A DNA stretch of 64,000 bases from Lactiplantibacillus nangangensis. Its GTDB lineage: Bacteria; Bacillota; Bacilli; Lactobacillales; Lactobacillaceae. Location: the NCBI RefSeq assembly GCF_005405065.1, contig NZ_BJDI01000009.1:1-64000 (forward strand), read 5' to 3'. The position numbers and the translations under genes are program-made. The notes beneath the pieces were generated by a model. The model had not been told where the DNA came from. It ran no database searches and saw nothing but the letters and a program-made list of their open reading frames with translations. Every line of letters begins with the position of its first letter. The stretch's first letter is position 1. Positions 1 to 64,000 of this stretch are shown piece by piece.

Positions 1-98
1 ACAATCTCGAAGATTGCTAGACCCTACACATTTGATTTGTCGAAACTTTGTTCAGTTTTCAAAGGTCTAATTTGTTGAGTTGATTACCTCAACGCAAC
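1..98 (-). ncRNA. rRNA operon leader (5' part, 16S lies off the left edge)
   Basis: Read on the minus strand this stretch begins just after a strong promoter. It holds a short hairpin (GTTGAG/CTCAAC, boxB-like), then CTTTGAAAACTGAAC, which resembles the boxA-containing leader placed before 16S rRNA in lactobacilli and bacilli. No 16S sequence itself is inside the window, so the operon is inferred from leader and promoters. It would be transcribed leftward, in the same direction as lysS. Confidence 0.75.
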
Positions 99-104
99 TT
101 AATC

Positions 105-133
105 ATCATACCAAGTTGATAACAACTTGTCAA
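105..133 (-). promoter_or_regulatory. rRNA operon promoter P2
   Basis: On the minus strand, TTGACA (128-133) and TATGAT (105-110) are separated by exactly 17 bp, a near-perfect sigma-A promoter. It sits directly before the boxB/boxA-like leader, as expected for the promoter-proximal rrn start. Confidence 0.85.
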
Positions 134-203
134 CAACTTTTTATAAATGATTTTCGTTGAAGGCTTGCGGCTAACCGCTTTGTGCGCCTCAACAACGTAT
201 ACT

Positions 204-232
204 AATTTACCAATTATCCAGACAGATTGCAA
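204..232 (-). promoter_or_regulatory. rRNA operon promoter P1
   Basis: On the minus strand, TTGCAA (227-232) and TAAATT (204-209) are 17 bp apart with a TGG before the -10 box. The tandem P1/P2 arrangement about 100 bp apart is typical of Bacillota rRNA operons. Between this promoter and the lysS terminator (233-495) I see only AT-rich sequence that could serve as UP element, and no gene. Confidence 0.7.
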
Positions 233-495
233 GCCCTAAATCGCAAAAAGAACCAGTCAATATTGTCATGTCCACATTGTCATTTTTATAATGTACGGAA
301 GTTAGTAATTTTCAGTCTTTGTCACGTCCAAAACAATCGTATTTCAAGTTGATACAGTCAATAATACTGGATAATTTAGATTCTGTGACAGGGAATTGTT
401 CGTTTTAAAAAGATTTAAACTTTTTTGAGAAAAAGCCTAAAATCATCGATTTCGAAGTTGGAATTGTCGCTACAGCTGCAGTTAGCATCCTTTAA

Positions 496-546
496 AACAA
501 AAGACTGATTCAAAATTAGTCGAAACTAATTTTGAATCAGTCTTAG
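496..546 (-). terminator. lysS terminator
   Basis: A 20-bp perfect stem (AAGACTGATTCAAAATTAGT at 501-520 and its complement at 526-545) closes a 5-nt loop, followed on the minus strand by TTTTG. It lies just past the lysS stop. Confidence 0.9.
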
Positions 547-551
547 AATAA

Positions 552-2081
<1,530 letters not shown>

Positions 2082-2157
2082 TCATTTCTGAAATATCACT
2101 AAACAATCACTACATGTTAATTTTGACAATCAGGGCCTAAAAAAGCAAGGGAATTCT

Positions 2158-3183
2158 TCACTTTACCGGTCGACTCGCTAAATAAGTTGCCAATTGTGTC
2201 GCGAATTGGTCGATTAGCGTGATCATCTCACTTGACGACCTTGTTTCCATTAAAGCGACTTTAGTCCGCGCAGACCGTGGGATGCCCTTTAAATAGTACG
2301 GCACCTGTTCACGAAAAGCCTGACTACCTTGCTGTTCACCTTTCAATGCCACTAATCGCGTTAAATGCTCTTTGGCAATCGTTAGCTTAGTTAAAGGAGA
2401 TGGCAATGGTAGCAGTTCTCCCGTCGCCAAATAATGCGTCGTTTGGGTCAGAAGCCAAGGATTGCCTTCAACCGCACGTCCCATCATCACAGCAGTTGCC
2501 CCAACTTCTGTCAGCATGCGCGCCGCATCTTGTGGCGTCCGCACATCGCCGTTCCCCATCAATGGAATGGTCACAGCGTCCGCGACCCGCTTTAAGATTT
2601 CCCAATCAGCCTCGCCGCGATACCCCTGTTGGCGGGTCCGACCATGCATTGCAATTGCCGCCGCACCAGCTCGTTCAGCAGCCCGGGCATTTTCAACCGC
2701 ATACAAATGGTCCTGATCCCAGCCAGTCCGCATTTTAACAGTGACTGGTTTCGCGACCGCTGCGGTAACGGCTGCGACCATCTCATAAACTTTATCTGGA
2801 TCTAATAACCATTTGGCTCCAGCATCCGTCCGTGTCACCTTATTTACTGGGCAACCCATATTAATATCAATAATATCAGCCGTCGTCTGTTGGTCCACAA
2901 ATCGCGCAGCTTGTACCAAGGTCTCTTTAGAACCCCCGTAGATTTGAACACTCATCGGATGTTCTTGTGGATCAACAAATAGCATATCAAGCGTTTTCTG
3001 ATTCTGATACATGATTCCCTTGTCTGAAATCATCTCACAGACCACTAAGCCAGCACCAAAATTTTTGCAGATGACTCGAAAGGCCGCATTAGTTACACCA
3101 GCCATCGGCGCCACTACGACCCGATTTGGAATCGTCACGGCACCAATTTGCCACTTGCCACTTAACTGACTAGGCATCGCCAT
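2158..3183 (-). CDS. dusB: tRNA-dihydrouridine synthase (DusB-like)
   Basis: This 341-residue FMN enzyme reduces specific uridines of tRNA to dihydrouridine. The TIM-barrel core carries the Dus signature NMGCPVNKVTRTDAGAKWLL, with the catalytic Cys in GCPVNK, followed by VKMRTGW and the phosphate-binding GNGDVRTP. The gene starts inside the end of hslO (14-bp overlap) and has no good ribosome binding site of its own, so translational coupling to hslO is likely. A second ATG two codons downstream (3177) could be the real start. The hslO-dus-lysS order is conserved among lactobacilli and bacilli. Confidence 0.93.
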   Translation of the reverse strand: MAMPSQLSGKWQIGAVTIPNRVVVAPMAGVTNAAFRVICKNFGAGLVVCEMISDKGIMYQNQKTLDMLFVDPQEHPMSVQIYGGSKETLVQAARFVDQQTTADIIDINMGCPVNKVTRTDAGAKWLLDPDKVYEMVAAVTAAVAKPVTVKMRTGWDQDHLYAVENARAAERAGAAAIAMHGRTRQQGYRGEADWEILKRVADAVTIPLMGNGDVRTPQDAARMLTEVGATAVMMGRAVEGNPWLLTQTTHYLATGELLPLPSPLTKLTIAKEHLTRLVALKGEQQGSQAFREQVPYYLKGIPRSARTKVALMETRSSSEMITLIDQFATQLATYLASRPVK

Positions 3184-4057
3184 GTGAACGACTTAAAACC
3201 GCTTGTAATTCAGGCACCGTAAATTGATACTTATTCCCACAAAAATGGCAAACTGCTTCCGCACCTTGGTCTTCATCGATCATCGCTTGGACTTCATGCT
3301 TAGGCAAGGCCATTAAAGATTCGGCAAAACGCTCTTTCGAACAGTCACACTCAAATTTAACCGGCATGTTGTCGAGCACTTTGACATCACCATCAAATAG
3401 CAAGTTCAAAATATCTTCAGGAGTCTTGCCATCACGCAATAATTGCGAGACTAACGGTAAGTCTTTCAATTTACCTTCTAAGGAACTGATAGCTTCATCC
3501 GTCGCATTAGGGAGCACCTGAACCAAGAAACCACCAGCAACGCCAATGGTATTGTCTTCATTGACAAAGACGGATAAACCAACTGCTGAAGGAATCTGTT
3601 CTGATTGCGCCAAATAATACGTGAAATCTTCGCCAAGTTCGCCCGAGACCAATGGCACTTGACCCGTGAAAGGATCGCCAACACCTTGTGACTTTGTGAC
3701 TGCTAAAAAGCCATTAGTCCCAACCGCTGCTTTGACATCGATCTTATGCTTTTCGTTCAATGGTAAATGCACATGGGGGTTCTGTAGATAGCCTTTAACG
3801 GTCCCCTTAGCATTACCATCGACCACGATACCACCAACTGGACCGTTACCATTGATTTTAACGGTGAGTTGTTCGTCCCCTTTTAACACTGAAGAAGCCA
3901 GTAACAAAGTTCCAACTAAACTCCGCCCAAGCGCAGCCGAGGCCGCACTCCAAGTATCATGCCGACGTTGGGCTTCCGCCACAATCCCAGTCGCATTCAC
4001 AGCGTAGGCTCGAAACATTTCGTTGCCCGCCACACTTTTAACTAAATAATCTGCCAT
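3170..4057 (-). CDS. hslO: Redox-regulated chaperone Hsp33
   Basis: This is the 295-residue cytosolic holdase Hsp33, activated by oxidation of a C-terminal zinc centre. The four zinc cysteines are visible as CDC (in KFECDCSKERF) and CHFC about 30 residues later, so redox switching should be intact. I chose ATG 4057, not the TTG one codon upstream, because TAGGAGC then sits about 8 nt away. It follows ftsH after a strong terminator, so it probably has its own promoter, and it overlaps dus at its 3' end. Confidence 0.95.
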   Translation of the reverse strand: MADYLVKSVAGNEMFRAYAVNATGIVAEAQRRHDTWSAASAALGRSLVGTLLLASSVLKGDEQLTVKINGNGPVGGIVVDGNAKGTVKGYLQNPHVHLPLNEKHKIDVKAAVGTNGFLAVTKSQGVGDPFTGQVPLVSGELGEDFTYYLAQSEQIPSAVGLSVFVNEDNTIGVAGGFLVQVLPNATDEAISSLEGKLKDLPLVSQLLRDGKTPEDILNLLFDGDVKVLDNMPVKFECDCSKERFAESLMALPKHEVQAMIDEDQGAEAVCHFCGNKYQFTVPELQAVLSRSHGDA

Positions 4058-4102
4058 CAATATGCTCCTATCTCTGTTTTACTTTCGATTAATCATAACG
4101 CA

Positions 4103-4136
4103 TAAAAAGAGCCGAGACAAAGTCTCAGCTCTTTTA
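4103..4136 (-). terminator. ftsH terminator
   Basis: On the minus strand AAAAGAGCTGAGAC, a 3-nt loop, then GTCTCGGCTCTTTTTATG: a strong intrinsic terminator just past the ftsH stop, separating it from hslO. Confidence 0.9.
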
Positions 4137-4147
4137 GTCATTTCTGA

Positions 4148-6319
4148 TTAAGCTTGACTGTCAGAATCATCCGCAGATGACGCTGCACTATCAGCTTCAC
4201 TAACCGCGCTCGTCACACTTGTGGCTGAGTCAGCTTCGCTCGTTGCGATTGAAGTTGCTTCAGAACCAGCAGCAGATTCACTTGGGAAAGTGGTTTCACT
4301 GTCTGCATCCGTAGTTTTAGCTTGAGCAGTTGCTTGCTTTTCAGCTTCGCGACGTTCAAGTTCACGTTTAGATTCTTCGAAGGAGGCCGCTTTTTCGCTA
4401 GGAAATTCGCTTCCTGTCTTTTCAGGCATCTTCCCAGTATTAAATAAACTGAGAATTTGCTTTTCATCCAACGTTTCATACTTCAGTAAGGCTTCCGCAA
4501 TCAACTTATGTTGTTCACGGTGTGATTGAATAATATCTGTCGCAGTTTGGTGAGCTTCCTCTGCCAAACGACGAACTTCATCATCAATTAATTGAGCCGT
4601 ATGTTGTGAGAAGGCACTAGCGCCCATGCCTTGTTGATAAGCAGCTTGTTGGTTGGCGTTTTCTAGCTCAACAGGACCAAGTTTTTCACTCATCCCATAT
4701 TGAGTGACCATCGCACGCGCAATTTGAGTTGCTTGTTCGAAGTCATTAGAAGCACCAGACGATTGTGCATCGAAGATCACTTCTTCAGCTGCACGACCAC
4801 CCATTAAACCAGCCATCTGTTCCTTGGCATCACGTTTTGACATCAACATTTGATCTTCACGTGGCAACATGATGGCGTAACCGCCAGCACGACCCCGTGG
4901 AACGATCGTAACTTTATGCACGACCCGCGCATCATTCAAGACTAACCCAACGATCGTATGTCCAGCTTCATGGTAAGCCACGGTTTCCCGTTCATGCTTG
5001 CTGACAACCCGATCATGTTTAGCAGGTCCGGCGATAACCCGGTCTTCGGCTTCATCTAAGTCCGAAGCTTCGACTTGTTTCTTATTACGACGGGCAGCGA
5101 GTAAGGCCGCTTCGTTCAATAAGTTTTCCAAATCAGCCCCAACGAACCCAGGTGTTTGCTTGGCAATTTCTTTCAAATCAACATCCGCTGCTAAAGGTTT
5201 ATTCTTAGCATGGACTTTCAAAATGGCTTCCCGACCCTTAACGTCTGGACGACCAACTAAGATCTTCCGGTCAAAACGACCTGGACGTAACAAGGCAGGA
5301 TCCAAAACATCGGAACGGTTGGTAGCCGCCATGACGATAACACCTTCGTTACCCGTGAACCCATCCATTTCAACCAATAATTGGTTTAAGGTTTGTTCAC
5401 GTTCATCATGACCGCCGCCCATGCCGTTACCACGTTGCCGACCAACCGCATCAATTTCATCAATAAAGATGATTGATGGGGCATTCTTCTTGGCTTGTTC
5501 AAACAAGTCCCGAACACGACTAGCCCCGACCCCGACGAACATTTCAACGAAGTCTGAACCAGAGATTGAGAAGAATGGCACGCCCGCTTCACCAGCGACC
5601 GCTTTGGCCAATAACGTTTTACCAGTACCCGGAGGCCCCTCGAGCAAGACACCCGATGGGATCCGTGCGCCTAAGGAAACAAACTTACGCGGATCTTTCA
5701 AGAATTCGACAACTTCGACCAATTCTTGTTTTTCCTCTTCTTCACCGGCAACATCTGAGAAACGAACTTTGTTTTGCTTACTATCGGCTGGTTTAGCCTT
5801 CGTCTTACCAAAGTTCATGACCCGGTTGTTCCCGCCACCTTGACCAGCTTGTCCCATCATCATATAGAATAGGAACACAAACAAGATCAATGGCGCGATA
5901 TACATCAATAACGTGACCCAGATACCGCTAGATTCTTCAGCTTTCGCCGTTAATTTAACGTTCTTCTTGGCTGCTAACTTAGAAACTTGATCGACCGTCG
6001 AGTTGTTTTCCAACATCGTGGTTGAGAAAGCCGTTGTCTTGCTAGACGAGCTGTTGATTCCCAACGCATTAGTTGTCGAAACTTTTTGCGCTTTCCGATA
6101 TTGACCAGTCACCTTGTAGACGCCGCCACTAGGCTGGATGCTAACGTTTTTGACGTTATCCTTGTCTAATTGTTTGACAAATTCGCTATAGCGGATATTT
6201 TGGGTTTGTGAGCTGGAATTATTTCCAAAGAAGAAGTAAATAATCCCCATTAAGCTTAAAAAGATCAAAATATAAAATAAGCTATTACGAAAGAGTCCAT
6301 TGCGTCGATTGTTGTTCAT
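4148..6319 (-). CDS. ftsH: ATP-dependent zinc metalloprotease FtsH
   Basis: This 723-residue membrane AAA+ protease removes misassembled membrane proteins and regulatory substrates. Two N-terminal membrane segments (about residues 11-32 and 131-155) flank an extracytoplasmic domain. The AAA domain has Walker A GPPGTGKT (about 228-235) and Walker B FIDEIDA. The protease domain has the zinc motif HEAGH. The C-terminal 90 residues are low-complexity Ser/Ala/Glu/Thr-rich, as in L. plantarum. ATG 6319 is preferred over the upstream ATG because AAGGAGG lies inside that longer reading frame at the correct distance. The tilS-hpt-ftsH order is the usual one in Bacillota. Confidence 0.97.
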
Positions 6320-6415
6320 ATGTGCCTCCTTCATCGAAACTTTTATAACCTATTAAAAGCACGGTACTATTCTTCGATAGTCTAAATAATAGCACATTTG
6401 ACTATCATTGACCAA

Positions 6416-6958
6416 TTATTTATGCTCGTAAATTGCTGGCTTCAAGATTCCAACGTAAGGAAGGTTCCGATAGCGTTCTGCATAATCTAAGCCGTAGCCG
6501 ACCACAAATTCATTTGGCACTTCAAACCCGATATAATCAGCCTTAATATCAACTAGTCGACCAGCTGGTTTGTCCAGCAAGGTGCAGACTTTGACCGACT
6601 TCACATTCCGCCGCTTCAAAAGATCCACCATGAATTTCAAAGTTCGACCCGTATCAATGATGTCTTCGATCACTAACACGTCGCGACCTTCAACATCATC
6701 ATCCAGATCCTTCGTTAATTGGACTTCACCACTCGAAATGGTTTCGTTCCCGTAACTGGATAAATTGATAAAATCTAAATCAGCATAAACATCCATTTCC
6801 CGGATAATATCCGTGGTAAATAAGACGGCACCCTTGAGTACACAAATAATTAATGGATTTTTATCAGCATATTCCGCTGTTAATTCCTGACCCAATTTCT
6901 GCGCAACCTGATGGATATCCTCGCGACTATAAAGTACTCGTTCAATGTCGTTGTTCAT
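6416..6958 (-). CDS. hpt: Hypoxanthine-guanine phosphoribosyltransferase
   Basis: This 180-residue purine salvage enzyme converts hypoxanthine and guanine to IMP and GMP using PRPP. The PRPP-binding motif [14 protein letters not shown] is complete, and the VLKGAVLF loop and the C-terminal YRNLPYVG fit the family. The start overlaps the 3' end of tilS by 4 bp (ATGA type), which indicates coupled translation. The tilS-hpt-ftsH arrangement is widespread in Bacillota. Confidence 0.96.
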
Positions 6959-8331
6959 CGTTTCAGATGTACTCCTTTCAACTCCGTATGTTTTAAGGCT
7001 AAAAATACTGTTTGCGACTTCGCCATGTTTGGATCGCGGTAACTAAACTTATGACCCACTAACCACAACACCGTTCCGTGAGCAGTTACTAACACCATTG
7101 CCCCCGCGCGCTCAGCGGCTGGCACCTTTTGATCGATTAAAATCCGGCGAATCAATTGCCGACCGCCATTTTTTAACGTTAAGTCATCGCCGGGTTGCCA
7201 AGGCCGTAAACACAACGGTAAGTCACTCGTCAGTAATGGAAATGGCTGACTTGTTCCCGTTGGCGCGGTGTTAAAAACACCCACTGATTGGGTCGCAGTA
7301 ATTTTCTGCCATTGATTTAAGTCTACCATAATTTTTTCAATGGGCCTTAACTTTTTGACCCTTTTTTTAACAGGTAAAACGTCAACCATACCAGCAACTT
7401 TCACCAATTCAAGCGTGGCGTTCAATTGCATGCGGGTTGTCCTGGATTCTGACTGAAGCGCCCAATGAAAGCTGGGACCAAGCTTGGTCTCACTGATCAA
7501 TTGTTGTCCCCGCTGCTGCAACCAACCCTGGAACACGGCCAGCCGCCACTGACTGGGCAATTTTAGCAAGCGCTTGAGAACTAGTTGTTGCCCCACCTGA
7601 ACCTGAGGCAACAATGTCGCCACCATTTGCGCCTTAGCGTTAAGTAAGGTTGTCAATTGTTGTTCATACGCGGCAATATGCGGCAAGAATTCTGGGTTCA
7701 CGCGCATTAACTCTGGAACGACTCGCTGACGCAACCGATTACGCGTCAGCGTCACGTCTGAATTAGTCACATCTTCATAGTAAGTTAATTGTCGTTCGGT
7801 CGCATACTGGCGTAACTGTTGTTTGGCAAATGGCAGCAACGGCCGAACTAATTGTCCCGTCGCAAATGGCCGACTCGCCTGAATGCCACGCAACTGAGCC
7901 AAGTCGCCACCGCGGGCCAGTTTCATCAAATACGTCTCCGCCTGATCATTAGCATGGTGCGCGGTTAAGATGGCCGCTGCCTGAGTATCTGTCAGCACGG
8001 ACGCAAAGAAGTCGTAACGAAATTGACGGCCCGCCGCTTCAATGCCAGTAGCCGGGTGATCTGCCGCCAACCAATCGGCCACTTTTAGCGTGACGGGTCG
8101 GCTAGCACAATACTCCGTGAGAAAGGCAGCTTCTTCAGTCGATTGGGCCCGCAAATGATGATTGACATGCGCCACAACAAGTTGCGGCCGTTGCTGAACT
8201 GGCACCCGTAACAGCAAATCGAGCAACACCATCGAATCCACGCCAGTTGAAACAGCGACGACGACCGTCTTAGTCGGTGTCAACAAGTGTTGGGCCGCTA
8301 ATTCCCGATTAAATTGTTGGATCAGCGTCAT
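6955..8331 (-). CDS. tilS: tRNA(Ile)-lysidine synthetase
   Basis: TilS attaches lysine to C34 of the CAU-anticodon tRNA-Ile so that it reads AUA. The 458-residue protein has the N-terminal PP-loop ATPase domain, a central TilS substrate-binding region and a C-terminal domain ([11 protein letters not shown]...LIDQKVP) typical of the family. The PP-loop reads STGVDS (residues 28-33) rather than the canonical SGGxDS. Since TilS is essential and the rest is intact, I read this as a tolerated variant. AAAGGAG lies 9 nt before ATG 8331; GTG at 8334 is also possible. Confidence 0.93.
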
Positions 8332-8480
8332 CACTGACAACTCCTTTCATAATAAGTACACTGCCTGAATCTTCTGTTTCACACTGGCTTTCAAGGTACA
8401 ACCATTCAGTAACCAGCGTCAAGTAGTGTCAGTTAAATTCTCAACTAACACTTAATCTGATATTTTTTTAAGCCAATTTA

Positions 8481-8642
8481 GCCGAGAGGTTGGGCATTTT
8501 TAGGGCTCAGTGGTGAAATTTGACTTAGTTGGCGGTGGTTTACCGGCGACTTAGTCAAAGGCCGGCTTGTGAGACCGCTTTTTGGCTCACAACCGCGCCC
8601 ACCACGTTCCAGCCTTAAAAATGCCCAACCGGTAGGCGGCAA
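8481..8642 (+). repeat. Family A structured repeat, copy A1
   Basis: This copy begins GCCGAGAGGT and ends ACCGGTAGGCGGC. Inside the ends, GTTGGGCATTTTTAGGGCT pairs with AGCCTTAAAAATGCCCAAC. Two inner hairpins are visible: TTTGACT/AGTCAAA and TTGTGAG/CTCACAA around ACCGCTTTTTGG. It lies between tilS and yabR together with about 140 bp of featureless sequence before it. No credible gene is present: the 65-codon plus-strand reading frame here is just the repeat being open. Confidence 0.85.
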
Positions 8643-8695
8643 TCACCGGCTACCTGGTTTTGACTTGTCGGTCTTGGCCTGCCAAATGATAACTA

Positions 8696-8737
8696 AAAAA
8701 ACACCCGTGCAGACCACAAAAGTCTCGCACGGGTGCT
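8696..8737 (-). terminator. yabR terminator
   Basis: On the minus strand the stem GCACCCGTGC/GCACGGGTGT closes a loop and is followed by seven T residues. Confidence 0.85.
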
Positions 8738-8809
8738 TGAATTTAACTAAATTAAATGGCGAGTAGCATGATGCTTCAGCCTGAAACCGCTGACTAAGAC
8801 AAAAGGTGC

Positions 8810-9352
8810 TTAGCTGCGACGACCGCCACGGCCACCACGCTTGCCTTCAGTGTTACGTTTCAATGTTGCTAAGCGATCTTCACTATCCTTCAAGAAGCCA
8901 GACATCAATGAATCAAAGTCATCCTTCTTAGGTTCGTGTTGCCGTGATTGGAAACGGCCGCCGCCGTTACCACCACGACCATGGAAATTGCTTGAGCGAT
9001 GGTTGCCACCACCGTTACTTTGGTGTTCATTGTGTTCAGAACGACCATGATTATTGCCTTGATGGTTGTTACCACCTTGATGGCTATTGTTATGATGTTC
9101 GTGTTCACCTTGCGGATGATCAACGGCCTTACGAATCGAAAGACCAATCTTACCATCATTACCAACTGATAACACTTTGACGGTCACTTCATCGCCAACA
9201 CTCAAAACATCATGGATGTCTTTAACAAATCCATCGGAAACTTCACTGATGTGCACCAGCCCCGTTTGATTGTTACCCAGGTTCACGAACGCACCAAAAT
9301 TAGTGATCCCAGAAACTTTACCAGTGACTTTCGTACCTACTTCAATTGCCAT
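8810..9352 (-). CDS. yabR: S1-domain RNA-binding protein, YabR-like
   Basis: The first 75 residues form one S1 RNA-binding domain (VGTKVTGKVSGITNFGAFVN ... GLVHISEVSDGFV ... VKVLSV ... KIGLSIRKA). The rest is a low-complexity linker rich in His, Asn, Gly and Arg, with a basic Gly/Arg tail (GKRGGRGGRRS), so the protein probably binds RNA or the ribosome. YabR homologues sit at this position (divIC-yabR-tilS) in many Bacillota; their exact role is not settled. The ribosome binding site AGGAGG is about 11 nt before the ATG. Confidence 0.9.
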   Translation of the reverse strand: MAIEVGTKVTGKVSGITNFGAFVNLGNNQTGLVHISEVSDGFVKDIHDVLSVGDEVTVKVLSVGNDGKIGLSIRKAVDHPQGEHEHHNNSHQGGNNHQGNNHGRSEHNEHQSNGGGNHRSSNFHGRGGNGGGRFQSRQHEPKKDDFDSLMSGFLKDSEDRLATLKRNTEGKRGGRGGRRS

Positions 9353-9476
9353 AAAAAAAGTTGTTCCTCCTATGAAATAATGGTTTTAGTATAGCATACT
9401 TTGTGAAATGTTGAGTTAAATTTTCACGGGTCCTATCGAAAATGGTCTACCTTCAAATAACCGCAACGAATAGTGA

Positions 9477-9875
9477 TTAATTAGCAGTTACATCCGCCGC
9501 GTTGTCATTTGGTAAGCTATAAACCGTTTCGCCACTCTTCGTATAATCATACTTCGACCGCAATAATTTCTGGAGATAATCCTGATTATTGAGCTGTTTG
9601 ATTTGGCTATCGAGCTTGGCATTTTTCCGCTGTTCCTGTTTCAAATTAACCTGACTTGTCGCAACCTGACGATTGACCTGACTCAAACTTGCACGCGTGT
9701 TGATCAACTGATATCCGAAAAATAATAATAACGCCCCAAAAATTGCCACGATCAAGATAAACCGGCGTCGCCGCACTTGGCTGACTCGTTCCGAATAACC
9801 ATGTTTGTTTGACGCCACTTGTCGTGAATAGTCATTATTCAACTGTTTGACATTATTGCGTGACCCGTTTGTCAT
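9477..9875 (-). CDS. divIC: Cell division protein DivIC (FtsB-like)
   Basis: This 132-residue bitopic protein has a basic cytoplasmic N-terminus (RRRR), one membrane segment (about residues 39-57) and an extracytoplasmic coiled-coil-like stretch rich in Gln, Leu and Asn, ending with the conserved YDYTKSGE region. DivIC forms the FtsL-DivIB-DivIC complex that activates septal peptidoglycan synthesis. The position between rqcP and yabR is conserved. Confidence 0.92.
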   Translation of the reverse strand: MTNGSRNNVKQLNNDYSRQVASNKHGYSERVSQVRRRRFILIVAIFGALLLFFGYQLINTRASLSQVNRQVATSQVNLKQEQRKNAKLDSQIKQLNNQDYLQKLLRSKYDYTKSGETVYSLPNDNAADVTAN

Positions 9876-10007
9876 GTCCTGCCAGTCCTTTCAAATTGTG
9901 TTGACTAAATTATAACAACTTCAACCGGTGGTGTAAACGACATCATGATGATTAGACCAATGCTTACAGCCATTTCAATGGACCATCTGATTTTTTAAGT
10001 CAGCGAA

Positions 10008-10295
10008 CTAATCGCTAAATGGTTGGCGATAATCTGTTTTATAGTCTTCGCTCACGATGTCATACATCAATTCAGCGTCATTTTTCTTAGTCGTTTCCAG
10101 CAATTGGTTGATCTTGATGGTCAAGGTCTTATTTCCAAAACCAATGATCAATTCATCACCAACACTGACGTTACTAGACGATTTGGCTACCTTGCCGTTG
10201 ATCTGAATCCGCCCTTTGTCGGCGATTTCTTTAGCGACTGTCCGCCGTTTAATAATTCGTGATACTTTCAAAAACTTATCTAAACGCATACTCAT
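10008..10295 (-). CDS. rqcP: RqcP, S4-domain ribosome quality-control factor
   Basis: This small protein (95 residues) is nearly all S4 RNA-binding domain ([21 protein letters not shown] ... [20 protein letters not shown]). RqcP (YabO/YlmH-related) binds the 50S subunit and peptidyl-tRNA and supports RqcH-driven Ala-tailing of stalled nascent chains. ATG 10295 overlaps the stop of the upstream transporter gene as ATGA and has AAAGGAA at about 9 nt; a second ATG follows two codons later. The adjacent pth and mfd also deal with stalled translation or transcription. Confidence 0.92.
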
Positions 10296-11896
10296 GAATG
10301 ATGTTCCTTTCCTTTTAACACTGATTTCATTAAACGCTTGCCATACGGGAGTACTAACCACTCACGGATCGTAAATAACCGCATCGCGACCGCTCCCGCG
10401 ACAAACACCACGACCCCAACAATGACGCCAACTAACGTAATAATCCCGGTCATGCCACGATTAGCCGCCATGGTTGGTCCAACTAGGGCTTGAATTTCGT
10501 GGCTCGTCAATAAGACGACCACGCCCATCAAACCGCTGACAAATAATAATTTGACTAAATAGCCACTTTCTAATAACACTTGTTGTAAATCTTCCGGTGA
10601 ACCGACCCACATCACGGCAAACATGACACCCAAGCTGGCAACTGTCGCCAGACTGGCCCCATTTATCCCGAAATGCACGACCATTAAATAGTTCAGGCCG
10701 ATCTTAGTCGCCAAACCGGCAATAATCCCAACGATCATCGCCGTGTATTGATCCAAGCTCTGCAAAACACTCGTATAAGTCGTAATGAGCGCCGCAAATA
10801 AAATACTGAAAACGTACACGCGTAACGCAGTCGTGCCTTCCATCGAGCCAAACAACAGACGATTGATCTGTGGCATTAGCGCCACTAACCCAACCGTGGC
10901 CGCCATCGACAACGCCAAACTCACATGGACCATCGCGCGGGTGTGGCGTTTAAATTCAATGAATTGCCGTTTCGCTAGGGCATTCGTCAAAGCTGGCAAG
11001 AGTGTCGCTGAGAATGACGTCGCCACCACTAAGCCGAGTTGGACCAGTGGTTGACCACGGTCATAGACTCCTTTGATTGATTTAGCAATCTCAATCGGTT
11101 GGCCTTGACGCACGAGCCCCCGCATGACTGAAAATGAATCAATTAATTGTAATAAGATGACGACGGCCGCTACGAGGCAGAGCGTGCCACCTTCGACAAT
11201 AAAGCGATGCGCCAATTTTCGATAACTTGGTAACGGATGCGTCGCTGCTGGAGCTGGCGCCAATAAATGTCGCAACCCAAAGCTGGCAAAAATCACTGAG
11301 GAGCAGACTGCCGCAATAGCCGCCGAGCTCATGGCCCAAGCACCCATGTGATAGTCGTCCCAGCCACGGTGCAAGCTAAAGTAGGCCGCCATGAGAATGA
11401 CGCCAACCCGCACCGTTTGCTCAATTAACTGTGAAACTGCTGTCGGTCCCATTAGGAATTGACCTTGATAATACCCACGGCCAGTCGCTAACCACGGCAT
11501 AAACACGAACATCCACGCGACGGCGCCGATGATGGGGGCTAACTTGATATCCCCCATCCGCATCGCAATCCAATTGGCCCCCAACTGCAAGGTCAAAAAG
11601 ATCAGCAACGACAAAACACTTAAAATGTGGAACACGCGCCGTGTGACTAATGATTTACTCGTTTCGTCCGGCTGTTCCGCCACTAGTTTTGAAATGAAAG
11701 TTGGAAACCCATTCAGTGCAAAGGTCATGCCAATCCCATAGATGGGATAAATCTGTTGATAAACGTAAAAACCGGTGTTGCCCACCATATTTTGAAATGG
11801 AATCCGATAGACCGCGCTTAGAATTTTCGCCACTAAGGACGAAATTGAAAGAATCATGGCCCCCCGGAACATGGTGTTCAAGTGATCTTTTGGCAT
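10292..11896 (-). CDS. MVF/SpoVB-family polysaccharide or lipid flippase
   Basis: This 534-residue integral membrane protein has about 14 hydrophobic segments and the MOP-superfamily opening ([20 protein letters not shown] then [11 protein letters not shown]). Relatives (SpoVB, YtgP/MurJ, YabM) flip lipid-linked cell-wall precursors or polysaccharide units. Which substrate this one handles cannot be told from sequence. It sits between mfd and rqcP, as YabM does in bacilli, and is translationally coupled to rqcP. Confidence 0.88.
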
Positions 11897-11919
11897 AACT
11901 ATTCCCTTCTACCGATGAC

Positions 11920-14900
11920 TTACTTATTCGGTGTCGCCGCTTCGGCTGGGGCCAATACCGCACCCAACTGTTGTACGAATAACGTCAGCTGTTCTAGCCA
12001 AGCTGACTCGGACATTTTCGGCTGAATCACTAATTTAACCTTCATTTTATCATCATCAATGCCAACTGTCGCTCGTAATTTGGTTTTTGCCAAAGCCTTA
12101 AAGATATCTTTAGTCTCTAACTTAGCGGTGCCTTGCTTCGATAAGGTTAAATGTAAGTCGCTATCAAGTCGTTGGATCTTTTCAATCAGCGCGTCATCTG
12201 ATAACAGTTTTAGCTTACCAACTGCCAACAATCCCGCCACTGCTGCGGGATAATCGCCGAAACGATCGATCAAGTCGGCTTGGACTTCCAAGAATTGATC
12301 GTTATTTTCTAACTGACGAATTCGTTTGTAAATTTCAATTTTTTGCCGTTCGTCTTCAATATAAGTCGATGGCAAGTAAGCTTCGATGCCCAATTCAATC
12401 GTCGCATCCGTCTTAACTTTCGCTTGCTTACCCCGCTTCTTCGCCACAGCTTCCGACAACATCTGGGTATAGAGATCATACCCAACGGAGTCGATAAAAC
12501 CATGTTGCTGCTTTCCAAGTAAGTTTCCGGCCCCACGAATGGAGAGATCCCGCATCGCAATTTTGAAGCCAGACCCTAATTCGGTGAAGTCTTTGATGGC
12601 TTGGAGCCGCTTTTCACCGACTTCGGTCAACACTTTATTTTGTTGATACGTGAAGTACGCGTATGCGACCCGACTACTTCGACCAATTCGACCACGTAAT
12701 TGATACAACTGTGATAAGCCCATGTGGTCGGCATTTTCAACAAACAGCGTATTGACGTTCGGAATATCGACCCCGGTTTCAATAATCGTGGTCGTGACCA
12801 AGACATCGTATTCGCCACGAATAAAGTCGTATAGCACACCTTCGAGTTGTGATTCGGGCATCTGACCATCAATATGTGCCACGGCGGCATCTGGGACTAA
12901 GTCTTTGATTTGCGCCACAACTTTATCGATATCATGCACACGGTTATGCAAGTAGAAGACTTGACCGTTACGTTGCATTTCCCGTTCGATGCCTTCCTTG
13001 ACCATGCCGAAGTTTTGTTCCATGACATAGGTTTGGATCGGATAGCGGTTCGTCGGTGGTGTTTCGATCACGGACAAATCCCGCACGCCTAGCATCGACA
13101 TATGCAAGGTCCGCGGAATAGGTGTCGCCGTTAAGGTTAAGACATCCACACTAGCCTTCATTTCCTTTAGCCGTTCCTTGTGCTTGACCCCAAACCGTTG
13201 TTCCTCATCAATAATCAGCAGGCCTAAGTCCGCAAATTTCACATCTTTTGATAAGAGGCGATGCGTCCCTACGACAATATCTAAATCACCGTCTTTTAAT
13301 TGTTTGACGGTTTCTTTCATTTCTTTCCCGGTTCGGAACCGGGAGAGCATCCCAACATTGATTGGATACCCTTCGAAGCGGTTCAGCATCGTTTCATAAT
13401 GTTGTTGCGCCAAAATGGTCGTCGGCACTAAGAAAGCAACTTGTTTACCGGCTTCGATTGCCTTAAAGGCCGCCCGTAACGCGACCTCCGTTTTCCCATA
13501 GCCAACGTCACCAACTAAGAGGCGATCCATTGGTTTAGGCCGTTCCATATCATGCTTGATTTCGTCGATACTTCGCAATTGGTCTGGCGTTTCTGGATAA
13601 GGAAAGTCGTTATCAAAGTCTTGCTGATAACTATCGTCCGGTGGAAATGGGAACCCTTTTTCAGCTTCGCGTTGCGCATAGAGTTCAACAAGTTCGTCCG
13701 CAATGTCTTCAATTTTGGCAGCAACTTTGCGCTTAGCCTTGGTCCATTCAGTTCCACCTAATTTGTTAATATGCGGTGTTTTTGACTCTGACGAAACGTA
13801 TTTCTGAACTAAATTCAGTTGCGTGACGGGGATGAAAATTTTCGCATTATTTTGATAAGCAATCGTAATGTAATCTTGATGGACGCCATCTACTTCCAGC
13901 GTCTGCATCCCGACGTATTTCCCAATCCCATGATTAACGTGGACCACAAAATCGCCGGGCTTCAAATCGGTATAGCTCTTCAAACGTTCCGCGTTGGCTA
14001 AAGTTTGGCGGCGGGGACGCTTCTTTGCAACCTTTTTGAACATTTCCTGTTCGGTCACAATGACAAGTTGACCATCGGGAAATTCAAACCCATTTTGTAA
14101 ACTGCCCTGTACAATCTGGACGACCCCTGGCTGTAAATTTTCAGCTTTTGTCATGGTCGCATCGATTTCGAAATCATCTAATGTATTGCTAACTTTCGTT
14201 AACCGCTCTGCTTCTGAAACCATCAAAACCACGGTTTGTTTTAATTTATGCCAACGGTCCAACTCGGTCTTCAAGGCAGGTAACTGCCCAAAGAATTCTT
14301 GCATCGACCGTGTGCGCACATTCGTAATTTGGGCGAGCCGCACATTCCCAATCCCTTTTTGGAATAATGACACGAGCACTTGGGCATGCCCATCCGCCTT
14401 CAACAAATCACGCATATCATTACCATAATTAGCCGTTGATAAAACTTTGTGATGCGCCAATTGATCCGTGATCCAATCAGCTTCACTTTGTAACAGCTGT
14501 TGTTCACTATCTAAGATTCGCGAATACTCGTCGAAAACGACGACCCCGTCCGTTGGAACGTAATCAAAGAGACTCGTTTTACTACTATAGAAATATTCGC
14601 CATATAGGAGTAAATCATTCCCAATGATCCCTTTTTGCATATCTGATAATGGCTGGGCTAAGTTGTCTGCCAACGTTTGGCGATCGGCCACTTTCAGCTT
14701 TTTACTTTCAGCTGCCATCGCCTCGGTTAACCGTTCTGCCCCGGCAGCCATCATCGCCTTCGTTAAAATAAAATCAGTCGCCGGTAATACCGTGAACGTT
14801 TCAAGATTGTCCACAGAACGTTGTGTCTCGGGATCAAAATACTTCAGAGTATCGATCTCCGTGTCAAATAGGTCCAAACGAATTGGGTAATCGGCATCTA

Positions 14901-15450
14901 ACGGATAGATATCGACGATCGAGCCCCGCACGGCAAAGTCCCCTGGCCGTGCGACCAATTTTTCTTTGACGTAACCCATATCGTGCAACTGCACTTGTAA
15001 CTTTTCCAAATCGACTTCATGCCCAACCGTTAACGGCAGTCGTGAAGCTTTAAAACTGTCAACTGGTGGCAAGAAACGCCGCGCACCAGATACCGACGTT
15101 ACCACGATGGCGGGTTGGTCACTGAGCAACGCATTCAACGCTTGTACCCGTTGTGCGCGATATTCTGGCGAACTGGTGGCAATTTCAGACGCGACCATTT
15201 CTTCGGCTGGAAATAAGAAAACTTGATCTTCAGTCAACAAACTATTCAAATCATCGACCATTTGGCTCGCATGAAAGAGGTTATCCGTCACGATCAATAA
15301 TGAATGCGTGAGTTGATGGAATAACGCACTCACATAAACTGTCCGTGCTGAGCCATTTAACCCCGTAATTAACTGACGACTAGCTGGACTGATGCCCGCT
15401 AAGATCGTTTGAAAATCCGGCGTTTGTTCAACAATCGCTTCAATATCCAT
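11920..15450 (-). CDS. mfd: Transcription-repair coupling factor Mfd
   Basis: Mfd (1176 residues, full length) removes RNA polymerase stalled at DNA lesions and recruits UvrA. The order of domains is normal: UvrB-like N-terminal region, CarD-like RNA polymerase interaction domain (GDFVVHVNHGIGKYVGMQ, about residues 495-515), then a RecG-like translocase with Walker A GDVGYGKTE, DEEQ box (IIDEEQRFG), TATPIPRT and the QLRGRIGRS motif, and a C-terminal autoinhibitory region. It directly follows pth (18-bp gap), so pth, mfd and the next genes form one operon. Confidence 0.97.
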   Translation of the reverse strand: MDIEAIVEQTPDFQTILAGISPASRQLITGLNGSARTVYVSALFHQLTHSLLIVTDNLFHASQMVDDLNSLLTEDQVFLFPAEEMVASEIATSSPEYRAQRVQALNALLSDQPAIVVTSVSGARRFLPPVDSFKASRLPLTVGHEVDLEKLQVQLHDMGYVKEKLVARPGDFAVRGSIVDIYPLDADYPIRLDLFDTEIDTLKYFDPETQRSVDNLETFTVLPATDFILTKAMMAAGAERLTEAMAAESKKLKVADRQTLADNLAQPLSDMQKGIIGNDLLLYGEYFYSSKTSLFDYVPTDGVVVFDEYSRILDSEQQLLQSEADWITDQLAHHKVLSTANYGNDMRDLLKADGHAQVLVSLFQKGIGNVRLAQITNVRTRSMQEFFGQLPALKTELDRWHKLKQTVVLMVSEAERLTKVSNTLDDFEIDATMTKAENLQPGVVQIVQGSLQNGFEFPDGQLVIVTEQEMFKKVAKKRPRRQTLANAERLKSYTDLKPGDFVVHVNHGIGKYVGMQTLEVDGVHQDYITIAYQNNAKIFIPVTQLNLVQKYVSSESKTPHINKLGGTEWTKAKRKVAAKIEDIADELVELYAQREAEKGFPFPPDDSYQQDFDNDFPYPETPDQLRSIDEIKHDMERPKPMDRLLVGDVGYGKTEVALRAAFKAIEAGKQVAFLVPTTILAQQHYETMLNRFEGYPINVGMLSRFRTGKEMKETVKQLKDGDLDIVVGTHRLLSKDVKFADLGLLIIDEEQRFGVKHKERLKEMKASVDVLTLTATPIPRTLHMSMLGVRDLSVIETPPTNRYPIQTYVMEQNFGMVKEGIEREMQRNGQVFYLHNRVHDIDKVVAQIKDLVPDAAVAHIDGQMPESQLEGVLYDFIRGEYDVLVTTTIIETGVDIPNVNTLFVENADHMGLSQLYQLRGRIGRSSRVAYAYFTYQQNKVLTEVGEKRLQAIKDFTELGSGFKIAMRDLSIRGAGNLLGKQQHGFIDSVGYDLYTQMLSEAVAKKRGKQAKVKTDATIELGIEAYLPSTYIEDERQKIEIYKRIRQLENNDQFLEVQADLIDRFGDYPAAVAGLLAVGKLKLLSDDALIEKIQRLDSDLHLTLSKQGTAKLETKDIFKALAKTKLRATVGIDDDKMKVKLVIQPKMSESAWLEQLTLFVQQLGAVLAPAEAATPNK

Positions 15451-15468
15451 AGCGACTTTTCCCTCCCA

Positions 15469-16026
15469 TCAATTATATTGATTCATCAATGCCGCAAAAT
15501 CATCCGTTGCCAACCACGCTTCGATCGCAGCGACCGCCGTAATCTTAGCGTCATTAAACAATGGTAATTGGGCCGGCGTAAACTTACCAAGCACGTAATC
15601 GACCACACTCATTTTTTGCGGGTGTTCGATACCTACTTTGACCCGTTTAAACTGTTGATCGCCAACGTGCGCGATAATGCTCTTAATCCCGTTATGACCG
15701 CCGGCGGAACCTTTTTGTTTTAGACGAACTTTGCCAAGTGGGAGGTCCAAATCATCATGAACGACTAATAAGTCGCTTGGATCGATGTTGTAATACGTCA
15801 TCAATGGCCCAACTGCGCGACCGGAATCATTCATATAAGTCGATGGCTTCACAATCAAGATTTTTTCACCAGCCACAAAAGCCGTCGCAACTTCGGCTTC
15901 AAACTTAGTAGTTTGAAAGTCCGCATTGAGCTTTGCGGCAATTTCATCCACAACCATAAAACCGACATTATGCCGGGTTTGCGCATATTTCTGACCAATA
16001 TTTCCTAAACCAACAATCATTTTCAT
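15469..16026 (-). CDS. pth: Peptidyl-tRNA hydrolase
   Basis: Pth (185 residues) releases tRNA from peptidyl-tRNA that drops off ribosomes. The catalytic His lies in YAQTRHNVGF, and the motifs KPSTYMNDSG, VHDDLDLPLG and GGHNGIKSI are intact. MKMIVGLGNIG is the standard start; an open frame extends 11 codons upstream, but GGGAG lies inside that extension. The ATG two codons later (16020) is also possible. It heads the pth-mfd operon, downstream of a 1.2-kb repeat-filled gap. Confidence 0.95.
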   Translation of the reverse strand: MKMIVGLGNIGQKYAQTRHNVGFMVVDEIAAKLNADFQTTKFEAEVATAFVAGEKILIVKPSTYMNDSGRAVGPLMTYYNIDPSDLLVVHDDLDLPLGKVRLKQKGSAGGHNGIKSIIAHVGDQQFKRVKVGIEHPQKMSVVDYVLGKFTPAQLPLFNDAKITAVAAIEAWLATDDFAALMNQYN

Positions 16027-16065
16027 TTTAAGCTTTAACTCCCATAGTCCCGTTGACATGCAAAA

Positions 16066-16216
16066 CAGGCCGAACCAGATTCAAACTGATTCGGCAGCAT
16101 TACTTGCACGGTTAATTAACATTTTTAGTTTTAGATGCGGCCGGTTGCTTGCCACTCCGGTTAGCCTGCGTGGTGACCACATTTTTAGTTCAATCAGTAT
16201 ACCACAAACCGGCCTG
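16066..16216. other. Two hairpins upstream of pth
   Basis: At 16066-16097 GGCCGAA and TTCGGC form a stem of about 10 bp with one mismatch. At 16138-16215 GGCCGGTT and AACCGGCC are the arms of a larger imperfect palindrome containing the palindrome GTGGTGACCAC. Both lie between pth and repeat A2. They may be a degraded repeat element; no T-run makes either a convincing terminator. Confidence 0.4.
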
Positions 16217-16277
16217 CAATACCTATTTGAAGCGCCTGCTGGTAAGCGATTTATGGACTAGCAGATTGCGCTTAATT

Positions 16278-16432
16278 GCCGCCTACCGGTCGGTTCGTTT
16301 AGGGCTGGAACGCTGTGAATCGTTTTTGAGCCAAAAGGCGGTCTCAAAAGCCGATTTTTGACTAACCGCGGCAACCCACCGCGCTAAGTCAAATGCCACG
16401 GCTGAGCCCTAAACAACCCGACCTCACGGCGA
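16278..16432 (-). repeat. Family A structured repeat, copy A2
   Basis: In reverse orientation it starts GCCGTGAGGT and ends ACCGGTAGGCGGC. The closing arms GTCGGGTTGTTTAGGGCT and AGCCCTAAACGAACCGAC pair with few mismatches and differ from every other copy. The inner hairpins read TTTGACT/AGTCAAA and TTTTGAG/CTCAAAA. Confidence 0.82.
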
Positions 16433-16784
16433 TGTTAACTGGACTATTTTGAAACTGGCATCAAACACTAAATCTTGATAACACAATTAAAGGCAGAAAG
16501 TTGTGTTAATGCCACTATGTAGTAATCAAACAATGGTGCTAATCAATGCTTACCGAATCATACCGGGACAAATCAACTCACTTGCTTGATTCAGCCCAAA
16601 CAATCACACAAATCAACTAGATTATTCAAAGTATGCCAATATACGAAAATTAGCAACAAAACAATCACTTGAAACTTCAATACCAATCAAGCCATTATTG
16701 CTCTTACTAGTTTCAGAGTGGTTACACAGCAATCACTCATGACATTAGTGATTTAAGCTTTCCAACAATTGAACAGCTAGTACA

Positions 16785-16943
16785 GCCGAGAGGTCATGTT
16801 CATTTAGGGCTCAGTGGTGAAATTTTACTTAGCAGGCGGTGGGTTTCCGACTGGTTAGTAAAAGGTTGGCTTTCGAGACCGCCTTTTGGCTCGAAAACGG
16901 CCCACCACGTTCCAGCCCTAAATGAACGTGACCGGTAGGCGGC
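16785..16943 (+). repeat. Family A structured repeat, copy A3
   Basis: This copy starts GCCGAGAGGT and ends ACCGGTAGGCGGC. The arms GTCATGTTCATTTAGGGCT and AGCCCTAAATGAACGTGAC pair. The inner hairpins are TTTTACT/AGTAAAA and TTTCGAG/CTCGAAA. From 16433 to 16784 I see no gene, only AT-rich sequence. Confidence 0.85.
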
Positions 16944-17057
16944 AACCACCCACTATCTAATAGCACTCTTCGAGACCGTTTTTTGGCTTGGAAACGGCCC
17001 ACCACGTTCCAGCCCTAAATGAACGTGACCGGTAGGCGATAACCACCCACTATCTAA
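16874..17057 (+). repeat. Tandem duplication of the 3' half of repeat A3
   Basis: Positions 16874-16960 and 16971-17057 are direct repeats of 87 bp, 97 bp apart, with only a few differences. Both hold CGAGACCG, ACGGCCCACCACGTTCC, the right arm and ACCGGTAGGCG plus flanking CCACCCACTATCTAA. The duplicated unit includes non-element flank, so this is a local duplication and not a second insertion. Confidence 0.85.
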
Positions 17058-17171
17058 CAATTTTCATTGTGTAAGCTTACGTCCAACAATATGACCATTT
17101 CAAGCCTTGGTAAGCTTAATGATACTTCCATTAAAAGCACAGTCGTTTTAGCGACTTGGCAAGGATAATCA

Positions 17172-17180
17172 TGGTATACT
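17172..17180 (+). promoter_or_regulatory. ldhL extended -10 promoter
   Basis: TGGTATACT gives an extended -10 (TGnTATACT) about 45 bp before the ldhL start. No good -35 lies 17 bp upstream (TTGGCA is only 13 bp away), so the extended -10 probably carries most of the activity. Confidence 0.6.
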
Positions 17181-17219
17181 CAAATCGTTGAAAAACAAAT
17201 TTTCGTTATGAGAGGATGA

Positions 17220-18188
<969 letters not shown>

Positions 18189-18207
18189 TCAAGCTTAAAT
18201 CATTTGT

Positions 18208-18242
18208 GGCACTTACTGGGAATACCGGTAAGTGCTTTTTTA
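18208..18242 (+). terminator. ldhL terminator
   Basis: GCACTTAC and GTAAGTGC form the stem, followed by TTTTTT, about 20 bp past the ldhL stop. Confidence 0.9.
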
Positions 18243-18339
18243 GGTTGATGCTAACTTAGGCGACAAGGAATTTGCACTTACCAACGAAGTGTTATAAGGT
18301 GAAACCATCATGACACACATTTTCGGGGGTTAATTAAAA

Positions 18340-19734
18340 ATGAAACACAAACGCAGCCTAGGCATTGCTGGGGGCATCGTCGGTCTAATCGCCGTCGGTT
18401 ACATTGCCACTAGTTTAGTTTGGCAGCAACAACGAACCTTTCTAGCAAACACGCAAGTTGCTGGCGTTAATGTCAGTGGTCAGACCGTGTCCCAAGCCGC
18501 ACCAAAAGTTAGTCATGCACTGGAAAACCGGAACTATCACATTATTGAAAATGGTAAAAAGCTCTATTCCTTTAATAGCAAGTCAGCCGGCATCACGATT
18601 AACACTAAAAATGAGCTAACACAGTTAGTTAACCATCAAAATTATTGGCGCTGGCCGTTAACTTTAATGCAGTCGGCGAATGCGGCCGAAACGACAACGA
18701 CTGGTCAATTGCATATCAGTCAAACAAATTTGAACCACCTGCTCGCGCAAATCACCCAGACCGCTGATCAAACCAAGCGGACACACACTGAGAATGCCAA
18801 ACTGGTTTATCAAAATGACCAAGTTGAGATCAAAAAAGAAGTGCTCGGAACTGAACTCAGTCAAGCTAAATTGAAAACCGTCGTTAGTCAAGCACTCGCG
18901 ACCGGCCAATCAACGATTGCGTTAAAAAAAGCTTACGTGACGCCAACCGTGACTAGCACTAGTAAGTCACTCAAGACAGCCCAAGCGAGCGCCGCAAAGT
19001 ACGCGACCGAAAAGGCCAGCTATAATATCAATGGGCATAAATTTATGATTCCACATGATACTATTTTGAGTTGGGTTAAAGTTGATTCCGCTGGCAAGGT
19101 TCAATTGGACGATGCGGCCATCAAAGCTTACGTCAACCAGTTGAATGATAAGTATCATACTTATCACACCACTCGGACTTTCAAAAGTACACAACGCGGC
19201 ACGGTTAAAATCAGCGGTGGCCTTTACGGTTGGTCTATCCAGACCGACGCCGAAGCTAAGGCACTAGCTAAAGAGATTCTAGCTGGTAAAGACTTCGAGC
19301 GTTCACCGCTCATTAATGGCTCTGGTTATCACAATGATCAAAAAGATATCGGCGACACTTACATTGAAGTCGACAAGCAGTCTCAACACATGTGGGTCTA
19401 CGTCAATGGTAAGGTCAAAGTTTCAACCGACGTTGTGACTGGATCACCTGGTAAGCACGCCACGACAACCGGTGTTTGGAGCGTCTGGAGCAAGCAGCGT
19501 AACAGCACTTTAAAGGGCGACAATGATGACGGTTCAAGCTATTCGCAACCCGTTGCCTACTGGATGCCATTCGACGATACTGGCCAGGGCATTCACGATT
19601 CACCTTGGCAAAAACAATACGGTGGCACCTGGTATAAGTCACACGGCTCGCATGGTTGTGTGAATACCCCACCTGCTGAAGTCGCCAAAGTTTATAATGC
19701 GATTCCGGTTGGCACGCCAGTCGTTATTTTCTAA
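18340..19734 (+). CDS. L,D-transpeptidase (YkuD family), membrane-anchored
   Basis: This 464-residue protein has an N-terminal membrane anchor (about residues 9-26), two long extracytoplasmic modules that resemble the putative peptidoglycan-binding region preceding many YkuD domains, and a C-terminal YkuD domain (about 340-464). The catalytic motif is HGSHGCVN, with Cys about residue 440. YkuD enzymes form 3-3 peptidoglycan cross-links or attach proteins to the wall. The active site is complete, so activity is likely. It is flanked by terminators on both sides, hence monocistronic. Confidence 0.9.
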   Translation: MKHKRSLGIAGGIVGLIAVGYIATSLVWQQQRTFLANTQVAGVNVSGQTVSQAAPKVSHALENRNYHIIENGKKLYSFNSKSAGITINTKNELTQLVNHQNYWRWPLTLMQSANAAETTTTGQLHISQTNLNHLLAQITQTADQTKRTHTENAKLVYQNDQVEIKKEVLGTELSQAKLKTVVSQALATGQSTIALKKAYVTPTVTSTSKSLKTAQASAAKYATEKASYNINGHKFMIPHDTILSWVKVDSAGKVQLDDAAIKAYVNQLNDKYHTYHTTRTFKSTQRGTVKISGGLYGWSIQTDAEAKALAKEILAGKDFERSPLINGSGYHNDQKDIGDTYIEVDKQSQHMWVYVNGKVKVSTDVVTGSPGKHATTTGVWSVWSKQRNSTLKGDNDDGSSYSQPVAYWMPFDDTGQGIHDSPWQKQYGGTWYKSHGSHGCVNTPPAEVAKVYNAIPVGTPVVIF

Positions 19735-19747
19735 TTTAAATTTAATT

Positions 19748-19786
19748 TAAGAAGTCAGTAATTCCAAGCGAATTGCTGGCTTTTTT
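19748..19786 (+). terminator. Terminator of the L,D-transpeptidase gene
   Basis: AGTCAGTAATTC and GAATTGCTGGCT pair with two wobbles and are followed by TTTTTTG. Confidence 0.8.
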
Positions 19787-19887
19787 GATAGAACGGCGGC
19801 AACCCCGCGCATAAAACGTTCCTCTCCGTCGGCTTTTTATGGTATCATTTATTAAAACAAACTAATAAATCTGGGGGATCATTCGAT

Positions 19888-20526
19888 ATGTTATTAAAAA
19901 CTCTCGTTAAACCTAAAGAACGTTTAACTACGGTGAACGCCGATGCCACTTTAGCAGAAGCCTTACAAGTGCTTGAAGATTCTGGCTTCCGTTGTGTGCC
20001 GATTTTAGACGAAACTGGGCACATCTTCCGTGGTAACATTTATAAAATGCACATTTATCGGCATAAGTCACGGGGCGGCGACATGTCTTTGCCTGTCACG
20101 ACACTCTTAAAAAATGCCACTAAGACGATTCAAGTCGATTCAGCTTTCTTTAACGTCTTTTTCTCAATCAAAGATTTGCCATACATCGCTGTTTTAGACG
20201 AACATGGCTATTTCTACGGTATCTTGACGCATACGCGTTTGTTAGACATGCTGTCACAATCTTGGAACGTGAACGTCGGCAGTTACGTGTTGACGGTCGT
20301 TTCAATTGGAGAACGTGGCGATTTGGCTGCCATGGCTAAGATCATTACAAAATACACCTCGATTGCGGGCTGTTTGACGTTGGACGTTCAAAACGGCACG
20401 CTTGGTCACCGGACGCTCTTCACCTTACCTGAAGACGTCGACACCGAAAAACTCAAGCGCATTACCGACAACTTGAACCGTAAACAATTTAAAGTCATCG
20501 AAGTTGAAGACTTACAAACTGAATAA
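19888..20526 (+). CDS. CBS-pair protein with C-terminal ACT-like domain (CbpA-like)
   Basis: This 212-residue cytosolic protein has two CBS motifs (about residues 1-60 and 70-130) and a C-terminal ACT-like region (VNVGSYVLTVVSIGERGDLA onward). CBS/ACT proteins of this layout in lactobacilli and Listeria resemble c-di-AMP-binding CbpA; nucleotide binding here is inferred, not seen. The preceding AT-rich stretch holds a plausible promoter and CTGGGGGATC as ribosome binding site. It is convergent with queT across a shared terminator. Confidence 0.75.
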   Translation: MLLKTLVKPKERLTTVNADATLAEALQVLEDSGFRCVPILDETGHIFRGNIYKMHIYRHKSRGGDMSLPVTTLLKNATKTIQVDSAFFNVFFSIKDLPYIAVLDEHGYFYGILTHTRLLDMLSQSWNVNVGSYVLTVVSIGERGDLAAMAKIITKYTSIAGCLTLDVQNGTLGHRTLFTLPEDVDTEKLKRITDNLNRKQFKVIEVEDLQTE

Positions 20527-20529
20527 GCT

Positions 20530-20578
20530 GCAAAAAGCCACCAACAAACGAAATTACCGTTTGTGGTGGTTTTTTTGA
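20530..20578. terminator. Bidirectional terminator between the CBS gene and queT
   Basis: CCACCaACAAACG and CGTTTGTGGTGG form a stem with A-run on the left and T-run (seven) on the right, so it can act for both convergent genes. Confidence 0.85.
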
Positions 20579-20586
20579 CTAAAACG

Positions 20587-21096
20587 TTATTTGCCAATCC
20601 GTTCGCTGAATCGTAACACGCGATTCAAGCCGTACATAATTGGTGCCGTAATAGACATAATGATTAATTCTGATAAAGCAGTCGTTAAGTACGTTGGCCA
20701 AAAGGCGGTTGCCCCGCCGACGAGCATCAGCATCCACGCAATCATGCACATCGATAACGTGAACAAGATGATGTTTAAAACCATTCGTTGCCAAACGGCT
20801 TTTAGCTTTGGACCAATCCAACTCACCAGCAACAAGGCTAGTAGTGATTGCCCCCCACCGAAGACGACATTTAAGAGACTCGCCCCGGGACCAAAGGCGT
20901 CGAATAGTACGACCCCGGCCACGATGCCCCAAATATATTTCCGGTTAAAGACAACTAAATGGTTCAAGCCTTCCGAAACTCGGAATTGAATCGCGCCTGA
21001 AGCTAAATTAAACGCCGCTGGACCGACCGATAAGACGATATAAATTGCCGCGACTAAAGCGTTAATAATCCACGGCCGAATTTTTGATTGCGTCAT
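20587..21096 (-). CDS. queT: QueT-family ECF S component, queuosine-precursor uptake
   Basis: This 169-residue membrane protein has about five to six hydrophobic segments and the QueT-type core (AFNLASGAIQFRVSEGLNHL, then GIVAGVVLFDAFGPG). QueT is the substrate-binding S component of an energy-coupling factor transporter for preQ1/preQ0-type precursors and works with shared EcfA/EcfT subunits encoded elsewhere. The call is greatly strengthened by a preQ1-I riboswitch just upstream that overlaps its ribosome binding site. No queuosine synthesis gene is adjacent, suggesting salvage. Confidence 0.9.
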   Translation of the reverse strand: MTQSKIRPWIINALVAAIYIVLSVGPAAFNLASGAIQFRVSEGLNHLVVFNRKYIWGIVAGVVLFDAFGPGASLLNVVFGGGQSLLALLLVSWIGPKLKAVWQRMVLNIILFTLSMCMIAWMLMLVGGATAFWPTYLTTALSELIIMSITAPIMYGLNRVLRFSERIGK

Positions 21097-21103
21097 TGAA
21101 ACA

Positions 21104-21146
21104 TCCTCCTAGTTTTTTTAACGTGGGATGGTTACGAACCACGTTT
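21104..21146 (-). promoter_or_regulatory. preQ1-I riboswitch controlling queT
   Basis: On the minus strand: AACGTGG, loop TTCGTAACCAT, CCCACGTT, then AAAAAAACTAGGAGG. This is the class I preQ1 layout: P1 stem ACGTGG/CCCACGT, GGTTC loop start, and the A-rich tail AAAAAACTAG folding back. The GGAGG ribosome binding site lies in the tail, so ligand binding should block translation. The start codon follows 7 nt later. Confidence 0.9.
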
Positions 21147-21230
21147 TGAAAATGACAAGCGGTTTACATCATAGCACGCAGCTGGCGCGGTCGCAAATCA
21201 GGATGACGGATCAGTGAATTGCACTTGATT

Positions 21231-21275
21231 GCCGCCTACCGGTCGGTTCGGTTAGGGCTGGAACGCTGTGAATCG
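21231..21275 (-). repeat. Family A repeat, truncated copy A4
   Basis: Only the 3' end is left: GCCGCCTACCGGTCGGTTCG then TTAGGGCTGGAACGCTGTGAATCG on the plus strand, nearly identical to the same part of copy A2 with a short shared left flank. The other half is missing. Confidence 0.75.
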
Positions 21276-21283
21276 CCTCAATA

Positions 21284-21480
21284 GTTTCCACAGTTACTAG
21301 CCACAGTAACCCCAAAAATCAGTGGATAACTTTTATAATTTAAAATGATTATTAGCCTTATCCACAGGCTTTCAAAATTTCGGCTTTCCCCGATAAATTT
21401 TTAACCATTTATCCCCTTAGTTGTCCGCTTGAATTGTGACTAATCACTAAAATATAAACTCGTCCGCCAACTTATCCACA
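21284..21480. promoter_or_regulatory. DnaA-box cluster
   Basis: Two exact TTATCCACA boxes (21358-21366 and 21472-21480) and one near-exact box on the other strand (AGTGGATAA, 21321-21329) fall within 160 bp. Weaker matches are TTATCCCCT at 21409 and a TTTCCACAG near 21286. The stretch is AT-rich and contains no gene. Confidence 0.7.
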
Positions 21481-21482
21481 AA

Positions 21483-21537
21483 GCAAAAACGCCGCAGTCT
21501 GATTAGTCAAAGTGACTAATCAGACTGCGGCGTTTCG
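21483..21537 (-). terminator. mazF terminator
   Basis: A perfect 23-bp stem (21487-21509 with 21513-21535, AAACGCCGC ... GCGGCGTTT) with a 3-nt loop, followed on the minus strand by TT and GC-poor sequence. Confidence 0.88.
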
Positions 21538-21602
21538 CAACCTACGCTCGGTAACTCGCACCGAAACGAACCTTATGTAAATGACTTATCCCCATCAATT
21601 AA

Positions 21603-21995
21603 CTAATGTTGCATGGTGCGTCGTGGTCGACGTTTAACCCGATCAGTTAGCCCAATGCTAACTTGTAGCGCATTATCGACTCGTTGCATGGTTTGTTCAT
21701 CTAAGTGCGTGACGCGGTCTTTCAACCGTTGTTTATCGATCGTTCGAACTTGTTCTAAAAGGACTACCGAATTCTTCTCAATCCCCGTATGAGCGGCATT
21801 GATGTTCACATGCGTGGGCATTTTGGCTTTTTGGACCTTAGCCGTAATGGCGGCAACAATCACCGTTGGACTGTAATGATTACCGACGTTATTTTGGACG
21901 ATTAATACCGGCCGCATCCCGCCTTGTTCAGAACCAACGACCGGTGAAAGGTCGGCATAAAAAATGTCACCACGCTTAATGTCAGCTGCGGCCAT
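21603..21995 (-). CDS. mazF: MazF/PemK-family endoribonuclease toxin
   Basis: This 130-residue protein shows the MazF/PemK fold signature ([20 protein letters not shown] then RPVLIVQN ... [10 protein letters not shown]) and is close to B. subtilis EndoA in size plus a basic C-terminal tail ([12 protein letters not shown]). MazF cuts mRNA at short sequence motifs. ATG 21995 has AAGGGAG at 8-nt spacing. It lies after alr as in bacilli, but no mazE-like antitoxin frame lies in the 200 bp between alr and mazF, and an alr terminator separates them. It has its own promoter. Confidence 0.9.
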
Positions 21996-22079
21996 CGCCT
22001 CATCTCCCTTTTTACTGACGCCAATCGTCACAACCAGCAACCCCGAAACTTTCGTCAGTTGTGACCATACTTGAGTTTA

Positions 22080-22109
22080 ATAATAGCATGAACGCTTAAC
22101 TTTTAGCAA
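22080..22109 (-). promoter_or_regulatory. mazF promoter
   Basis: On the minus strand TTGCTA (22104-22109) and TATTAT (22080-22085) are 18 bp apart with TGC just before the -10. The 5' leader that follows can form two competing stems (see findings). Confidence 0.65.
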
Positions 22110-22144
22110 CTGTTAACCCATCTCAGTCTTGGTCAAAAGCACTA

Positions 22145-22190
22145 AAAACGCCTGATAAAAGGACTTAAATATCCTTTTATCAGGCAATAA
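22145..22190 (-). terminator. alr terminator
   Basis: GCCTGATAAAAGGA and TCCTTTTATCAGGC form a perfect 14-bp stem, followed on the minus strand by GTTTTTAG. Confidence 0.9.
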
Positions 22191-22199
22191 AAATAGTTA

Positions 22200-23327
22200 T
22201 TATTCAGTATAAACTCTCGGTAAACGCGTTGCGAGTCCACAGGCAATTTCATAATGAATCGTGCCACAATAATCAGCAACCGATTGTAATGAAATCGACT
22301 GATTGCCGTCTTGGCCGACTAAAGTGACCTTTGAACCAACTGGCACCTCATGTGGTAAACGGACCATCAACTGGTCCATGCAGACACGGCCCACGATTTC
22401 ACAGAATTGACCGTCCACTAAAACATGGAAGCCTTGTAACCGGCGTTCATAACCGTCAGCATACCCAATCGGCACCGTCCCAATCCATTCATCTTGGTCA
22501 GCAGTGTAAGTGGCGCCATAACTGATCGACTTGCCACGCGCCAATTTTTTCACAAACGACAATTCAGCCGTCAATGACAACGCTGGTTGTAAATGATACG
22601 GCGCACTCAATTCAGTTCCTGATGGATTTAAGCCGTATAGGGCGACCCCAAATCGAATCATATTCCCGTTGCAAGCTTGATGCCATAAACTGGTCGCTGA
22701 ATTGGACACATGCACATAACGTGGCAATTCCGGCACGACGGCGATCAAAGCTTTCCAATTCGCTAATTGATGCGTAAAGTACGTGTCATCCGCTTGATCA
22801 GCCGTCGCGAAATGGGTAAAGATTCCTTCAAAGTCAAATGGTGACTTCCTTTGCGTCAAGGATTTCACGGCAACTGCTAGTTCAGCAGGCGTCTGAAAGC
22901 CAATCCGACCCATACCCGTATCTAGTGCTAGATGAACATGCAACGGTGTTTTAACTTGATTGGCCTGCAAAATTGATTGTGCTTGATCCAACCAAGCTTG
23001 TGATCCAACAGCGACCGAAATGTCTTTTTCAGCAATCAGTGGCGCATATTCTGGTTCAGTAATGCCTAAAACAAGAATTGGTTCCGTCAGCCCAGCTGCA
23101 CGCAAGGCCAGCGCTTCGTCCAAAATGGCGACACAGAAACCCGTGGCCCCGGCTTGTTTAGCCGCTTGGGCCACTTGAATAATCCCATGACCATAACCAT
23201 TGGCCTTGACGACGGCCCAAAGCTCCGTCAAAGGATCTTTGCGTGTCATTTCTTCATTAATGTTGTGTTTAATTGCCTGCAAGTCAATATTAACTTGTGT
23301 GTGGCGGTGTTCCCCAATTACAACCAT
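22200..23327 (-). CDS. alr: Alanine racemase
   Basis: This 375-residue PLP enzyme makes D-alanine for peptidoglycan and teichoic acids. The PLP lysine is in [11 protein letters not shown] near the N-terminus, and the family motifs [19 protein letters not shown] and YGATY are present. ATG 23327 overlaps the stop of acpS (TGATG), so translation is coupled; the frame is open for 23 further codons upstream but only inside acpS. The acpS-alr-mazF order matches bacilli and L. plantarum. Confidence 0.96.
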
Positions 23328-23689
23328 CACGATTTGCCTCTTTCCAATATAACTTGTGTCATCACTAACTGATCTGTGTGCGAAATTGAAATCCAAGCGG
23401 CCCCATCAAATGGCTGACGGGTGATTTCTGGTTTGCCAAGGTCATTGTCCAAAATTTCAATCTCTTTAAAACCAACTTGGCTCCCAATGCCAGTCCCAAA
23501 AGCTTTACTGTAAGACTCTTTGGCTGAAAAACGGCCTGCTAAAAATTCAACTTGGCGTTTCGGCCCATAACTGTTAAATACAGCTAATTCGGCCGGCGTT
23601 AGGACCTTTTCAGGCAACTTCAAGCCAGCCTTGAGCATCGTCGCAATTCTTGATAATTCAGTTAAATCAATACCCGTGCCATAAATCAT
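23327..23689 (-). CDS. acpS: Holo-[acyl-carrier-protein] synthase
   Basis: AcpS (120 residues, normal length) transfers phosphopantetheine from CoA to acyl carrier protein. The two signature motifs GTGIDLTEL (start) and [16 protein letters not shown] (middle) contain the Mg-binding Asp and Glu. It precedes alr with a 1-bp overlap. The region upstream (23690-23860) is short and holds the cshA terminator, which converges from the other side of the same strand; acpS likely has its own promoter there. Confidence 0.95.
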
Positions 23690-23857
23690 TGGTGGGACCG
23701 CCTTTCAATGATGATGTTTCCAATTTACCACAGTTACCACCGACATAACAGGGTTGTTCAGGTGCAACTTTTTCATTCAGGCATGAAAGGCGTTTTCTTG
23801 GTCGGCCTGCTATCCAAACTAACCTTTGCGGCTCACCCTAATTTTAGCATTTCACGG

Positions 23858-23890
23858 CACAAAAAAAGCCGAGCAAACGCTCGACTTTTC
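23858..23890 (-). terminator. cshA terminator
   Basis: On the minus strand GTCGAGC, GTTT, GCTCGGC then TTTTTTT. Confidence 0.9.
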
Positions 23891-23941
23891 GGCTAATTGA
23901 ACCCAACGGCTCAGATTAGTTTGTTATTTCAATTGTTTAGC

Positions 23942-25567
23942 TTAATCGTTAGTCCGGATGGTGAAGTTCCGCTTGCTACTTTGCTTACGGCCTTCATCAT
24001 GGTTACGGTTGTTGCTGCGGTTGTCTTCACGACTGCGGCTACCATAACCACCACTCTTACGATCGTTGCTACCGCCATTACGACGGTCGCTGCTACGATG
24101 ATCATCGCGGCTCCGACCATTGTGAGAGTACCCGCCTCGACGGTCATTCCCACCGCGGCTACCACCGTTACCACTACGGTTACGATTGCGGTTACCACCA
24201 CGATAACCACCGCCACGACGATTGCCACCGCCGCCGCCTTTATGGCGAGGTAATGGCCGTTCTGGGGTGATCTTAACTGGAACGGCAGTTGCGTCGTCCT
24301 TCGTTAAGTCATTCAGTAAAGCAGCGACTAAGTCAGTTGCATCATATTTAGCTAATAATTCAGCGGCTTGGTCAGCATACTTTTCAGTCTTCGTCTTAGC
24401 AACCAATGAATCAACATTAGCTTCGGCAGCGGCGATTTGGCCGGCAAAAGCTTCTGCATCTGTTGGTGGCTTCAATGGTAACATGCGCTTCTTGGTCAAC
24501 TTTTCGATGACCCGCAAGTATTCCATTTCGTTAGGCGTAACGAAGGTCAATGAGACCCCTTTATGTCCGGCACGGCCAGTACGGCCAACACGATGAACAT
24601 AACTGTCTGGATCCTGTGGAATATCGTAGTTGTAAACATGGGTCACACCAGAAACATCAAGTCCCCGGGCAGCCACATCGGTTGCAACTAAAATATCCAA
24701 TTTACCAGCCTTGAATTGACGCATAATTTGCGTCCGACGTTGTTGACTCAAGTCACCATGAATCCCAGCGGCATTGTAGCCACGAGCTTCAAGGCCTTTT
24801 GACAATTCGTCAACCCGGCGCTTAGTCCGACCAAAGACGATCGTCAATTCAGGTGCCTGAACATCGAATAAACGGGTCATGATATCGAACTTTTCAAATT
24901 CTTTTGCTTTAACGTAATATTGATCAACTGTATCAGCGGTCAATTCTTTTGCTTTAATTTTTACATGGTGTGGTTCAGTCATGAACTGAACACCGATACG
25001 TTTGATTTCAGGGGGCATCGTTGCTGAGAAGAGCATCGTTTGCCGTTCTGAAGGGACTTGTTTGATAATTGATTCAATATCATCCAAGAAACCCATGTCT
25101 AACATTTCATCGGCTTCATCTAAGACCAACATCTTAACATGGTCTAATTTGACCGTGCCGCGACGAATATGGTCCAATAAACGACCTGGCGTCCCAACAA
25201 TCACTTGTGGGTGTTGCTTCAGGTTTCTGATTTGACGACGGATGTCAGAACCGCCGTAGACAACTTGGACTTTCGCCCGTTCGTCTTTACCCAAACGGAA
25301 GATTTCTTCCTGCGTTTGGATTGCTAATTCACGCGTTGGTGAAATAACTAGAGCTTGAATGTTAGGATTATCAAAATCCAAACGTTGTAGGATTGGCAAT
25401 GCAAACGCGGCGGTTTTACCGGTACCGGTTTGAGCTTGACCAATCACGTCTTTCCCATCAAGCACCATTGGAATGGTTTCTGCTTGGATAGGGGTGGCTT
25501 CTTCATAGCCTGCTCGGGTAACTGCTTTAAGTAGGCTATCGGATAAGCCTAGTTCTGTAAACTTCAA
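23942..25567 (-). CDS. cshA: DEAD-box RNA helicase CshA
   Basis: This 541-residue helicase unwinds RNA in mRNA decay, ribosome assembly and cold adaptation. The helicase motifs are complete: AQTGTGKT, PTRELA, LDEADEML, SATMP and HRVGRTGRAG. A C-terminal region (about residues 440-535) is a Gly/Arg/Asn/Ser-rich RNA-binding tail (RRGGGYRGGNRNRN and similar), whose antisense frames give spurious Thr/Val-rich reading frames. The start is TTG at 25567, with AGGAGG 8 nt upstream. Long leader and cold-shock-type regulation are possible but not shown. Confidence 0.95.
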   Translation of the reverse strand: MKFTELGLSDSLLKAVTRAGYEEATPIQAETIPMVLDGKDVIGQAQTGTGKTAAFALPILQRLDFDNPNIQALVISPTRELAIQTQEEIFRLGKDERAKVQVVYGGSDIRRQIRNLKQHPQVIVGTPGRLLDHIRRGTVKLDHVKMLVLDEADEMLDMGFLDDIESIIKQVPSERQTMLFSATMPPEIKRIGVQFMTEPHHVKIKAKELTADTVDQYYVKAKEFEKFDIMTRLFDVQAPELTIVFGRTKRRVDELSKGLEARGYNAAGIHGDLSQQRRTQIMRQFKAGKLDILVATDVAARGLDVSGVTHVYNYDIPQDPDSYVHRVGRTGRAGHKGVSLTFVTPNEMEYLRVIEKLTKKRMLPLKPPTDAEAFAGQIAAAEANVDSLVAKTKTEKYADQAAELLAKYDATDLVAALLNDLTKDDATAVPVKITPERPLPRHKGGGGGNRRGGGYRGGNRNRNRSGNGGSRGGNDRRGGYSHNGRSRDDHRSSDRRNGGSNDRKSGGYGSRSREDNRSNNRNHDEGRKQSSKRNFTIRTND

Positions 25568-25718
25568 ATATGTTTCCTCCTAAGGATGACGCCATGGGAT
25601 TACTGATAGCTAGGAAAAAATCCGTTCCCCGTAACACGCTGTCATGTAAGCCAACGGCCTGACTTTCAAATAGTACAACTGAATTATCATACACCGGTTA
25701 TTGTAAATTAGCAAGAAA

Positions 25719-25798
25719 GACCACTGCTGATTAACCGGCACAAATGAGCTCACTAATTATTGTTAGCGTCACCACTTCCCAGTTAATCACCAGTGGTC
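25719..25798. other. 80-bp imperfect hairpin between murF and cshA
   Basis: GACCACTGcTGATTAACcgg at the left pairs with the complementary sequence ending at 25798 (GTTAATCAcCAGTGGTC), 16 or more pairs with one mismatch around a loop of about 40 nt. It follows the murF stop on the minus strand. A short T-poor flank makes it an unusual terminator or a degenerate repeat. Confidence 0.6.
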
Positions 25799-25840
25799 AA
25801 TTGAACCAATCAGTGAAAATTCATTAAAAACTTTATTTAG

Positions 25841-27217
25841 TTAAACCTCTAAGGCTGCTAAGACATTTTCCAAATGGATGCCATGGCTGCCTTTTAACAG
25901 GACTTCATCATCTGCACCAATCGCCTGTTTTAAATCGGCAATCAACTGTGGTTGTCCCGCAGTTGGATAGTAATGAATTGCTGACGCAGGATACTTGTCA
26001 GCTAAGGCTTGTGCCAAGGCCACCATGTGTGAGCCATTCAAATAAACGCTTTGAATCAAACTTGGATCAAGCTCACTAGCCAAACTAGCATGCAGGTCAT
26101 CCGCCTGTTCACCTAATTCTAACATATCACCCAAAACTGCGATACGTTTGCCATTAGTTGGGACGGCCGAGAAAGCTGCTAAAACGCGCTTGGCGGCGGT
26201 CGGATTAGAATTATAGACGTCACTCAAAATGGCTTCACCATCGGCCCCAGTCAACCATTCTGTCCGATTTTCGGTTGGAATAAAACTGGCAATGGCCTTT
26301 TGAGCTGCCGCTGGACGAACATGGAATGTATTCCCAACCAATAACGCTGCCAACGCATTGTTAACGTTATAAGCGCCCATCATCGGAATCGTATAAGTTT
26401 CATCTGGCCAAAGGTTCGTTTTAAAACTCGTGCTAGCACGACTCGTTTGGACGGCGCTACCAGCCAAGGTATTAGTCTCATTCAAACCAAAAGTCAGTTT
26501 GCGTTGTGCAACACTCGCACTGCGTTCCTGTAACAGTGGTTCATCACCATTGAAAATAAAGGTGCCGTCTTCTTTTAAGCCGTGAATGATTTCCATTTTG
26601 GCATCCGCAATTTTATCACGCGTCCCGAAGAACTCAATGTGAGCTTCCCCAATCATCGTGATCACGGCGACATCTGGTTGGACTAAACGACTCAAAAAGT
26701 CGAGTTCGCCGAAATGATCCATCCCCATTTCGACCACAACGACTTCGGTATTGGGTTCCATACTTAACAACGTAATTGGCACGCCAATTTGATTGTTAAA
26801 GTTGGCGTGTGTCTTGGTCACATTGAACTGCGTACTTAGAACACTCGCAATCATATCCTTGGTCGTGGTCTTACCGTTACTACCAGTCACTGCAACGACT
26901 TTGGGATTGATCTTTTGTAAATAATATTGGCCTAATTGTTGTAACGCCTTGAGCGTGTCCGCTACTAAAATAACTGGAATTGCAGTGGGGGCACTGTCCG
27001 CATGGTCGCTGGCCCATAAGGTCGCAACGGCGCCATTATCGATCGCATTTTGAACAAATTTGTGGCCGTCATTTTCACCGATTAAGGGAATAAATAACTC
27101 GCCAGCGGTCAAATGCCGACTGTCAAAAGCCACCCCAGTCACATTAACGTCGGGCCAAGCTTGTTCAGCATTATCGGCTTGAACCGCTTTTGCAATTTCG
27201 GTAACTTGCATCTTCAT
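25841..27217 (-). CDS. murF: UDP-MurNAc-tripeptide:D-Ala-D-Ala ligase MurF
   Basis: This 458-residue cytoplasmic ligase adds D-Ala-D-Ala (or another dipeptide) to UDP-MurNAc-tripeptide. The ATP site VTGSNGKTTTKDM, the central motif MGMDHFGEL and the C-terminal NSNPTA region with GDMLELGEQ are all present. I chose the start MKMQVTE at 27217, 10 nt after TGGAGCG; the frame is open for 35 more codons upstream, but those lack family similarity. In lactobacilli murF often precedes cshA as here. Both act at basic growth functions. Confidence 0.95.
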   Translation of the reverse strand: MKMQVTEIAKAVQADNAEQAWPDVNVTGVAFDSRHLTAGELFIPLIGENDGHKFVQNAIDNGAVATLWASDHADSAPTAIPVILVADTLKALQQLGQYYLQKINPKVVAVTGSNGKTTTKDMIASVLSTQFNVTKTHANFNNQIGVPITLLSMEPNTEVVVVEMGMDHFGELDFLSRLVQPDVAVITMIGEAHIEFFGTRDKIADAKMEIIHGLKEDGTFIFNGDEPLLQERSASVAQRKLTFGLNETNTLAGSAVQTSRASTSFKTNLWPDETYTIPMMGAYNVNNALAALLVGNTFHVRPAAAQKAIASFIPTENRTEWLTGADGEAILSDVYNSNPTAAKRVLAAFSAVPTNGKRIAVLGDMLELGEQADDLHASLASELDPSLIQSVYLNGSHMVALAQALADKYPASAIHYYPTAGQPQLIADLKQAIGADDEVLLKGSHGIHLENVLAALEV

Positions 27218-27472
27218 ATGAATTAAACGCTCCATTCGTGGTGATCCGCTTACGGTCACCAAATTACTGACTAATGTGTCATCTACTTCTCGTATAGCTG
27301 AATTAATTTTAGCTACTCGCATTTGAAATTATACCACTTTGGGTCCCTAGACACTATGAACCGTTCAAATAGGTTTATTTGACTAAACTTGATCCGTGTT
27401 TTCCCCTGACGAACAACTCGTCCCTGACATCTATCAATTACGCTTTTTTCGCCAAAAAGCATCTCATTTTGC

Positions 27473-27525
27473 TAAAAAAAGTTCCATGGTCAGTGACCCA
27501 ACGAACTGGGTCTGATCATGGAACG
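27473..27525 (-). terminator. Terminator of the 27547 gene
   Basis: GTTCCATGgTCAGtGACCCA (27481-27500) pairs with TGGGTCtGATCATGGAAC, followed on the minus strand by seven T residues. Confidence 0.9.
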
Positions 27526-27546
27526 CTGATTGTGTCGCATACTTTT

Positions 27547-28335
27547 TTAAAGATGGTCTTCAAAAGCTAATTTGTCATGAATTTGTAGTCCCCACTCGCC
27601 GGAAACCAGATTAAAGCGTAAAGTAGCCACATTATGTGTCCGATGGGTCTCACTTGTCCGGGCAGGGTCAAAGACTTCAATATCGTCGTTTTCCAGTTCT
27701 GTGTGAACAGGCACTAACAATTGACGTTGACGCACCATTGATTGATCAAAATAAATGAACAAGCCATCTGGCATTAACCGCACCAATTGTTTGAGAATCG
27801 TTTCGGGCACTTTCGGCACGCTTAACGACCGCATAAACATTCGGCGGCCACGATAAGCGGCCAATGTATGCCGCACGATTGACGCACTCAGCACATGACT
27901 AAAAGCCGAAATATAATAGAAATAAAGTTTAATTCCACCATTACGTTGTTCCAAGAAAACATAATGATTTCGTAGTTTGTAGTTGAAAGGTGACCGAATC
28001 GGCCGATCCATATGACCTAGATAGAGTAACTCAGCAATTTCAGTCGCAGTCAGAAAGTCTAAATCGCCGACTTCATCGTAGTCTAGCCATTTGACCGGCA
28101 AATCGTGACTCTGCAACAAATAACGCCGAATCTCATTTTCGTCATTAATAACGTTCAAGCCAGTATGCGCATTGACCGCATGGACGTCGTCATCAATACC
28201 AACTAGTGAGACAAGGTTATCTGGCAAGCGTTTCACGCCGTGCACAAAGTCACTCTGGTCGATGCCATAAGCAAAGACTAAATTATCAAGTTTTTCTAAA
28301 TTGGCGTAAATATATCTGCGTTGCAACGGACTCAC
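27547..28335 (-). CDS. Conserved-looking hypothetical protein
   Basis: I do not recognise this 262-residue soluble protein. It has no signal peptide or membrane segment, and is rich in Leu, Arg, Tyr and Asp, with an aromatic stretch (GGIKLYFYYISAFSHVL) and an acidic patch (DGLFIYFDQS). No catalytic motif is obvious. GTG 28335 opens the frame, but AAAGAG abuts it, so TTG 28326 (giving QRRYIYANLEK) fits ribosome spacing better. It is followed by a strong terminator and lies downstream of lemA-htpX on the same strand, possibly in that transcript. Confidence 0.6.
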   Translation of the reverse strand: MSPLQRRYIYANLEKLDNLVFAYGIDQSDFVHGVKRLPDNLVSLVGIDDDVHAVNAHTGLNVINDENEIRRYLLQSHDLPVKWLDYDEVGDLDFLTATEIAELLYLGHMDRPIRSPFNYKLRNHYVFLEQRNGGIKLYFYYISAFSHVLSASIVRHTLAAYRGRRMFMRSLSVPKVPETILKQLVRLMPDGLFIYFDQSMVRQRQLLVPVHTELENDDIEVFDPARTSETHRTHNVATLRFNLVSGEWGLQIHDKLAFEDHL

Positions 28336-28395
28336 TCTTTCAAAAACCTATTTATTTATATTATAAGCCGAACACTTACAAATAGCTGACTTTTG

Positions 28396-29295
28396 TCACA
28401 TTTTTTCCAAACGGGCGATCCGATCAGCCATTGGTGGATGTGTGTCAAACAGATGTGTCCATGATTTCTTGGCCTTAAAAGGATCCGAAATATATAAGGC
28501 CGCACTACTAGGATCAGCCTTTTGCATCGGTTGACTGTCATCAATCTTAGTCAAAGCATCGATCAGGCCTTTAGGATTCCGGGTTAATTCAACCCCACCC
28601 GCATCCGCCAAATATTCGCGGTTCCGGGACAAGGCCATCTGAGCCAAACTCGCTGCCAGTGGCGCCAAGATGATCACAATCACTGACAAGAGCATCAAAA
28701 CAAGTTGAATGCTACCATTGCCTTCGCGGTCATTATCGCGCCGTCGACCGCCACCCCACCAAAAGGAGTTCAATCCCCAGTTGACGAGCAGACTGATTGC
28801 GGCCGTTAACGCTAACGAAATCGTCTGTAACCGAATATCATAGTTACGCACGTGCGTCATTTCGTGACCGATAACGCCTTCCATTTCTTCACGATTCAAC
28901 CGTGCTTGAATCCCAGTCGTGACCGCCACTGCGGCATGTTCAGGATTGTTGCCCGTCGCAAATGCATTGGGGCTTTCATCCTCAATAATGAAGACCCGTG
29001 GCATGGGAACTTTAGCCACTAAGGCCATATCTTCCACAATATGCCACAGCTCTGGATCATCGTCGGCCGAATGCAGTTCACGTGCATGGTTCATATTCAT
29101 CACGACATCTGTGGATTGACCGACCATGATTCCGGTGTAGACTAACGCAATCACGACGGCCATTACTAATCCCGCGACACTACTATTAAAAAAGACATAC
29201 CCGACTGCCGCGCCAATAACAGCCACTAACACGACAAAAGCGGCCATCACGTATACCGTGTGCCGCTTGTTGCGGGCAATTTGCTCAAATAACAT
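28396..29295 (-). CDS. htpX: Membrane zinc metalloprotease HtpX
   Basis: This 299-residue M48-family protease takes part in membrane protein quality control together with FtsH. Two membrane segments near the N-terminus (about 15-52), the zinc motif HEMTH ([13 protein letters not shown]), a later membrane pair, and the third ligand Glu in the [10 protein letters not shown] region are visible. The ATG at 29295 (MLFEQIARN) has AGAGGTT at 8 nt, better than the ATG two codons upstream. It follows lemA after 11 bp; the lemA-htpX pair is common in Bacillota. Confidence 0.95.
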
Positions 29296-29306
29296 GGGCA
29301 TAACCT

Positions 29307-29867
29307 CTAATCATCGAATGAGACTTTAGGTGCTGCTTTTTCTGCTTCTGGTACTGCCAAGAATTCCACCTTTTCAAAGTGATGAATACCGGCAACCAAA
29401 TTAGATGGAAATTGTTGTAATTTCATATTGTAACTGGCCGCACTGGAATTGAAGAGTTGCCGTGAATAAGCAATCTTGTTTTCCGTGTTGGTCAATTCTT
29501 CCATTAATTTGCTGAACTCTTGGTTAGCTTTTAAATCTGGATAAGCTTCTGCTAACGCAAAAATGCTCTTTAATGAATTCGTTAATTGATCCGAAATGGC
29601 CATCGCTTGTTGATGATCACCAGTTGGGACCTGAGTCATTTGGTTACGTAGTGACACAACTTGTTCCAAGGTACTCTTTTCATGCTTGGCGTACCCTTTG
29701 ACCGTGCTAACTAAGTTAGGAATCAAATCATTTCGCCGTTTCAACTGAACGTCGATCTGGCTCCAAGCTTCTTGCGTGTACATCCGTGACTTGACCAGCC
29801 CGTTATAGATAATCACATAGGCTGCGATCACGATTAAAATCACCGCAATAATTATTAATCCAACCAT
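29307..29867 (-). CDS. lemA: LemA family protein
   Basis: This 186-residue protein has an N-terminal membrane segment (about residues 1-22), then the LemA helical domain ([20 protein letters not shown] ... [19 protein letters not shown] ... [20 protein letters not shown]). Its biochemical role is unknown; pairing with HtpX suggests a membrane quality-control partner. ATG 29867 lies 9 nt after AGGAGG; the longer frame begins at a TTG inside that site. Confidence 0.92.
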
Positions 29868-29947
29868 CAAGTGGGACCTCCTCAAATATTCTAGTACGCT
29901 TCTATTGTAACGTGAAACCTCAGTGAACCACAGTAAGTCGTCAAAAT

Positions 29948-30652
29948 TTAATATTTGTTATTAAAGTGACTCGTAAACGACTTCTGAACTGCTTGCGGGG
30001 CTTGGTCGAATGACCATTGTTGGACGTACTTGCCGCGAATCATTAACCGCCCAGCCCCAGTCTTGTCACAAGTAATCAGGGTAACGAGTTTTTGACCCGG
30101 TACATCGTCGATGACTTGCACATCTGTCGCCTGGATAAAAGTGCGTTCACTCGTCCGGTAGGCATAAATATTTTTAGCATCTGACAAATAGATCATCTGA
30201 CCGACCTGACTCTTATAATACAGTGGACTAAAAAGGGCACCGTGTTTGATCATGTGATGACCAGCTAAGGCGTAATTCCCCGTTCCCATCGTTTGATCAG
30301 CTTTCATCGTCCCGGCAGCCAAGGCCAACGTTTCGTTGCTGACCCCCTTGCCAATCGGCAGATACAGTTCGACCGACGGGATTGAAATTGACCCGATCAC
30401 ATTAATGGCGCTTTTATTTAATCGCGCTTTAGCAACCGTTTGAAAGTCCAGCGACTTCACCTTCGTAAAATCAAAGTTGCCAGCTTTCTTTTTATTTTTA
30501 GCAACGGACTTGGTCGTCACGGTTGGCGAATATGAGCTGACCAACCAACTCTTGATTTGTTCATTGAAAATCAATGCCAATGACAACGCAATCAAGAGGA
30601 CAAAGACGACGCGGCCTAACCATTTTAAAACCGGATGTTGCTTCGGCTGCAT
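29948..30652 (-). CDS. srtA: Class A sortase
   Basis: This 234-residue transpeptidase cuts LPxTG-type sorting signals (LPQTxE in L. plantarum) and joins proteins to the cell wall. The N-terminal membrane anchor spans about residues 14-32. The catalytic His132 (YALAGHHM), Cys195 (TLITCDKTG) and Arg206 (RLMIRG) are in place. It stands alone and diverges from the BaeRF gene at 30852. No substrate protein with an LPxTG signal is in this window. Confidence 0.95.
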   Translation of the reverse strand: MQPKQHPVLKWLGRVVFVLLIALSLALIFNEQIKSWLVSSYSPTVTTKSVAKNKKKAGNFDFTKVKSLDFQTVAKARLNKSAINVIGSISIPSVELYLPIGKGVSNETLALAAGTMKADQTMGTGNYALAGHHMIKHGALFSPLYYKSQVGQMIYLSDAKNIYAYRTSERTFIQATDVQVIDDVPGQKLVTLITCDKTGAGRLMIRGKYVQQWSFDQAPQAVQKSFTSHFNNKY

Positions 30653-30851
30653 TTTCCCATCTCCCCCATAAACTTAACCACTCAAACAATCGCAGTATAC
30701 GGTAAATATACCTTAATTATCGTCAATAAGAAAGTACCGGACTTGAGTTTTTTAGTAAATTATTAATATCTTATGATAAGCATAACACTTGCATAATCAC
30801 AATAAAACCTGTTATCCTGTTAATACTAACTAAAGAAAGTAGGTTGGACCT

Positions 30852-31985
30852 ATGGATATTATGGTAAAAAATGATCTCAATCAACTCATGCAACAGCGCG
30901 ATGCTGGACCATTCATCGCCATCTATCTAAATACTGAAGCTGTTTTAAATGACTTATCTCACCGCCGCTTACAACTCAAGCAACTCGTGACCGAAGCCCA
31001 GACCCAGTTGGCCCAACACTTTCCTAAAACTGACTTTGGCCCGTTTAAAGCCCAATTGAGCGACCTGACTGACGATAATAGTTTCTGGCTGCAACATACC
31101 GGCCCACAAACTGGCTTAATTGTGAACGCGGAGACGCTCCGAATTTTTGACTTACAAATTCCAACTAAAAACCACGTCATCGTCAATAGTATGCCGCCAA
31201 TTCGGCCAATTTTAGCTGATCGACAACATCAATTTGATTTCGACTTACTTGCCATCAGCGAAACGACAATGGCGCTCTATCATCAACGTCAAGGCGACTT
31301 TGTTGAAGTCATTTTGCCAGAAGACGCGCCGGCCACGATGACCCAGACTTTAGGGGAAGAGAAACGTGGCGGTGACTTAAACTTTAACTCAAGTCCTGCG
31401 CATGGCTTGAACTATCACGGCCACAACGCTAAGGCGGAAGAACGCGCAGTTGACCAACGTAACTATTACTTGCAAGTCGATCAATATGTTCGCGAGTGTT
31501 CACAAGCGACACAACGCCCACTAATTCTAATGGGGCTACCAGTTAACCAAGCGATGTATCGTAAACTCAGCAAGAATCCTTATCTGTCACAGCATTTGAT
31601 GGTCGACCGGTCATCGAATGGCTTAACTACCGCCGAAATTCAAACGGCAACCGAACCTGTGCAGACCAAGTGGCACACACAATTAGCGGATATTTTACTT
31701 GAACGTTACGATACGGCCAAATCACGCCAGCTCACACTCGATGATCCATTTGATATGATTACGCCTGCGTTACATGGCCGCATTGAGACTTTAATCATTG
31801 CCGCCGATGCGCAAGTAAGTGGCACGATGACTGCCGATGGGCTCCAAGCGACTGGCATTGCTTTACCGGATAACTTGATTGATGATCTTGTCGACGTTGT
31901 GATGAGCAAACAGGGCCAGATTCGTATTATTCCAGCCGAGCGGATGCCTGTCGAAACAGCTGCCCTCGCGCTACTCCGTTACTAA
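30852..31985 (+). CDS. BaeRF-family (eRF1-like) protein
   Basis: This 377-residue protein has the layout of the bacterial archaeo-eukaryotic release factor (BaeRF) families: an N-terminal region (IAIYLNTEAV ... LKQLVTEAQ), a middle part (FDFDLLAISETTMALYHQ), and a C-terminal RNase-like domain (TLIIAADAQVSGTM). It is related in fold to eRF1/Pelota proteins. A canonical GGQ loop is not evident; GGDLNF sits near the place. Function in bacteria is unknown; ribosome rescue or hibernation has been suggested. ATG 30852 or the ATG at 30861 could be used. A clear terminator follows. Confidence 0.72.
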   Translation: MDIMVKNDLNQLMQQRDAGPFIAIYLNTEAVLNDLSHRRLQLKQLVTEAQTQLAQHFPKTDFGPFKAQLSDLTDDNSFWLQHTGPQTGLIVNAETLRIFDLQIPTKNHVIVNSMPPIRPILADRQHQFDFDLLAISETTMALYHQRQGDFVEVILPEDAPATMTQTLGEEKRGGDLNFNSSPAHGLNYHGHNAKAEERAVDQRNYYLQVDQYVRECSQATQRPLILMGLPVNQAMYRKLSKNPYLSQHLMVDRSSNGLTTAEIQTATEPVQTKWHTQLADILLERYDTAKSRQLTLDDPFDMITPALHGRIETLIIAADAQVSGTMTADGLQATGIALPDNLIDDLVDVVMSKQGQIRIIPAERMPVETAALALLRY

Positions 31986-32000
31986 AATTGAACCGACCTA

Positions 32001-32030
32001 AAAAAACACGTCAGCTGGCGTGTTTTTTCG
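32001..32030 (+). terminator. Terminator of the BaeRF gene
   Basis: AAAACACGTCAGCTGGCGTGTTTTTT: a short perfect stem with A-run and T-run, usable in both directions. On the other side the 32126 gene converges. Confidence 0.85.
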
Positions 32031-32125
32031 TTGCTCCTATACAAAAGCAAGGATATTCCCCTATTTTTACACTTCATAATAGTCAATTATGCTACATTTT
32101 TGCCTATCCAAGTCAACGCCTAAAA

Positions 32126-32776
32126 TTACACCTTAGTGATAATTAGTCGCAGCGGTCCAACGGCCATCGTAACCGGCGGATCAATGATCAACGACTCACC
32201 CTTAGTCAGTTGGCATTCTCCAGCCGCACGTTCTTTTAAATTTATTGAACGTTTGACCTGATCATTCCGTAGAATACTCACTAGTAAATTGGCTTTGCTT
32301 TTTGCTTGGGTCGACCAAGTAATGCGGTATTTGCCAGTAGGAATATCCTGACCCACCCGATAATTACCAAAAGTATTAATGAGCACGGCGCGCCCTGAAT
32401 GAAACTGCAATGGTTTAAACTTAGCAGGCGTTAGTCGAATCATGCCAGCTCCGGTGAAGTTGAGGTGGTTGCCACGAGCATACAGCATATTTTGAAACCT
32501 TTGCCCAGCTCCCATAAATCCGCTGACATACACTGTCCCACTAGTAACTGCAACATCATAATATCCCGGGTGAAAGTTCTTACCCGCCTCATCTGGTGGC
32601 ATGACCTTCTGCGCATGGTATTGAAATGACCGCGCTGTATTCGTCGACGTTGCACGTAACAAAGTGTCACTGTGATCAACTCGATACCGATAAACAAACA
32701 CGGCAATTAAAATACCACACAATAGGGAGAAGACCCCAATAAATAAGTACTTACTTTGCTGCGTCCGTTTGCTCAT
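32126..32776 (-). CDS. Membrane-anchored extracytoplasmic protein, last gene of the ABC island
   Basis: This 216-residue protein has a basic N-terminus, one membrane segment (about residues 10-29) and a beta-rich extracellular part. The C-terminal half carries GNYRVGQDIPTGKYRITW then a GESLIIDPP-like end, a short pattern (GxYxVGxDIPxGxY) that recurs in small secreted proteins. The first half (GKNFHPGYYDVAVTSG ... GMIRLTPAKFKPL) looks like a weaker second copy. The start overlaps the ABC ATPase gene by 26 bp with GAGGGA 7 nt upstream. It may be a receptor, chaperone or immunity-like partner of the transporter; this is inference. Confidence 0.7.
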   Translation of the reverse strand: MSKRTQQSKYLFIGVFSLLCGILIAVFVYRYRVDHSDTLLRATSTNTARSFQYHAQKVMPPDEAGKNFHPGYYDVAVTSGTVYVSGFMGAGQRFQNMLYARGNHLNFTGAGMIRLTPAKFKPLQFHSGRAVLINTFGNYRVGQDIPTGKYRITWSTQAKSKANLLVSILRNDQVKRSINLKERAAGECQLTKGESLIIDPPVTMAVGPLRLIITKV

Positions 32777-33395
32777 AAATTCGTCCCTCGGCCATGTTAT
32801 AGATTTCGTCTGTTAACACGACAAGATCTTCAGCAGTATGGCTTGCAATAATGATTGTCGCACCACGCTTTTTCTCTTCAAGTAAGATCGTACGAACCTG
32901 TTGGACCCCATCACTATCAATGGCATTAGTCGGTTCATCTAGTAAAATTAACTCAGGCCGCTCGAAAATTGCCTGCGCAATTGCCAATCTTTGACGCATG
33001 CCAAGTGAAAATTGTTTGACGGTCCGTTTATCATTTGGATCTAGTCCTACTCGGGTGATTGTCGCGTCGATATCAGCATCGCTCGCAACCTTTTTAATTT
33101 TAGCTAGTAGTTGCAGATTTTTGCGGGCGGTGTACTCAGGCATCAAATTATTATTTTCAATAAGAATTCCAAGACTTGGTGGAAAATCCATGCCATCGTG
33201 CAATTTCCTGCCATCAATCACAATTTGACCAGAATCAATATTGATTAATCCAGCGATTGCTCGTAAAAGCATTGTTTTACCCGCACCATTCTTCCCCCGC
33301 AGGCCATAAACTTGACCATCCATAAAGCTCTGACTAATATGATCCAGGACATAGTGTCCGTTCAACGACTTAGTCACATCGGTTAATTCAATCAT
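32751..33395 (-). CDS. ABC transporter ATP-binding protein
   Basis: This 214-residue ATPase has all motifs: Walker A GKNGAGKT, Q-loop region ILIENNN, signature FSLGMRQRL, Walker B LILLDEPTNAID and the H-loop IIASHTAEDL. It belongs with the single-domain ATPases paired with ABC-2 type permeases (BcrA/NatA/lantibiotic-immunity-like). ATG 33395 has AGGTGA 5 nt upstream; a GTG three codons earlier abuts the previous stop. It is the only ATPase for three membrane proteins encoded upstream, so a complex with more than one permease type is likely. Confidence 0.88.
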   Translation of the reverse strand: MIELTDVTKSLNGHYVLDHISQSFMDGQVYGLRGKNGAGKTMLLRAIAGLINIDSGQIVIDGRKLHDGMDFPPSLGILIENNNLMPEYTARKNLQLLAKIKKVASDADIDATITRVGLDPNDKRTVKQFSLGMRQRLAIAQAIFERPELILLDEPTNAIDSDGVQQVRTILLEEKKRGATIIIASHTAEDLVVLTDEIYNMAEGRIYEQTDAAK

Positions 33396-33404
33396 CACAT
33401 TCAC

Positions 33405-34079
33405 CTATAACAAATCCATTTTACTGAATCTGCGCCTTCCAATTAAGATGATCAGCGCGCACAAGCTGAGTAAAATAATATAATACAGTCCCAAGTTTTG
33501 AATCCGAATTGCCATCAGTGCATTGGGAAAACGGGCAAAACCGGCGATACTTTGTGCATTCACGCCCGGCAACGAAATACTAACAAAAACATATACGTTG
33601 AGTCCGATATAGACCATTAACGGTTCAAAAAACAATTCCCCAACAAACTGAAGTGAAAACAATAATAAAAACGTCACTAGCGATAAAGTCAACCGCGCCA
33701 AATTAGGCAGCCATACAGCGTAACCAAAAGTAACTCGGGCAAGCAAATAGACAATTAACCCCCCCATGAGGGCACCCATCTGTCGCATCATCTTGGTCGC
33801 GTACAGATAACCAAAAACTTGCTCCCGCGTTTGATACCGAACAACATTCTGAAGAAATGACCCATGTAGTCGCCGATGAACAAAGTTAAACTCAACGGCC
33901 ATCAACGCAATAATTGGATAGAACCAGAGACGAACTAGATAAGGATTAGCTGCTATTGGAAGGCCATCGGTATAAAAGTAAACCGTTTGGTGATTAAGCC
34001 CTTCAAAAATCTGCGCATAAAAAATGACCGGTGTTAATCCGATTAATAGCAAGGCTACCTGCCGAATTCGTCTCATCAT
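33405..34079 (-). CDS. ABC-2-like membrane protein, third subunit
   Basis: This 224-residue integral membrane protein has about six hydrophobic segments (for example near residues 8-22, 50-62, 100-120, 130-150, 157-180 and 198-216). No specific family motif stands out, but size and position suggest a permease subunit of the adjacent ATPase. ATG 34079 overlaps the preceding gene by 4 bp and has AGGAG 8 nt upstream; the ATPase follows directly. Base composition looks more AT-rich than the flanking core genes. Confidence 0.75.
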   Translation of the reverse strand: MMRRIRQVALLLIGLTPVIFYAQIFEGLNHQTVYFYTDGLPIAANPYLVRLWFYPIIALMAVEFNFVHRRLHGSFLQNVVRYQTREQVFGYLYATKMMRQMGALMGGLIVYLLARVTFGYAVWLPNLARLTLSLVTFLLLFSLQFVGELFFEPLMVYIGLNVYVFVSISLPGVNAQSIAGFARFPNALMAIRIQNLGLYYIILLSLCALIILIGRRRFSKMDLL

Positions 34080-34780
34080 TGCCAGAACTCCTCATGTTGA
34101 ATCCAAATAACCCGGGCACACAACGTAATCAGCGGTACCGTCACCAATATTATTAAAGTTGGTACGGAAAATCCGTTTAGGTCATGCATAAAATAAAATC
34201 TTTTAAGTAAATCAATTTTTTGAAAGAGCGTCATTGGCTGAATTGGCAAGCCAGAATAAAAGATTACTCCCACAGCTAGCGATAACGTGATTACCAGATG
34301 AAACTTAGGTAACAATTGAAATAGCCAAAACATAATGAGACCAACTTCCAAACTAATCAGACAATACGCACCTGTTTGACTGATAAATAGCAGTAAGAAA
34401 GTTTCCGTTCCCATTCCCCGCAAGTAAGCTAATGGTAGTATGCCAATTAAAAAAAAGATTCCCCAGAAAAATACTGTACTGATCAATAACTTTATAGTTT
34501 GTGAAAATAGATAACGGATTCGTGACCTAAAACGAATAATCGCTTGGGAATTTTCATGCCATAACATGTATTCAAACAACAAGTACAGTGGCATATACAT
34601 ACTCGACAACATTAAATTGTCAAAATAATTAAACGCGTTTTTATTAGTGATTATTAAATAGCTATCTAGCGTACCCGAATTCAGCATATATTGAAGCTCT
34701 TTTATCAACCACATGCTGATGAAGAACAGGAAAGCTAACGAACAAGGAAAAGCCCGTTTGTCGCGCCAGTCAAAGTTCAT
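34076..34780 (-). CDS. ABC-2-like membrane protein, second subunit
   Basis: This 234-residue membrane protein has about six hydrophobic segments and many aromatic residues. I do not recognise a named family. It overlaps both neighbours (11 bp upstream, 4 bp downstream), so the three membrane genes and the ATPase are translated as a unit. ATG 34780 follows GAGGTGAAGC; GTG one codon earlier is possible. It likely pairs with the other membrane proteins as permease. The sequence is AT-rich, in line with acquired DNA. Confidence 0.72.
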   Translation of the reverse strand: MNFDWRDKRAFPCSLAFLFFISMWLIKELQYMLNSGTLDSYLIITNKNAFNYFDNLMLSSMYMPLYLLFEYMLWHENSQAIIRFRSRIRYLFSQTIKLLISTVFFWGIFFLIGILPLAYLRGMGTETFLLLFISQTGAYCLISLEVGLIMFWLFQLLPKFHLVITLSLAVGVIFYSGLPIQPMTLFQKIDLLKRFYFMHDLNGFSVPTLIILVTVPLITLCARVIWIQHEEFWQ

Positions 34781-35528
34781 CACGCTTCACCTCGCTCCGA
34801 TATCCCATCCATGTAATACCGAGTAAAATCAGTATATAGATAGCAAGAATCAGTACTTGTGTCCTCAAAGCCGTTTCTTGGAATGGTTGGAGCACACCCA
34901 TTATCGAATAGTTCGTTGAAATTGGAATAAACCATGCTACCATACTGAGCGCAAATACATAGCTAGTCTTCTTAAAAATAAAGCTCACCGCCATAATGGC
35001 AGTGGCAAAAAGACCAATAAGCACCGCGGCAATCAAGATTGTCATCAAATTCGTTATCGTTGGGTGTAGTAATTGCCAATGTAGAAATGGTTCGACGCCA
35101 CCTTGAAAATCACTCATCCGATTGCCACTACCACTACCATGACGAAAAACAACTAATGCAAGAGCATAATTTAACAATAGTGCCAGTAAAATACTAATAA
35201 AGGTACTACAAAAGGCCATCCATAACAATCGGCCCAAATATTGACGTCTCTTCATGCGCGTTACGAGCAAACTAACCTGACCAGCCTTAACATCCTGCAA
35301 ATACCATCTACTAGGACCAATCATCAAATACGCTGGCAATAGCCAAAGTAAAGCCATTTGCGGATAGTGCCCTAGGGAACTCCCCGCTAAAAACGTTAAG
35401 AATTGGCCTGAAAAAGAAAATCTTTGTTTACCAATAAGTAGCAAATCGACGATAGTGATAATGACAAGCAGTACCGTCATTAACCAATAACGTCGATCGA
35501 TTGCTAAACGAGTTCTAAAATACTTCAT
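34770..35528 (-). CDS. ABC-2-like membrane protein, first subunit
   Basis: This 252-residue membrane protein has about six hydrophobic segments and a large loop around residues 130-150 (FRHGSGSGNRMSDFQGGVEP). It begins 65 bp after the secreted-protein gene and shares its orientation, so both probably use the promoter at 36063. The ATG has GAGGC about 8 nt upstream. With the next two membrane genes it would form an unusual three-permease ABC assembly. Specific substrate unknown. Confidence 0.73.
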   Translation of the reverse strand: MKYFRTRLAIDRRYWLMTVLLVIITIVDLLLIGKQRFSFSGQFLTFLAGSSLGHYPQMALLWLLPAYLMIGPSRWYLQDVKAGQVSLLVTRMKRRQYLGRLLWMAFCSTFISILLALLLNYALALVVFRHGSGSGNRMSDFQGGVEPFLHWQLLHPTITNLMTILIAAVLIGLFATAIMAVSFIFKKTSYVFALSMVAWFIPISTNYSIMGVLQPFQETALRTQVLILAIYILILLGITWMGYRSEVKRDEL

Positions 35529-35593
35529 CGAATCAGCCTCGCTATTTGAATGTGAGTGTCAGTTACGATCAACAGTTCGTCATTACAGTACGA

Positions 35594-36019
35594 TTAATTT
35601 GTTTCTTCATCCCAATAGCCTGAAACCGTGTAGTGGCTACCATTATAATTGTTATTCTGTGCAGTTAAGTAGACATACTTTTTTGATGCATCTGAATATG
35701 CAGTGGAGTAATACGAGCCACTCCCTTGTTTAACATGTAAGGATGGTGAAACATTAGTTCCTTTTGCATTTTCAAGCCAGTAAGTGGTTACTGTGCGAGC
35801 CCCTTCCCCAGATCTTTGCATATTCACTTTCCACTTATTGTTTACATTAGTAGTCTCTCGATACCGGCGACCACTCCTTGAGTTAGCTTGGTTCGATTGA
35901 ATACCAAAACGGAACCCCCAATTATCATTTGAGGCATATGCTGTGTTGGCACCAATTACGCCAAAGGTAAGAATACTTAACAAACAAACAGAAACTGTTT
36001 TAGTTTTAAGCGCTTTCAT
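35594..36019 (-). CDS. Small secreted protein (DUF2712-like), first gene of the ABC island
   Basis: This 141-residue pre-protein has a clear signal peptide (MKALKTKTVSVCLLSILTFG, cleavage likely after AYA near residue 29) and a mature part of about 112 residues rich in Ser, Asn, Tyr and Thr, with almost no Cys or hydrophobic stretch. The pattern GRRYRETTNVNNKWKVNM ... TYWLENAKG ... VKQGSGSYY ... YTVSGYWDEETN resembles, from memory, family DUF2712, seen next to ABC transporters in Gram-positives. I chose ATG 36019 because GGAGG lies 7 nt upstream. A bacteriocin, signal or wall-binding role is possible; none is shown. Confidence 0.72.
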   Translation of the reverse strand: MKALKTKTVSVCLLSILTFGVIGANTAYASNDNWGFRFGIQSNQANSRSGRRYRETTNVNNKWKVNMQRSGEGARTVTTYWLENAKGTNVSPSLHVKQGSGSYYSTAYSDASKKYVYLTAQNNNYNGSHYTVSGYWDEETN

Positions 36020-36062
36020 TTTACTGTCCTCCAAGCAAAATTTACACTCCCATTCGTTGCTA

Positions 36063-36091
36063 ATTATATACCATATATATCTCTACATCAA
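36063..36091 (-). promoter_or_regulatory. Promoter of the secreted-protein/ABC island
   Basis: On the minus strand TTGATG (36086-36091) and TATAAT (36063-36068) are exactly 17 bp apart. The spacer is AT-rich (ATATATATGGTA). This is the only strong promoter seen for the six-gene run. Confidence 0.8.
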
Positions 36092-36136
36092 TGATTATTT
36101 TCATCTTATGCATATTGATCATGACGACGTTACACC

Positions 36137-36215
36137 AATCGAGTAAGAGAGAATTGCTTGTTCCGCTTGCCGACCTCGCACACCACCGTACGTACGGTAC
36201 CATATATAGTGGTTC
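36137..36215 (-). mobile_element. Probable group II intron 3' end remnant (domains V-VI)
   Basis: On the minus strand: CCGTACGTACGGTGGTGTG, CGAGGTCGGC, then TCTCTCTTACTCGATT. This matches the typical 3' end of many bacterial group II introns (domain V end ACGTACGGTGGTGTGAGAGG-like, domain VI, then TTACTCGAT). There is no maturase gene and no 5' part, so only a fragment of about 70-80 bp is left, directly beside the island promoter. Recognition is from memory of intron ends. Confidence 0.55.
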
Positions 36216-36239
36216 AACAACTATCATCTTGCCTTGCAC

Positions 36240-36284
36240 ACAAAAAAAGACGCGCCAGCCGAAGCTGGAACGCCCAATTAATTG
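36240..36284 (-). terminator. rpmE2 terminator
   Basis: On the minus strand GGCGTTCCAGC, TTCG, GCTGGCGCGTC then seven T residues. Confidence 0.8.
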
Positions 36285-36289
36285 ACTGC

Positions 36290-36535
36290 TTATTTGAGAC
36301 CGTATTTCTTGTTGAAACGATCGACCGCACCATCGGCTTTGGTGAACTTTTGTTTACCAGTGTAGAATGGATGTGAGTCTGAAGTAACTTCGACCCGGAT
36401 TAATGGGTAAGTGTTACCGTCTTCCCATTCAACAGTTTCTGCTGAAGTAGCTGTTGAACCAGAGATGAACTTGAAACCAGTTGTTGAATCTTGGAAAACA
36501 ACTTGGTGGTAATCTGGATGGATTCCTTTTTGCAT
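36290..36535 (-). CDS. rpmE2: Ribosomal protein L31 type B
   Basis: This 81-residue protein of the large ribosomal subunit is the type B (zinc-independent) form: the CxxC pair of type A L31 is absent and no Cys occurs at all. The sequence [20 protein letters not shown] and the C-terminal [10 protein letters not shown] are typical. AAAGGAG lies 8 nt before the ATG. rpmE next to rho is conserved in Bacillota. In many bacteria type B L31 is raised under zinc limitation, but I see no Zur box here. Confidence 0.96.
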
Positions 36536-36688
36536 AATATTACGCTCCTTTGCCCTGAATCATTTGCTGAAACAGAGATTATCATTTGTTTTAAATCAAC
36601 CTTTGTATCTTAGCATGAACTAGGGGTTCTCGTCAAGAGTGCGCGGCACCACACACATTTCGACTATCAAGCTAAGTTAGCGTTACTT

Positions 36689-36840
36689 GCCGCTCCGGGT
36701 GGGCTGGACTGACGCTGGAACGTGGTGGGCACGGTTACGAGCCAAAAGGCGGTCTCGTAAGCCGGCCTTTTTCTAAGTCGGGAAAATCACCCAACTAAGA
36801 AAAATTTCACCACTGAGCGTCATCCAGCCCACCCTACGCT
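36689..36840 (-). repeat. Family A structured repeat, copy A5 (diverged)
   Basis: In reverse orientation the left end is degenerate (AGCGTAGGGT) and the right end is ACCCGGAGCGGC. The arms differ from all other copies: GGGTGGGCTGGATGACGCT pairs with AGCGTC.GTCCAGCCCACCC. Even the usually constant AGGGCT next to the arm is replaced, on both sides. Inner stems are TTTTTCT/AGAAAAA and TACGAG/CTCGTA. The gap 36536-37073 holds this copy, a weak hairpin at 36976-37012 (AACTGGGAAC/GTTTCCAGTT), a fragment GAGGCGGCAAC near 37052, and otherwise nothing I recognise. Confidence 0.78.
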
Positions 36841-37073
36841 AGTTAAATGTCTATTTTTGAAATAGTTTTAGACAACCAATGAGCCATGATCTACAACCAT
36901 TGCTTAGTAGAAAATACTTAGTTCGTCATCAACGACTGAGAATTACAATCAATAATTCTCAATAAAAATCACTGAACTGGGAACATGCTAACGTCATAGT
37001 TTCCAGTTCAAGCACCAGCTACTAAAAAAAGCACAAACTAACTACTAACTAGAGGCGGCAACTTTCACCAATC

Positions 37074-38372
37074 TTATCGGCGCGGTTTACGACGTGCGGT
37101 CGAACCGCCGCCAATTTTCAAACTACCTAAGTCGTGTAAGAAAGCTTGGTTAGTCTTGGAATGCTTTAAAAATTGTAATAACTGTTCCGTATATTCCAGT
37201 GAATTGCCACCCATCGATCGGCGAATTTGCCATACTGGCTCCAACGCGGCCTTACTGAGAAGTAATTCTTCTTTACGTGTACTGGATTGTTTCAAATCTA
37301 AGGCTGGGAAGACACGCCGTTCCGCTAATTCACGGGACAATTGTAATTCAGAATTCCCAGTCCCCTTAAATTCTTCATAGATCATGTCATCCATCCGGCT
37401 ACCCGTATCAACTAAGGCGGTCCCTAAAATTGTCAGACTCCCGCCCTCTTCAATGTTACGGGCAGACCCGAAGAATCGCTTAGGCTTATAAAAGGCCGTT
37501 GGATCTAAACCACCAGATAACGTCCGACCACTCGATGGCATCGTTAAATTGTAAGCCCGTGTTAAACGCGTAATCGAGTCCAACAAAATAATAACATCTT
37601 GCTTATCTTCAACTAAGCGGCGCGCACGTTCCAAAACTAATTCAGCGACACGCACATGATTTTGAGGTTGCTGGTCAAACGTTGAACTAACAACTTCACC
37701 CTTGATTGACCTTTCCAGATCAGTGACTTCTTCGGGCCGTTCATCGATTAATAACATAATTAACTTGGCATCTGGATAATTCGTCATAATGCCATTCGCA
37801 ATATTCTTGAGTAAGGTCGTCTTCCCCGCTTTAGGTGGCGCGACAATCAAGCCACGTTGGCCAAAGCCAATTGGGACAAAAGTATCGATCAAGCGGGTAG
37901 ATAATGTTTGTTGCGTCGTTGACAGTTTGATTTGGCGATGAGGATAAAGTGGCGTTAACGCCGGAAAATGCGGTCGTTGTCGCGCCTCATTCGGATCTTT
38001 ACCATTGACTGTGCCCACGCGCATCAGACCATAATAACGTTCATTTGGCTTTGGTGGTCGTGCTTGACCAGCCACATAATCCCCGTTTCGTAAGCCAAAA
38101 CGATGAATCTGTGACTGTGAAATATAAATATCTTCTTGTGAAGGGCCATAGTTAATTGGACGCAAAAAGCCGTAGCCTTCTTGTCCAATTATTTCGAGGA
38201 CGCCCTCCATTTGGACAAAGCCACGCTTTTTGTCTTGTTCCCGTAAAACTGCCAGCGAGAGTTCTTTTTTATTCATTTGTGAATAATATTGAATTTTGTA
38301 ATCACGGGCATAGGTATAGATTTCCTTGAGTGTTTTTTGCTCAAGGTCATGCATTGTTAAAATTTTTTCCAT
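37074..38372 (-). CDS. rho: Transcription termination factor Rho
   Basis: Rho (432 residues) is a hexameric RNA helicase that ends transcription at Rho-dependent sites. The N-terminal RNA-binding fold ([20 protein letters not shown] ... [20 protein letters not shown]), Walker A PPKAGKTT, Walker [11 protein letters not shown] and the Q/R-loop region ([10 protein letters not shown] type: [12 protein letters not shown]) are intact. ATG 38372 has AAGAG 8 nt upstream. It follows murA after a 391-bp structured gap and precedes rpmE2. Confidence 0.96.
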
Positions 38373-38775
38373 TATCACTGCTCTTTCTCAGCTTGTGATT
38401 GGCAAGCATTCAAGCACTCAGCTTGAATTATGATCTTTTTGTTGTTTTGAATTACTATTTGGGGATTTGGATAGAGTACTTCCTAGAGAATGGGATTAGT
38501 TGGTCGAGTTTCGTCCTTAATTTGATGGTCGAAACGTGTTCGCACCAGCTGCGTCCTCCACTTAGCTACGCCATCGGCACAATGCTAAAACCGCATTATA
38601 CCGACAGCTAGGCTATGCTCACTCTCAACCCGGCTTGCCTCACACTCTTTTGAAATGTGCTCGCTGGCACTGCGGGCTCCGCTTATCCCGGTTAAGCCAC
38701 CACTCGGAAAATCACCGAGTAATGACTTAACCACGATAATGCTCACCAGCAACCCGTGCCAGCTCACACTCTTTC
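38373..38775 (-). promoter_or_regulatory. Long structured leader between murA and rho
   Basis: On the minus strand GCTGGCAC (at the murA stop) pairs with GTGCCAGC about 90 nt later. Enclosed is a nested hairpin GGTTAAG/CTTAACC with ACTCGG/CCGAGT inside. A 38-nt motif beginning GAGTGTGAG and ending GTGAGCAT occurs twice (38738-38772 and 38612-38649). Further small hairpins (CGCAgctggTGCG, TTTCG/CGAAA) and a TATAAT (38594-38599) follow before rho. No gene is present. Confidence 0.6.
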
Positions 38776-40041
38776 TTGTTCATCTGCAGCAATCTCGACA
38801 TCTGCGCCTAACGTGTGTAACTTATCAATCACACGGTCGTACCCACGTAGGATATTGTCGGCGCGTGAAATTTCAGTCGTGCCACTAGCCGCTAAACCGG
38901 CAATCATTAACGCCGCCCCAGAACGGATTTCTCCGGCCTCGACATGTGCGCCTTGTAAATGTGCCGAATGACCGACCACGATTAAGTTGTCTTGCACATG
39001 AATATCCGCACCCATCTTGCGTAACTGGGCAATGTGTTGCGTTCGTTGTGGATAAATGGTGTCAATCACCACGCTGTTGCCATTCGCCCGTAATAATAAC
39101 GGCGTAATCGGCTGCTGTAAGTCGGTGGCAAAGCCAGGATAAGTCATCGTTTTGACCCGGACTGGACTTAATTCACCAACGCGTGGCACATAAATACTAT
39201 CTTCATTAATTTGTAAGTCGACACCCATTTCAATCATCTTAGCTGTGAAAGACTCCATATGTTCTGGAATGACATTCTTTAATAAGACGCCATCGCCAAT
39301 CGCCGCCGCCAATGACAAATAAGTGCCTGTCTCGATTCGATCAGGAATAATGGTATGCGTCGCTCGTGAGCGTAGTGACGAGACGCCTTCGATCCGGATG
39401 ACATCCGTCCCAGCGCCACGAACTTTGGCACCCATATTGTTCAAAAAGGTTGCTAAATCAATAATTTCGGGTTCTTTCGCTGCATTCTCAATGGTCGTCG
39501 TCCCGTGTGCTTTGACGGCTGCCAAAATAATATTAATGGTGGCGCCAACTGAAACCACATCCAAAAAGATGCGGGCACCGTGAAGACCTTCCGTACCAGT
39601 TGAAATAAAAACAGAGTCGTTTTTTTCGACAACATTAGCACCTAAGGCTTTGAAGCCTTTAATATGTTGATCGATTGGGCGTGGACCAATGTTGTCCCCA
39701 CCGGGAAAGGTCACCGTTGCTCGGTTAAAACGGCCGAGTAGCGCGCCCATAAAGTAATAAGATGCACGCAGGCTTTTAATTGCGTGACTTGGTAATTCGG
39801 ATTCAATAATTTGGGTTGGATCAATCGTTAATACATCGTTTTCAAAAGTGGAATGAACATTCATCGATTCCAGGATAATTTTTAAATTGTGAACGTCTAA
39901 GATATGAGGAACCGTATCAAATCGGACCGGCGTGTCTGCAAGAATCGCAGCAGGAATCAGTGCGACGGTACTATTTTTTGCGCCACCGATCGTTAACTCC
40001 CCAGAAAGTCTTTTTCCGCCATGGATAATCATTTTTTTCAT
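38764..40041 (-). CDS. murA: UDP-N-acetylglucosamine 1-carboxyvinyltransferase (C-to-D variant)
   Basis: MurA (425 residues) transfers enolpyruvate from PEP to UDP-GlcNAc, the first committed step of peptidoglycan synthesis. The fold and substrate residues are intact (GGAKNS near residue 19, RPIDQH). The catalytic loop, normally PGGCxIGxRP, reads PGGDNIGPRP, so the Cys is Asp (residue 116). This change keeps activity but prevents fosfomycin alkylation in known natural variants. It sits between pyrG and rho, the usual place of the murA2 copy in lactobacilli; a second murA elsewhere is expected. Confidence 0.94.
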   Translation of the reverse strand: MKKMIIHGGKRLSGELTIGGAKNSTVALIPAAILADTPVRFDTVPHILDVHNLKIILESMNVHSTFENDVLTIDPTQIIESELPSHAIKSLRASYYFMGALLGRFNRATVTFPGGDNIGPRPIDQHIKGFKALGANVVEKNDSVFISTGTEGLHGARIFLDVVSVGATINIILAAVKAHGTTTIENAAKEPEIIDLATFLNNMGAKVRGAGTDVIRIEGVSSLRSRATHTIIPDRIETGTYLSLAAAIGDGVLLKNVIPEHMESFTAKMIEMGVDLQINEDSIYVPRVGELSPVRVKTMTYPGFATDLQQPITPLLLRANGNSVVIDTIYPQRTQHIAQLRKMGADIHVQDNLIVVGHSAHLQGAHVEAGEIRSGAALMIAGLAASGTTEISRADNILRGYDRVIDKLHTLGADVEIAADEQERV

Positions 40042-40228
40042 AACATAACTTTCCTCGCTAAATAAGTGTCACACTGTACAATACAATCATTAACCATAAT
40101 AAAGAATGTCATGCGAAAAAACAACCAATATCAGGAAACTGTAATCTTTTCGAACCAGAAAATCGAGAACTTATCTAATTTAATCGCTTTCATTAAGAAA
40201 CTGCAACTTTTTAACATTATGACGAGGT

Positions 40229-40265
40229 AAAAAAAGCACCCAAGTAAATTTCACTTGAGCACTTT
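40229..40265 (-). terminator. pyrG terminator
   Basis: On the minus strand AGTGCTCAAGT, 7-nt loop, ACTTGGGTGCT then TTTTTTTT. Confidence 0.9.
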
Positions 40266-40281
40266 AAATTACTAATTAAGT

Positions 40282-42046
<1,765 letters not shown>

Positions 42047-42065
42047 GTTAAATCACAAATGCGTC

Positions 42066-42680
42066 TTACTTGTTATCGTCTTCGTCGTCATCATCGTAGT
42101 CGTCATCGTCATCATCATTTAATTCTGACAATTGACCTTCGATGCCATCTGGTAACGTTTCATCGGCGGCGTCATCATCTGTGTCATCAACACCTGATAA
42201 TTCATCATACTTGCTACTGCTTTCTGAATCGTCATCATCGTCGGCACTGCTGTCGTCGTCATCTTCATAATTATCGTCGTCTTCAGGATCATCATCATCG
42301 TAATCAATAACATCATCGTCATCGCCGGCGTCAGCTAAGAAGGCATTAACCTTCTTCCGCTTTTTACGCTTAGGCCGATCTTCATCCTCTTCATCATCGG
42401 TATGAATCACAGCTTCGTCAATGGATTCGAATGGGTACCATGCACGCAGGCCCCACATATTGTCACCGAGCGAAATGAAACTACCATCGATATTTAAATC
42501 GGTATAAAATTGTGATAAACGCTCCCGAATTTCTTCGTCGCTTTTACCTAAATAAGTCTGTACAGCGTTGGTAATGTCGGCAAAACCCATGGCATCACCG
42601 TGTTGCGCCAAGATTGCGTGGGCAACCTCGATTAAAGATAATTCGGACTTTTTCTGTCCATCAAATTGTTTTAGTTCCAA
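42066..42680 (-). CDS. rpoE: RNA polymerase delta subunit
   Basis: RpoE (204 residues) is the Gram-positive delta factor that increases polymerase recycling and start-nucleotide sensing. The folded N-terminal domain (about 1-90, SLIEVAHAILAQHGD ... WGLRAWYPFESID) is followed by a basic patch (RPKRKKRKK) and a strongly acidic, disordered tail of Asp/Glu runs to the C-terminus. The start is TTG 42680 (AAAGGA about 10 nt upstream, residues ELKQFDGQ); a GTG farther up lies before the ribosome binding site. rpoE-pyrG adjacency is conserved in Bacillota, and both touch nucleotide sensing. Confidence 0.95.
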   Translation of the reverse strand: MELKQFDGQKKSELSLIEVAHAILAQHGDAMGFADITNAVQTYLGKSDEEIRERLSQFYTDLNIDGSFISLGDNMWGLRAWYPFESIDEAVIHTDDEEDEDRPKRKKRKKVNAFLADAGDDDDVIDYDDDDPEDDDNYEDDDDSSADDDDDSESSSKYDELSGVDDTDDDAADETLPDGIEGQLSELNDDDDDDYDDDDEDDNK

Positions 42681-42724
42681 ACTGGTGCACGTCCTTTCCA
42701 CAGTTTACAGTACATCTTACCAAA

Positions 42725-43165
42725 TTAAGCCGTGAATTGCAATCGCAACTTGTATTGACCAATTAGTTGATCACCAGCATATAATTCATAATCAATATTG
42801 ACGGCCCCGGAGAAAGGCCGTTCCCGTAGTCGGACTTGTAACAATGGCGTTACGGTCTCAACGGGTAAAACGCCCATGGGGGTCTGATAGCGCGCTTGAA
42901 TCCGTTTGCCATTTGAAAAATGTAGACGCAGCCGATTCTCCGCGCTACGGGTCAACACGACGTCGCCGTTGGCAGCCAGCTTGATAGTCACGGGAATTGG
43001 GTCGGTCGCGGCATCGCTCACTTCTTTATATCGTAAATAAAAGGCATCGCCCATTTGCACTAATTGACCATCCACGTCTAACGCATAGTTAGCGGTGTCG
43101 CCATCTTGGGTCGCTTGGGTTTCCAAATGAATGGCAACTGGCACGCCCGTTGTTAAATCATCCAT
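42725..43165 (-). CDS. ywiB: DUF1934 (YwiB) beta-barrel protein
   Basis: This 146-residue cytosolic protein belongs to DUF1934/YwiB, a lipocalin-like small beta-barrel of unknown function. The alternating beta pattern (FYLRYKEV ... DVVLTRSAENRLRLHF ... YELYAGDQLIGQYKLRLQF) fits. GGAGG lies 10 nt before the ATG. It precedes rpoE after 44 bp and may be cotranscribed. Repeat A6 begins about 55 bp upstream. Confidence 0.85.
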   Translation of the reverse strand: MDDLTTGVPVAIHLETQATQDGDTANYALDVDGQLVQMGDAFYLRYKEVSDAATDPIPVTIKLAANGDVVLTRSAENRLRLHFSNGKRIQARYQTPMGVLPVETVTPLLQVRLRERPFSGAVNIDYELYAGDQLIGQYKLRLQFTA

Positions 43166-43220
43166 AATTTTGAGTCCTCCTAATTAATCCATCATTAACA
43201 CAAGTCAAGCGTTCAAGTTT

Positions 43221-43384
43221 GCCGCCTGCCGGGTGCCAGCTTTTAGGGCTGGAACGTGGTGGACACGTTTTCGAGCCATAGTTCGGTCTCGAAAGCCGGT
43301 CTTTTACTAAGTTGCTGGGCAAGACCCACCCACCAACTAAGCAAAATTTTACCACTGAGCCCTAAAAGCTGGCACCCTCTCGGC
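43221..43384 (-). repeat. Family A structured repeat, copy A6
   Basis: In reverse orientation it starts GCCGAGAGGGT and ends CGGCAGGCGGC. The arms GGTGCCAGCTTTTAGGGCT and AGCCCTAAAAGCTGGCACC are perfectly complementary and unlike other copies. The inner stem TTTTGCT/AGTAAAA uses a G.T wobble, and the second hairpin is TTTCGAG/CTCGAAA. Confidence 0.85.
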
Positions 43385-43627
43385 TAAAATAGTTGTTCAA
43401 TTCGACGCATCATTACTTCAGAATTTCACTCAGCCCAATAATTAACTTTCTAATGTTATGAATTCTCAATCAAAATATCAGTCATTTAATTCGAACCAAG
43501 TTAATAACAGCAAACTTAGCCACAATCACCGAACTGAAACAGCTGTCTGACAAGTACCAACACTGCCATCCTCATAAAAAATGATAACTAAAACAAGAAT
43601 ATCATTTTTTTATCCGTCACAAATTTA

Positions 43628-43785
43628 GCCGTGAGGTCAGCGTGTTTTAGGGCTCAGTGGTGAAATTTGACTTAGCTGGTGGTGATTTTCCAGCGGCTTA
43701 GTCAACCGCCGGCTTTCGAGACCGCATTTTGGCTCGAAAACGGCGCACCACGTTCCAGCCCTAATACACGCTGACCGGAAGGCGG
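43628..43785 (+). repeat. Family A structured repeat, copy A7
   Basis: It starts GCCGTGAGGT and ends ACCGGAAGGCGG. Arms GTCAGCGTGTTTTAGGGCT and AGCCCTAATACACGCTGAC pair. Inner stems: TTTGACT/AGTCAAC and TTTCGAG/CTCGAAA. Between A6 and A7 (43385-43627) and from 43786 to the lipL start I see no gene. Confidence 0.85.
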
Positions 43786-43944
43786 AAATAGAACACTAAC
43801 CTGACCTGTGTTATCTCGGTATTAATTATAAGCCATCTCATCAAAAATGCCTAAAAATCCACCTAAACCGGCAATTAAGCTGTGACTGTAAGGGATTTCG
43901 GGTATAATTAATGATTGAAACCGATATTATGAGGTGATCAAGAT

Positions 43945-44754
43945 TTGACGCAAGCAACGATTGCAACCTTAACCCAACATTACCAACCTGAAGAAATGCT
44001 CGATAGCTTTGCCTACATGAACGCGTTGTTGTGGCTGACTAGCGAACGCCAGCAACCCATCGTGCACTACTGGCAGCTACCTCAAACCGTGATCCTGGGC
44101 CTACTCGACCAACGTTTGCCACAACTCGATCGCGGTTTAGCGACCCTAAAACAGGCCGGTTATCAGACCTTACTGCGAAACTCGGGCGGTCTGGCGGTTG
44201 TGGCCGACTTAGGGGTGCTGAACGTTTCCTTATTTTTACCCGCACACCGTAGCGACTACTCAATTACCGAAGCTTACCAACTCATGACCGATTATGTCCG
44301 CGCAGCTTGGCCTAGCTTAAAAATTGACACTGGTGAAATCAGTCAGTCCTACTGCCCTGGTGATTACGATTTGAGTATTGGCGGTCAAAAAATCGCCGGT
44401 ATGTCACAACGCCGAACTGAAACGGCGCTAGTCATCATGCTATACATTAGTATTAATGGCAATCAAACACAGCGCAGTCAGCTCATCCGCCAATTTTATA
44501 CGGCCAGTTTAGCCGGTCAAATTGACGACCGTTTCCCACAAGTTGATCCGACCGTCATGACGACAGTCGCCGAGAAACTGGGCAAGGTCATTACCGTCAA
44601 CGCAGCCATTGAACGGTTCAATACCGTCTTAGCACAACATGGCGACGTTGATCAGCAGCAACTGCCTAAATTAATCGAAGAACCCGAATTTCAAGCCCAC
44701 TTGGCGCACGCCTATCGTCAAATGCAGCGACGCCAAGCACGGCTAAATCATTAA
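43945..44754 (+). CDS. lipL: Octanoyl/lipoyl amidotransferase (LipL-like)
   Basis: This 269-residue protein has the biotin/lipoate transferase fold. The conserved RNSGGLAVVADLGVLNVSL and SYCPGDYDLSIGGQKIAGMSQRR match LipL/YwfL, with the catalytic Cys at about 137 and the Lys in GGQKIAG. LipL moves lipoyl or octanoyl groups from GcvH to E2 subunits by amidotransfer. Lactobacilli often lack GcvH, so the donor here is uncertain and a ligase role cannot be excluded. The start is TTG 43945 with GAGGTGATC 6-8 nt upstream. It is followed within 25 bp by the HD-domain gene. Confidence 0.82.
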   Translation: MTQATIATLTQHYQPEEMLDSFAYMNALLWLTSERQQPIVHYWQLPQTVILGLLDQRLPQLDRGLATLKQAGYQTLLRNSGGLAVVADLGVLNVSLFLPAHRSDYSITEAYQLMTDYVRAAWPSLKIDTGEISQSYCPGDYDLSIGGQKIAGMSQRRTETALVIMLYISINGNQTQRSQLIRQFYTASLAGQIDDRFPQVDPTVMTTVAEKLGKVITVNAAIERFNTVLAQHGDVDQQQLPKLIEEPEFQAHLAHAYRQMQRRQARLNH

Positions 44755-44776
44755 CTGATTGAACGGAGGAATTCAT

Positions 44777-46123
44777 TTGTCATACCGTAACCAACTTTTG
44801 CCCATGGAAAAGGTCTTTCGCGACCCCGTCCATGACTATGTCTATATTCAACATCAAATCATTTTGGATTTAATCAATACGTCTGAATTTCAACGTTTAC
44901 GTCGTATCAAACAATTAGGCACCACTTCACTGACTTTCCATGGCGCTGAACATTCTCGCTTCGGCCATTGTTTAGGTGTCTATGAAGTGACCCGGCGCAT
45001 TTGTGATAATTTTGAGCGCAATTATCCCACCAAGACACCGGGTGACGGCGGTTGGGATGATCATGAACGCATCGTCGCTTTGTGTGCGGCACTATTACAC
45101 GATATTGGCCATGGCCCCTATTCACACACATTTGAGCACATTTTCCATACCGATCATGAAGCCATCACTGTTCAGATTCTGACGTCACCAGAAACGGAAG
45201 TCAACCAAGTTTTACGCCGCGTTTCGCCAGAATTTCCCGGTGAAGTAGCCGCTGTCATTCAGAAGACTTATCCAAATCCCCAAGTAGTGCAGATGATCTC
45301 CAGTCAAATTGACGCGGATCGCATGGATTACTTGCTGCGTGATTCTTATTTCACGGGGACCAATTATGGTAATTTCGACTTGACCCGAATCTTGCGGGTG
45401 ATGAAACCGTATCAAGGCGGCATCACGTTCGCCATGGAAGGCATGCATGCCGTTGAAGACTACATTGTTAGCCGCTTTCAAATGTACATGCAAGTTTATT
45501 TCCATCCAGTTTCACGTTCCATGGAAGTTATCTTGGATCACTTATTGGAACGCGCAAACGACCTCTACCAAAGCCAAGATGTGGATGCTGAGGCCACGCC
45601 GCACATGCTGTTACCATTTTTCAATAATGACTTTACGTTGCAAGACTACCTACGTTTAGATGACGGTGTGCTAAATACGTACTTTAATCATTGGCGCGAT
45701 AGTAAGGATCAAGTCCTAGCCGACCTCGCGACCCGTTTCTTGGACCGGCGACCACTAAAGTCCGCGCGTATCGATGAACAAACCAAGGCCTTAGTCCCAA
45801 GTTTGCAAAAATTAATTGAACGGGCCGGCTTTAACAGTCACTACTATACGGATATTAACGATAGCTACGATTTGCCTTACGATGCTTATGATCCAAAAAT
45901 GAAAAAGCCGCGGACTCAAATTGAACTCATGCAAGAAGATGGCTCACTCGTCGAATTATCCACGGTCAGCGATCTGGTCCGCGCCATTACCGGGAAAGTT
46001 TCCGGTGATCGCCGCTTCTTCTTCCCGAAAGAAATGCTCAGCCGTACCGCTGAAGTCGATTTGTTCGACCCAATTTATCAAGCATTTCAACAACACATTC
46101 AAAATGATCGTTTAATTAGCTAA
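44777..46123 (+). CDS. HD-domain phosphohydrolase (YwfO/SAMHD1-like)
   Basis: This 448-residue protein has the HD metal site H...HD...D: EHSRFGHCLG, then LLHDIGHGPYSHTFEH, and SSQIDADRMDYLLRDS, which is the pattern of dNTPase/GTP-type HD hydrolases (YwfO in bacilli). It likely hydrolyses nucleoside triphosphates and may depend on their pool. TTG 44777 is the best start (GGAGG 7 nt upstream). Together with lipL and the Cof phosphatase it makes a three-gene plus-strand operon ending at a terminator. Confidence 0.88.
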   Translation: MSYRNQLLPMEKVFRDPVHDYVYIQHQIILDLINTSEFQRLRRIKQLGTTSLTFHGAEHSRFGHCLGVYEVTRRICDNFERNYPTKTPGDGGWDDHERIVALCAALLHDIGHGPYSHTFEHIFHTDHEAITVQILTSPETEVNQVLRRVSPEFPGEVAAVIQKTYPNPQVVQMISSQIDADRMDYLLRDSYFTGTNYGNFDLTRILRVMKPYQGGITFAMEGMHAVEDYIVSRFQMYMQVYFHPVSRSMEVILDHLLERANDLYQSQDVDAEATPHMLLPFFNNDFTLQDYLRLDDGVLNTYFNHWRDSKDQVLADLATRFLDRRPLKSARIDEQTKALVPSLQKLIERAGFNSHYYTDINDSYDLPYDAYDPKMKKPRTQIELMQEDGSLVELSTVSDLVRAITGKVSGDRRFFFPKEMLSRTAEVDLFDPIYQAFQQHIQNDRLIS

Positions 46124-46141
46124 TTATTTGGAGGAATTCTA

Positions 46142-46951
46142 ATGTCAGTCAAACTCATTGCCATTGATATGGATGGCACGTTGCTCAACGAACACAGCGA
46201 ACTTAATCCAGCTACGATTGCAGCTGTCCATGCCGCACAGGCGCAAGGCATCAAAGTCGTCTTATGTACTGGTCGACCACTCAACGGCGTCAACCCATTC
46301 ATCAAACAACTCGGCCTGACCGGGGACGATGAATACGTGATTACCTTTAACGGCGCGATGGCGCAAACTGTTGAAGGCCGCATCATCACGACCCTCACCA
46401 TCACGCATGACGACTATATCGATATCGAAGCCTTGAGTCGCAAGCTCGGTGTGCATTGCCATGTTGAAAGTGAAGACCACATCTATACCGCCAATGCCGA
46501 CATCAGTCCTTACACAGTCGGTGAAAGTGCTTTGGTTCAAATGCCGATTCGCTACCGCAGCCCTAACGCAATGCCCGCCGACTTGCCAATCGTTAAATGT
46601 ATGTTCATTGATACACCTGACGTACTCGGCCCGGCCATCAAAAAAGTGCCCGCTGAATTTCATGATCGTTATTACATCGTCCAGTCGGAACCCTATTTCT
46701 TAGAATTAATGAACAAACAAGCCAGCAAAGGTCGGACGTTAAAAGTTCTCGCGGAACGTCTCAACTTAACTCCCGACGAAGTCATGGCGATTGGTGATCA
46801 AGGCAACGATCTTAGCATGATTGACTACGCCACTAACAGTGTTGCGATGGGCAATGCGATTCCGGAAGTTAAAGCACGTGCTAAATATGAAACTAAGACC
46901 AACATTGAAGATGGCGTCGCTCACGCCATCAACACTTGGGCCTTAGCCTAA
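46142..46951 (+). CDS. Cof-type HAD phosphatase (YidA-like)
   Basis: This 269-residue HAD-superfamily phosphatase starts with motif I DMDGTLLN; motif II is CTGRP, the Lys and the DxxND-type motif IV are in SKGRTLKV and AIGDQGNDLSMI. Cof/YidA enzymes dephosphorylate sugar phosphates or similar; the substrate here is unknown. GGAGG is 6-7 nt before the ATG, and the gap to the HD gene is 18 bp. Confidence 0.9.
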   Translation: MSVKLIAIDMDGTLLNEHSELNPATIAAVHAAQAQGIKVVLCTGRPLNGVNPFIKQLGLTGDDEYVITFNGAMAQTVEGRIITTLTITHDDYIDIEALSRKLGVHCHVESEDHIYTANADISPYTVGESALVQMPIRYRSPNAMPADLPIVKCMFIDTPDVLGPAIKKVPAEFHDRYYIVQSEPYFLELMNKQASKGRTLKVLAERLNLTPDEVMAIGDQGNDLSMIDYATNSVAMGNAIPEVKARAKYETKTNIEDGVAHAINTWALA

Positions 46952-46979
46952 ACAAGCTCAACAATTACTGAAACATCAA

Positions 46980-47022
46980 TTATGGCACCCGTTGCTAAAA
47001 TCGACGGGTGCCATAATTTTGC
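46980..47022 (+). terminator. Terminator of the lipL operon
   Basis: TATGGCACCCGT and ACGGGTGCCATA form a perfect 12-bp stem followed by ATTTTGCTTATTT. Confidence 0.85.
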
Positions 47023-47318
47023 TTATTTAAAATTGTAAGTTGAAAATTGCCGCTTCCGGTTGTTGCCGATAGCTAGTCAACTGTTTTCATTAATTAGTCA
47101 GTTGTTCAAATTTAGCTAAACCAATCAGGATTAGCGTGCAGGACCGTACTTGAGGCTTGCACTGAACCCATAGCACACCGATTCTAACTAACGGGAACGC
47201 TGAGCAACATGAAGCCATTCAGGGCATAACCAGCACCGGTGTTAGTAACTTCACGACAGTTTCGACGCTTTATTAGACTTCATCAACAGGTGCTTTGGTC
47301 GTCCAAGACAACTGTATA

Positions 47319-47505
47319 GCCGGAGATTGCCGCTGATTGCATCGGACGTGTTGGTGGCGTTGGGGCGGCGGTTTATTGCCGGCCTTACCCCACGGACGGT
47401 CCGGGACAATTGCGAGTTTGGCAACTGTTCCGGGCGAGGGTCAAGACGCTTTTCAGGCTTGACCCGGTCCCACGACCACATGCAATCAGTGGCAACCGGA
47501 GGCGG
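47319..47505 (+). repeat. Family B structured repeat, copy B1
   Basis: It starts GCCGGAGA and ends CAACCGGAGGCGG. Arms TTGCCGCTGATTGCAT and ATGCAATCAGTGGCAA pair. Inner stems: CGGC/GCCG and GGTCAAG/CTTGACC. A short sequence at 47044-47070 (ATTGCCGCTTCCGGTTGTTG) looks like a leftover repeat end; the remaining 47071-47318 holds nothing I recognise. The reading frame inside the copy is not a gene. Confidence 0.83.
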
Positions 47506-47523
47506 AAAAAGCCAATTTTAGTC

Positions 47524-47578
47524 ACTAAAACGCGCGCCAATGACTCATTTTATCGAGTTCATTGGCGCGCGTTTTTAA
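47524..47578. terminator. Bidirectional terminator before the lipoprotein gene end
   Basis: AAAACGCGCGCCAATGA and TTCATTGGCGCGCGTTTTT form a 16-bp stem. It serves the minus-strand lipoprotein gene. Confidence 0.88.
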
Positions 47579-47604
47579 TCTAATTTCAATTGTTGCACGG
47601 TACG

Positions 47605-48588
47605 CTATTTAAACACACCAGTCACGCTATCTTGCCTAGTCACCTGACCACTCACCGGATAATAACGGTAAACATCCGTCAAATTTGTATCGGTTTCGGC
47701 CGGATCACTGTTATGCAAAACATCGATCTGATAATAATCAGTGGTCTGCTTCACGATATTAAACTGATCAGTCTTCGTAAAGGTCACGCCAGCGGCTGCT
47801 TGGAATCCATCGAGAACATCCTGTGTCGTTTGAGCGCTACTGCTACTCGTTGAGCTATTTGCCGAACTCGTCGCCGTCCCACTAGAACTACTTTCACTCG
47901 CTGACGACGAAGCACTACTACTGCTCGTTGAACTCGTGGCCACTGAAGCACTGCTAGACGAACTGACAACGGTTGAGCTATCACTACCCGAACTCGTCGA
48001 CTGCGACGCTTCATAGTTCATGATTGCTTGCTTCATTGCCAACGTCTTTTTCTGCAAGGCTTTAATCACTGGATGCACCGGATCAATTTGATCTAACTTA
48101 TCAATATTAGTCTTGGCCGCTGCTAACTCGTGCACGCTTAATTCATCGCGCGCCGCATTATAGTAGTTATTTGCCAATTTGACTTGCTGATACTGATGTT
48201 GGAGCGTCGAACGGACCTTGAGGAAACTGGCATCGTTCGTCTCGTGATAATTTTCGAGCGTATTAAAATAAGGCTTGGCTAAACTTAATTCATTTTTAGC
48301 TAAAGCATCTGCTGCTTTCTGATAATGATCCAAACCCGTTGCTAAGTTTGTCACGCTTGCATCCGGATTTTTGACTGTCGCTAATGTTTCAATGGCGGCA
48401 GTGATTTTTTGATGCGAAATTTGTTGATCGGCTTTAGTCAAAACCGCCGCAGTGCTACTGGTGGCTGTCGTTGAAGCAGAACTACTCCCAACTGAACCGC
48501 CAGTGAATTTCGCACAACCCGATAAGGTAATCAAACTGAATAACATCACCACTATCATCCTGAGAGGTATACGTTGTGCTCGCTTCAC
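47605..48588 (-). CDS. Ser/Thr-rich lipoprotein
   Basis: This 327-residue pre-protein has a lipoprotein signal peptide with lipobox LSGC (Cys at about residue 25). Two low-complexity Ser/Thr/Ala linkers (about 30-48 and 195-255) flank a helical domain (about 50-190, a repeated-helix, TPR-like look). A C-terminal domain (about 260-327: DQFNIVKQTTDYYQIDVLH ... YRYYPVSGQV) is the conserved part. I do not know a function; wall-associated presentation is likely. It is followed by ydcF on the same strand. Confidence 0.78.
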   Translation of the reverse strand: MKRAQRIPLRMIVVMLFSLITLSGCAKFTGGSVGSSSASTTATSSTAAVLTKADQQISHQKITAAIETLATVKNPDASVTNLATGLDHYQKAADALAKNELSLAKPYFNTLENYHETNDASFLKVRSTLQHQYQQVKLANNYYNAARDELSVHELAAAKTNIDKLDQIDPVHPVIKALQKKTLAMKQAIMNYEASQSTSSGSDSSTVVSSSSSASVATSSTSSSSASSSASESSSSGTATSSANSSTSSSSAQTTQDVLDGFQAAAGVTFTKTDQFNIVKQTTDYYQIDVLHNSDPAETDTNLTDVYRYYPVSGQVTRQDSVTGVFK

Positions 48589-48672
48589 GGCAAATCCCTC
48601 CTTTTAAAACTGCATCCATTATACCATTAACCACCATCAAGCGACTTATTTAACCGAGGGCCATCAGTTTAT

Positions 48673-49704
48673 TTAAATTAGGTTAACTAACTTGGCAACA
48701 TAAATCAGACTCAAACCGACGACCACTGCCAAATTGGACCAACGAAAGAGCAAAATCAACGCCAAATACTCCCGAAACATCGCAAATGGTAAATAGTACC
48801 ACGGCGTTCGCGCACCCGTGCCATAAATCGGCAAGCCTAATTGCCGTGCAAAAATATTCGCACGTAACACATGATAGTCACTCGTAACCATCGCTGCGTG
48901 ATAAAAGACATGCCGTTTCACGATTAAGCCATGCGAAAATTTTAAATTTTCAATCGTCGATGTCGAGCGATTTTCTTCCTGAATGACGTCACGTGGGATA
49001 CCCAACGCGACCAAATACTGCCGCATCGACGTGCTTTCAGGCATCACTTCATCGGCCCCTTGACCCCCAGAAACCACAATTGTAATTTCATGATGGTCTT
49101 TAGCGCGCTGCTTTCGATACAGCGCCGCCGCTGCCTTGAGCCGATAACTCAAAGTTCGAGTAGGCCGGCCATCTGGCATTAAACCCGCACCAAGCACGAT
49201 GATGTCCGTCAACGGTACCCGCCGACCCCAGCGCGTCGTAACGCAAGCAACTAAGTACGCCAAAAAGCTAAACGCAAAATATGCGGTCAACAAAATAGCT
49301 AACCCTAACAATTGCCATAACCAGCGTCGTTGCCAATAAATGGCATTAGCTGCCGACAAACCCAACATTCCAATCATTAAGAGGCCAACGATTGCCAACA
49401 AACTGTAGTGTAGATGCCAGCCTTCCTTATGAATCAAACGATAGCTATAACGGACGAAGCTGATAGCGACGATGAGCACAATTAATGGCATCAACCCATA
49501 CGCCACAACTTTCAATCCCACAATGATAAATTGCCATAATGGGCTAGCCTGTTCACTCACTTGCCGATAAGTTGATAACGCTAGCCCAATTCCGGCCAGT
49601 ATCATAAAATGCCCAGTTAACCAACGCCGCCGATCCGTCCATTGCAGTGTCACAGCGATGGCCAAAGCGATACTACCCCAATAAAACCAATTCATGTGTC
49701 CCAC
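48673..49704 (-). CDS. YdcF/DUF218 membrane protein
   Basis: This 343-residue protein has about six membrane segments in its first half and a C-terminal DUF218 domain (DIIVLGAGLMPDGRPTRTL ... SGGQGADE ... STIENLKFS ... VTSDYHVLRA). DUF218 proteins (YdcF, SanA, ElyC) are linked to envelope polysaccharide metabolism and bind nucleotide-like ligands in some cases. Substrate and role here are not known. It precedes the lipoprotein gene; prs upstream is ended by a terminator. Confidence 0.85.
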   Translation of the reverse strand: MGHMNWFYWGSIALAIAVTLQWTDRRRWLTGHFMILAGIGLALSTYRQVSEQASPLWQFIIVGLKVVAYGLMPLIVLIVAISFVRYSYRLIHKEGWHLHYSLLAIVGLLMIGMLGLSAANAIYWQRRWLWQLLGLAILLTAYFAFSFLAYLVACVTTRWGRRVPLTDIIVLGAGLMPDGRPTRTLSYRLKAAAALYRKQRAKDHHEITIVVSGGQGADEVMPESTSMRQYLVALGIPRDVIQEENRSTSTIENLKFSHGLIVKRHVFYHAAMVTSDYHVLRANIFARQLGLPIYGTGARTPWYYLPFAMFREYLALILLFRWSNLAVVVGLSLIYVAKLVNLI

Positions 49705-49769
49705 CTTCTTTGACTTCCTAATTCATTGTACCTAAAAGTGCCTCGAGTTGCAGAAATCCCGTTTAACAA

Positions 49770-49808
49770 AAAAAGTCGCCAAGTTGGTTGAACCCAACTT
49801 GACGGCAA
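49770..49808 (-). terminator. prs terminator
   Basis: On the minus strand GCCGTCAAGTTGG, 6-nt loop, CCAACTTGGCGAC then TTTTTTT. Confidence 0.9.
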
Positions 49809-49820
49809 TCTAGTGTTAGT

Positions 49821-50801
49821 CTAGTTTTCTTCGTTGTGGAAACGATTCTTGAATAATGGACTAACTGGTTTGTTTTCATGGATGAACTTAATGGCTTGAC
49901 CCATTAATTGCCCAACTGAAACTTGCACGATCTTATCGATTTGCTTTTCAGCTGGTAATTCGATGGAATCTGTCACGATCAATTGCTTGATTGGTGACTT
50001 TTCGATTCGTTCAATGGCTGGACCAGATAAAACTGGATGAGTACAGCTTGCATAAACATCCGTTGCCCCAGCATCCATCAAGGCTTGTGCGCCCAAGGTA
50101 ATGGTCCCGGCAGTATCAATCATATCATCGATCATGATGGCACGTTTGCCCTTCACATCCCCGATAATATTCATGACTTCCGCAACATTGGCCCGTGGCC
50201 GACGCTTGTCGATGATGGCAATTGGTGCCTTTAAGAATTCAGCTAACTTACGGGCACGTGTGACCCCACCATGATCTGGTGAAACGACGACCGCATTTTC
50301 AGCTAAATGATGGGTGATGAAGTAGTCAGCTAACAGTGGCGCGCCCATTAAATGATCCAATGGGATGTCGAAGAAACCTTGAATTTGAGCGGCATGCAAA
50401 TCAAGCGCCAAAATCCGTGTTGCACCGGCTGTTTCAAGCATGTTAGCAACTAACTTAGCGGTAATTGGTTCCCGTGAACGAGCTTTCCGGTCTTGCCGGG
50501 CATACCCATAATAAGGGATGACCACGTTGATCGTCTTAGCACTAGCTCGCCGTAACGCATCAATCATAATCAACAATTCCATTAGGTTATCATTAACAGG
50601 AGCAGAAGTTGATTGAATGATGTACACTTGGTCACCACGAATACTCTCCTCAATGTTAATGCGAATTTCGCCATCACTAAAGCGATCAACTGATGTCTTA
50701 CCTAATTTAACACCAACGGCCTCAGCAATCTTTTCTGCCAATGGTTTATTTGAATTCAAAGCAAAAATCTTTAACTTTGGATCAAAATACTGTTCTGACA
50801 T
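49821..50801 (-). CDS. prs: Ribose-phosphate pyrophosphokinase (PRPP synthase)
   Basis: Prs (326 residues) makes PRPP from ribose 5-phosphate and ATP for purine, pyrimidine, His and Trp synthesis. The motifs [16 protein letters not shown], the flexible-loop region [13 protein letters not shown] and the PRPP signature [14 protein letters not shown] are complete. ATG 50801 has GGAGG 7 nt upstream; the longer frame starts inside that site. It has a good promoter at 50834 and its own terminator. Confidence 0.97.
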
Positions 50802-50833
50802 AATTTCCTCCATTCGAAATTTATTACATATAA

Positions 50834-50862
50834 ATAATATGCATTTTGAGGGTGAAAAGCAA
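50834..50862 (-). promoter_or_regulatory. prs promoter
   Basis: On the minus strand TTGCTT (50857-50862) and TATTAT (50834-50839) are 17 bp apart, with TGCA before the -10. Confidence 0.72.
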
Positions 50863-50869
50863 GCCCCCT

Positions 50870-51520
50870 CGACGGTTATAAATTGCGTCAGACTAGGCTG
50901 GAGGCGGGTATTTAGCGTTTTTGACGGGCATATTACTATAATATTAAAGTTTCGTGAGGTCGATTTGTAAGAAATATCGGTCTGACGGGCTTTTACATGG
51001 TAGCGCTAACTAAATCAGGTTTCACTGGCCGGCCCAACCCACTTCATGGTCAAAGATCGACTGATTGTACATGGCGAACTTTGTTAGTTCAGCTTATCAA
51101 CGTCCCATGCTAATCACCACTGTCTCAGCAGTCAGATTATGAAAGGTCACCGCAATATCAACGTTCTCCGACATTATGTTGTTCCAAGAAACAATTAACT
51201 CAGGTCATTATCCCACCAAATTTCGCTAAAATTCTCGCGCGTTATCCCACCCTTTCCGTAATATAAAAGCTAGTCAATTTGCATCCCGTTAAGAAACGAC
51301 CAACTTACAGTTCACAGCTAACCAGTCATTTTTAATCTGACAGCCGCAGTATTACAGCTATTTCAATGCTTTAACAAGCAGGTCATTTCCTCGGCAAATT
51401 TTAAAGAAACTGACATTTACTTGTAACAGCCATCCGTTAGACTCGGAGGCGTTGATTAAGAAGGCACTGACACTTTAGGCACACGTTTGATACTAATCGA
51501 TTAACGCACACTATAGGAGT
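50870..51520. other. 650-bp gap without a recognised gene
   Basis: Between the prs promoter and the LysM gene no reading frame of convincing quality, repeat of family A or B, or known riboswitch could be seen. TTATCCCACC occurs twice (51208 and 51242). It may be a long 5' leader or degraded DNA. Confidence 0.5.
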
Positions 51521-51528
51521 GACTAAAT

Positions 51529-52152
51529 TTGAAAAAATCTATCCGTACGATCTTAACCGCCTCAGCCGTAACCATGGGCTTATTATTCGCCGGCGCAGAA
51601 ACCGCCGATGCCGCCACGACTTATACGGTCAAAGCTGGTGACTGTGTTTGGGCCATCGCGCAACATTATGGTAGTAGCATCGATGCCATTGAAACAACCA
51701 ATCATATTCATGGTCACTTGATCTTGCCTGGGCAACAACTTTCAATTCCTGGCACCAATGATCAATCTACTAGTCAAACAACTACGACCAGCGCCGTAAC
51801 TACTGCGCCATCGACCAACACCCAGTCAGCAACGGCACCAAGCACGACAACTACGACGACGCCAGCCCCAGCCGCACCGGCAACCACCACGACTAATGAG
51901 TCAAGTTACACCGGTGGCAATTTGCAAAGCTATGTTCTTGGTCAAATGGCCGCTCGAACGGGTGTTTCAGCTGGGACCTGGAATCACATCATCACCCGTG
52001 AATCCAACTGGCAACCGCATGTCCGCAACAGTAGTAGTGGTGCTTACGGCTTGTTCCAAAACATGCATATTAGTGGCGGTTCCGTCGAAGAACAAGTGGA
52101 CGCCGCAGTGAACCTTTACCGGGTCCAAGGCATGCAAGCTTGGGCATTTTAG
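51529..52152 (+). CDS. Secreted LysM protein with transglycosylase-like C-terminus
   Basis: This 207-residue secreted protein has a signal peptide (about 1-28), one LysM domain that binds peptidoglycan ([20 protein letters not shown] ... GQQLSIPG, about 31-76), a Thr/Ala/Pro-rich linker (about 80-120), and a C-terminal part ([24 protein letters not shown] ... [11 protein letters not shown]) like the RPF/IsaA/lysozyme-type muralytic domain, with catalytic Glu in RESNW. TTG 51529 has AGGAGT 8 nt upstream. It likely trims the wall during growth. It is followed by no clear terminator, but by a separate MerR-type promoter. Confidence 0.87.
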
Positions 52153-52171
52153 TCTGATTCAATTCTCCCTC

Positions 52172-52202
52172 TTGACTGTAACGTTACGGTACCCTTTATA
52201 GT
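52172..52202 (+). promoter_or_regulatory. MerR-type promoter with 19-bp spacer
   Basis: TTGACT (52172-52177) and TATAGT (52197-52202) are 19 bp apart. The spacer GTAACGTTACGGTACCCTT contains the TAACGTTACGGTA-like inverted repeat found at MerR-family operators. Such over-long spacers need an activator that untwists DNA. Confidence 0.75.
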
Positions 52203-52239
52203 GAAACCATAACGTTGGATTCAAGCAAAGGAGATTAAT

Positions 52240-52668
52240 ATGAAAACAGAAAATGACGCACTAACTGAAAAAATTATCAATTTGGAAAAAGGGGCCTTGG
52301 ATAAGTGGTTCAAGGGAGATACTTCAGGCTACCTAGACATTTGGTCAAAAGACAACTTTTCTTACTTCGACAGCTTTAAGGCAGAACGGATCGATGATTA
52401 TAACCAGATTAAACAATTCGTCTTGGCAAATGTTGAAGGCAAGCTGTTCGCAGATAACTATAACTTCAAAACCCCTCGCGTCCAAGCCAGCGAAGACATG
52501 GCCGTTTTGACCTACCAACTATTTGCAGACACGTCTCTAAATGAGATGCGTTACAACTGTATCGAAGTCTATCAACGGGAAAATAATGATTGGAAAGTTA
52601 TCCACTCTACTTGGTCGGTTATTCGCCCAATGGACATGACCTTTGAACCACACAAAACGCTCGTTTAA
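52240..52668 (+). CDS. SnoaL/DUF4440-like small protein
   Basis: This 142-residue soluble protein has the NTF2-like alpha+beta pattern of SnoaL/DUF4440 proteins (ALDKWFKGDTSGYLDIWSKD ... FSYFDSF ... VLTYQLFADT ... WKVIHSTWSVIRP). These proteins are ligand-binding or isomerase-like; the substrate is unknown. AAGGAG is 8 nt before the ATG. Expression is probably controlled by a MerR-family activator acting at 52172-52202; no such regulator is encoded nearby. Confidence 0.7.
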   Translation: MKTENDALTEKIINLEKGALDKWFKGDTSGYLDIWSKDNFSYFDSFKAERIDDYNQIKQFVLANVEGKLFADNYNFKTPRVQASEDMAVLTYQLFADTSLNEMRYNCIEVYQRENNDWKVIHSTWSVIRPMDMTFEPHKTLV

Positions 52669-52701
52669 TCGATCATACTGTCACTCAAAATTTTCCTAAA
52701 A

Positions 52702-52738
52702 ATAAAGCACATTGCCGACTGTGGCAGTGTGCTTTTTA
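52702..52738 (+). terminator. Terminator of the SnoaL-like gene
   Basis: AAGCACATTGCC and GGCAGTGTGCTT pair, with one G.T pair, followed by TTTTT. Confidence 0.85.
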
Positions 52739-52866
52739 GGTCATTATTTAAGTTTGGAAGTGGTCACTGACCCTTTCCTCATAGTTATTATACCATGCTC
52801 ATCAAAGCAAAAACAGACTGGTCATTTGCTAAGAAGCGCGTAAACTAGAGGCTCGGAGGTGGCCAA

Positions 52867-54687
52867 ATGACTCAATCAGCAGCGCAACATTTACAACAAC
52901 TTTACCAACAGTTAAGTCGTGATATTCCCACACTTACTAAGCAACTGGCCGACCTTGGACAAACGGCCCGTAACGTTAAACGTGAGCTGGGCACCGATGG
53001 TCATTTAGATTTGGGCACTTATAGTGAGACCTTAGATACTTTTGCCAGCATCGAAACCAACAACCGCCAAATCGACACCCTTAATGCTCGTGCCCAAACG
53101 GCCGCAACTCGACTAGCACATGCGAAATTGCTCTTACCACAAGCTTATTTCGCCAAAATCAATTTGGCTTATGACGGTGACGACGCGGAAGACTTTTATC
53201 TTGGTAAAGTCGGTTATGTGGATGCCGCTGGCAATGACTTAGTTTACGATTGGCGTGCGCCGGTCGCCGCCGTGTACTACGCCAACCGCAATGGTGCAAC
53301 CAGCTATCAAGCTAATGGCCGCACCATCCCAGTCACGGTCAGCCAACGCCAACAGTTTGTCATCGACCATGATCACTTAGAACAAGTTGTTGACGCCCAG
53401 GCAGCCATTGGCGATCCACTGCTGCTTGCTGTTTTAGCTAGCAATCGCAGTGGCGGTTTACAAGAGATCACGGCCACCATCCAGCAAGAACAAAATGCAA
53501 TTATTCGTGAAAACGACCATGCTGTTGTCCTGGTCGACGGGGTCGCAGGTAGTGGCAAAACGTCAGTCCTTTTACAGCGTGTTGCCTACCTACTGTACCA
53601 ACATCGTCATGACTGGACTCCAGCCGACATTTTAATTATCACACCTAGCATTGCCTTTAGCCGTTATATTCGCGGCGTGTTACCGGCACTGGGTGAAGCC
53701 GAGCCGCTTAGTACCACTTATCCCAAATTAGTCGCAGCTTTAGGACGCCGATTTGGGTTAGAAATCACCACGCTCGCTGACAATCATCTGCCAGCTTTAG
53801 CCGACCTAATTCAAGCACCACAGCCAAACGTCCCAGCTGGGTTAAATGGTCAGGCCTACGCGCAGACTAGTGAGCAAGCCAACTTCATCACCCGGATGCA
53901 ACATGCTTGGCGCTGGTTACAAGCTACCAATCAAACCCCAGATGATGTCAGTCAGTGGTTAGATTGGCCGTCACTCGCTAAAAGTTGGGGGTTACCAACC
54001 TTAACGCCTTACGACCAACTCTACTTATTGGTTCAGATTACGGGCCACACACAGACGACTACGGCCGCCCTATTCGTTGATGAAGCACAAGATTATGACG
54101 CCGACGTTTGGCTATTACTCGCTGCCATCTTCAAAAAGTCTCAACTTACCATTGTTGGCGATCACCACCAACGTTTGGTCGGCGTGGGTCCAAAAATTGA
54201 CACTTTTTTCAAGGCCAACCAGACGATCAACTTAAAATTAAGGACAAGTTACCGCGCTACCGGCGCCATTACCAGCTACTTTTCACAATTTGCTGGTGAT
54301 TGGTCAACTGCGATCCAAGCAGTTCAACCACTTGGCACGCCACCAACTAGGTTATCGACCACCGATTGGTCAGCCCTACAATCTGAGTTGACAGTGCCAG
54401 CGAGGCAAAGTTTAGCCTTGATTACGCCCACGACGGCTGAAGCCAGTCAATTAGCCAAACAATTTTCAAGTGCACACTTGATTACCGCCAATGATCACCA
54501 AACCGTTCAACCCGGCCTGAATATTTTGGTGCTCACTGTCGCGAAAGGGTTAGAATTTGATCAAGTCATCATCACCGGGTGGCAAAGTGACTTCTACACG
54601 GATGCTGATTCTGGTCAAAACAGACGTTACGTTGCGGCTTCGCGTGGCACTAAAAAATTAACGCTAATTGATAACGACCTGCTTTAA
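52867..54687 (+). CDS. HelD-like superfamily 1 helicase
   Basis: This 606-residue ATPase has an N-terminal coiled-coil-like arm (about 1-90), Walker A GVAGSGKTS (about 224-232), Walker B LFVDEAQDYD, SF1 motif VGDHHQRL, and a C-terminal RecA-like half with TVAKGLEFDQVI and YVAASRGTKKL. This is the HelD family, which removes stalled RNA polymerase from DNA or recycles it. It is shorter than B. subtilis HelD (774 residues). GGAGG is about 6 nt before the ATG. It has no partner gene in the window. Confidence 0.85.
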   Translation: MTQSAAQHLQQLYQQLSRDIPTLTKQLADLGQTARNVKRELGTDGHLDLGTYSETLDTFASIETNNRQIDTLNARAQTAATRLAHAKLLLPQAYFAKINLAYDGDDAEDFYLGKVGYVDAAGNDLVYDWRAPVAAVYYANRNGATSYQANGRTIPVTVSQRQQFVIDHDHLEQVVDAQAAIGDPLLLAVLASNRSGGLQEITATIQQEQNAIIRENDHAVVLVDGVAGSGKTSVLLQRVAYLLYQHRHDWTPADILIITPSIAFSRYIRGVLPALGEAEPLSTTYPKLVAALGRRFGLEITTLADNHLPALADLIQAPQPNVPAGLNGQAYAQTSEQANFITRMQHAWRWLQATNQTPDDVSQWLDWPSLAKSWGLPTLTPYDQLYLLVQITGHTQTTTAALFVDEAQDYDADVWLLLAAIFKKSQLTIVGDHHQRLVGVGPKIDTFFKANQTINLKLRTSYRATGAITSYFSQFAGDWSTAIQAVQPLGTPPTRLSTTDWSALQSELTVPARQSLALITPTTAEASQLAKQFSSAHLITANDHQTVQPGLNILVLTVAKGLEFDQVIITGWQSDFYTDADSGQNRRYVAASRGTKKLTLIDNDLL

Positions 54688-54811
54688 CTACCATAAATTC
54701 AACAATAGTTATGCTTAATAAGTGTCAGAATAGTTTCTGTCAGTTAAGCACAATCCTGATTGTTATCTTCATTTCAGCAACAACTGCCTCAATCGACTGA
54801 AACACTAAATA

Positions 54812-54998
54812 GCCGGAGGTTGCCGTGGATGGCATCGGTCGTGTTGGTGGCGTTTGGTCGACGAATTTTGTCGGCCTTACGCCACGGACCGGCCGGGACA
54901 ATTGCCGGCTTGGCAACTGTTCCGGGCGAGGGCCAAGACGTTTCTCAGGCTTGGACCGGTCCCACGACCGCATGTCATCCGCGGCAACCGGAGGCGGC
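54812..54998 (+). repeat. Family B structured repeat, copy B2
   Basis: It starts GCCGGAGGT and ends CAACCGGAGGCGGC. Arms TTGCCGTGGATGGCAT and ATGTCATCCGCGGCAA pair with G.T wobbles. Inner stems: CGAC/GTCG and GGCCAAG/CTTGGACC. The flank 54688-54811 has no gene. Reading frames inside the copy are not genes. Confidence 0.85.
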
Positions 54999-55012
54999 AA
55001 AAAGCAACTATA

Positions 55013-55066
55013 ACAAAGAACCAGCAACAGTTTGCAAAACAAGGCAAGCTGTCGCTGGTTCTTTGT
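55013..55066 (-). terminator. Terminator of the flavin reductase operon
   Basis: AAAGAACCAGC pairs with GCTGGTTCTTT; the inner ACAG/CTGT and TTGC/GCAA extend it. On the minus strand it follows the 55087 stop. Confidence 0.75.
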
Positions 55067-55086
55067 CGTTATCCTAAATTTACAGT

Positions 55087-57525
55087 TTAAAATTCAGCCA
55101 CTGTTAATTCATCTGCTAAAGCACTCGCTGCTGCGATCCGGCCAAAGGTAAAGATATCCGCTAAGGAATTCCCGCCTAAACGATTCCCGGCATGAATCCC
55201 ACCGGCAACTTCACCGGCCGCATATAAGCCGTCAATCGCCTGACCCGCGTCATTGAGAACGTGTGCACCAGTATCGATCTTCAAGCCACCCATCGTATGA
55301 TGTGTCGCTGGTTTCCGCGGCGTTGCATAAAATGGGGCAACGGCAACTTTCAAGTCAAACGCATTCTTATGGAATTCAGGATCTTCCCCCGCATCGACAT
55401 AAGAATTGTAATCATTGACCGTCTTCGTCAAGACTGCTGGATCCATATTTAACTGTTTAGCCAAATCAGCTATCGTATCCGCTCTAAACAAAGTCCCGGC
55501 CGCGACTTGTTGGTCAATCTTAGCTTGTGACGTATTGTAGGCAGTCGCCTTGATGGCATCATCCGCAATCAAATAGAACAGACTGCCGTTATCGATCGCC
55601 GCTTGGGTCAACTCATCACGGCTACCGTATTCATTCACAAACCGTTTTCCGGCTTGATTGACCATCACATAGTTCTGTGGTGGCACTTGTAACCCACTAA
55701 AGAGTTCACCGGTATCTGGATCAGAGACTGGCATCATTTGTGAGAAGCCCATGCCGACTAAATCAGCACCGACACTCGTCCCCAAACGAATCCCATCCCC
55801 CGTCATCGCCGGCGAGTTGGTCGTTTGAATATCATCGTCAATGGCCGTCCAGTACGTATTATACTTTTGTAACATCTTCGTATTGGCCGCAAAACCACCA
55901 GAAGCTAAAATAACTGCCTTAGCATGAACGACTACTTTTTCATGTTTTGGTCCTTCAGCAATTAAACCATCCACTTTGCCGTCAGTCGTTGTTAAGGACT
56001 TGACTGTTGTTTCAGTCATGATCCGACCACCATGCTTAGTCACAAATGGTTGTAACGCTTTGATATAGGCAAATCCAAGATCACCCATTGGTTTGTGACC
56101 CCGACGCCAAATCGCCCCAACTGGCATCGTGACTTGTGATTTATCAAAATCGACGCCAATTTTTTCAAGCCATTTAACCGATTCCAACGCATGATCCGTC
56201 AAAACTTTAACCAAATCATATTGACCATAAATCTTATGACCATTCAGATCTGTCCGCTTGCCACCTAAATAAGTTTGAATCCGGTGTAACAAGGTCGAAT
56301 CAAATAAATAGCCCCGTTGATCGGCATTTTCAGTTAAATAAGCGTTGATCTGCGTCTTCAAAGCACGAAAGTCTGGCAAGTAGTCGGAATCAATCGTTTC
56401 TTCATCAATTTCTGTAATTTCTTTTAAGGTGTGTTTTTCACCAGGAATAGCGTCAAATTGATGCTGCCAATCTGGATCAGCCGCATTCATCGGGCCACCA
56501 GCACGAACCGTATTACCCCCAACTGCTGGGAATTTTTCCAGTACGAGCACATTACGACCAGCTTGCAATACTTTGGCCGCTGCGGTTAAACCAGCACCAC
56601 CGGCACCAACAACGACAACATCCGTACTAATATCCGTCACACTCGTTTGAGGGGTTGCCGTCGCTTGACGCCGTTTCTTCAAATCATCTGGATTAGCACC
56701 AGCTTGTTTAACGGCTTGAGCCACCCCGTTGATCACACCATGACTCGTGATTGAGGCCCCAGAAATCGCATCGACCGCCAACGTCTGACCGTCAATGATT
56801 TCTTGTGGGATCCGTTTAAAGGCCACATCCGCAATCCCTTTCGTTTCCGCGGAAGTATCAATTTTAATCGATTCAATTCGGTCGTCGGAAAGGGTCACAG
56901 ACATCGGTAAATCACCATTATGTCCAGTTGCCGTTACATCGTAAGTCCCTGGCTGATACTTCACGGCAGTTGGGACAGCCATCGCGTTAACAATGTCTGT
57001 AAATTTCATAAATTTAGCAAAGCAACTGTCCAAGAAATCAATCGTGCCGGCTGCCTTGAGCTGACCATCCGCATCAAAAGCGGTCTGTGCCCGACCCAAT
57101 AAGAATTCAGAACCAGGCATCACACTTGCATTGACGCCGGGTGCGTCGAGCACTTGGCGTAAATGTAACTGGGCCCGCGACGACCCTTGAACGCTGTAAG
57201 ACGCCCCAACGATCATCACTGGTTTGCCGTCTAGTGGATGTAATTTGAAAGATAACCATTCGATAATGCTCTTCAAGGCTGAAGGAATAGAATGATTGTG
57301 CTCAGGAGTGGCAATAATAACGCCATCCGCAGCTTCAATTTTTTGCACAAATTCTTGAATAACGGGACCTTCCGACTGGTCATCCGATTCATCAAACATC
57401 GGAACCGCGGCTAAGTCCAAGATTTCAATTTCAGCTTTGTCCGCAAAATGGGTTTGCATAAAGGTCAATAGTTGACGGTTGTATGATTTTTTAGCATTTG
57501 TCCCAGCAATTCCAATAAATTTCAT
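55087..57525 (-). CDS. Fused NADPH:FMN reductase/FMN-binding/fumarate-reductase-type flavoprotein (HcrB-like)
   Basis: This 812-residue fusion has three parts. Residues about 1-180 are an NADPH-dependent FMN reductase ([13 protein letters not shown] ... [14 protein letters not shown]). About 190-275 form an FMN_bind domain with [12 protein letters not shown], the site where FMN is often attached through Thr/Ser by ApbE. About 300-812 are a fumarate-reductase/flavocytochrome-type FAD domain ([13 protein letters not shown] ... HHTMGGLKI ... GRIAAASAL). This build and length match HcrB, the hydroxycinnamate reductase of L. plantarum, which reduces the side-chain double bond of coumaric-type acids. 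Substrate here is inferred. ATG 57525 overlaps hcrA-like stop (TAATG). Confidence 0.85.
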
Positions 57526-58145
57526 TAGATATCCCTCCCATTCGCAACTTGGCTCCACGAAAATTGTTGATTTTTCTCAACAAACTTATTCGCCGGCGTA
57601 ATTTTAGCCGTTAAATCTACAAATGCCATAAAGGCAGTAAAATCGTCATCTAATTCGGCCGCTTTAGTCGCATCCTTCAAATTGCCAGCTTCGTCGAAAG
57701 CTTGTAGAGAATGGCCTAATAAATATTCGACGTTCGGCATGACCAATGCTTTTAATTCGGGAGCTTCCAAAATTTGACGTAAATGAGCTTGTGCCCGCGA
57801 CGTCCCTAATGACCCATTCGAAGCGCCAACAATCATGACCGGCTTGCTAATTAACGGTCGGGTCGTGTATGAAAGCCATTCAATTGCACTCTTTAAAACT
57901 GCGGGAATCGAATGATCATATTCCGGTGTCGCAAAAATGACCCCATCTGCCGCCACAATTTGGTCAGACAACGCTTGAACTGGCGCTGGTGCCGTCCGGT
58001 CTTCTGGTTCGTTAAAAGCGGGTAACCCAGCAATTTCTGCGATTTCAATCGTCGCTTGCTTCGCAAAGTGCTGTTGCATGTATTGCAATAGTTGGCGATT
58101 CGTCGAGTTAGTCGCGTTCGTGCCGACAATTCCTACTAATTTCAT
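57525..58145 (-). CDS. NADPH-dependent FMN reductase (HcrA-like)
   Basis: This 206-residue flavodoxin-fold reductase ([20 protein letters not shown] ... [20 protein letters not shown] ... [14 protein letters not shown]) is closely similar to the N-terminal domain of the fusion encoded next, so it probably arose by duplication. It is the counterpart of HcrA in L. plantarum, whose product is needed with HcrB. ATG 58145 has AGAGGAT about 8 nt upstream. It is translationally coupled to the fusion gene and diverges from the LysR gene across a 197-bp region. Confidence 0.85.
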
Positions 58146-58342
58146 CAGTGAACATCCTCTCAAGATAGTGATTATTTGTTAATATCGTCATTGTTTACTT
58201 ATGATATAGGATCGTATTTGTGCCATAATGACACTAACTATCCGATTAACGTTTAGTTTAAGGGACAATTAGAGCTTTGTGAAATATTTATTTAACTATG
58301 ACTTCATAACAAAATAACTATCATGATTGGAGGTCCAGCCTG
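58146..58342. promoter_or_regulatory. Divergent promoter region of the flavin reductase operon and LysR gene
   Basis: The 197-bp AT-rich spacer should hold both promoters and LysR binding sites. The motif AACTATGACTTCATAAC (58292-58308) and ATAGTGATTATTTG (58166-58179) have T-N11-A-like symmetry, but the sequences are too weak to fix sites. Confidence 0.5.
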
Positions 58343-59296
58343 ATGTCCAAAACGGACTCAACGAATTTGTTACAGTTTATCGACGTCTTATTGAAACATG
58401 GCAATTTTACGCGGGCAGCCAAAGACCTGTATATCTCGCAGCCCTATCTCACACAGACCATTAAAAGTGTTGAAGCAGAACTAGGCGTCACCATTATCGA
58501 TCGTGACGCCTCACCATTAAAACTCACGCCTGCTGGTCGACTTTACTACCAATACTTAACGACTTTGGAAAATCAAAAGGATCAATTCCGCCAACAGTTA
58601 CATCAATTCACCATTCCGGCGCACCAGACGATTCGACTCGGCATCTTGTCTAGCTTGGGATATTATTTATTGCCATTAGTCATCCCGAGTTACACCCAAG
58701 TGCATCCTGATGTCAAAATTGCTTTAACGGAAGATATCTCGGAACGTAATGAACAGCGCCTGCTGCATGGCGAGTTAGACTTTCTCATCGGTCAGAATCC
58801 CGAGACCGTTGCCCCTGGGTTGACGGTACACGAACGTGGTAAAGATGGCTATTACGCGGTTATTCCACAAACGTCGAAGTTTTATCAGCCACACCAAGCC
58901 TACATCAACCCAGGTACCCTCGACATCGAAGCGTTGCTACACGAAAAGTTGGTGTTGTCGCCACGCGGTTCTTCGATTCGGCGGCAAGTTGATTATTTAC
59001 TCCAAAAGTATCATGTGAACCCAGAAATCGTGGTTGAAAGCACCAATACTTTCACAATTGCCAAACTAGCCGAAAAAGGGGTCGGCATCACGTTCTTACC
59101 AGACAGTGTCTATGTTCAGCCAGATGGTGAAGCCTACAATCTCTATCCGTTACCAGCCAGCTTGTTGTCGCTGAATTACTTCATCGCTTTCGCCAGCACG
59201 CACCAATTAAGTCAAAATGAACAAGATTTCATCACCATTTTCCTAACAAATCTTGAATCCAGTCTGGCGGAGATTGCCTCGCTGTCACCTGAATAG
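58343..59296 (+). CDS. LysR-family transcriptional regulator
   Basis: This 317-residue regulator has an N-terminal winged helix-turn-helix (about 1-65: FTRAAKDLYISQPYLTQTIK) and a C-terminal periplasmic-binding-like sensor domain (about 90-295). It diverges from the HcrA/HcrB-like operon, so it most likely controls that operon in response to its substrate, as HcrR does for hcrAB. GGAGG lies 8 nt before the ATG. The substrate-sensing ligand is not shown. Confidence 0.9.
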   Translation: MSKTDSTNLLQFIDVLLKHGNFTRAAKDLYISQPYLTQTIKSVEAELGVTIIDRDASPLKLTPAGRLYYQYLTTLENQKDQFRQQLHQFTIPAHQTIRLGILSSLGYYLLPLVIPSYTQVHPDVKIALTEDISERNEQRLLHGELDFLIGQNPETVAPGLTVHERGKDGYYAVIPQTSKFYQPHQAYINPGTLDIEALLHEKLVLSPRGSSIRRQVDYLLQKYHVNPEIVVESTNTFTIAKLAEKGVGITFLPDSVYVQPDGEAYNLYPLPASLLSLNYFIAFASTHQLSQNEQDFITIFLTNLESSLAEIASLSPE

Positions 59297-59349
59297 TAGC
59301 CAATTATAATTACGGACGTTTGGTGCTAGTTGATTTAACTTGTCACTCT

Positions 59350-59388
59350 GGTTGGTCCAGCATTTTAGGAACCAACCGGCAGGCGGCA
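59350..59388 (+). repeat. Short repeat remnant or mini-element
   Basis: GGTTGGT pairs with ACCAACC around CCAGCATTTTAGGA, and CGGCAGGCGGC is the 3' end sequence of families A and B. The core is missing, so this looks like a deletion derivative. Confidence 0.55.
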
Positions 59389-59477
59389 ATTTCAACTAGC
59401 ATCAAGCATAATAACGGGTATTCGAGGAATTTGCTACCGTCGTCATCACTCACAACTTTGACCAAACCTCCAAATTA

Positions 59478-59666
59478 GCCGGAGGTTGCCGCGGATGGCA
59501 TCGGTCATGAAGGTGGCGTTTGGCTGGCTGATTTTATGCCGGCCTTACGCCACGGACCGGCCGGGACAATTGCGGGTTTGGCAACTGTTCCGGGCGAGGG
59601 GGCAGACCGCTTCTCAGACTGACCCCGGTCCCACGACCGCATGCCATCCGCGGCAACCGGAGGCGG
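59478..59666 (+). repeat. Family B structured repeat, copy B3
   Basis: It starts GCCGGAGGT and ends CAACCGGAGGCGG. Arms TTGCCGCGGATGGCAT and ATGCCATCCGCGGCAA are perfectly complementary. Inner stems are GGC/GCC and GGGG.CAG/CTGACCCC, different from B1 and B2. The surrounding gap 59297-59738 contains this copy, the mini-element, the glmU terminator and no gene. Confidence 0.85.
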
Positions 59667-59682
59667 AAATCTCAGCGTAACT

Positions 59683-59730
59683 AAAAAATCCCAATCGGAA
59701 GCCTCAACAGCTCTGATTGGGATTTTAATT
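59683..59730 (-). terminator. glmU terminator
   Basis: On the minus strand AATCCCAATC...GAGC, loop, GCTTC...GATTGGGATT then TTTT. Confidence 0.85.
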
Positions 59731-59738
59731 AACTTATC

Positions 59739-61121
59739 TTACATGTTTTCTGGTTCATGAGGAACGCGTTTCCAAAAGTCCGGCTTGTTAGTCTGCCGTG
59801 CTCTGGCAATCCCCATTTCGTGGAACTTGATATCATCGGTAATCGTTGAACCAGCAGCAATGAAGGAATGATCCGACACTTCAACTGGCGCAATGATATT
59901 AGAGTTGCTACCAACAAAGGCTGAGTCCCCAACGTTCGTATGATGCTTGTTCACACCATCGTAGTTGACGAAAACGACCCCACAACCAACGTTGATATCT
60001 TTACCCAAGGTGGCGTCCCCAACGTAGGTCAAATGACCAACTTTGGTCCGGTCACCGATTTGGGCTTTCTTCACTTCCACAAAGTTACCTAAGTGAACGT
60101 GCTTGCCAATTTCAGCTTGTGGCCGTAAGTGGCTGTATGGGCCGATATTGCTATCTGAATGCATAATTGAGTCTTCCAAGAATGATGAAGTGACCGTGAC
60201 CCGGTCCTCAATCGTCATGTCATGAATTTCAGAATGTGCACCAATAAAGCAATCTTCACCAATCGTCGTGTGACCTTTAATCAACACGCCGGGTTCGATA
60301 ATCGTATCGGCACCAATCTTAACACCCGCATCAATATATGTGTCTTCAGGGTTAATGATTGAAACCCCATCCGCCATGTGCGCTTCATTGATCCGTTTTT
60401 GCATGACTTTAGTCGCTTGGGCTAACGCTGAACGCGTGTTTACCCCCATGGATTCGTCAAAGTCAGCCATCCGATAAGCAGCCACAATGTCGCCTTGATC
60501 CTTCATGATCTGGATGACATCCGTCAAATAATACTCGCCTTGCGCGTTGTCATTGGTAACTTGATGTAAGGCTGCAAAGAGCTTTTTGTTATCGAAGCAA
60601 TAAACACCCGTATTAATTTCATGGATGTCTTGTTCTTCTTTTGTGGCATCTTTTTGTTCCACGATTTTTTCAACGATACCCAAATGATTACGAACCACCC
60701 GGCCGTAACCTTGAGGATCTGGCGCTTCAGACGTTAAGACCGTCCCCGCCGCTTTTTTAGCTTGATGATATTCAAATAATTCTTGGAACGTTTCGGCACG
60801 GAATAATGGCGTATCGCCACTAACGATCAGCGTCATCCCGTCTTCATCCTTCAAGAGCGGTTCAGCTTGTAAAATCGCGTGCCCTGTCCCTAATTGTTCC
60901 GTTTGGACCGCATATTTGGTCCGGTCGCCTAAGGCCGCTTCCACGTCCTTAGCACCATGGCCCACAATGGTCACGATATTATCCATTTTAGTGGCCTCAA
61001 CTTGGGTCAACACGTGGTCGACCATTGATTTGCCACAAACTTGATGTAGTACTTTGACTAACTTGGATTTCATTCGGGTCCCTTTACCAGCGGCCATAAT
61101 GATTGCGTTTTTGGTTGTCAT
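59739..61121 (-). CDS. glmU: Bifunctional GlcNAc-1-P uridyltransferase/glucosamine-1-P acetyltransferase
   Basis: GlmU (460 residues) acetylates glucosamine-1-phosphate and then makes UDP-GlcNAc, precursor of peptidoglycan and teichoic acids. The N-terminal pyrophosphorylase domain has [10 protein letters not shown] and VSGDTPL; the C-terminal left-handed beta-helix (about 250-455) carries hexapeptide repeats and the acetyl-CoA residues near [10 protein letters not shown]. Size is standard. AAGGAG lies 10-11 nt before the ATG. glmU after purR is the usual order in lactobacilli and bacilli. Confidence 0.97.
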
Positions 61122-61190
61122 TACAAAATTACTCCTTAGTCTTCAGATAACTTAATCATACCAAAAAATTGGTATGGTTAACATGGCGAC

Positions 61191-62027
61191 TTAAACTTCC
61201 GCGCCAAAAACTGTTTCTAGATAGTTCCCTGGCACGACTTTAATCGCTTTCTCGCTATCGTTGACATTGGTCACCCGTAACAGAGAGGTATAATCGTCAA
61301 TCAATCGGTTACCACTAAAGGCAGCTTCCGCAAAGACGGTGATGCCAATCAAGTTGGCGTCGAATTCTTCAATCAAGGTCTTCATCCCGTTGATTGTGCC
61401 GCCACCCTTCATAAAGTCATCGACAATCAAGACGTTGGCGCCTTCTGTCAGACTACGTTTGGAGAGTTCCATTTTCTTGATCCGTTCTGAAGAACCGGAC
61501 ACGTAATTCACGCTAACGGTCGAGCCTTCGGTAATTTTAGAATCATTGCGGACAATGACAAACGGCACATTCAAATAAGTTGCGACACTTTGGGCAATCG
61601 GAATCCCCTTCGTGGCAACGGTCATCACTGCATCGATTTTTTGGTTCAAGTATTGCGTGGCAATCACCCGACCCACTTGGCGTAAAATCTCTGGTTGGCC
61701 TAAAATATCTGAAAGATAAATGTAGCCCCCAGGTAAGACCCGGCTCTTGTCGGCCACTTTATCCGTCATTTCATCGATAAATTCTTGGGCTTCTTCCTTT
61801 AAAATATAAGGAATAAAGCGCGCCCCACCAGCTGCACCTGGAATCGTTTCCAAAATCCCAGTTCCCCGCATTTGGAAGGTCCGCTTCAAAATCGTTAAAT
61901 CTTCACTAATGGAAGATTTGGCCGATTCATAGCGCTTCGCAAAAAACGTTAGTGAAACTAACGTGTGCGGTCTTTCTAATAAATAGCGCGTCATATCGAT
62001 TAAACGTTCGCTTCTACGTACTTTCAT
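61191..62027 (-). CDS. purR: Purine operon repressor PurR
   Basis: PurR (278 residues) binds DNA through its N-terminal winged helix (about 1-74) and senses PRPP through a phosphoribosyltransferase-like domain with the PRPP motif VLIVDDFMKGGGTING. High PRPP relieves repression, linking it to prs at 50 kb in this window. Two PurBox-like sites upstream suggest autoregulation. It precedes glmU by about 70 bp and the two are probably cotranscribed. Domain set and length match B. subtilis PurR. Confidence 0.95.
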   Translation of the reverse strand: MKVRRSERLIDMTRYLLERPHTLVSLTFFAKRYESAKSSISEDLTILKRTFQMRGTGILETIPGAAGGARFIPYILKEEAQEFIDEMTDKVADKSRVLPGGYIYLSDILGQPEILRQVGRVIATQYLNQKIDAVMTVATKGIPIAQSVATYLNVPFVIVRNDSKITEGSTVSVNYVSGSSERIKKMELSKRSLTEGANVLIVDDFMKGGGTINGMKTLIEEFDANLIGITVFAEAAFSGNRLIDDYTSLLRVTNVNDSEKAIKVVPGNYLETVFGAEV

Positions 62028-62082
62028 GTTTCCACCTCAACCTAAATCATCATTTTTAAAGTCTATGCAAAATGATAACACA

Positions 62083-62136
62083 AACGTTCGGAAATTAGGT
62101 AGACTTTTAGTACATTTTTACGAAACAATCGGAATT
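62083..62136 (-). promoter_or_regulatory. PurBox pair upstream of purR
   Basis: AACGTTCGGAAAT (62083-62095) matches the PurBox (AWWGTTCGGWWWT) with one mismatch. A weaker site AACAATCGGAATT lies at 62124-62136. PurR commonly binds paired boxes. Confidence 0.65.
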
Positions 62137-62197
62137 TCTTAATAATATTGCGCAAATGATGAAAATATCACTGATATTCCACGGAATTTGAGAACAA

Positions 62198-62230
62198 TAA
62201 AAGCACTAATCGAATTTGATTAGTGCTTGA
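62198..62230 (-). terminator. Terminator of the zinc ABC operon
   Basis: On the minus strand AAGCACTAATC, 6-nt loop, GATTAGTGCTT then TTATTG. Confidence 0.85.
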
Positions 62231-62239
62231 TATATCAAT

Positions 62240-63037
62240 TTAGCTTCCAACTCGTAGCCGTTGAAACCCAAGTGCGGCTAAATAGAAGAGGCATTCGATC
62301 GACGCAATGAAGAAACTGACCGGTAAATTGGTCACGTAGCTCAGATATAACCCTAACCAAACCCCAACTAGGGCAAATGCAATCGATAACCCAATCATTT
62401 TACTAACGGTATGGACAAAGTACCGTGCGGCAGCTGCTGGTAAGGTCAATAGGATAAAGATTAATAACGACCCAACGATTTGCGCCGCCACACTGACACT
62501 CATCGCCACCAAGACTAAGAAAACAACTGAAATGCCAGTCGTCCATAACCCACTGACTTTGGCGCCAATCGCATCAAAGGAGTCAAACTTCAACGGCCGA
62601 TATAGCCCTAACATCACTAGTAACACGATGCCAGACAACACGGCCACGCGAATGACATCCGCATGAGCAATCCCAATCACACTCCCAAACAAAATGCTGG
62701 TCGCATAACTCGACGTTTGATTTGATAAGGACAAGAATAGAATTCCTAAACCAATAAATAACGCTGAAATGGCCGAAATCGAAGCCTCACGCCGCGACTG
62801 TTTGACACTCATTTGACCGACAATCACGGAACTGACCACCGTAAAAATCAACATCCCGGTCAATGCCGTCCAGCCCATGAAAATCCCAAAAGCGGCACCG
62901 GCAAAGCCAATTTCTGACAACGTATGCGTCAAGAAAGAAAGATTACGCGCAATCACAAAGACACCGATTGTCCCACAGATGATGGCAATGAAGGTCCCCG
63001 CTAAATACGCATTTTGCATAAACGCTAAACTAAACAT
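62240..63037 (-). CDS. Zinc ABC transporter permease (ZnuB/AdcB-like)
   Basis: This 265-residue integral membrane protein belongs to the ABC-3 permease family for zinc or manganese (about eight membrane segments; GTFIAIICGTIGVFVIARNL at the start, then LSFLTHTLSEIGFAG). The ATG overlaps the ATPase gene by 8 bp, with AAGGAGG 7 nt upstream. With the ATPase it forms the import channel. Zinc as substrate is inferred from the Zur box upstream. The matching binding protein gene is not adjacent. Confidence 0.9.
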   Translation of the reverse strand: MFSLAFMQNAYLAGTFIAIICGTIGVFVIARNLSFLTHTLSEIGFAGAAFGIFMGWTALTGMLIFTVVSSVIVGQMSVKQSRREASISAISALFIGLGILFLSLSNQTSSYATSILFGSVIGIAHADVIRVAVLSGIVLLVMLGLYRPLKFDSFDAIGAKVSGLWTTGISVVFLVLVAMSVSVAAQIVGSLLIFILLTLPAAAARYFVHTVSKMIGLSIAFALVGVWLGLYLSYVTNLPVSFFIASIECLFYLAALGFQRLRVGS

Positions 63038-63722
63038 TAGTGACCTCCTTCAACTGAGCGACGGTCATATCGGCCATCTCACCGAAGCTTTGCTGCCCTG
63101 GACGCAATGCCAAGTAATGTTTCGCATACTGTTTGGCTAATGGCAAATCATGGGTCACAAAGAAGACCGTAATGTTGCTAGTCTGGTTCAAGTTTTGAAC
63201 CAAATCTAGTAGTTCGTATTTCATTTCATTATCTAAACTGGCCGTTGATTCATCTAAAATCAACAATTGTGGCTGTTGCACGATGGCTTGGGCTAAATAC
63301 GCCCGTTGCTTTTCACCGCCAGAAGCCATTCCCAGTTGACGTTGCTTGATTTTTTTCACATTGGTCACCGCCATCGCTGTTTGAACTTGGCGATGTTCCG
63401 CCTTCGTCAGCCACGGTAGCCAGCCACGAATGTTTAAACCAACAAAATCTTCTACCGTTAACGGATACTCTTGATCCAAATTGCGGAATTGCGGCACATA
63501 GCCGATTTTAATCGCCTTACGATTAGGATAAAAGTTGATTGCACCCGCAGATGGCTTGACTAAGCCCAATAACGCACGAATCAAGGTCGTTTTACCGACC
63601 CCATTTTCACCAATGACCGTTAAAAAGTCACCTTGTTCAATTTTGAAATTCAAATCCTTGAAAACCTGATTGTTGGGAAAACTGATTCCCAGATGCTGGA
63701 CGGCAATTAAGGGTTCCGTCAT
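63030..63722 (-). CDS. Zinc ABC transporter ATP-binding protein (ZnuC/AdcC-like)
   Basis: This 230-residue ATPase has Walker A GENGVGKTT, signature ASGGEKQRAYL, Walker B LLILDESTASLD (Pro of the usual EPT replaced by Ser) and the H-loop FFVTHDLP. It belongs to the metal-chelate ABC group with the ABC-3 permease encoded next. It is the first gene after the Zur box/promoter at 63753-63802. Confidence 0.92.
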   Translation of the reverse strand: MTEPLIAVQHLGISFPNNQVFKDLNFKIEQGDFLTVIGENGVGKTTLIRALLGLVKPSAGAINFYPNRKAIKIGYVPQFRNLDQEYPLTVEDFVGLNIRGWLPWLTKAEHRQVQTAMAVTNVKKIKQRQLGMASGGEKQRAYLAQAIVQQPQLLILDESTASLDNEMKYELLDLVQNLNQTSNITVFFVTHDLPLAKQYAKHYLALRPGQQSFGEMADMTVAQLKEVTNV

Positions 63723-63752
63723 ATGTCTGCCCCCATCTCTCTCAAATAAAGT

Positions 63753-63773
63753 AAATAGTAATGATTACTATTT
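63753..63773 (-). promoter_or_regulatory. Zur box
   Basis: AAATAGTAATGATTACTATTT is a perfect 10-1-10 palindrome (given here in two parts: AAATAGTAAT, G, ATTACTATTT). It matches the B. subtilis-type Zur box (TCGTAATnATTACGA) at the core. It covers the transcription start region just after the -10 of the adcC promoter, a usual repressor position. Confidence 0.85.
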
Positions 63774-63774
63774 T

Positions 63775-63802
63775 AGTTTACCGGAAATGTCTTATTTGTC
63801 AA
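63775..63802 (-). promoter_or_regulatory. Promoter of the zinc ABC operon
   Basis: On the minus strand TTGACA (63797-63802) and TAAACT (63775-63780) are 16 bp apart, directly upstream of the Zur box. Confidence 0.78.
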
Positions 63803-63811
63803 TAGGCCAGC

Positions 63812-63842
63812 AAAAAACGCGTTCCAAAATTGGCACGCGTCA
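63812..63842 (-). terminator. Terminator of the GT8-like gene
   Basis: On the minus strand ACGCGTGCCAA, loop, TTGGAACGCGT then TTTTTT; it separates the partial gene from the zinc operon promoter. Confidence 0.85.
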
Positions 63843-63848
63843 ACGAAC

Positions 63849-64000
63849 TTATTCAGTTACCGGGGCTAAATTAGCCACCCAGCGGTTTAATTGTTGTTGA
63901 TAATTTAAAAATAGCCCAGTAAACTTACCATCACTCTTCGGGTCCCATGGTTTCGGGGTTCCACAATAATGTAGGATGACCGTCTGGGCCATGACCCAAT
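63849..64000 (-). CDS. Glycosyltransferase family 8-like protein, 3' end only
   Basis: The minus-strand frame that ends at TAA 63849-63851 reads ...TVILHYCGTPKPWDPKSD then GLFLNYQQQLNRWVANLA and stops. HYCGTPKPW is the C-terminal GT8 pattern (LgtC/GspA-like His and Lys-Pro-Trp region) that binds UDP-sugar. The rest of the gene is off the right edge. It is the last gene before a terminator. The family, not the sugar or acceptor, is supported. Confidence 0.65.
   Translation of the reverse strand, partial: WVMAQTVILHYCGTPKPWDPKSDGKFTGLFLNYQQQLNRWVANLAPVTE

Follow-up and report, generated by a model that had tools for sequence, protein, structure and literature searches.

The bcr repeats of the Bacillus cereus group (bcr1-bcr18) are described as intergenic, multi-copy, MITE-like sequences with a conserved secondary structure, of which bcr1 spans about 150-170 nt and about half of the copies are expressed (PMC3446304; PMC2267715). 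The pneumococcal BOX, RUP and SPRITE repeats are presented as small interspersed repeats that have proliferated, with extensive secondary structure and some expression, and were judged parasitic (PMC3049150). The repeats of Lactiplantibacillus nangangensis analysed here are multi-copy and mostly intergenic, with a conserved fold and signs of mobility, and are closest in kind, not in family, to the bcr and BOX repeats, as likened by description. With bcr1-bcr18, as described, they share size, intergenic position, multiple copies, a conserved structure and a MITE-like character, and they differ from the descriptions in the three-way junction, the branched classes B and D, the outward-facing dyads and the other hosts.

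BOX is a modular repeat, whereas the repeats described here consist of a single covarying fold present in two opposed copies. REP/BIME elements with RAYT transposases also form paired inverted palindromic units in intergenic sites, but the present fold is much larger, and this genome holds no match to a Y1 transposase. MITEs derived from IS982 resemble one dyad type, which has an IS982 terminal repeat and, as read by eye, possible flanking direct repeats of 8-10 nt; here, however, the interior consists of two structured elements and other dyad types end differently. IS200/IS605 elements show a direct, not inverted, arrangement, and integron attC sites go with the IntI integrase and a directly oriented cassette array; the opposed orientation of the dyad members speaks against an attC identity. 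Searches among openly licensed papers brought up surveys of bcr and stem-loop repeats, but no earlier description of the family in lactobacilli.

Family A Copies in the Window

The window, the whole stretch of 64,000 nt that was analysed (positions 1 to 64,000 of contig NZ_BJDI01000009.1), contains six near-complete family A copies, one partial duplicate and one fragment. The copies were read directly in the sequence and then located by the covariance model R1, built from family A copies only.

8478..8642, + strand: A1, near-consensus family A; R1 186.8 bits
8481-8483/8635-8637 and 8488-8507/8611-8630: helices P0 and P1 of A1, from alignment columns
8510-8515/8600-8605 and 8519-8535/8543-8559: helices P2 and P3 of A1, from alignment columns
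8560-8576/8584-8599: helix P4 of A1, from alignment columns
16276..16433, - strand: A2, subtype CAGCCGTGG, left half of the pth/ldh dyad; R1 129.9 bits
16782..16945, + strand: A3, right half of the pth/ldh dyad; R1 167.4 bits
16969..17040, + strand: partial tandem duplicate of the 3' half of A3 (repeat family D3; blastn match G000:C9:16972-17047)
21218..21275, - strand: A4, a fragment with the element 3' end only (repeat family D7)
36687..36842, - strand: A5, a subfamily with ends AGCG..GAGCGGCAA; R1 155.2 bits
43219..43387, - strand: A6, left half of the A6/A7 dyad; R1 165 bits
43625..43788, + strand: A7, right half of the A6/A7 dyad; R1 169.9 bits

The sequence-only reading had listed A1-A7 as copies or fragments with common ends and core; six near-complete copies and the A4 fragment were located accordingly, and the left and right arm sequences that it quoted proved correct as written. 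None of the six near-complete copies is overlapped by an ORF of at least 90 aa, in agreement with the intergenic placement it gave them. The end motif ACCGGTAGGCGGC has nine matches in the window at up to two mismatches versus 0.63 expected from shuffling, and the start motif alone is weak (five versus 1.84 expected).

The spacer of the pth/ldh dyad is 348 nt. In G009, a genome of another species, A3 has a syntenic copy with 91% identity, the ortholog of A2 carries an internal deletion and the partial duplicate is missing. The A4 fragment is 95% identical to the end of A2 over 58 nt, and A5 is flanked by rho (37074-38378, - strand) and the L31 leader (36545-36577, - strand). The A6/A7 dyad has a 237-nt spacer, and the gene downstream of it resembles octanoyl/lipoyl-[GcvH] transferases with model scores below the cut-off; in G009, A7 has a syntenic copy and the A6 site is occupied by a different copy.

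Fold and Covariation

The element folds on one strand, with P1 closing a three-way junction of P2, P3 and P4. Alignment A1 holds the best 30 of the 45 blastn copies; in it, a hand-drawn fold of 60 pairs was paired in 95.8% of 1756 cells, 35 of the 60 pairs were changed on both sides, and the covariation score reached 0.408, while slid controls gave 0.046-0.075 and shuffles 0.129. Within P1, the six inner pairs of these copies divide into three that vary and three that are fixed. A covariance model was built, and alignment A2, with 141 copies that were fitted to the model and come from three species (matches at E<=1e-10 from 100 loci, with G011 represented by only 10 loci), has double changes at 52 of the 60 pairs. 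Covariation had been claimed earlier at three stems; the covariation stands, and the number of helices is five. In a comparison that needs no fitted alignment, the 5' and 3' arms of P1 from the same copy pair at a mean of -20.3 kcal/mol versus -9.0 between copies (78 copies), and the best partner of an arm is its own copy in 55 of 78 cases (ties allowed) and among the top five in 68. Pairing and self-partner energies bear out that the outer arms differ between copies yet match within each copy.

The pairs also carry a strand signal, G-U outnumbering A-C by 268 to 111 on the + strand in 7900 cells from 138 of the 141 rows (two class B rows and one truncated copy left out); P2 has no such bias (18 versus 22). 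Of 138 copies, 129 retain a U.U mismatch in P3, 130 have the exact CA/GUUCC loop and all carry a bulged A in P4. Unpaired columns are more conserved than paired ones (1.30 versus 1.10 bits). The terminal motif TTAGCC..GGCGGCAA is conserved as well, with a purine-rich internal loop.

Neutral arm-to-arm correction, in which palindromic arms stay complementary through template switching and serve no function, would produce double changes and highly variable, well-paired P1 arms, and six of 138 copies do have an A-T pair at the position of the U.U mismatch. However, the mismatch, the loop and the bulge persist despite long flanking stems, which ought to promote correction; conservation is higher in unpaired columns, and on one strand G-U is commoner than A-C. 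This explanation, one of three offered by the sequence-only reading, is disfavoured and in our view very improbable, because the non-standard features are mostly fixed and the strand bias is present.

Classes, Copy Number and Host Range

Family A belongs, as one class, to a superfamily whose members are intergenic and 150-200 nt long. Families A and B of the window are connected by a common structural plan, which class D shares, and this link is new here.

47316..47508, + strand: class B element 1, same plan with branched P4; R2 203.1 bits
54809..55000, + strand: class B element 2; R2 215.4 bits
59475..59669, + strand: class B element 3; R2 214.9 bits

Class B element 3 is scored at 54.8 bits by R1, the model of family A only, and copies of both A and B are matched by the class D model, with scores of up to 62 bits. 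The class B alignment (A3) comprises 21 of 30 loci, five loci without ends found and four with odd ends being left out; the class D alignment (A4) comprises 10 of 19 loci from G020 and four copies from G000, the genome of the window, first found with the A model.

In G000, blastn with copy A1 gave 45 places and the family A covariance model 92 matches at E<=0.01; in all, at least 144 elements occupy 24431 bases, or about 0.84% of the genome as a lower bound. Genome-wide, 102 of 111 examined elements have no ORF of at least 90 aa overlapping them by 50 nt or more. The A model found no element in G001 and G002, two species of the genus. Rfam 15 at the gathering cut-off matched only PreQ1 and the L31 leader in the window and none of the elements, and in E-value mode it had no match on the elements of loci L001, L010 and L023, a scan that covered classes other than D. 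A pattern scan of viral_contigs, plasmids and phages, in which near relatives of this genome are possibly absent, gave no match, and carriage by phage or plasmid was rejected.

Dyads and Mobility

Among 50 neighbours within 1 kb, 46 are arranged -+, two --, two ++ and none +- (p 1.5e-23 versus equal orientations). The elements thus often form dyads of two outward-facing members with their 5' ends towards the spacer, an arrangement overlooked in the sequence-only reading and new here. Spacers measure 23-49 nt or about 190-430 nt, and an 863-nt spacer at C20:40466 contains an ORF of 183 aa. No two of 19 long spacers compared are similar at E 0.01, so that the dyad as a mobile unit is not shown for long-spacer dyads; a common interior of these dyads was rejected on the same result.

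One short-spacer dyad type has the terminal repeat TTGGTGCTAGTTG, identical to that of a co-resident IS982 element whose transposase matches NF033520 at 219.1 bits (cut-off 130). The exact IS982-type terminal repeat occurs 78 times in G008 and 88 times in G017. A derivative lies in the window:

59320..59402, unstranded: deletion derivative of a short-spacer IS982-type dyad, read by eye, with the left terminal repeat (exact, 59320-59332), the 3' end of one element and the right inverted repeat (one mismatch)

Flanking direct repeats, read by eye and without statistics, measure 10 nt each at the C8:101806 and C13:5926 dyads and 8 nt at one IS982 copy; none was seen by eye at the C17:2125 dyad. 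In G000, none of the 13 exact IS982 terminal repeats lies at a long-spacer dyad (exact matches only), and the dyads of G020 and G011 have other ends. G011 holds 26 closely similar copies. In the G020 burst, a full-length D partner is present at 10 of 19 loci, a search for an IS with the dyad ends gave 16 matches, 12 of them read as loci and 11 of these with a P4-like signature inside, and no target duplications were seen, the terminal repeats being too decayed. At the ldh dyad the relatives are too divergent for a target duplication to be read from an empty site.

It looks as if at least one dyad type was spread by a transposase. The proposal of a hairpin element needing one, for which target duplications and a transposase were to be sought, is thereby partly right: one dyad type shares its ends with an IS982-family element of this genome, but the fold lies inside the ends, and the occurrence of Y1 transposases does not follow that of the elements. 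PF01797 was not found in the element-rich G000, G003, G005, G008, G018 and G020, and has three matches in G001 and seven in G002, both without elements by the A model; a Y1 partner, and with it an IS200/IS605 or REP/RAYT identity, was rejected. A group II intron or retron remnant was rejected as well, since reverse transcriptase (PF00078) does not track the elements and has no match in the element-rich G009, G017 and G018.

Conservation at Syntenic Loci

Syntenic elements are 89% identical, versus 68% and 77% for their 60-nt flanks and 59% at random, and in 19 of 22 contrasts the best match is the copy at the syntenic site. Between G000 and G009, 29 double changes were found versus 7.0 expected (14 pairs; at most 15 in 5000 shuffles), 25 of which kept the pair; between G000 and G011 there were 21 versus 3.0 expected (5 pairs; at most 10 in shuffles), all 21 kept paired. 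Ortholog pairs were picked among detected copies, so that decayed copies are under-counted in these numbers, which come from 19 of 23 contrasts, three that were not best-matching and one between G009 and G011 being excluded. Single changes broke or restored a pair in 66 cases versus 49 in which it was kept via G-U. Some matches did not enter the contrasts: C17:2125, whose repeat matches were many-to-many, the weak C11:25456 and C1:259412, and C9:16782 where it cross-matched L060, L254 and L257. Also left out were C4:21216/21703, where the partner is degenerate, C4:193457/193901, where the site holds a different subtype, C9:43219, where it holds a different copy, C9:16276, which is deleted in G009, and C1:234870 and C17:39317, which have no counterpart. 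With compensatory changes at syntenic loci, the arms are not simply identical by descent without compensation. The proposal from the window that conservation acts on the fold and not on the sequence is strongly supported by the 95.8% pairing, the pairs doubly changed and the double changes at syntenic loci between species.

The elements might also be pure parasites, in which a MITE fold reflects only the fitness of the source copies and conversion among copies accounts for conservation between species. Copy bursts in G011 and G020, the IS982-type ends of one dyad type and the lack of A model matches in two species of the genus fit this account, and BOX, RUP and SPRITE are considered parasitic (PMC3049150). 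Copy replacement was seen at the left lipL copy in G009 and could add to conservation between species. Yet the syntenic copy is mostly the best match, and compensatory changes occur at the same locus while the upstream flanks are near random; we regard pure parasitism as unlikely.

A Predicted RNA

Of the three suggestions made from the window, a structured RNA, as predicted here, is the best fit. Over the 100 nt that precede each of 84 copies, the mean best sigma-70 match is 7.85 of 12 in sense, 7.90 in antisense and 7.96 in shuffled sequence; with no enrichment, RNA production is unproven, and upstream promoters of the elements' own were rejected. The gene downstream of family A copies lies on the same strand in 49 cases, on the opposite strand in 35 and is absent in two, without a consistent direction of transcription.

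The missing promoter enrichment also suits a fold that matters as single-stranded DNA, which a transposase or recombinase would take as a hairpin substrate, as at IS200/IS605, REP/RAYT or attC sites. The one-strand bias fits single-stranded DNA and RNA equally, and the conserved terminal motif with its purine-rich internal loop would suit such a substrate. On the other hand, PF01797 is found in the element-free G001 and G002 and is missing from the six element-rich genomes named above, dyad members are inverted, unlike the direct arrangement of IS200/IS605, and the only mover identified, IS982, has a DDE transposase, with repeats situated outside the fold. Selection for mobility should, moreover, not preserve the fold once a copy is inserted and fixed. 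A role as single-stranded DNA is, on balance, improbable.

In the reading towards which we lean, and which we hold to be somewhat more probable than its negation, the dyads are non-autonomous and MITE-like, and once inserted they retain their single-strand fold, most likely as RNA. Ordinary DDE transposases would mobilise the dyads in trans; at the new site, spacer and terminal repeats would decay, and selection on a single strand would hold the fold. The folded molecule would most likely be RNA produced by read-through from neighbouring transcription, and this putative RNA may act in cis at gene edges; alternatively, a putative protein-binding site may lie at the conserved CA/GUUCC loop and the GACCGCNNUUUGGC hairpin.

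Significance

Lactiplantibacillus is among the bacterial genera most used in food, and a structured element family without an Rfam match in the window and in L001, L010 and L023 makes up at least about 0.84% of this genome. The deep sets of paralogs and orthologs offer a clean natural test of why interspersed bacterial repeats keep structure, and the dyad rule calls for a mechanism. It is possible, if doubtful, that the unit both mobile and selected is the dyad itself, two outward folds of an ancient A/B/D superfamily that recur inside differing terminal repeats. The constant part would then be a pair of folded RNAs, with transposon ends that vary, and the folds may benefit the host or the mobile unit, for instance if they shield neighbouring genes from read-through or recruit a host protein.

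Copy number and distribution

The family A copies of the window (A1–A7) were located by motif searches, direct reading and a repeat search at the positions that the sequence-only reading had assigned to them. The genome containing the window (G000, 2.90 Mb) carries 45 copies by blastn and 92 by a covariance model at E ≤ 0.01, the E-values of which are rough. When the model was run against 60 genomes, with at most 48 best candidates scored per genome, family A matches were found in 22, including 19 of the 21 genomes of the genus Lactiplantibacillus (its own included; no match in G001 and G002), 3 of the 16 from other genera of the family and none of the 23 from other families of the order. The repeat is also present in Levilactobacillus humaensis and L. 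paucivorans records, and no match was found in the viral contigs, plasmids and phages searched for family A.

Several local features were observed beside the copies. The 3' half of A3, the right member of the pth/ldh pair, is partly duplicated in tandem at 16969–17040, and this duplicate is missing from the ortholog in the compared genome G009. An element fragment (21218–21275) lies directly upstream of a PreQ1 riboswitch (21103–21148, minus strand), and short tandem GGGTTTGAACT-like units occur downstream of some A elements (C13:29881, L013; C7:158392, L015; G011:C3:110032, L251). Elsewhere in the window, dense TCATCA/TCGTCG-like repeats on the plus strand (42061–42322) fall inside a minus-strand ORF, presumably an RpoE delta-like gene, and fit an acidic stretch.

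Fold and covariation

The fold was drawn by hand and counted on a MAFFT alignment of the 30 best of the 45 blastn copies. In it, a purine-rich internal loop separates P0 (GCC/GGC) from the 20 pairs of P1, and a CA/GUUCC internal loop lies between P1 and P2, which leads into a junction with P3 and P4. Pairing was retained in 95.8% of 1756 cells, double-sided changes occurred at 35 of 60 pairs, and the covariation score reached 0.408 versus 0.046–0.075 for slid controls; RNAalifold returned a largely similar fold from the same alignment, with double changes at 31 of its 54 pairs. In a larger set of 141 copies drawn from G000, G009 and G011, in an alignment that leans to the covariance model to which it was fitted, pairing held in 94.7% of the 8029 cells and 52 pairs out of 60 carried double changes, with a score of 0.527 versus 0.038–0.094. 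An arm test on 78 copies that used no fitted alignment gave −20.3 kcal/mol for own arms versus −9.0 for foreign arms.

On the plus strand, the 7900 cells from 138 of the 141 rows contained 268 G-U versus 111 A-C, with ratios of 104:52 in P1, 102:22 in P3 and 39:14 in P4, and no G-U bias in P2 (18:22). This excess singles out one strand and fits RNA and single-stranded DNA alike. Correction of one arm by the other should remove the U.U mismatch of P3, the CA/GUUCC loop and the bulged A, yet these were retained in 129 (A-T in 6), 130 (exact) and all of the 138 copies, respectively. In the upstream regions of 84 copies, promoter signals were not enriched.

Conservation locus by locus

In G009 and G011, copies whose two flanks are both in synteny with G000 provided 23 contrasts, some with a row in common. 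Base pairs changed on both sides numbered 72, where 15.8 were expected and none of 2000 shuffles exceeded 30, in a permutation test that treats all stem positions as interchangeable and takes no account of changes being clustered; 63 of the 72 were still paired and 9 were not, and among single changes 49 kept pairing and 66 broke or restored one. A stricter contrast set gave 29 double changes versus 7.0 expected (25 kept) between G000 and G009 and 21 versus 3.0 (21 kept) between G000 and G011. Among ortholog pairs restricted to detected copies, mean identity was 89.3% for elements versus 67.9% and 77.2% for the flanks and about 59% for random flanks; the element was more identical than both flanks in 19 of 23 contrasts, and the best match in another species was the syntenic copy in 19 of 22. 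By eye, the left position upstream of lipL holds another copy in G009 and a short scar in G011, and A2, the left member of the pth/ldh pair, carries an internal deletion in G009; therefore, element loss and replacement also occur.

Related classes and paired arrangement

Two relatives, classes B and D, follow the same structural plan. The window contains three family B elements, which have the ends and plan of family A with a branched P4:
47316, family B element
54809, family B element
59475, family B element
RNAalifold of 21 of the 30 fetched B copies gave 68 pairs, 26 with double changes. Class D emerged as the partner element in a burst in G020, and its covariance model R3, built on 14 rows of which four were first found through the A model, scored A copies up to 62 bits and B copies up to 54.7 bits.

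The combined inventory of G000 holds at least 144 elements: 86 of class A with scores above 50 bits, 53 of class B and 5 of class D, one of these doubtful. The total is a lower bound, as the best 40 B candidates were scored and partners were sought within fetched loci. Fifty neighbours lie within 1 kb, of which 46 are outward-facing dyads with 5' ends towards the spacer, 2 and 2 are tandem and none is inward; 98 of the 144 elements belong to such pairs. Spacers of the outward pairs measure 23–49 nt (11) or 192–427 nt (33), plus 569 and 863 nt, and partners in long-spacer A-A dyads resemble each other only slightly more than randomly paired A copies do (0.79, n = 10, versus 0.72, sd 0.07). With genes called by a simple, crude ORF rule, a gene lies closer to the 3' than to the 5' side for 34 of the 42 elements that stand alone and for 53 of the 57 in pairs, and 22 of the 25 genes facing a B 3' end are convergent.

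Signs of mobility and IS982

Bursts were found in two genomes, with partner elements and target duplications partly judged by eye. G011 has 26 closely similar A copies, most of the listed pairwise matches being 84–98% identical across the element, and a B-like element faces away upstream in the two loci read through by eye. In the D-A burst of G020, 10 of 19 loci contain a full-length D.

The short-spacer dyad comprises two A-type members and has the ends TTGGTGCTAGTTG. The same ends occur on an element whose 289-aa ORF is an IS982-family transposase (NF033520, 219.1 bits versus a cut-off of 130). The relevant features are:
L391 530–1399 and 1775–2644 (contig C13 of G000), two head-to-tail IS982-family transposase genes with shared terminal repeats
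59320–59402 of the window, read by eye as a deletion derivative of the IS982-type dyad with the short spacer, with a class B element downstream of it
Exact matches to the ends number 13 in G000, 78 in G008 and 88 in G017, and 9 of 21 genomes have them overall; by eye, the flanks share 10 nt at two short-spacer dyads and 8 nt at one IS copy. At the lipL-upstream site (L212, L216), the short-spacer dyad is oriented oppositely in G008 versus G017, which suggests either inversion between the dyad ends or two insertions. The dyads of G011 and G020 end differently from TTGGTGCTAGTTG, and no IS with the G020 dyad ends was identified among the 12 loci read out of 16 hits. Judged by terminal repeats, the short-spacer dyad is the one type that can be classed as an IS982-type MITE.

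At least six contigs of G008 and G017 also carry the IS982 terminal repeat at 59–124 nt from their start (e.g., G008:C46:60–72, G017:C17:60–72 and G017:C18:59–71), and long identical copies may have broken these assemblies.

Comparison with known repeats

In the available text of a stem-loop survey (PMC2267715), a term search returned L. johnsonii as the sole lactobacillus, and the word plantarum was absent. As far as the available portions of their sources describe them, bcr repeats (PMC3446304) and BOX, RUP and SPRITE (PMC3049150) are structured, mostly intergenic and proliferated, as are the family A elements. The element works like these repeats. It has no match among Rfam families in scans of the window and of loci L001, L010 and L023, and it is therefore regarded as a new version of an already known repeat type.
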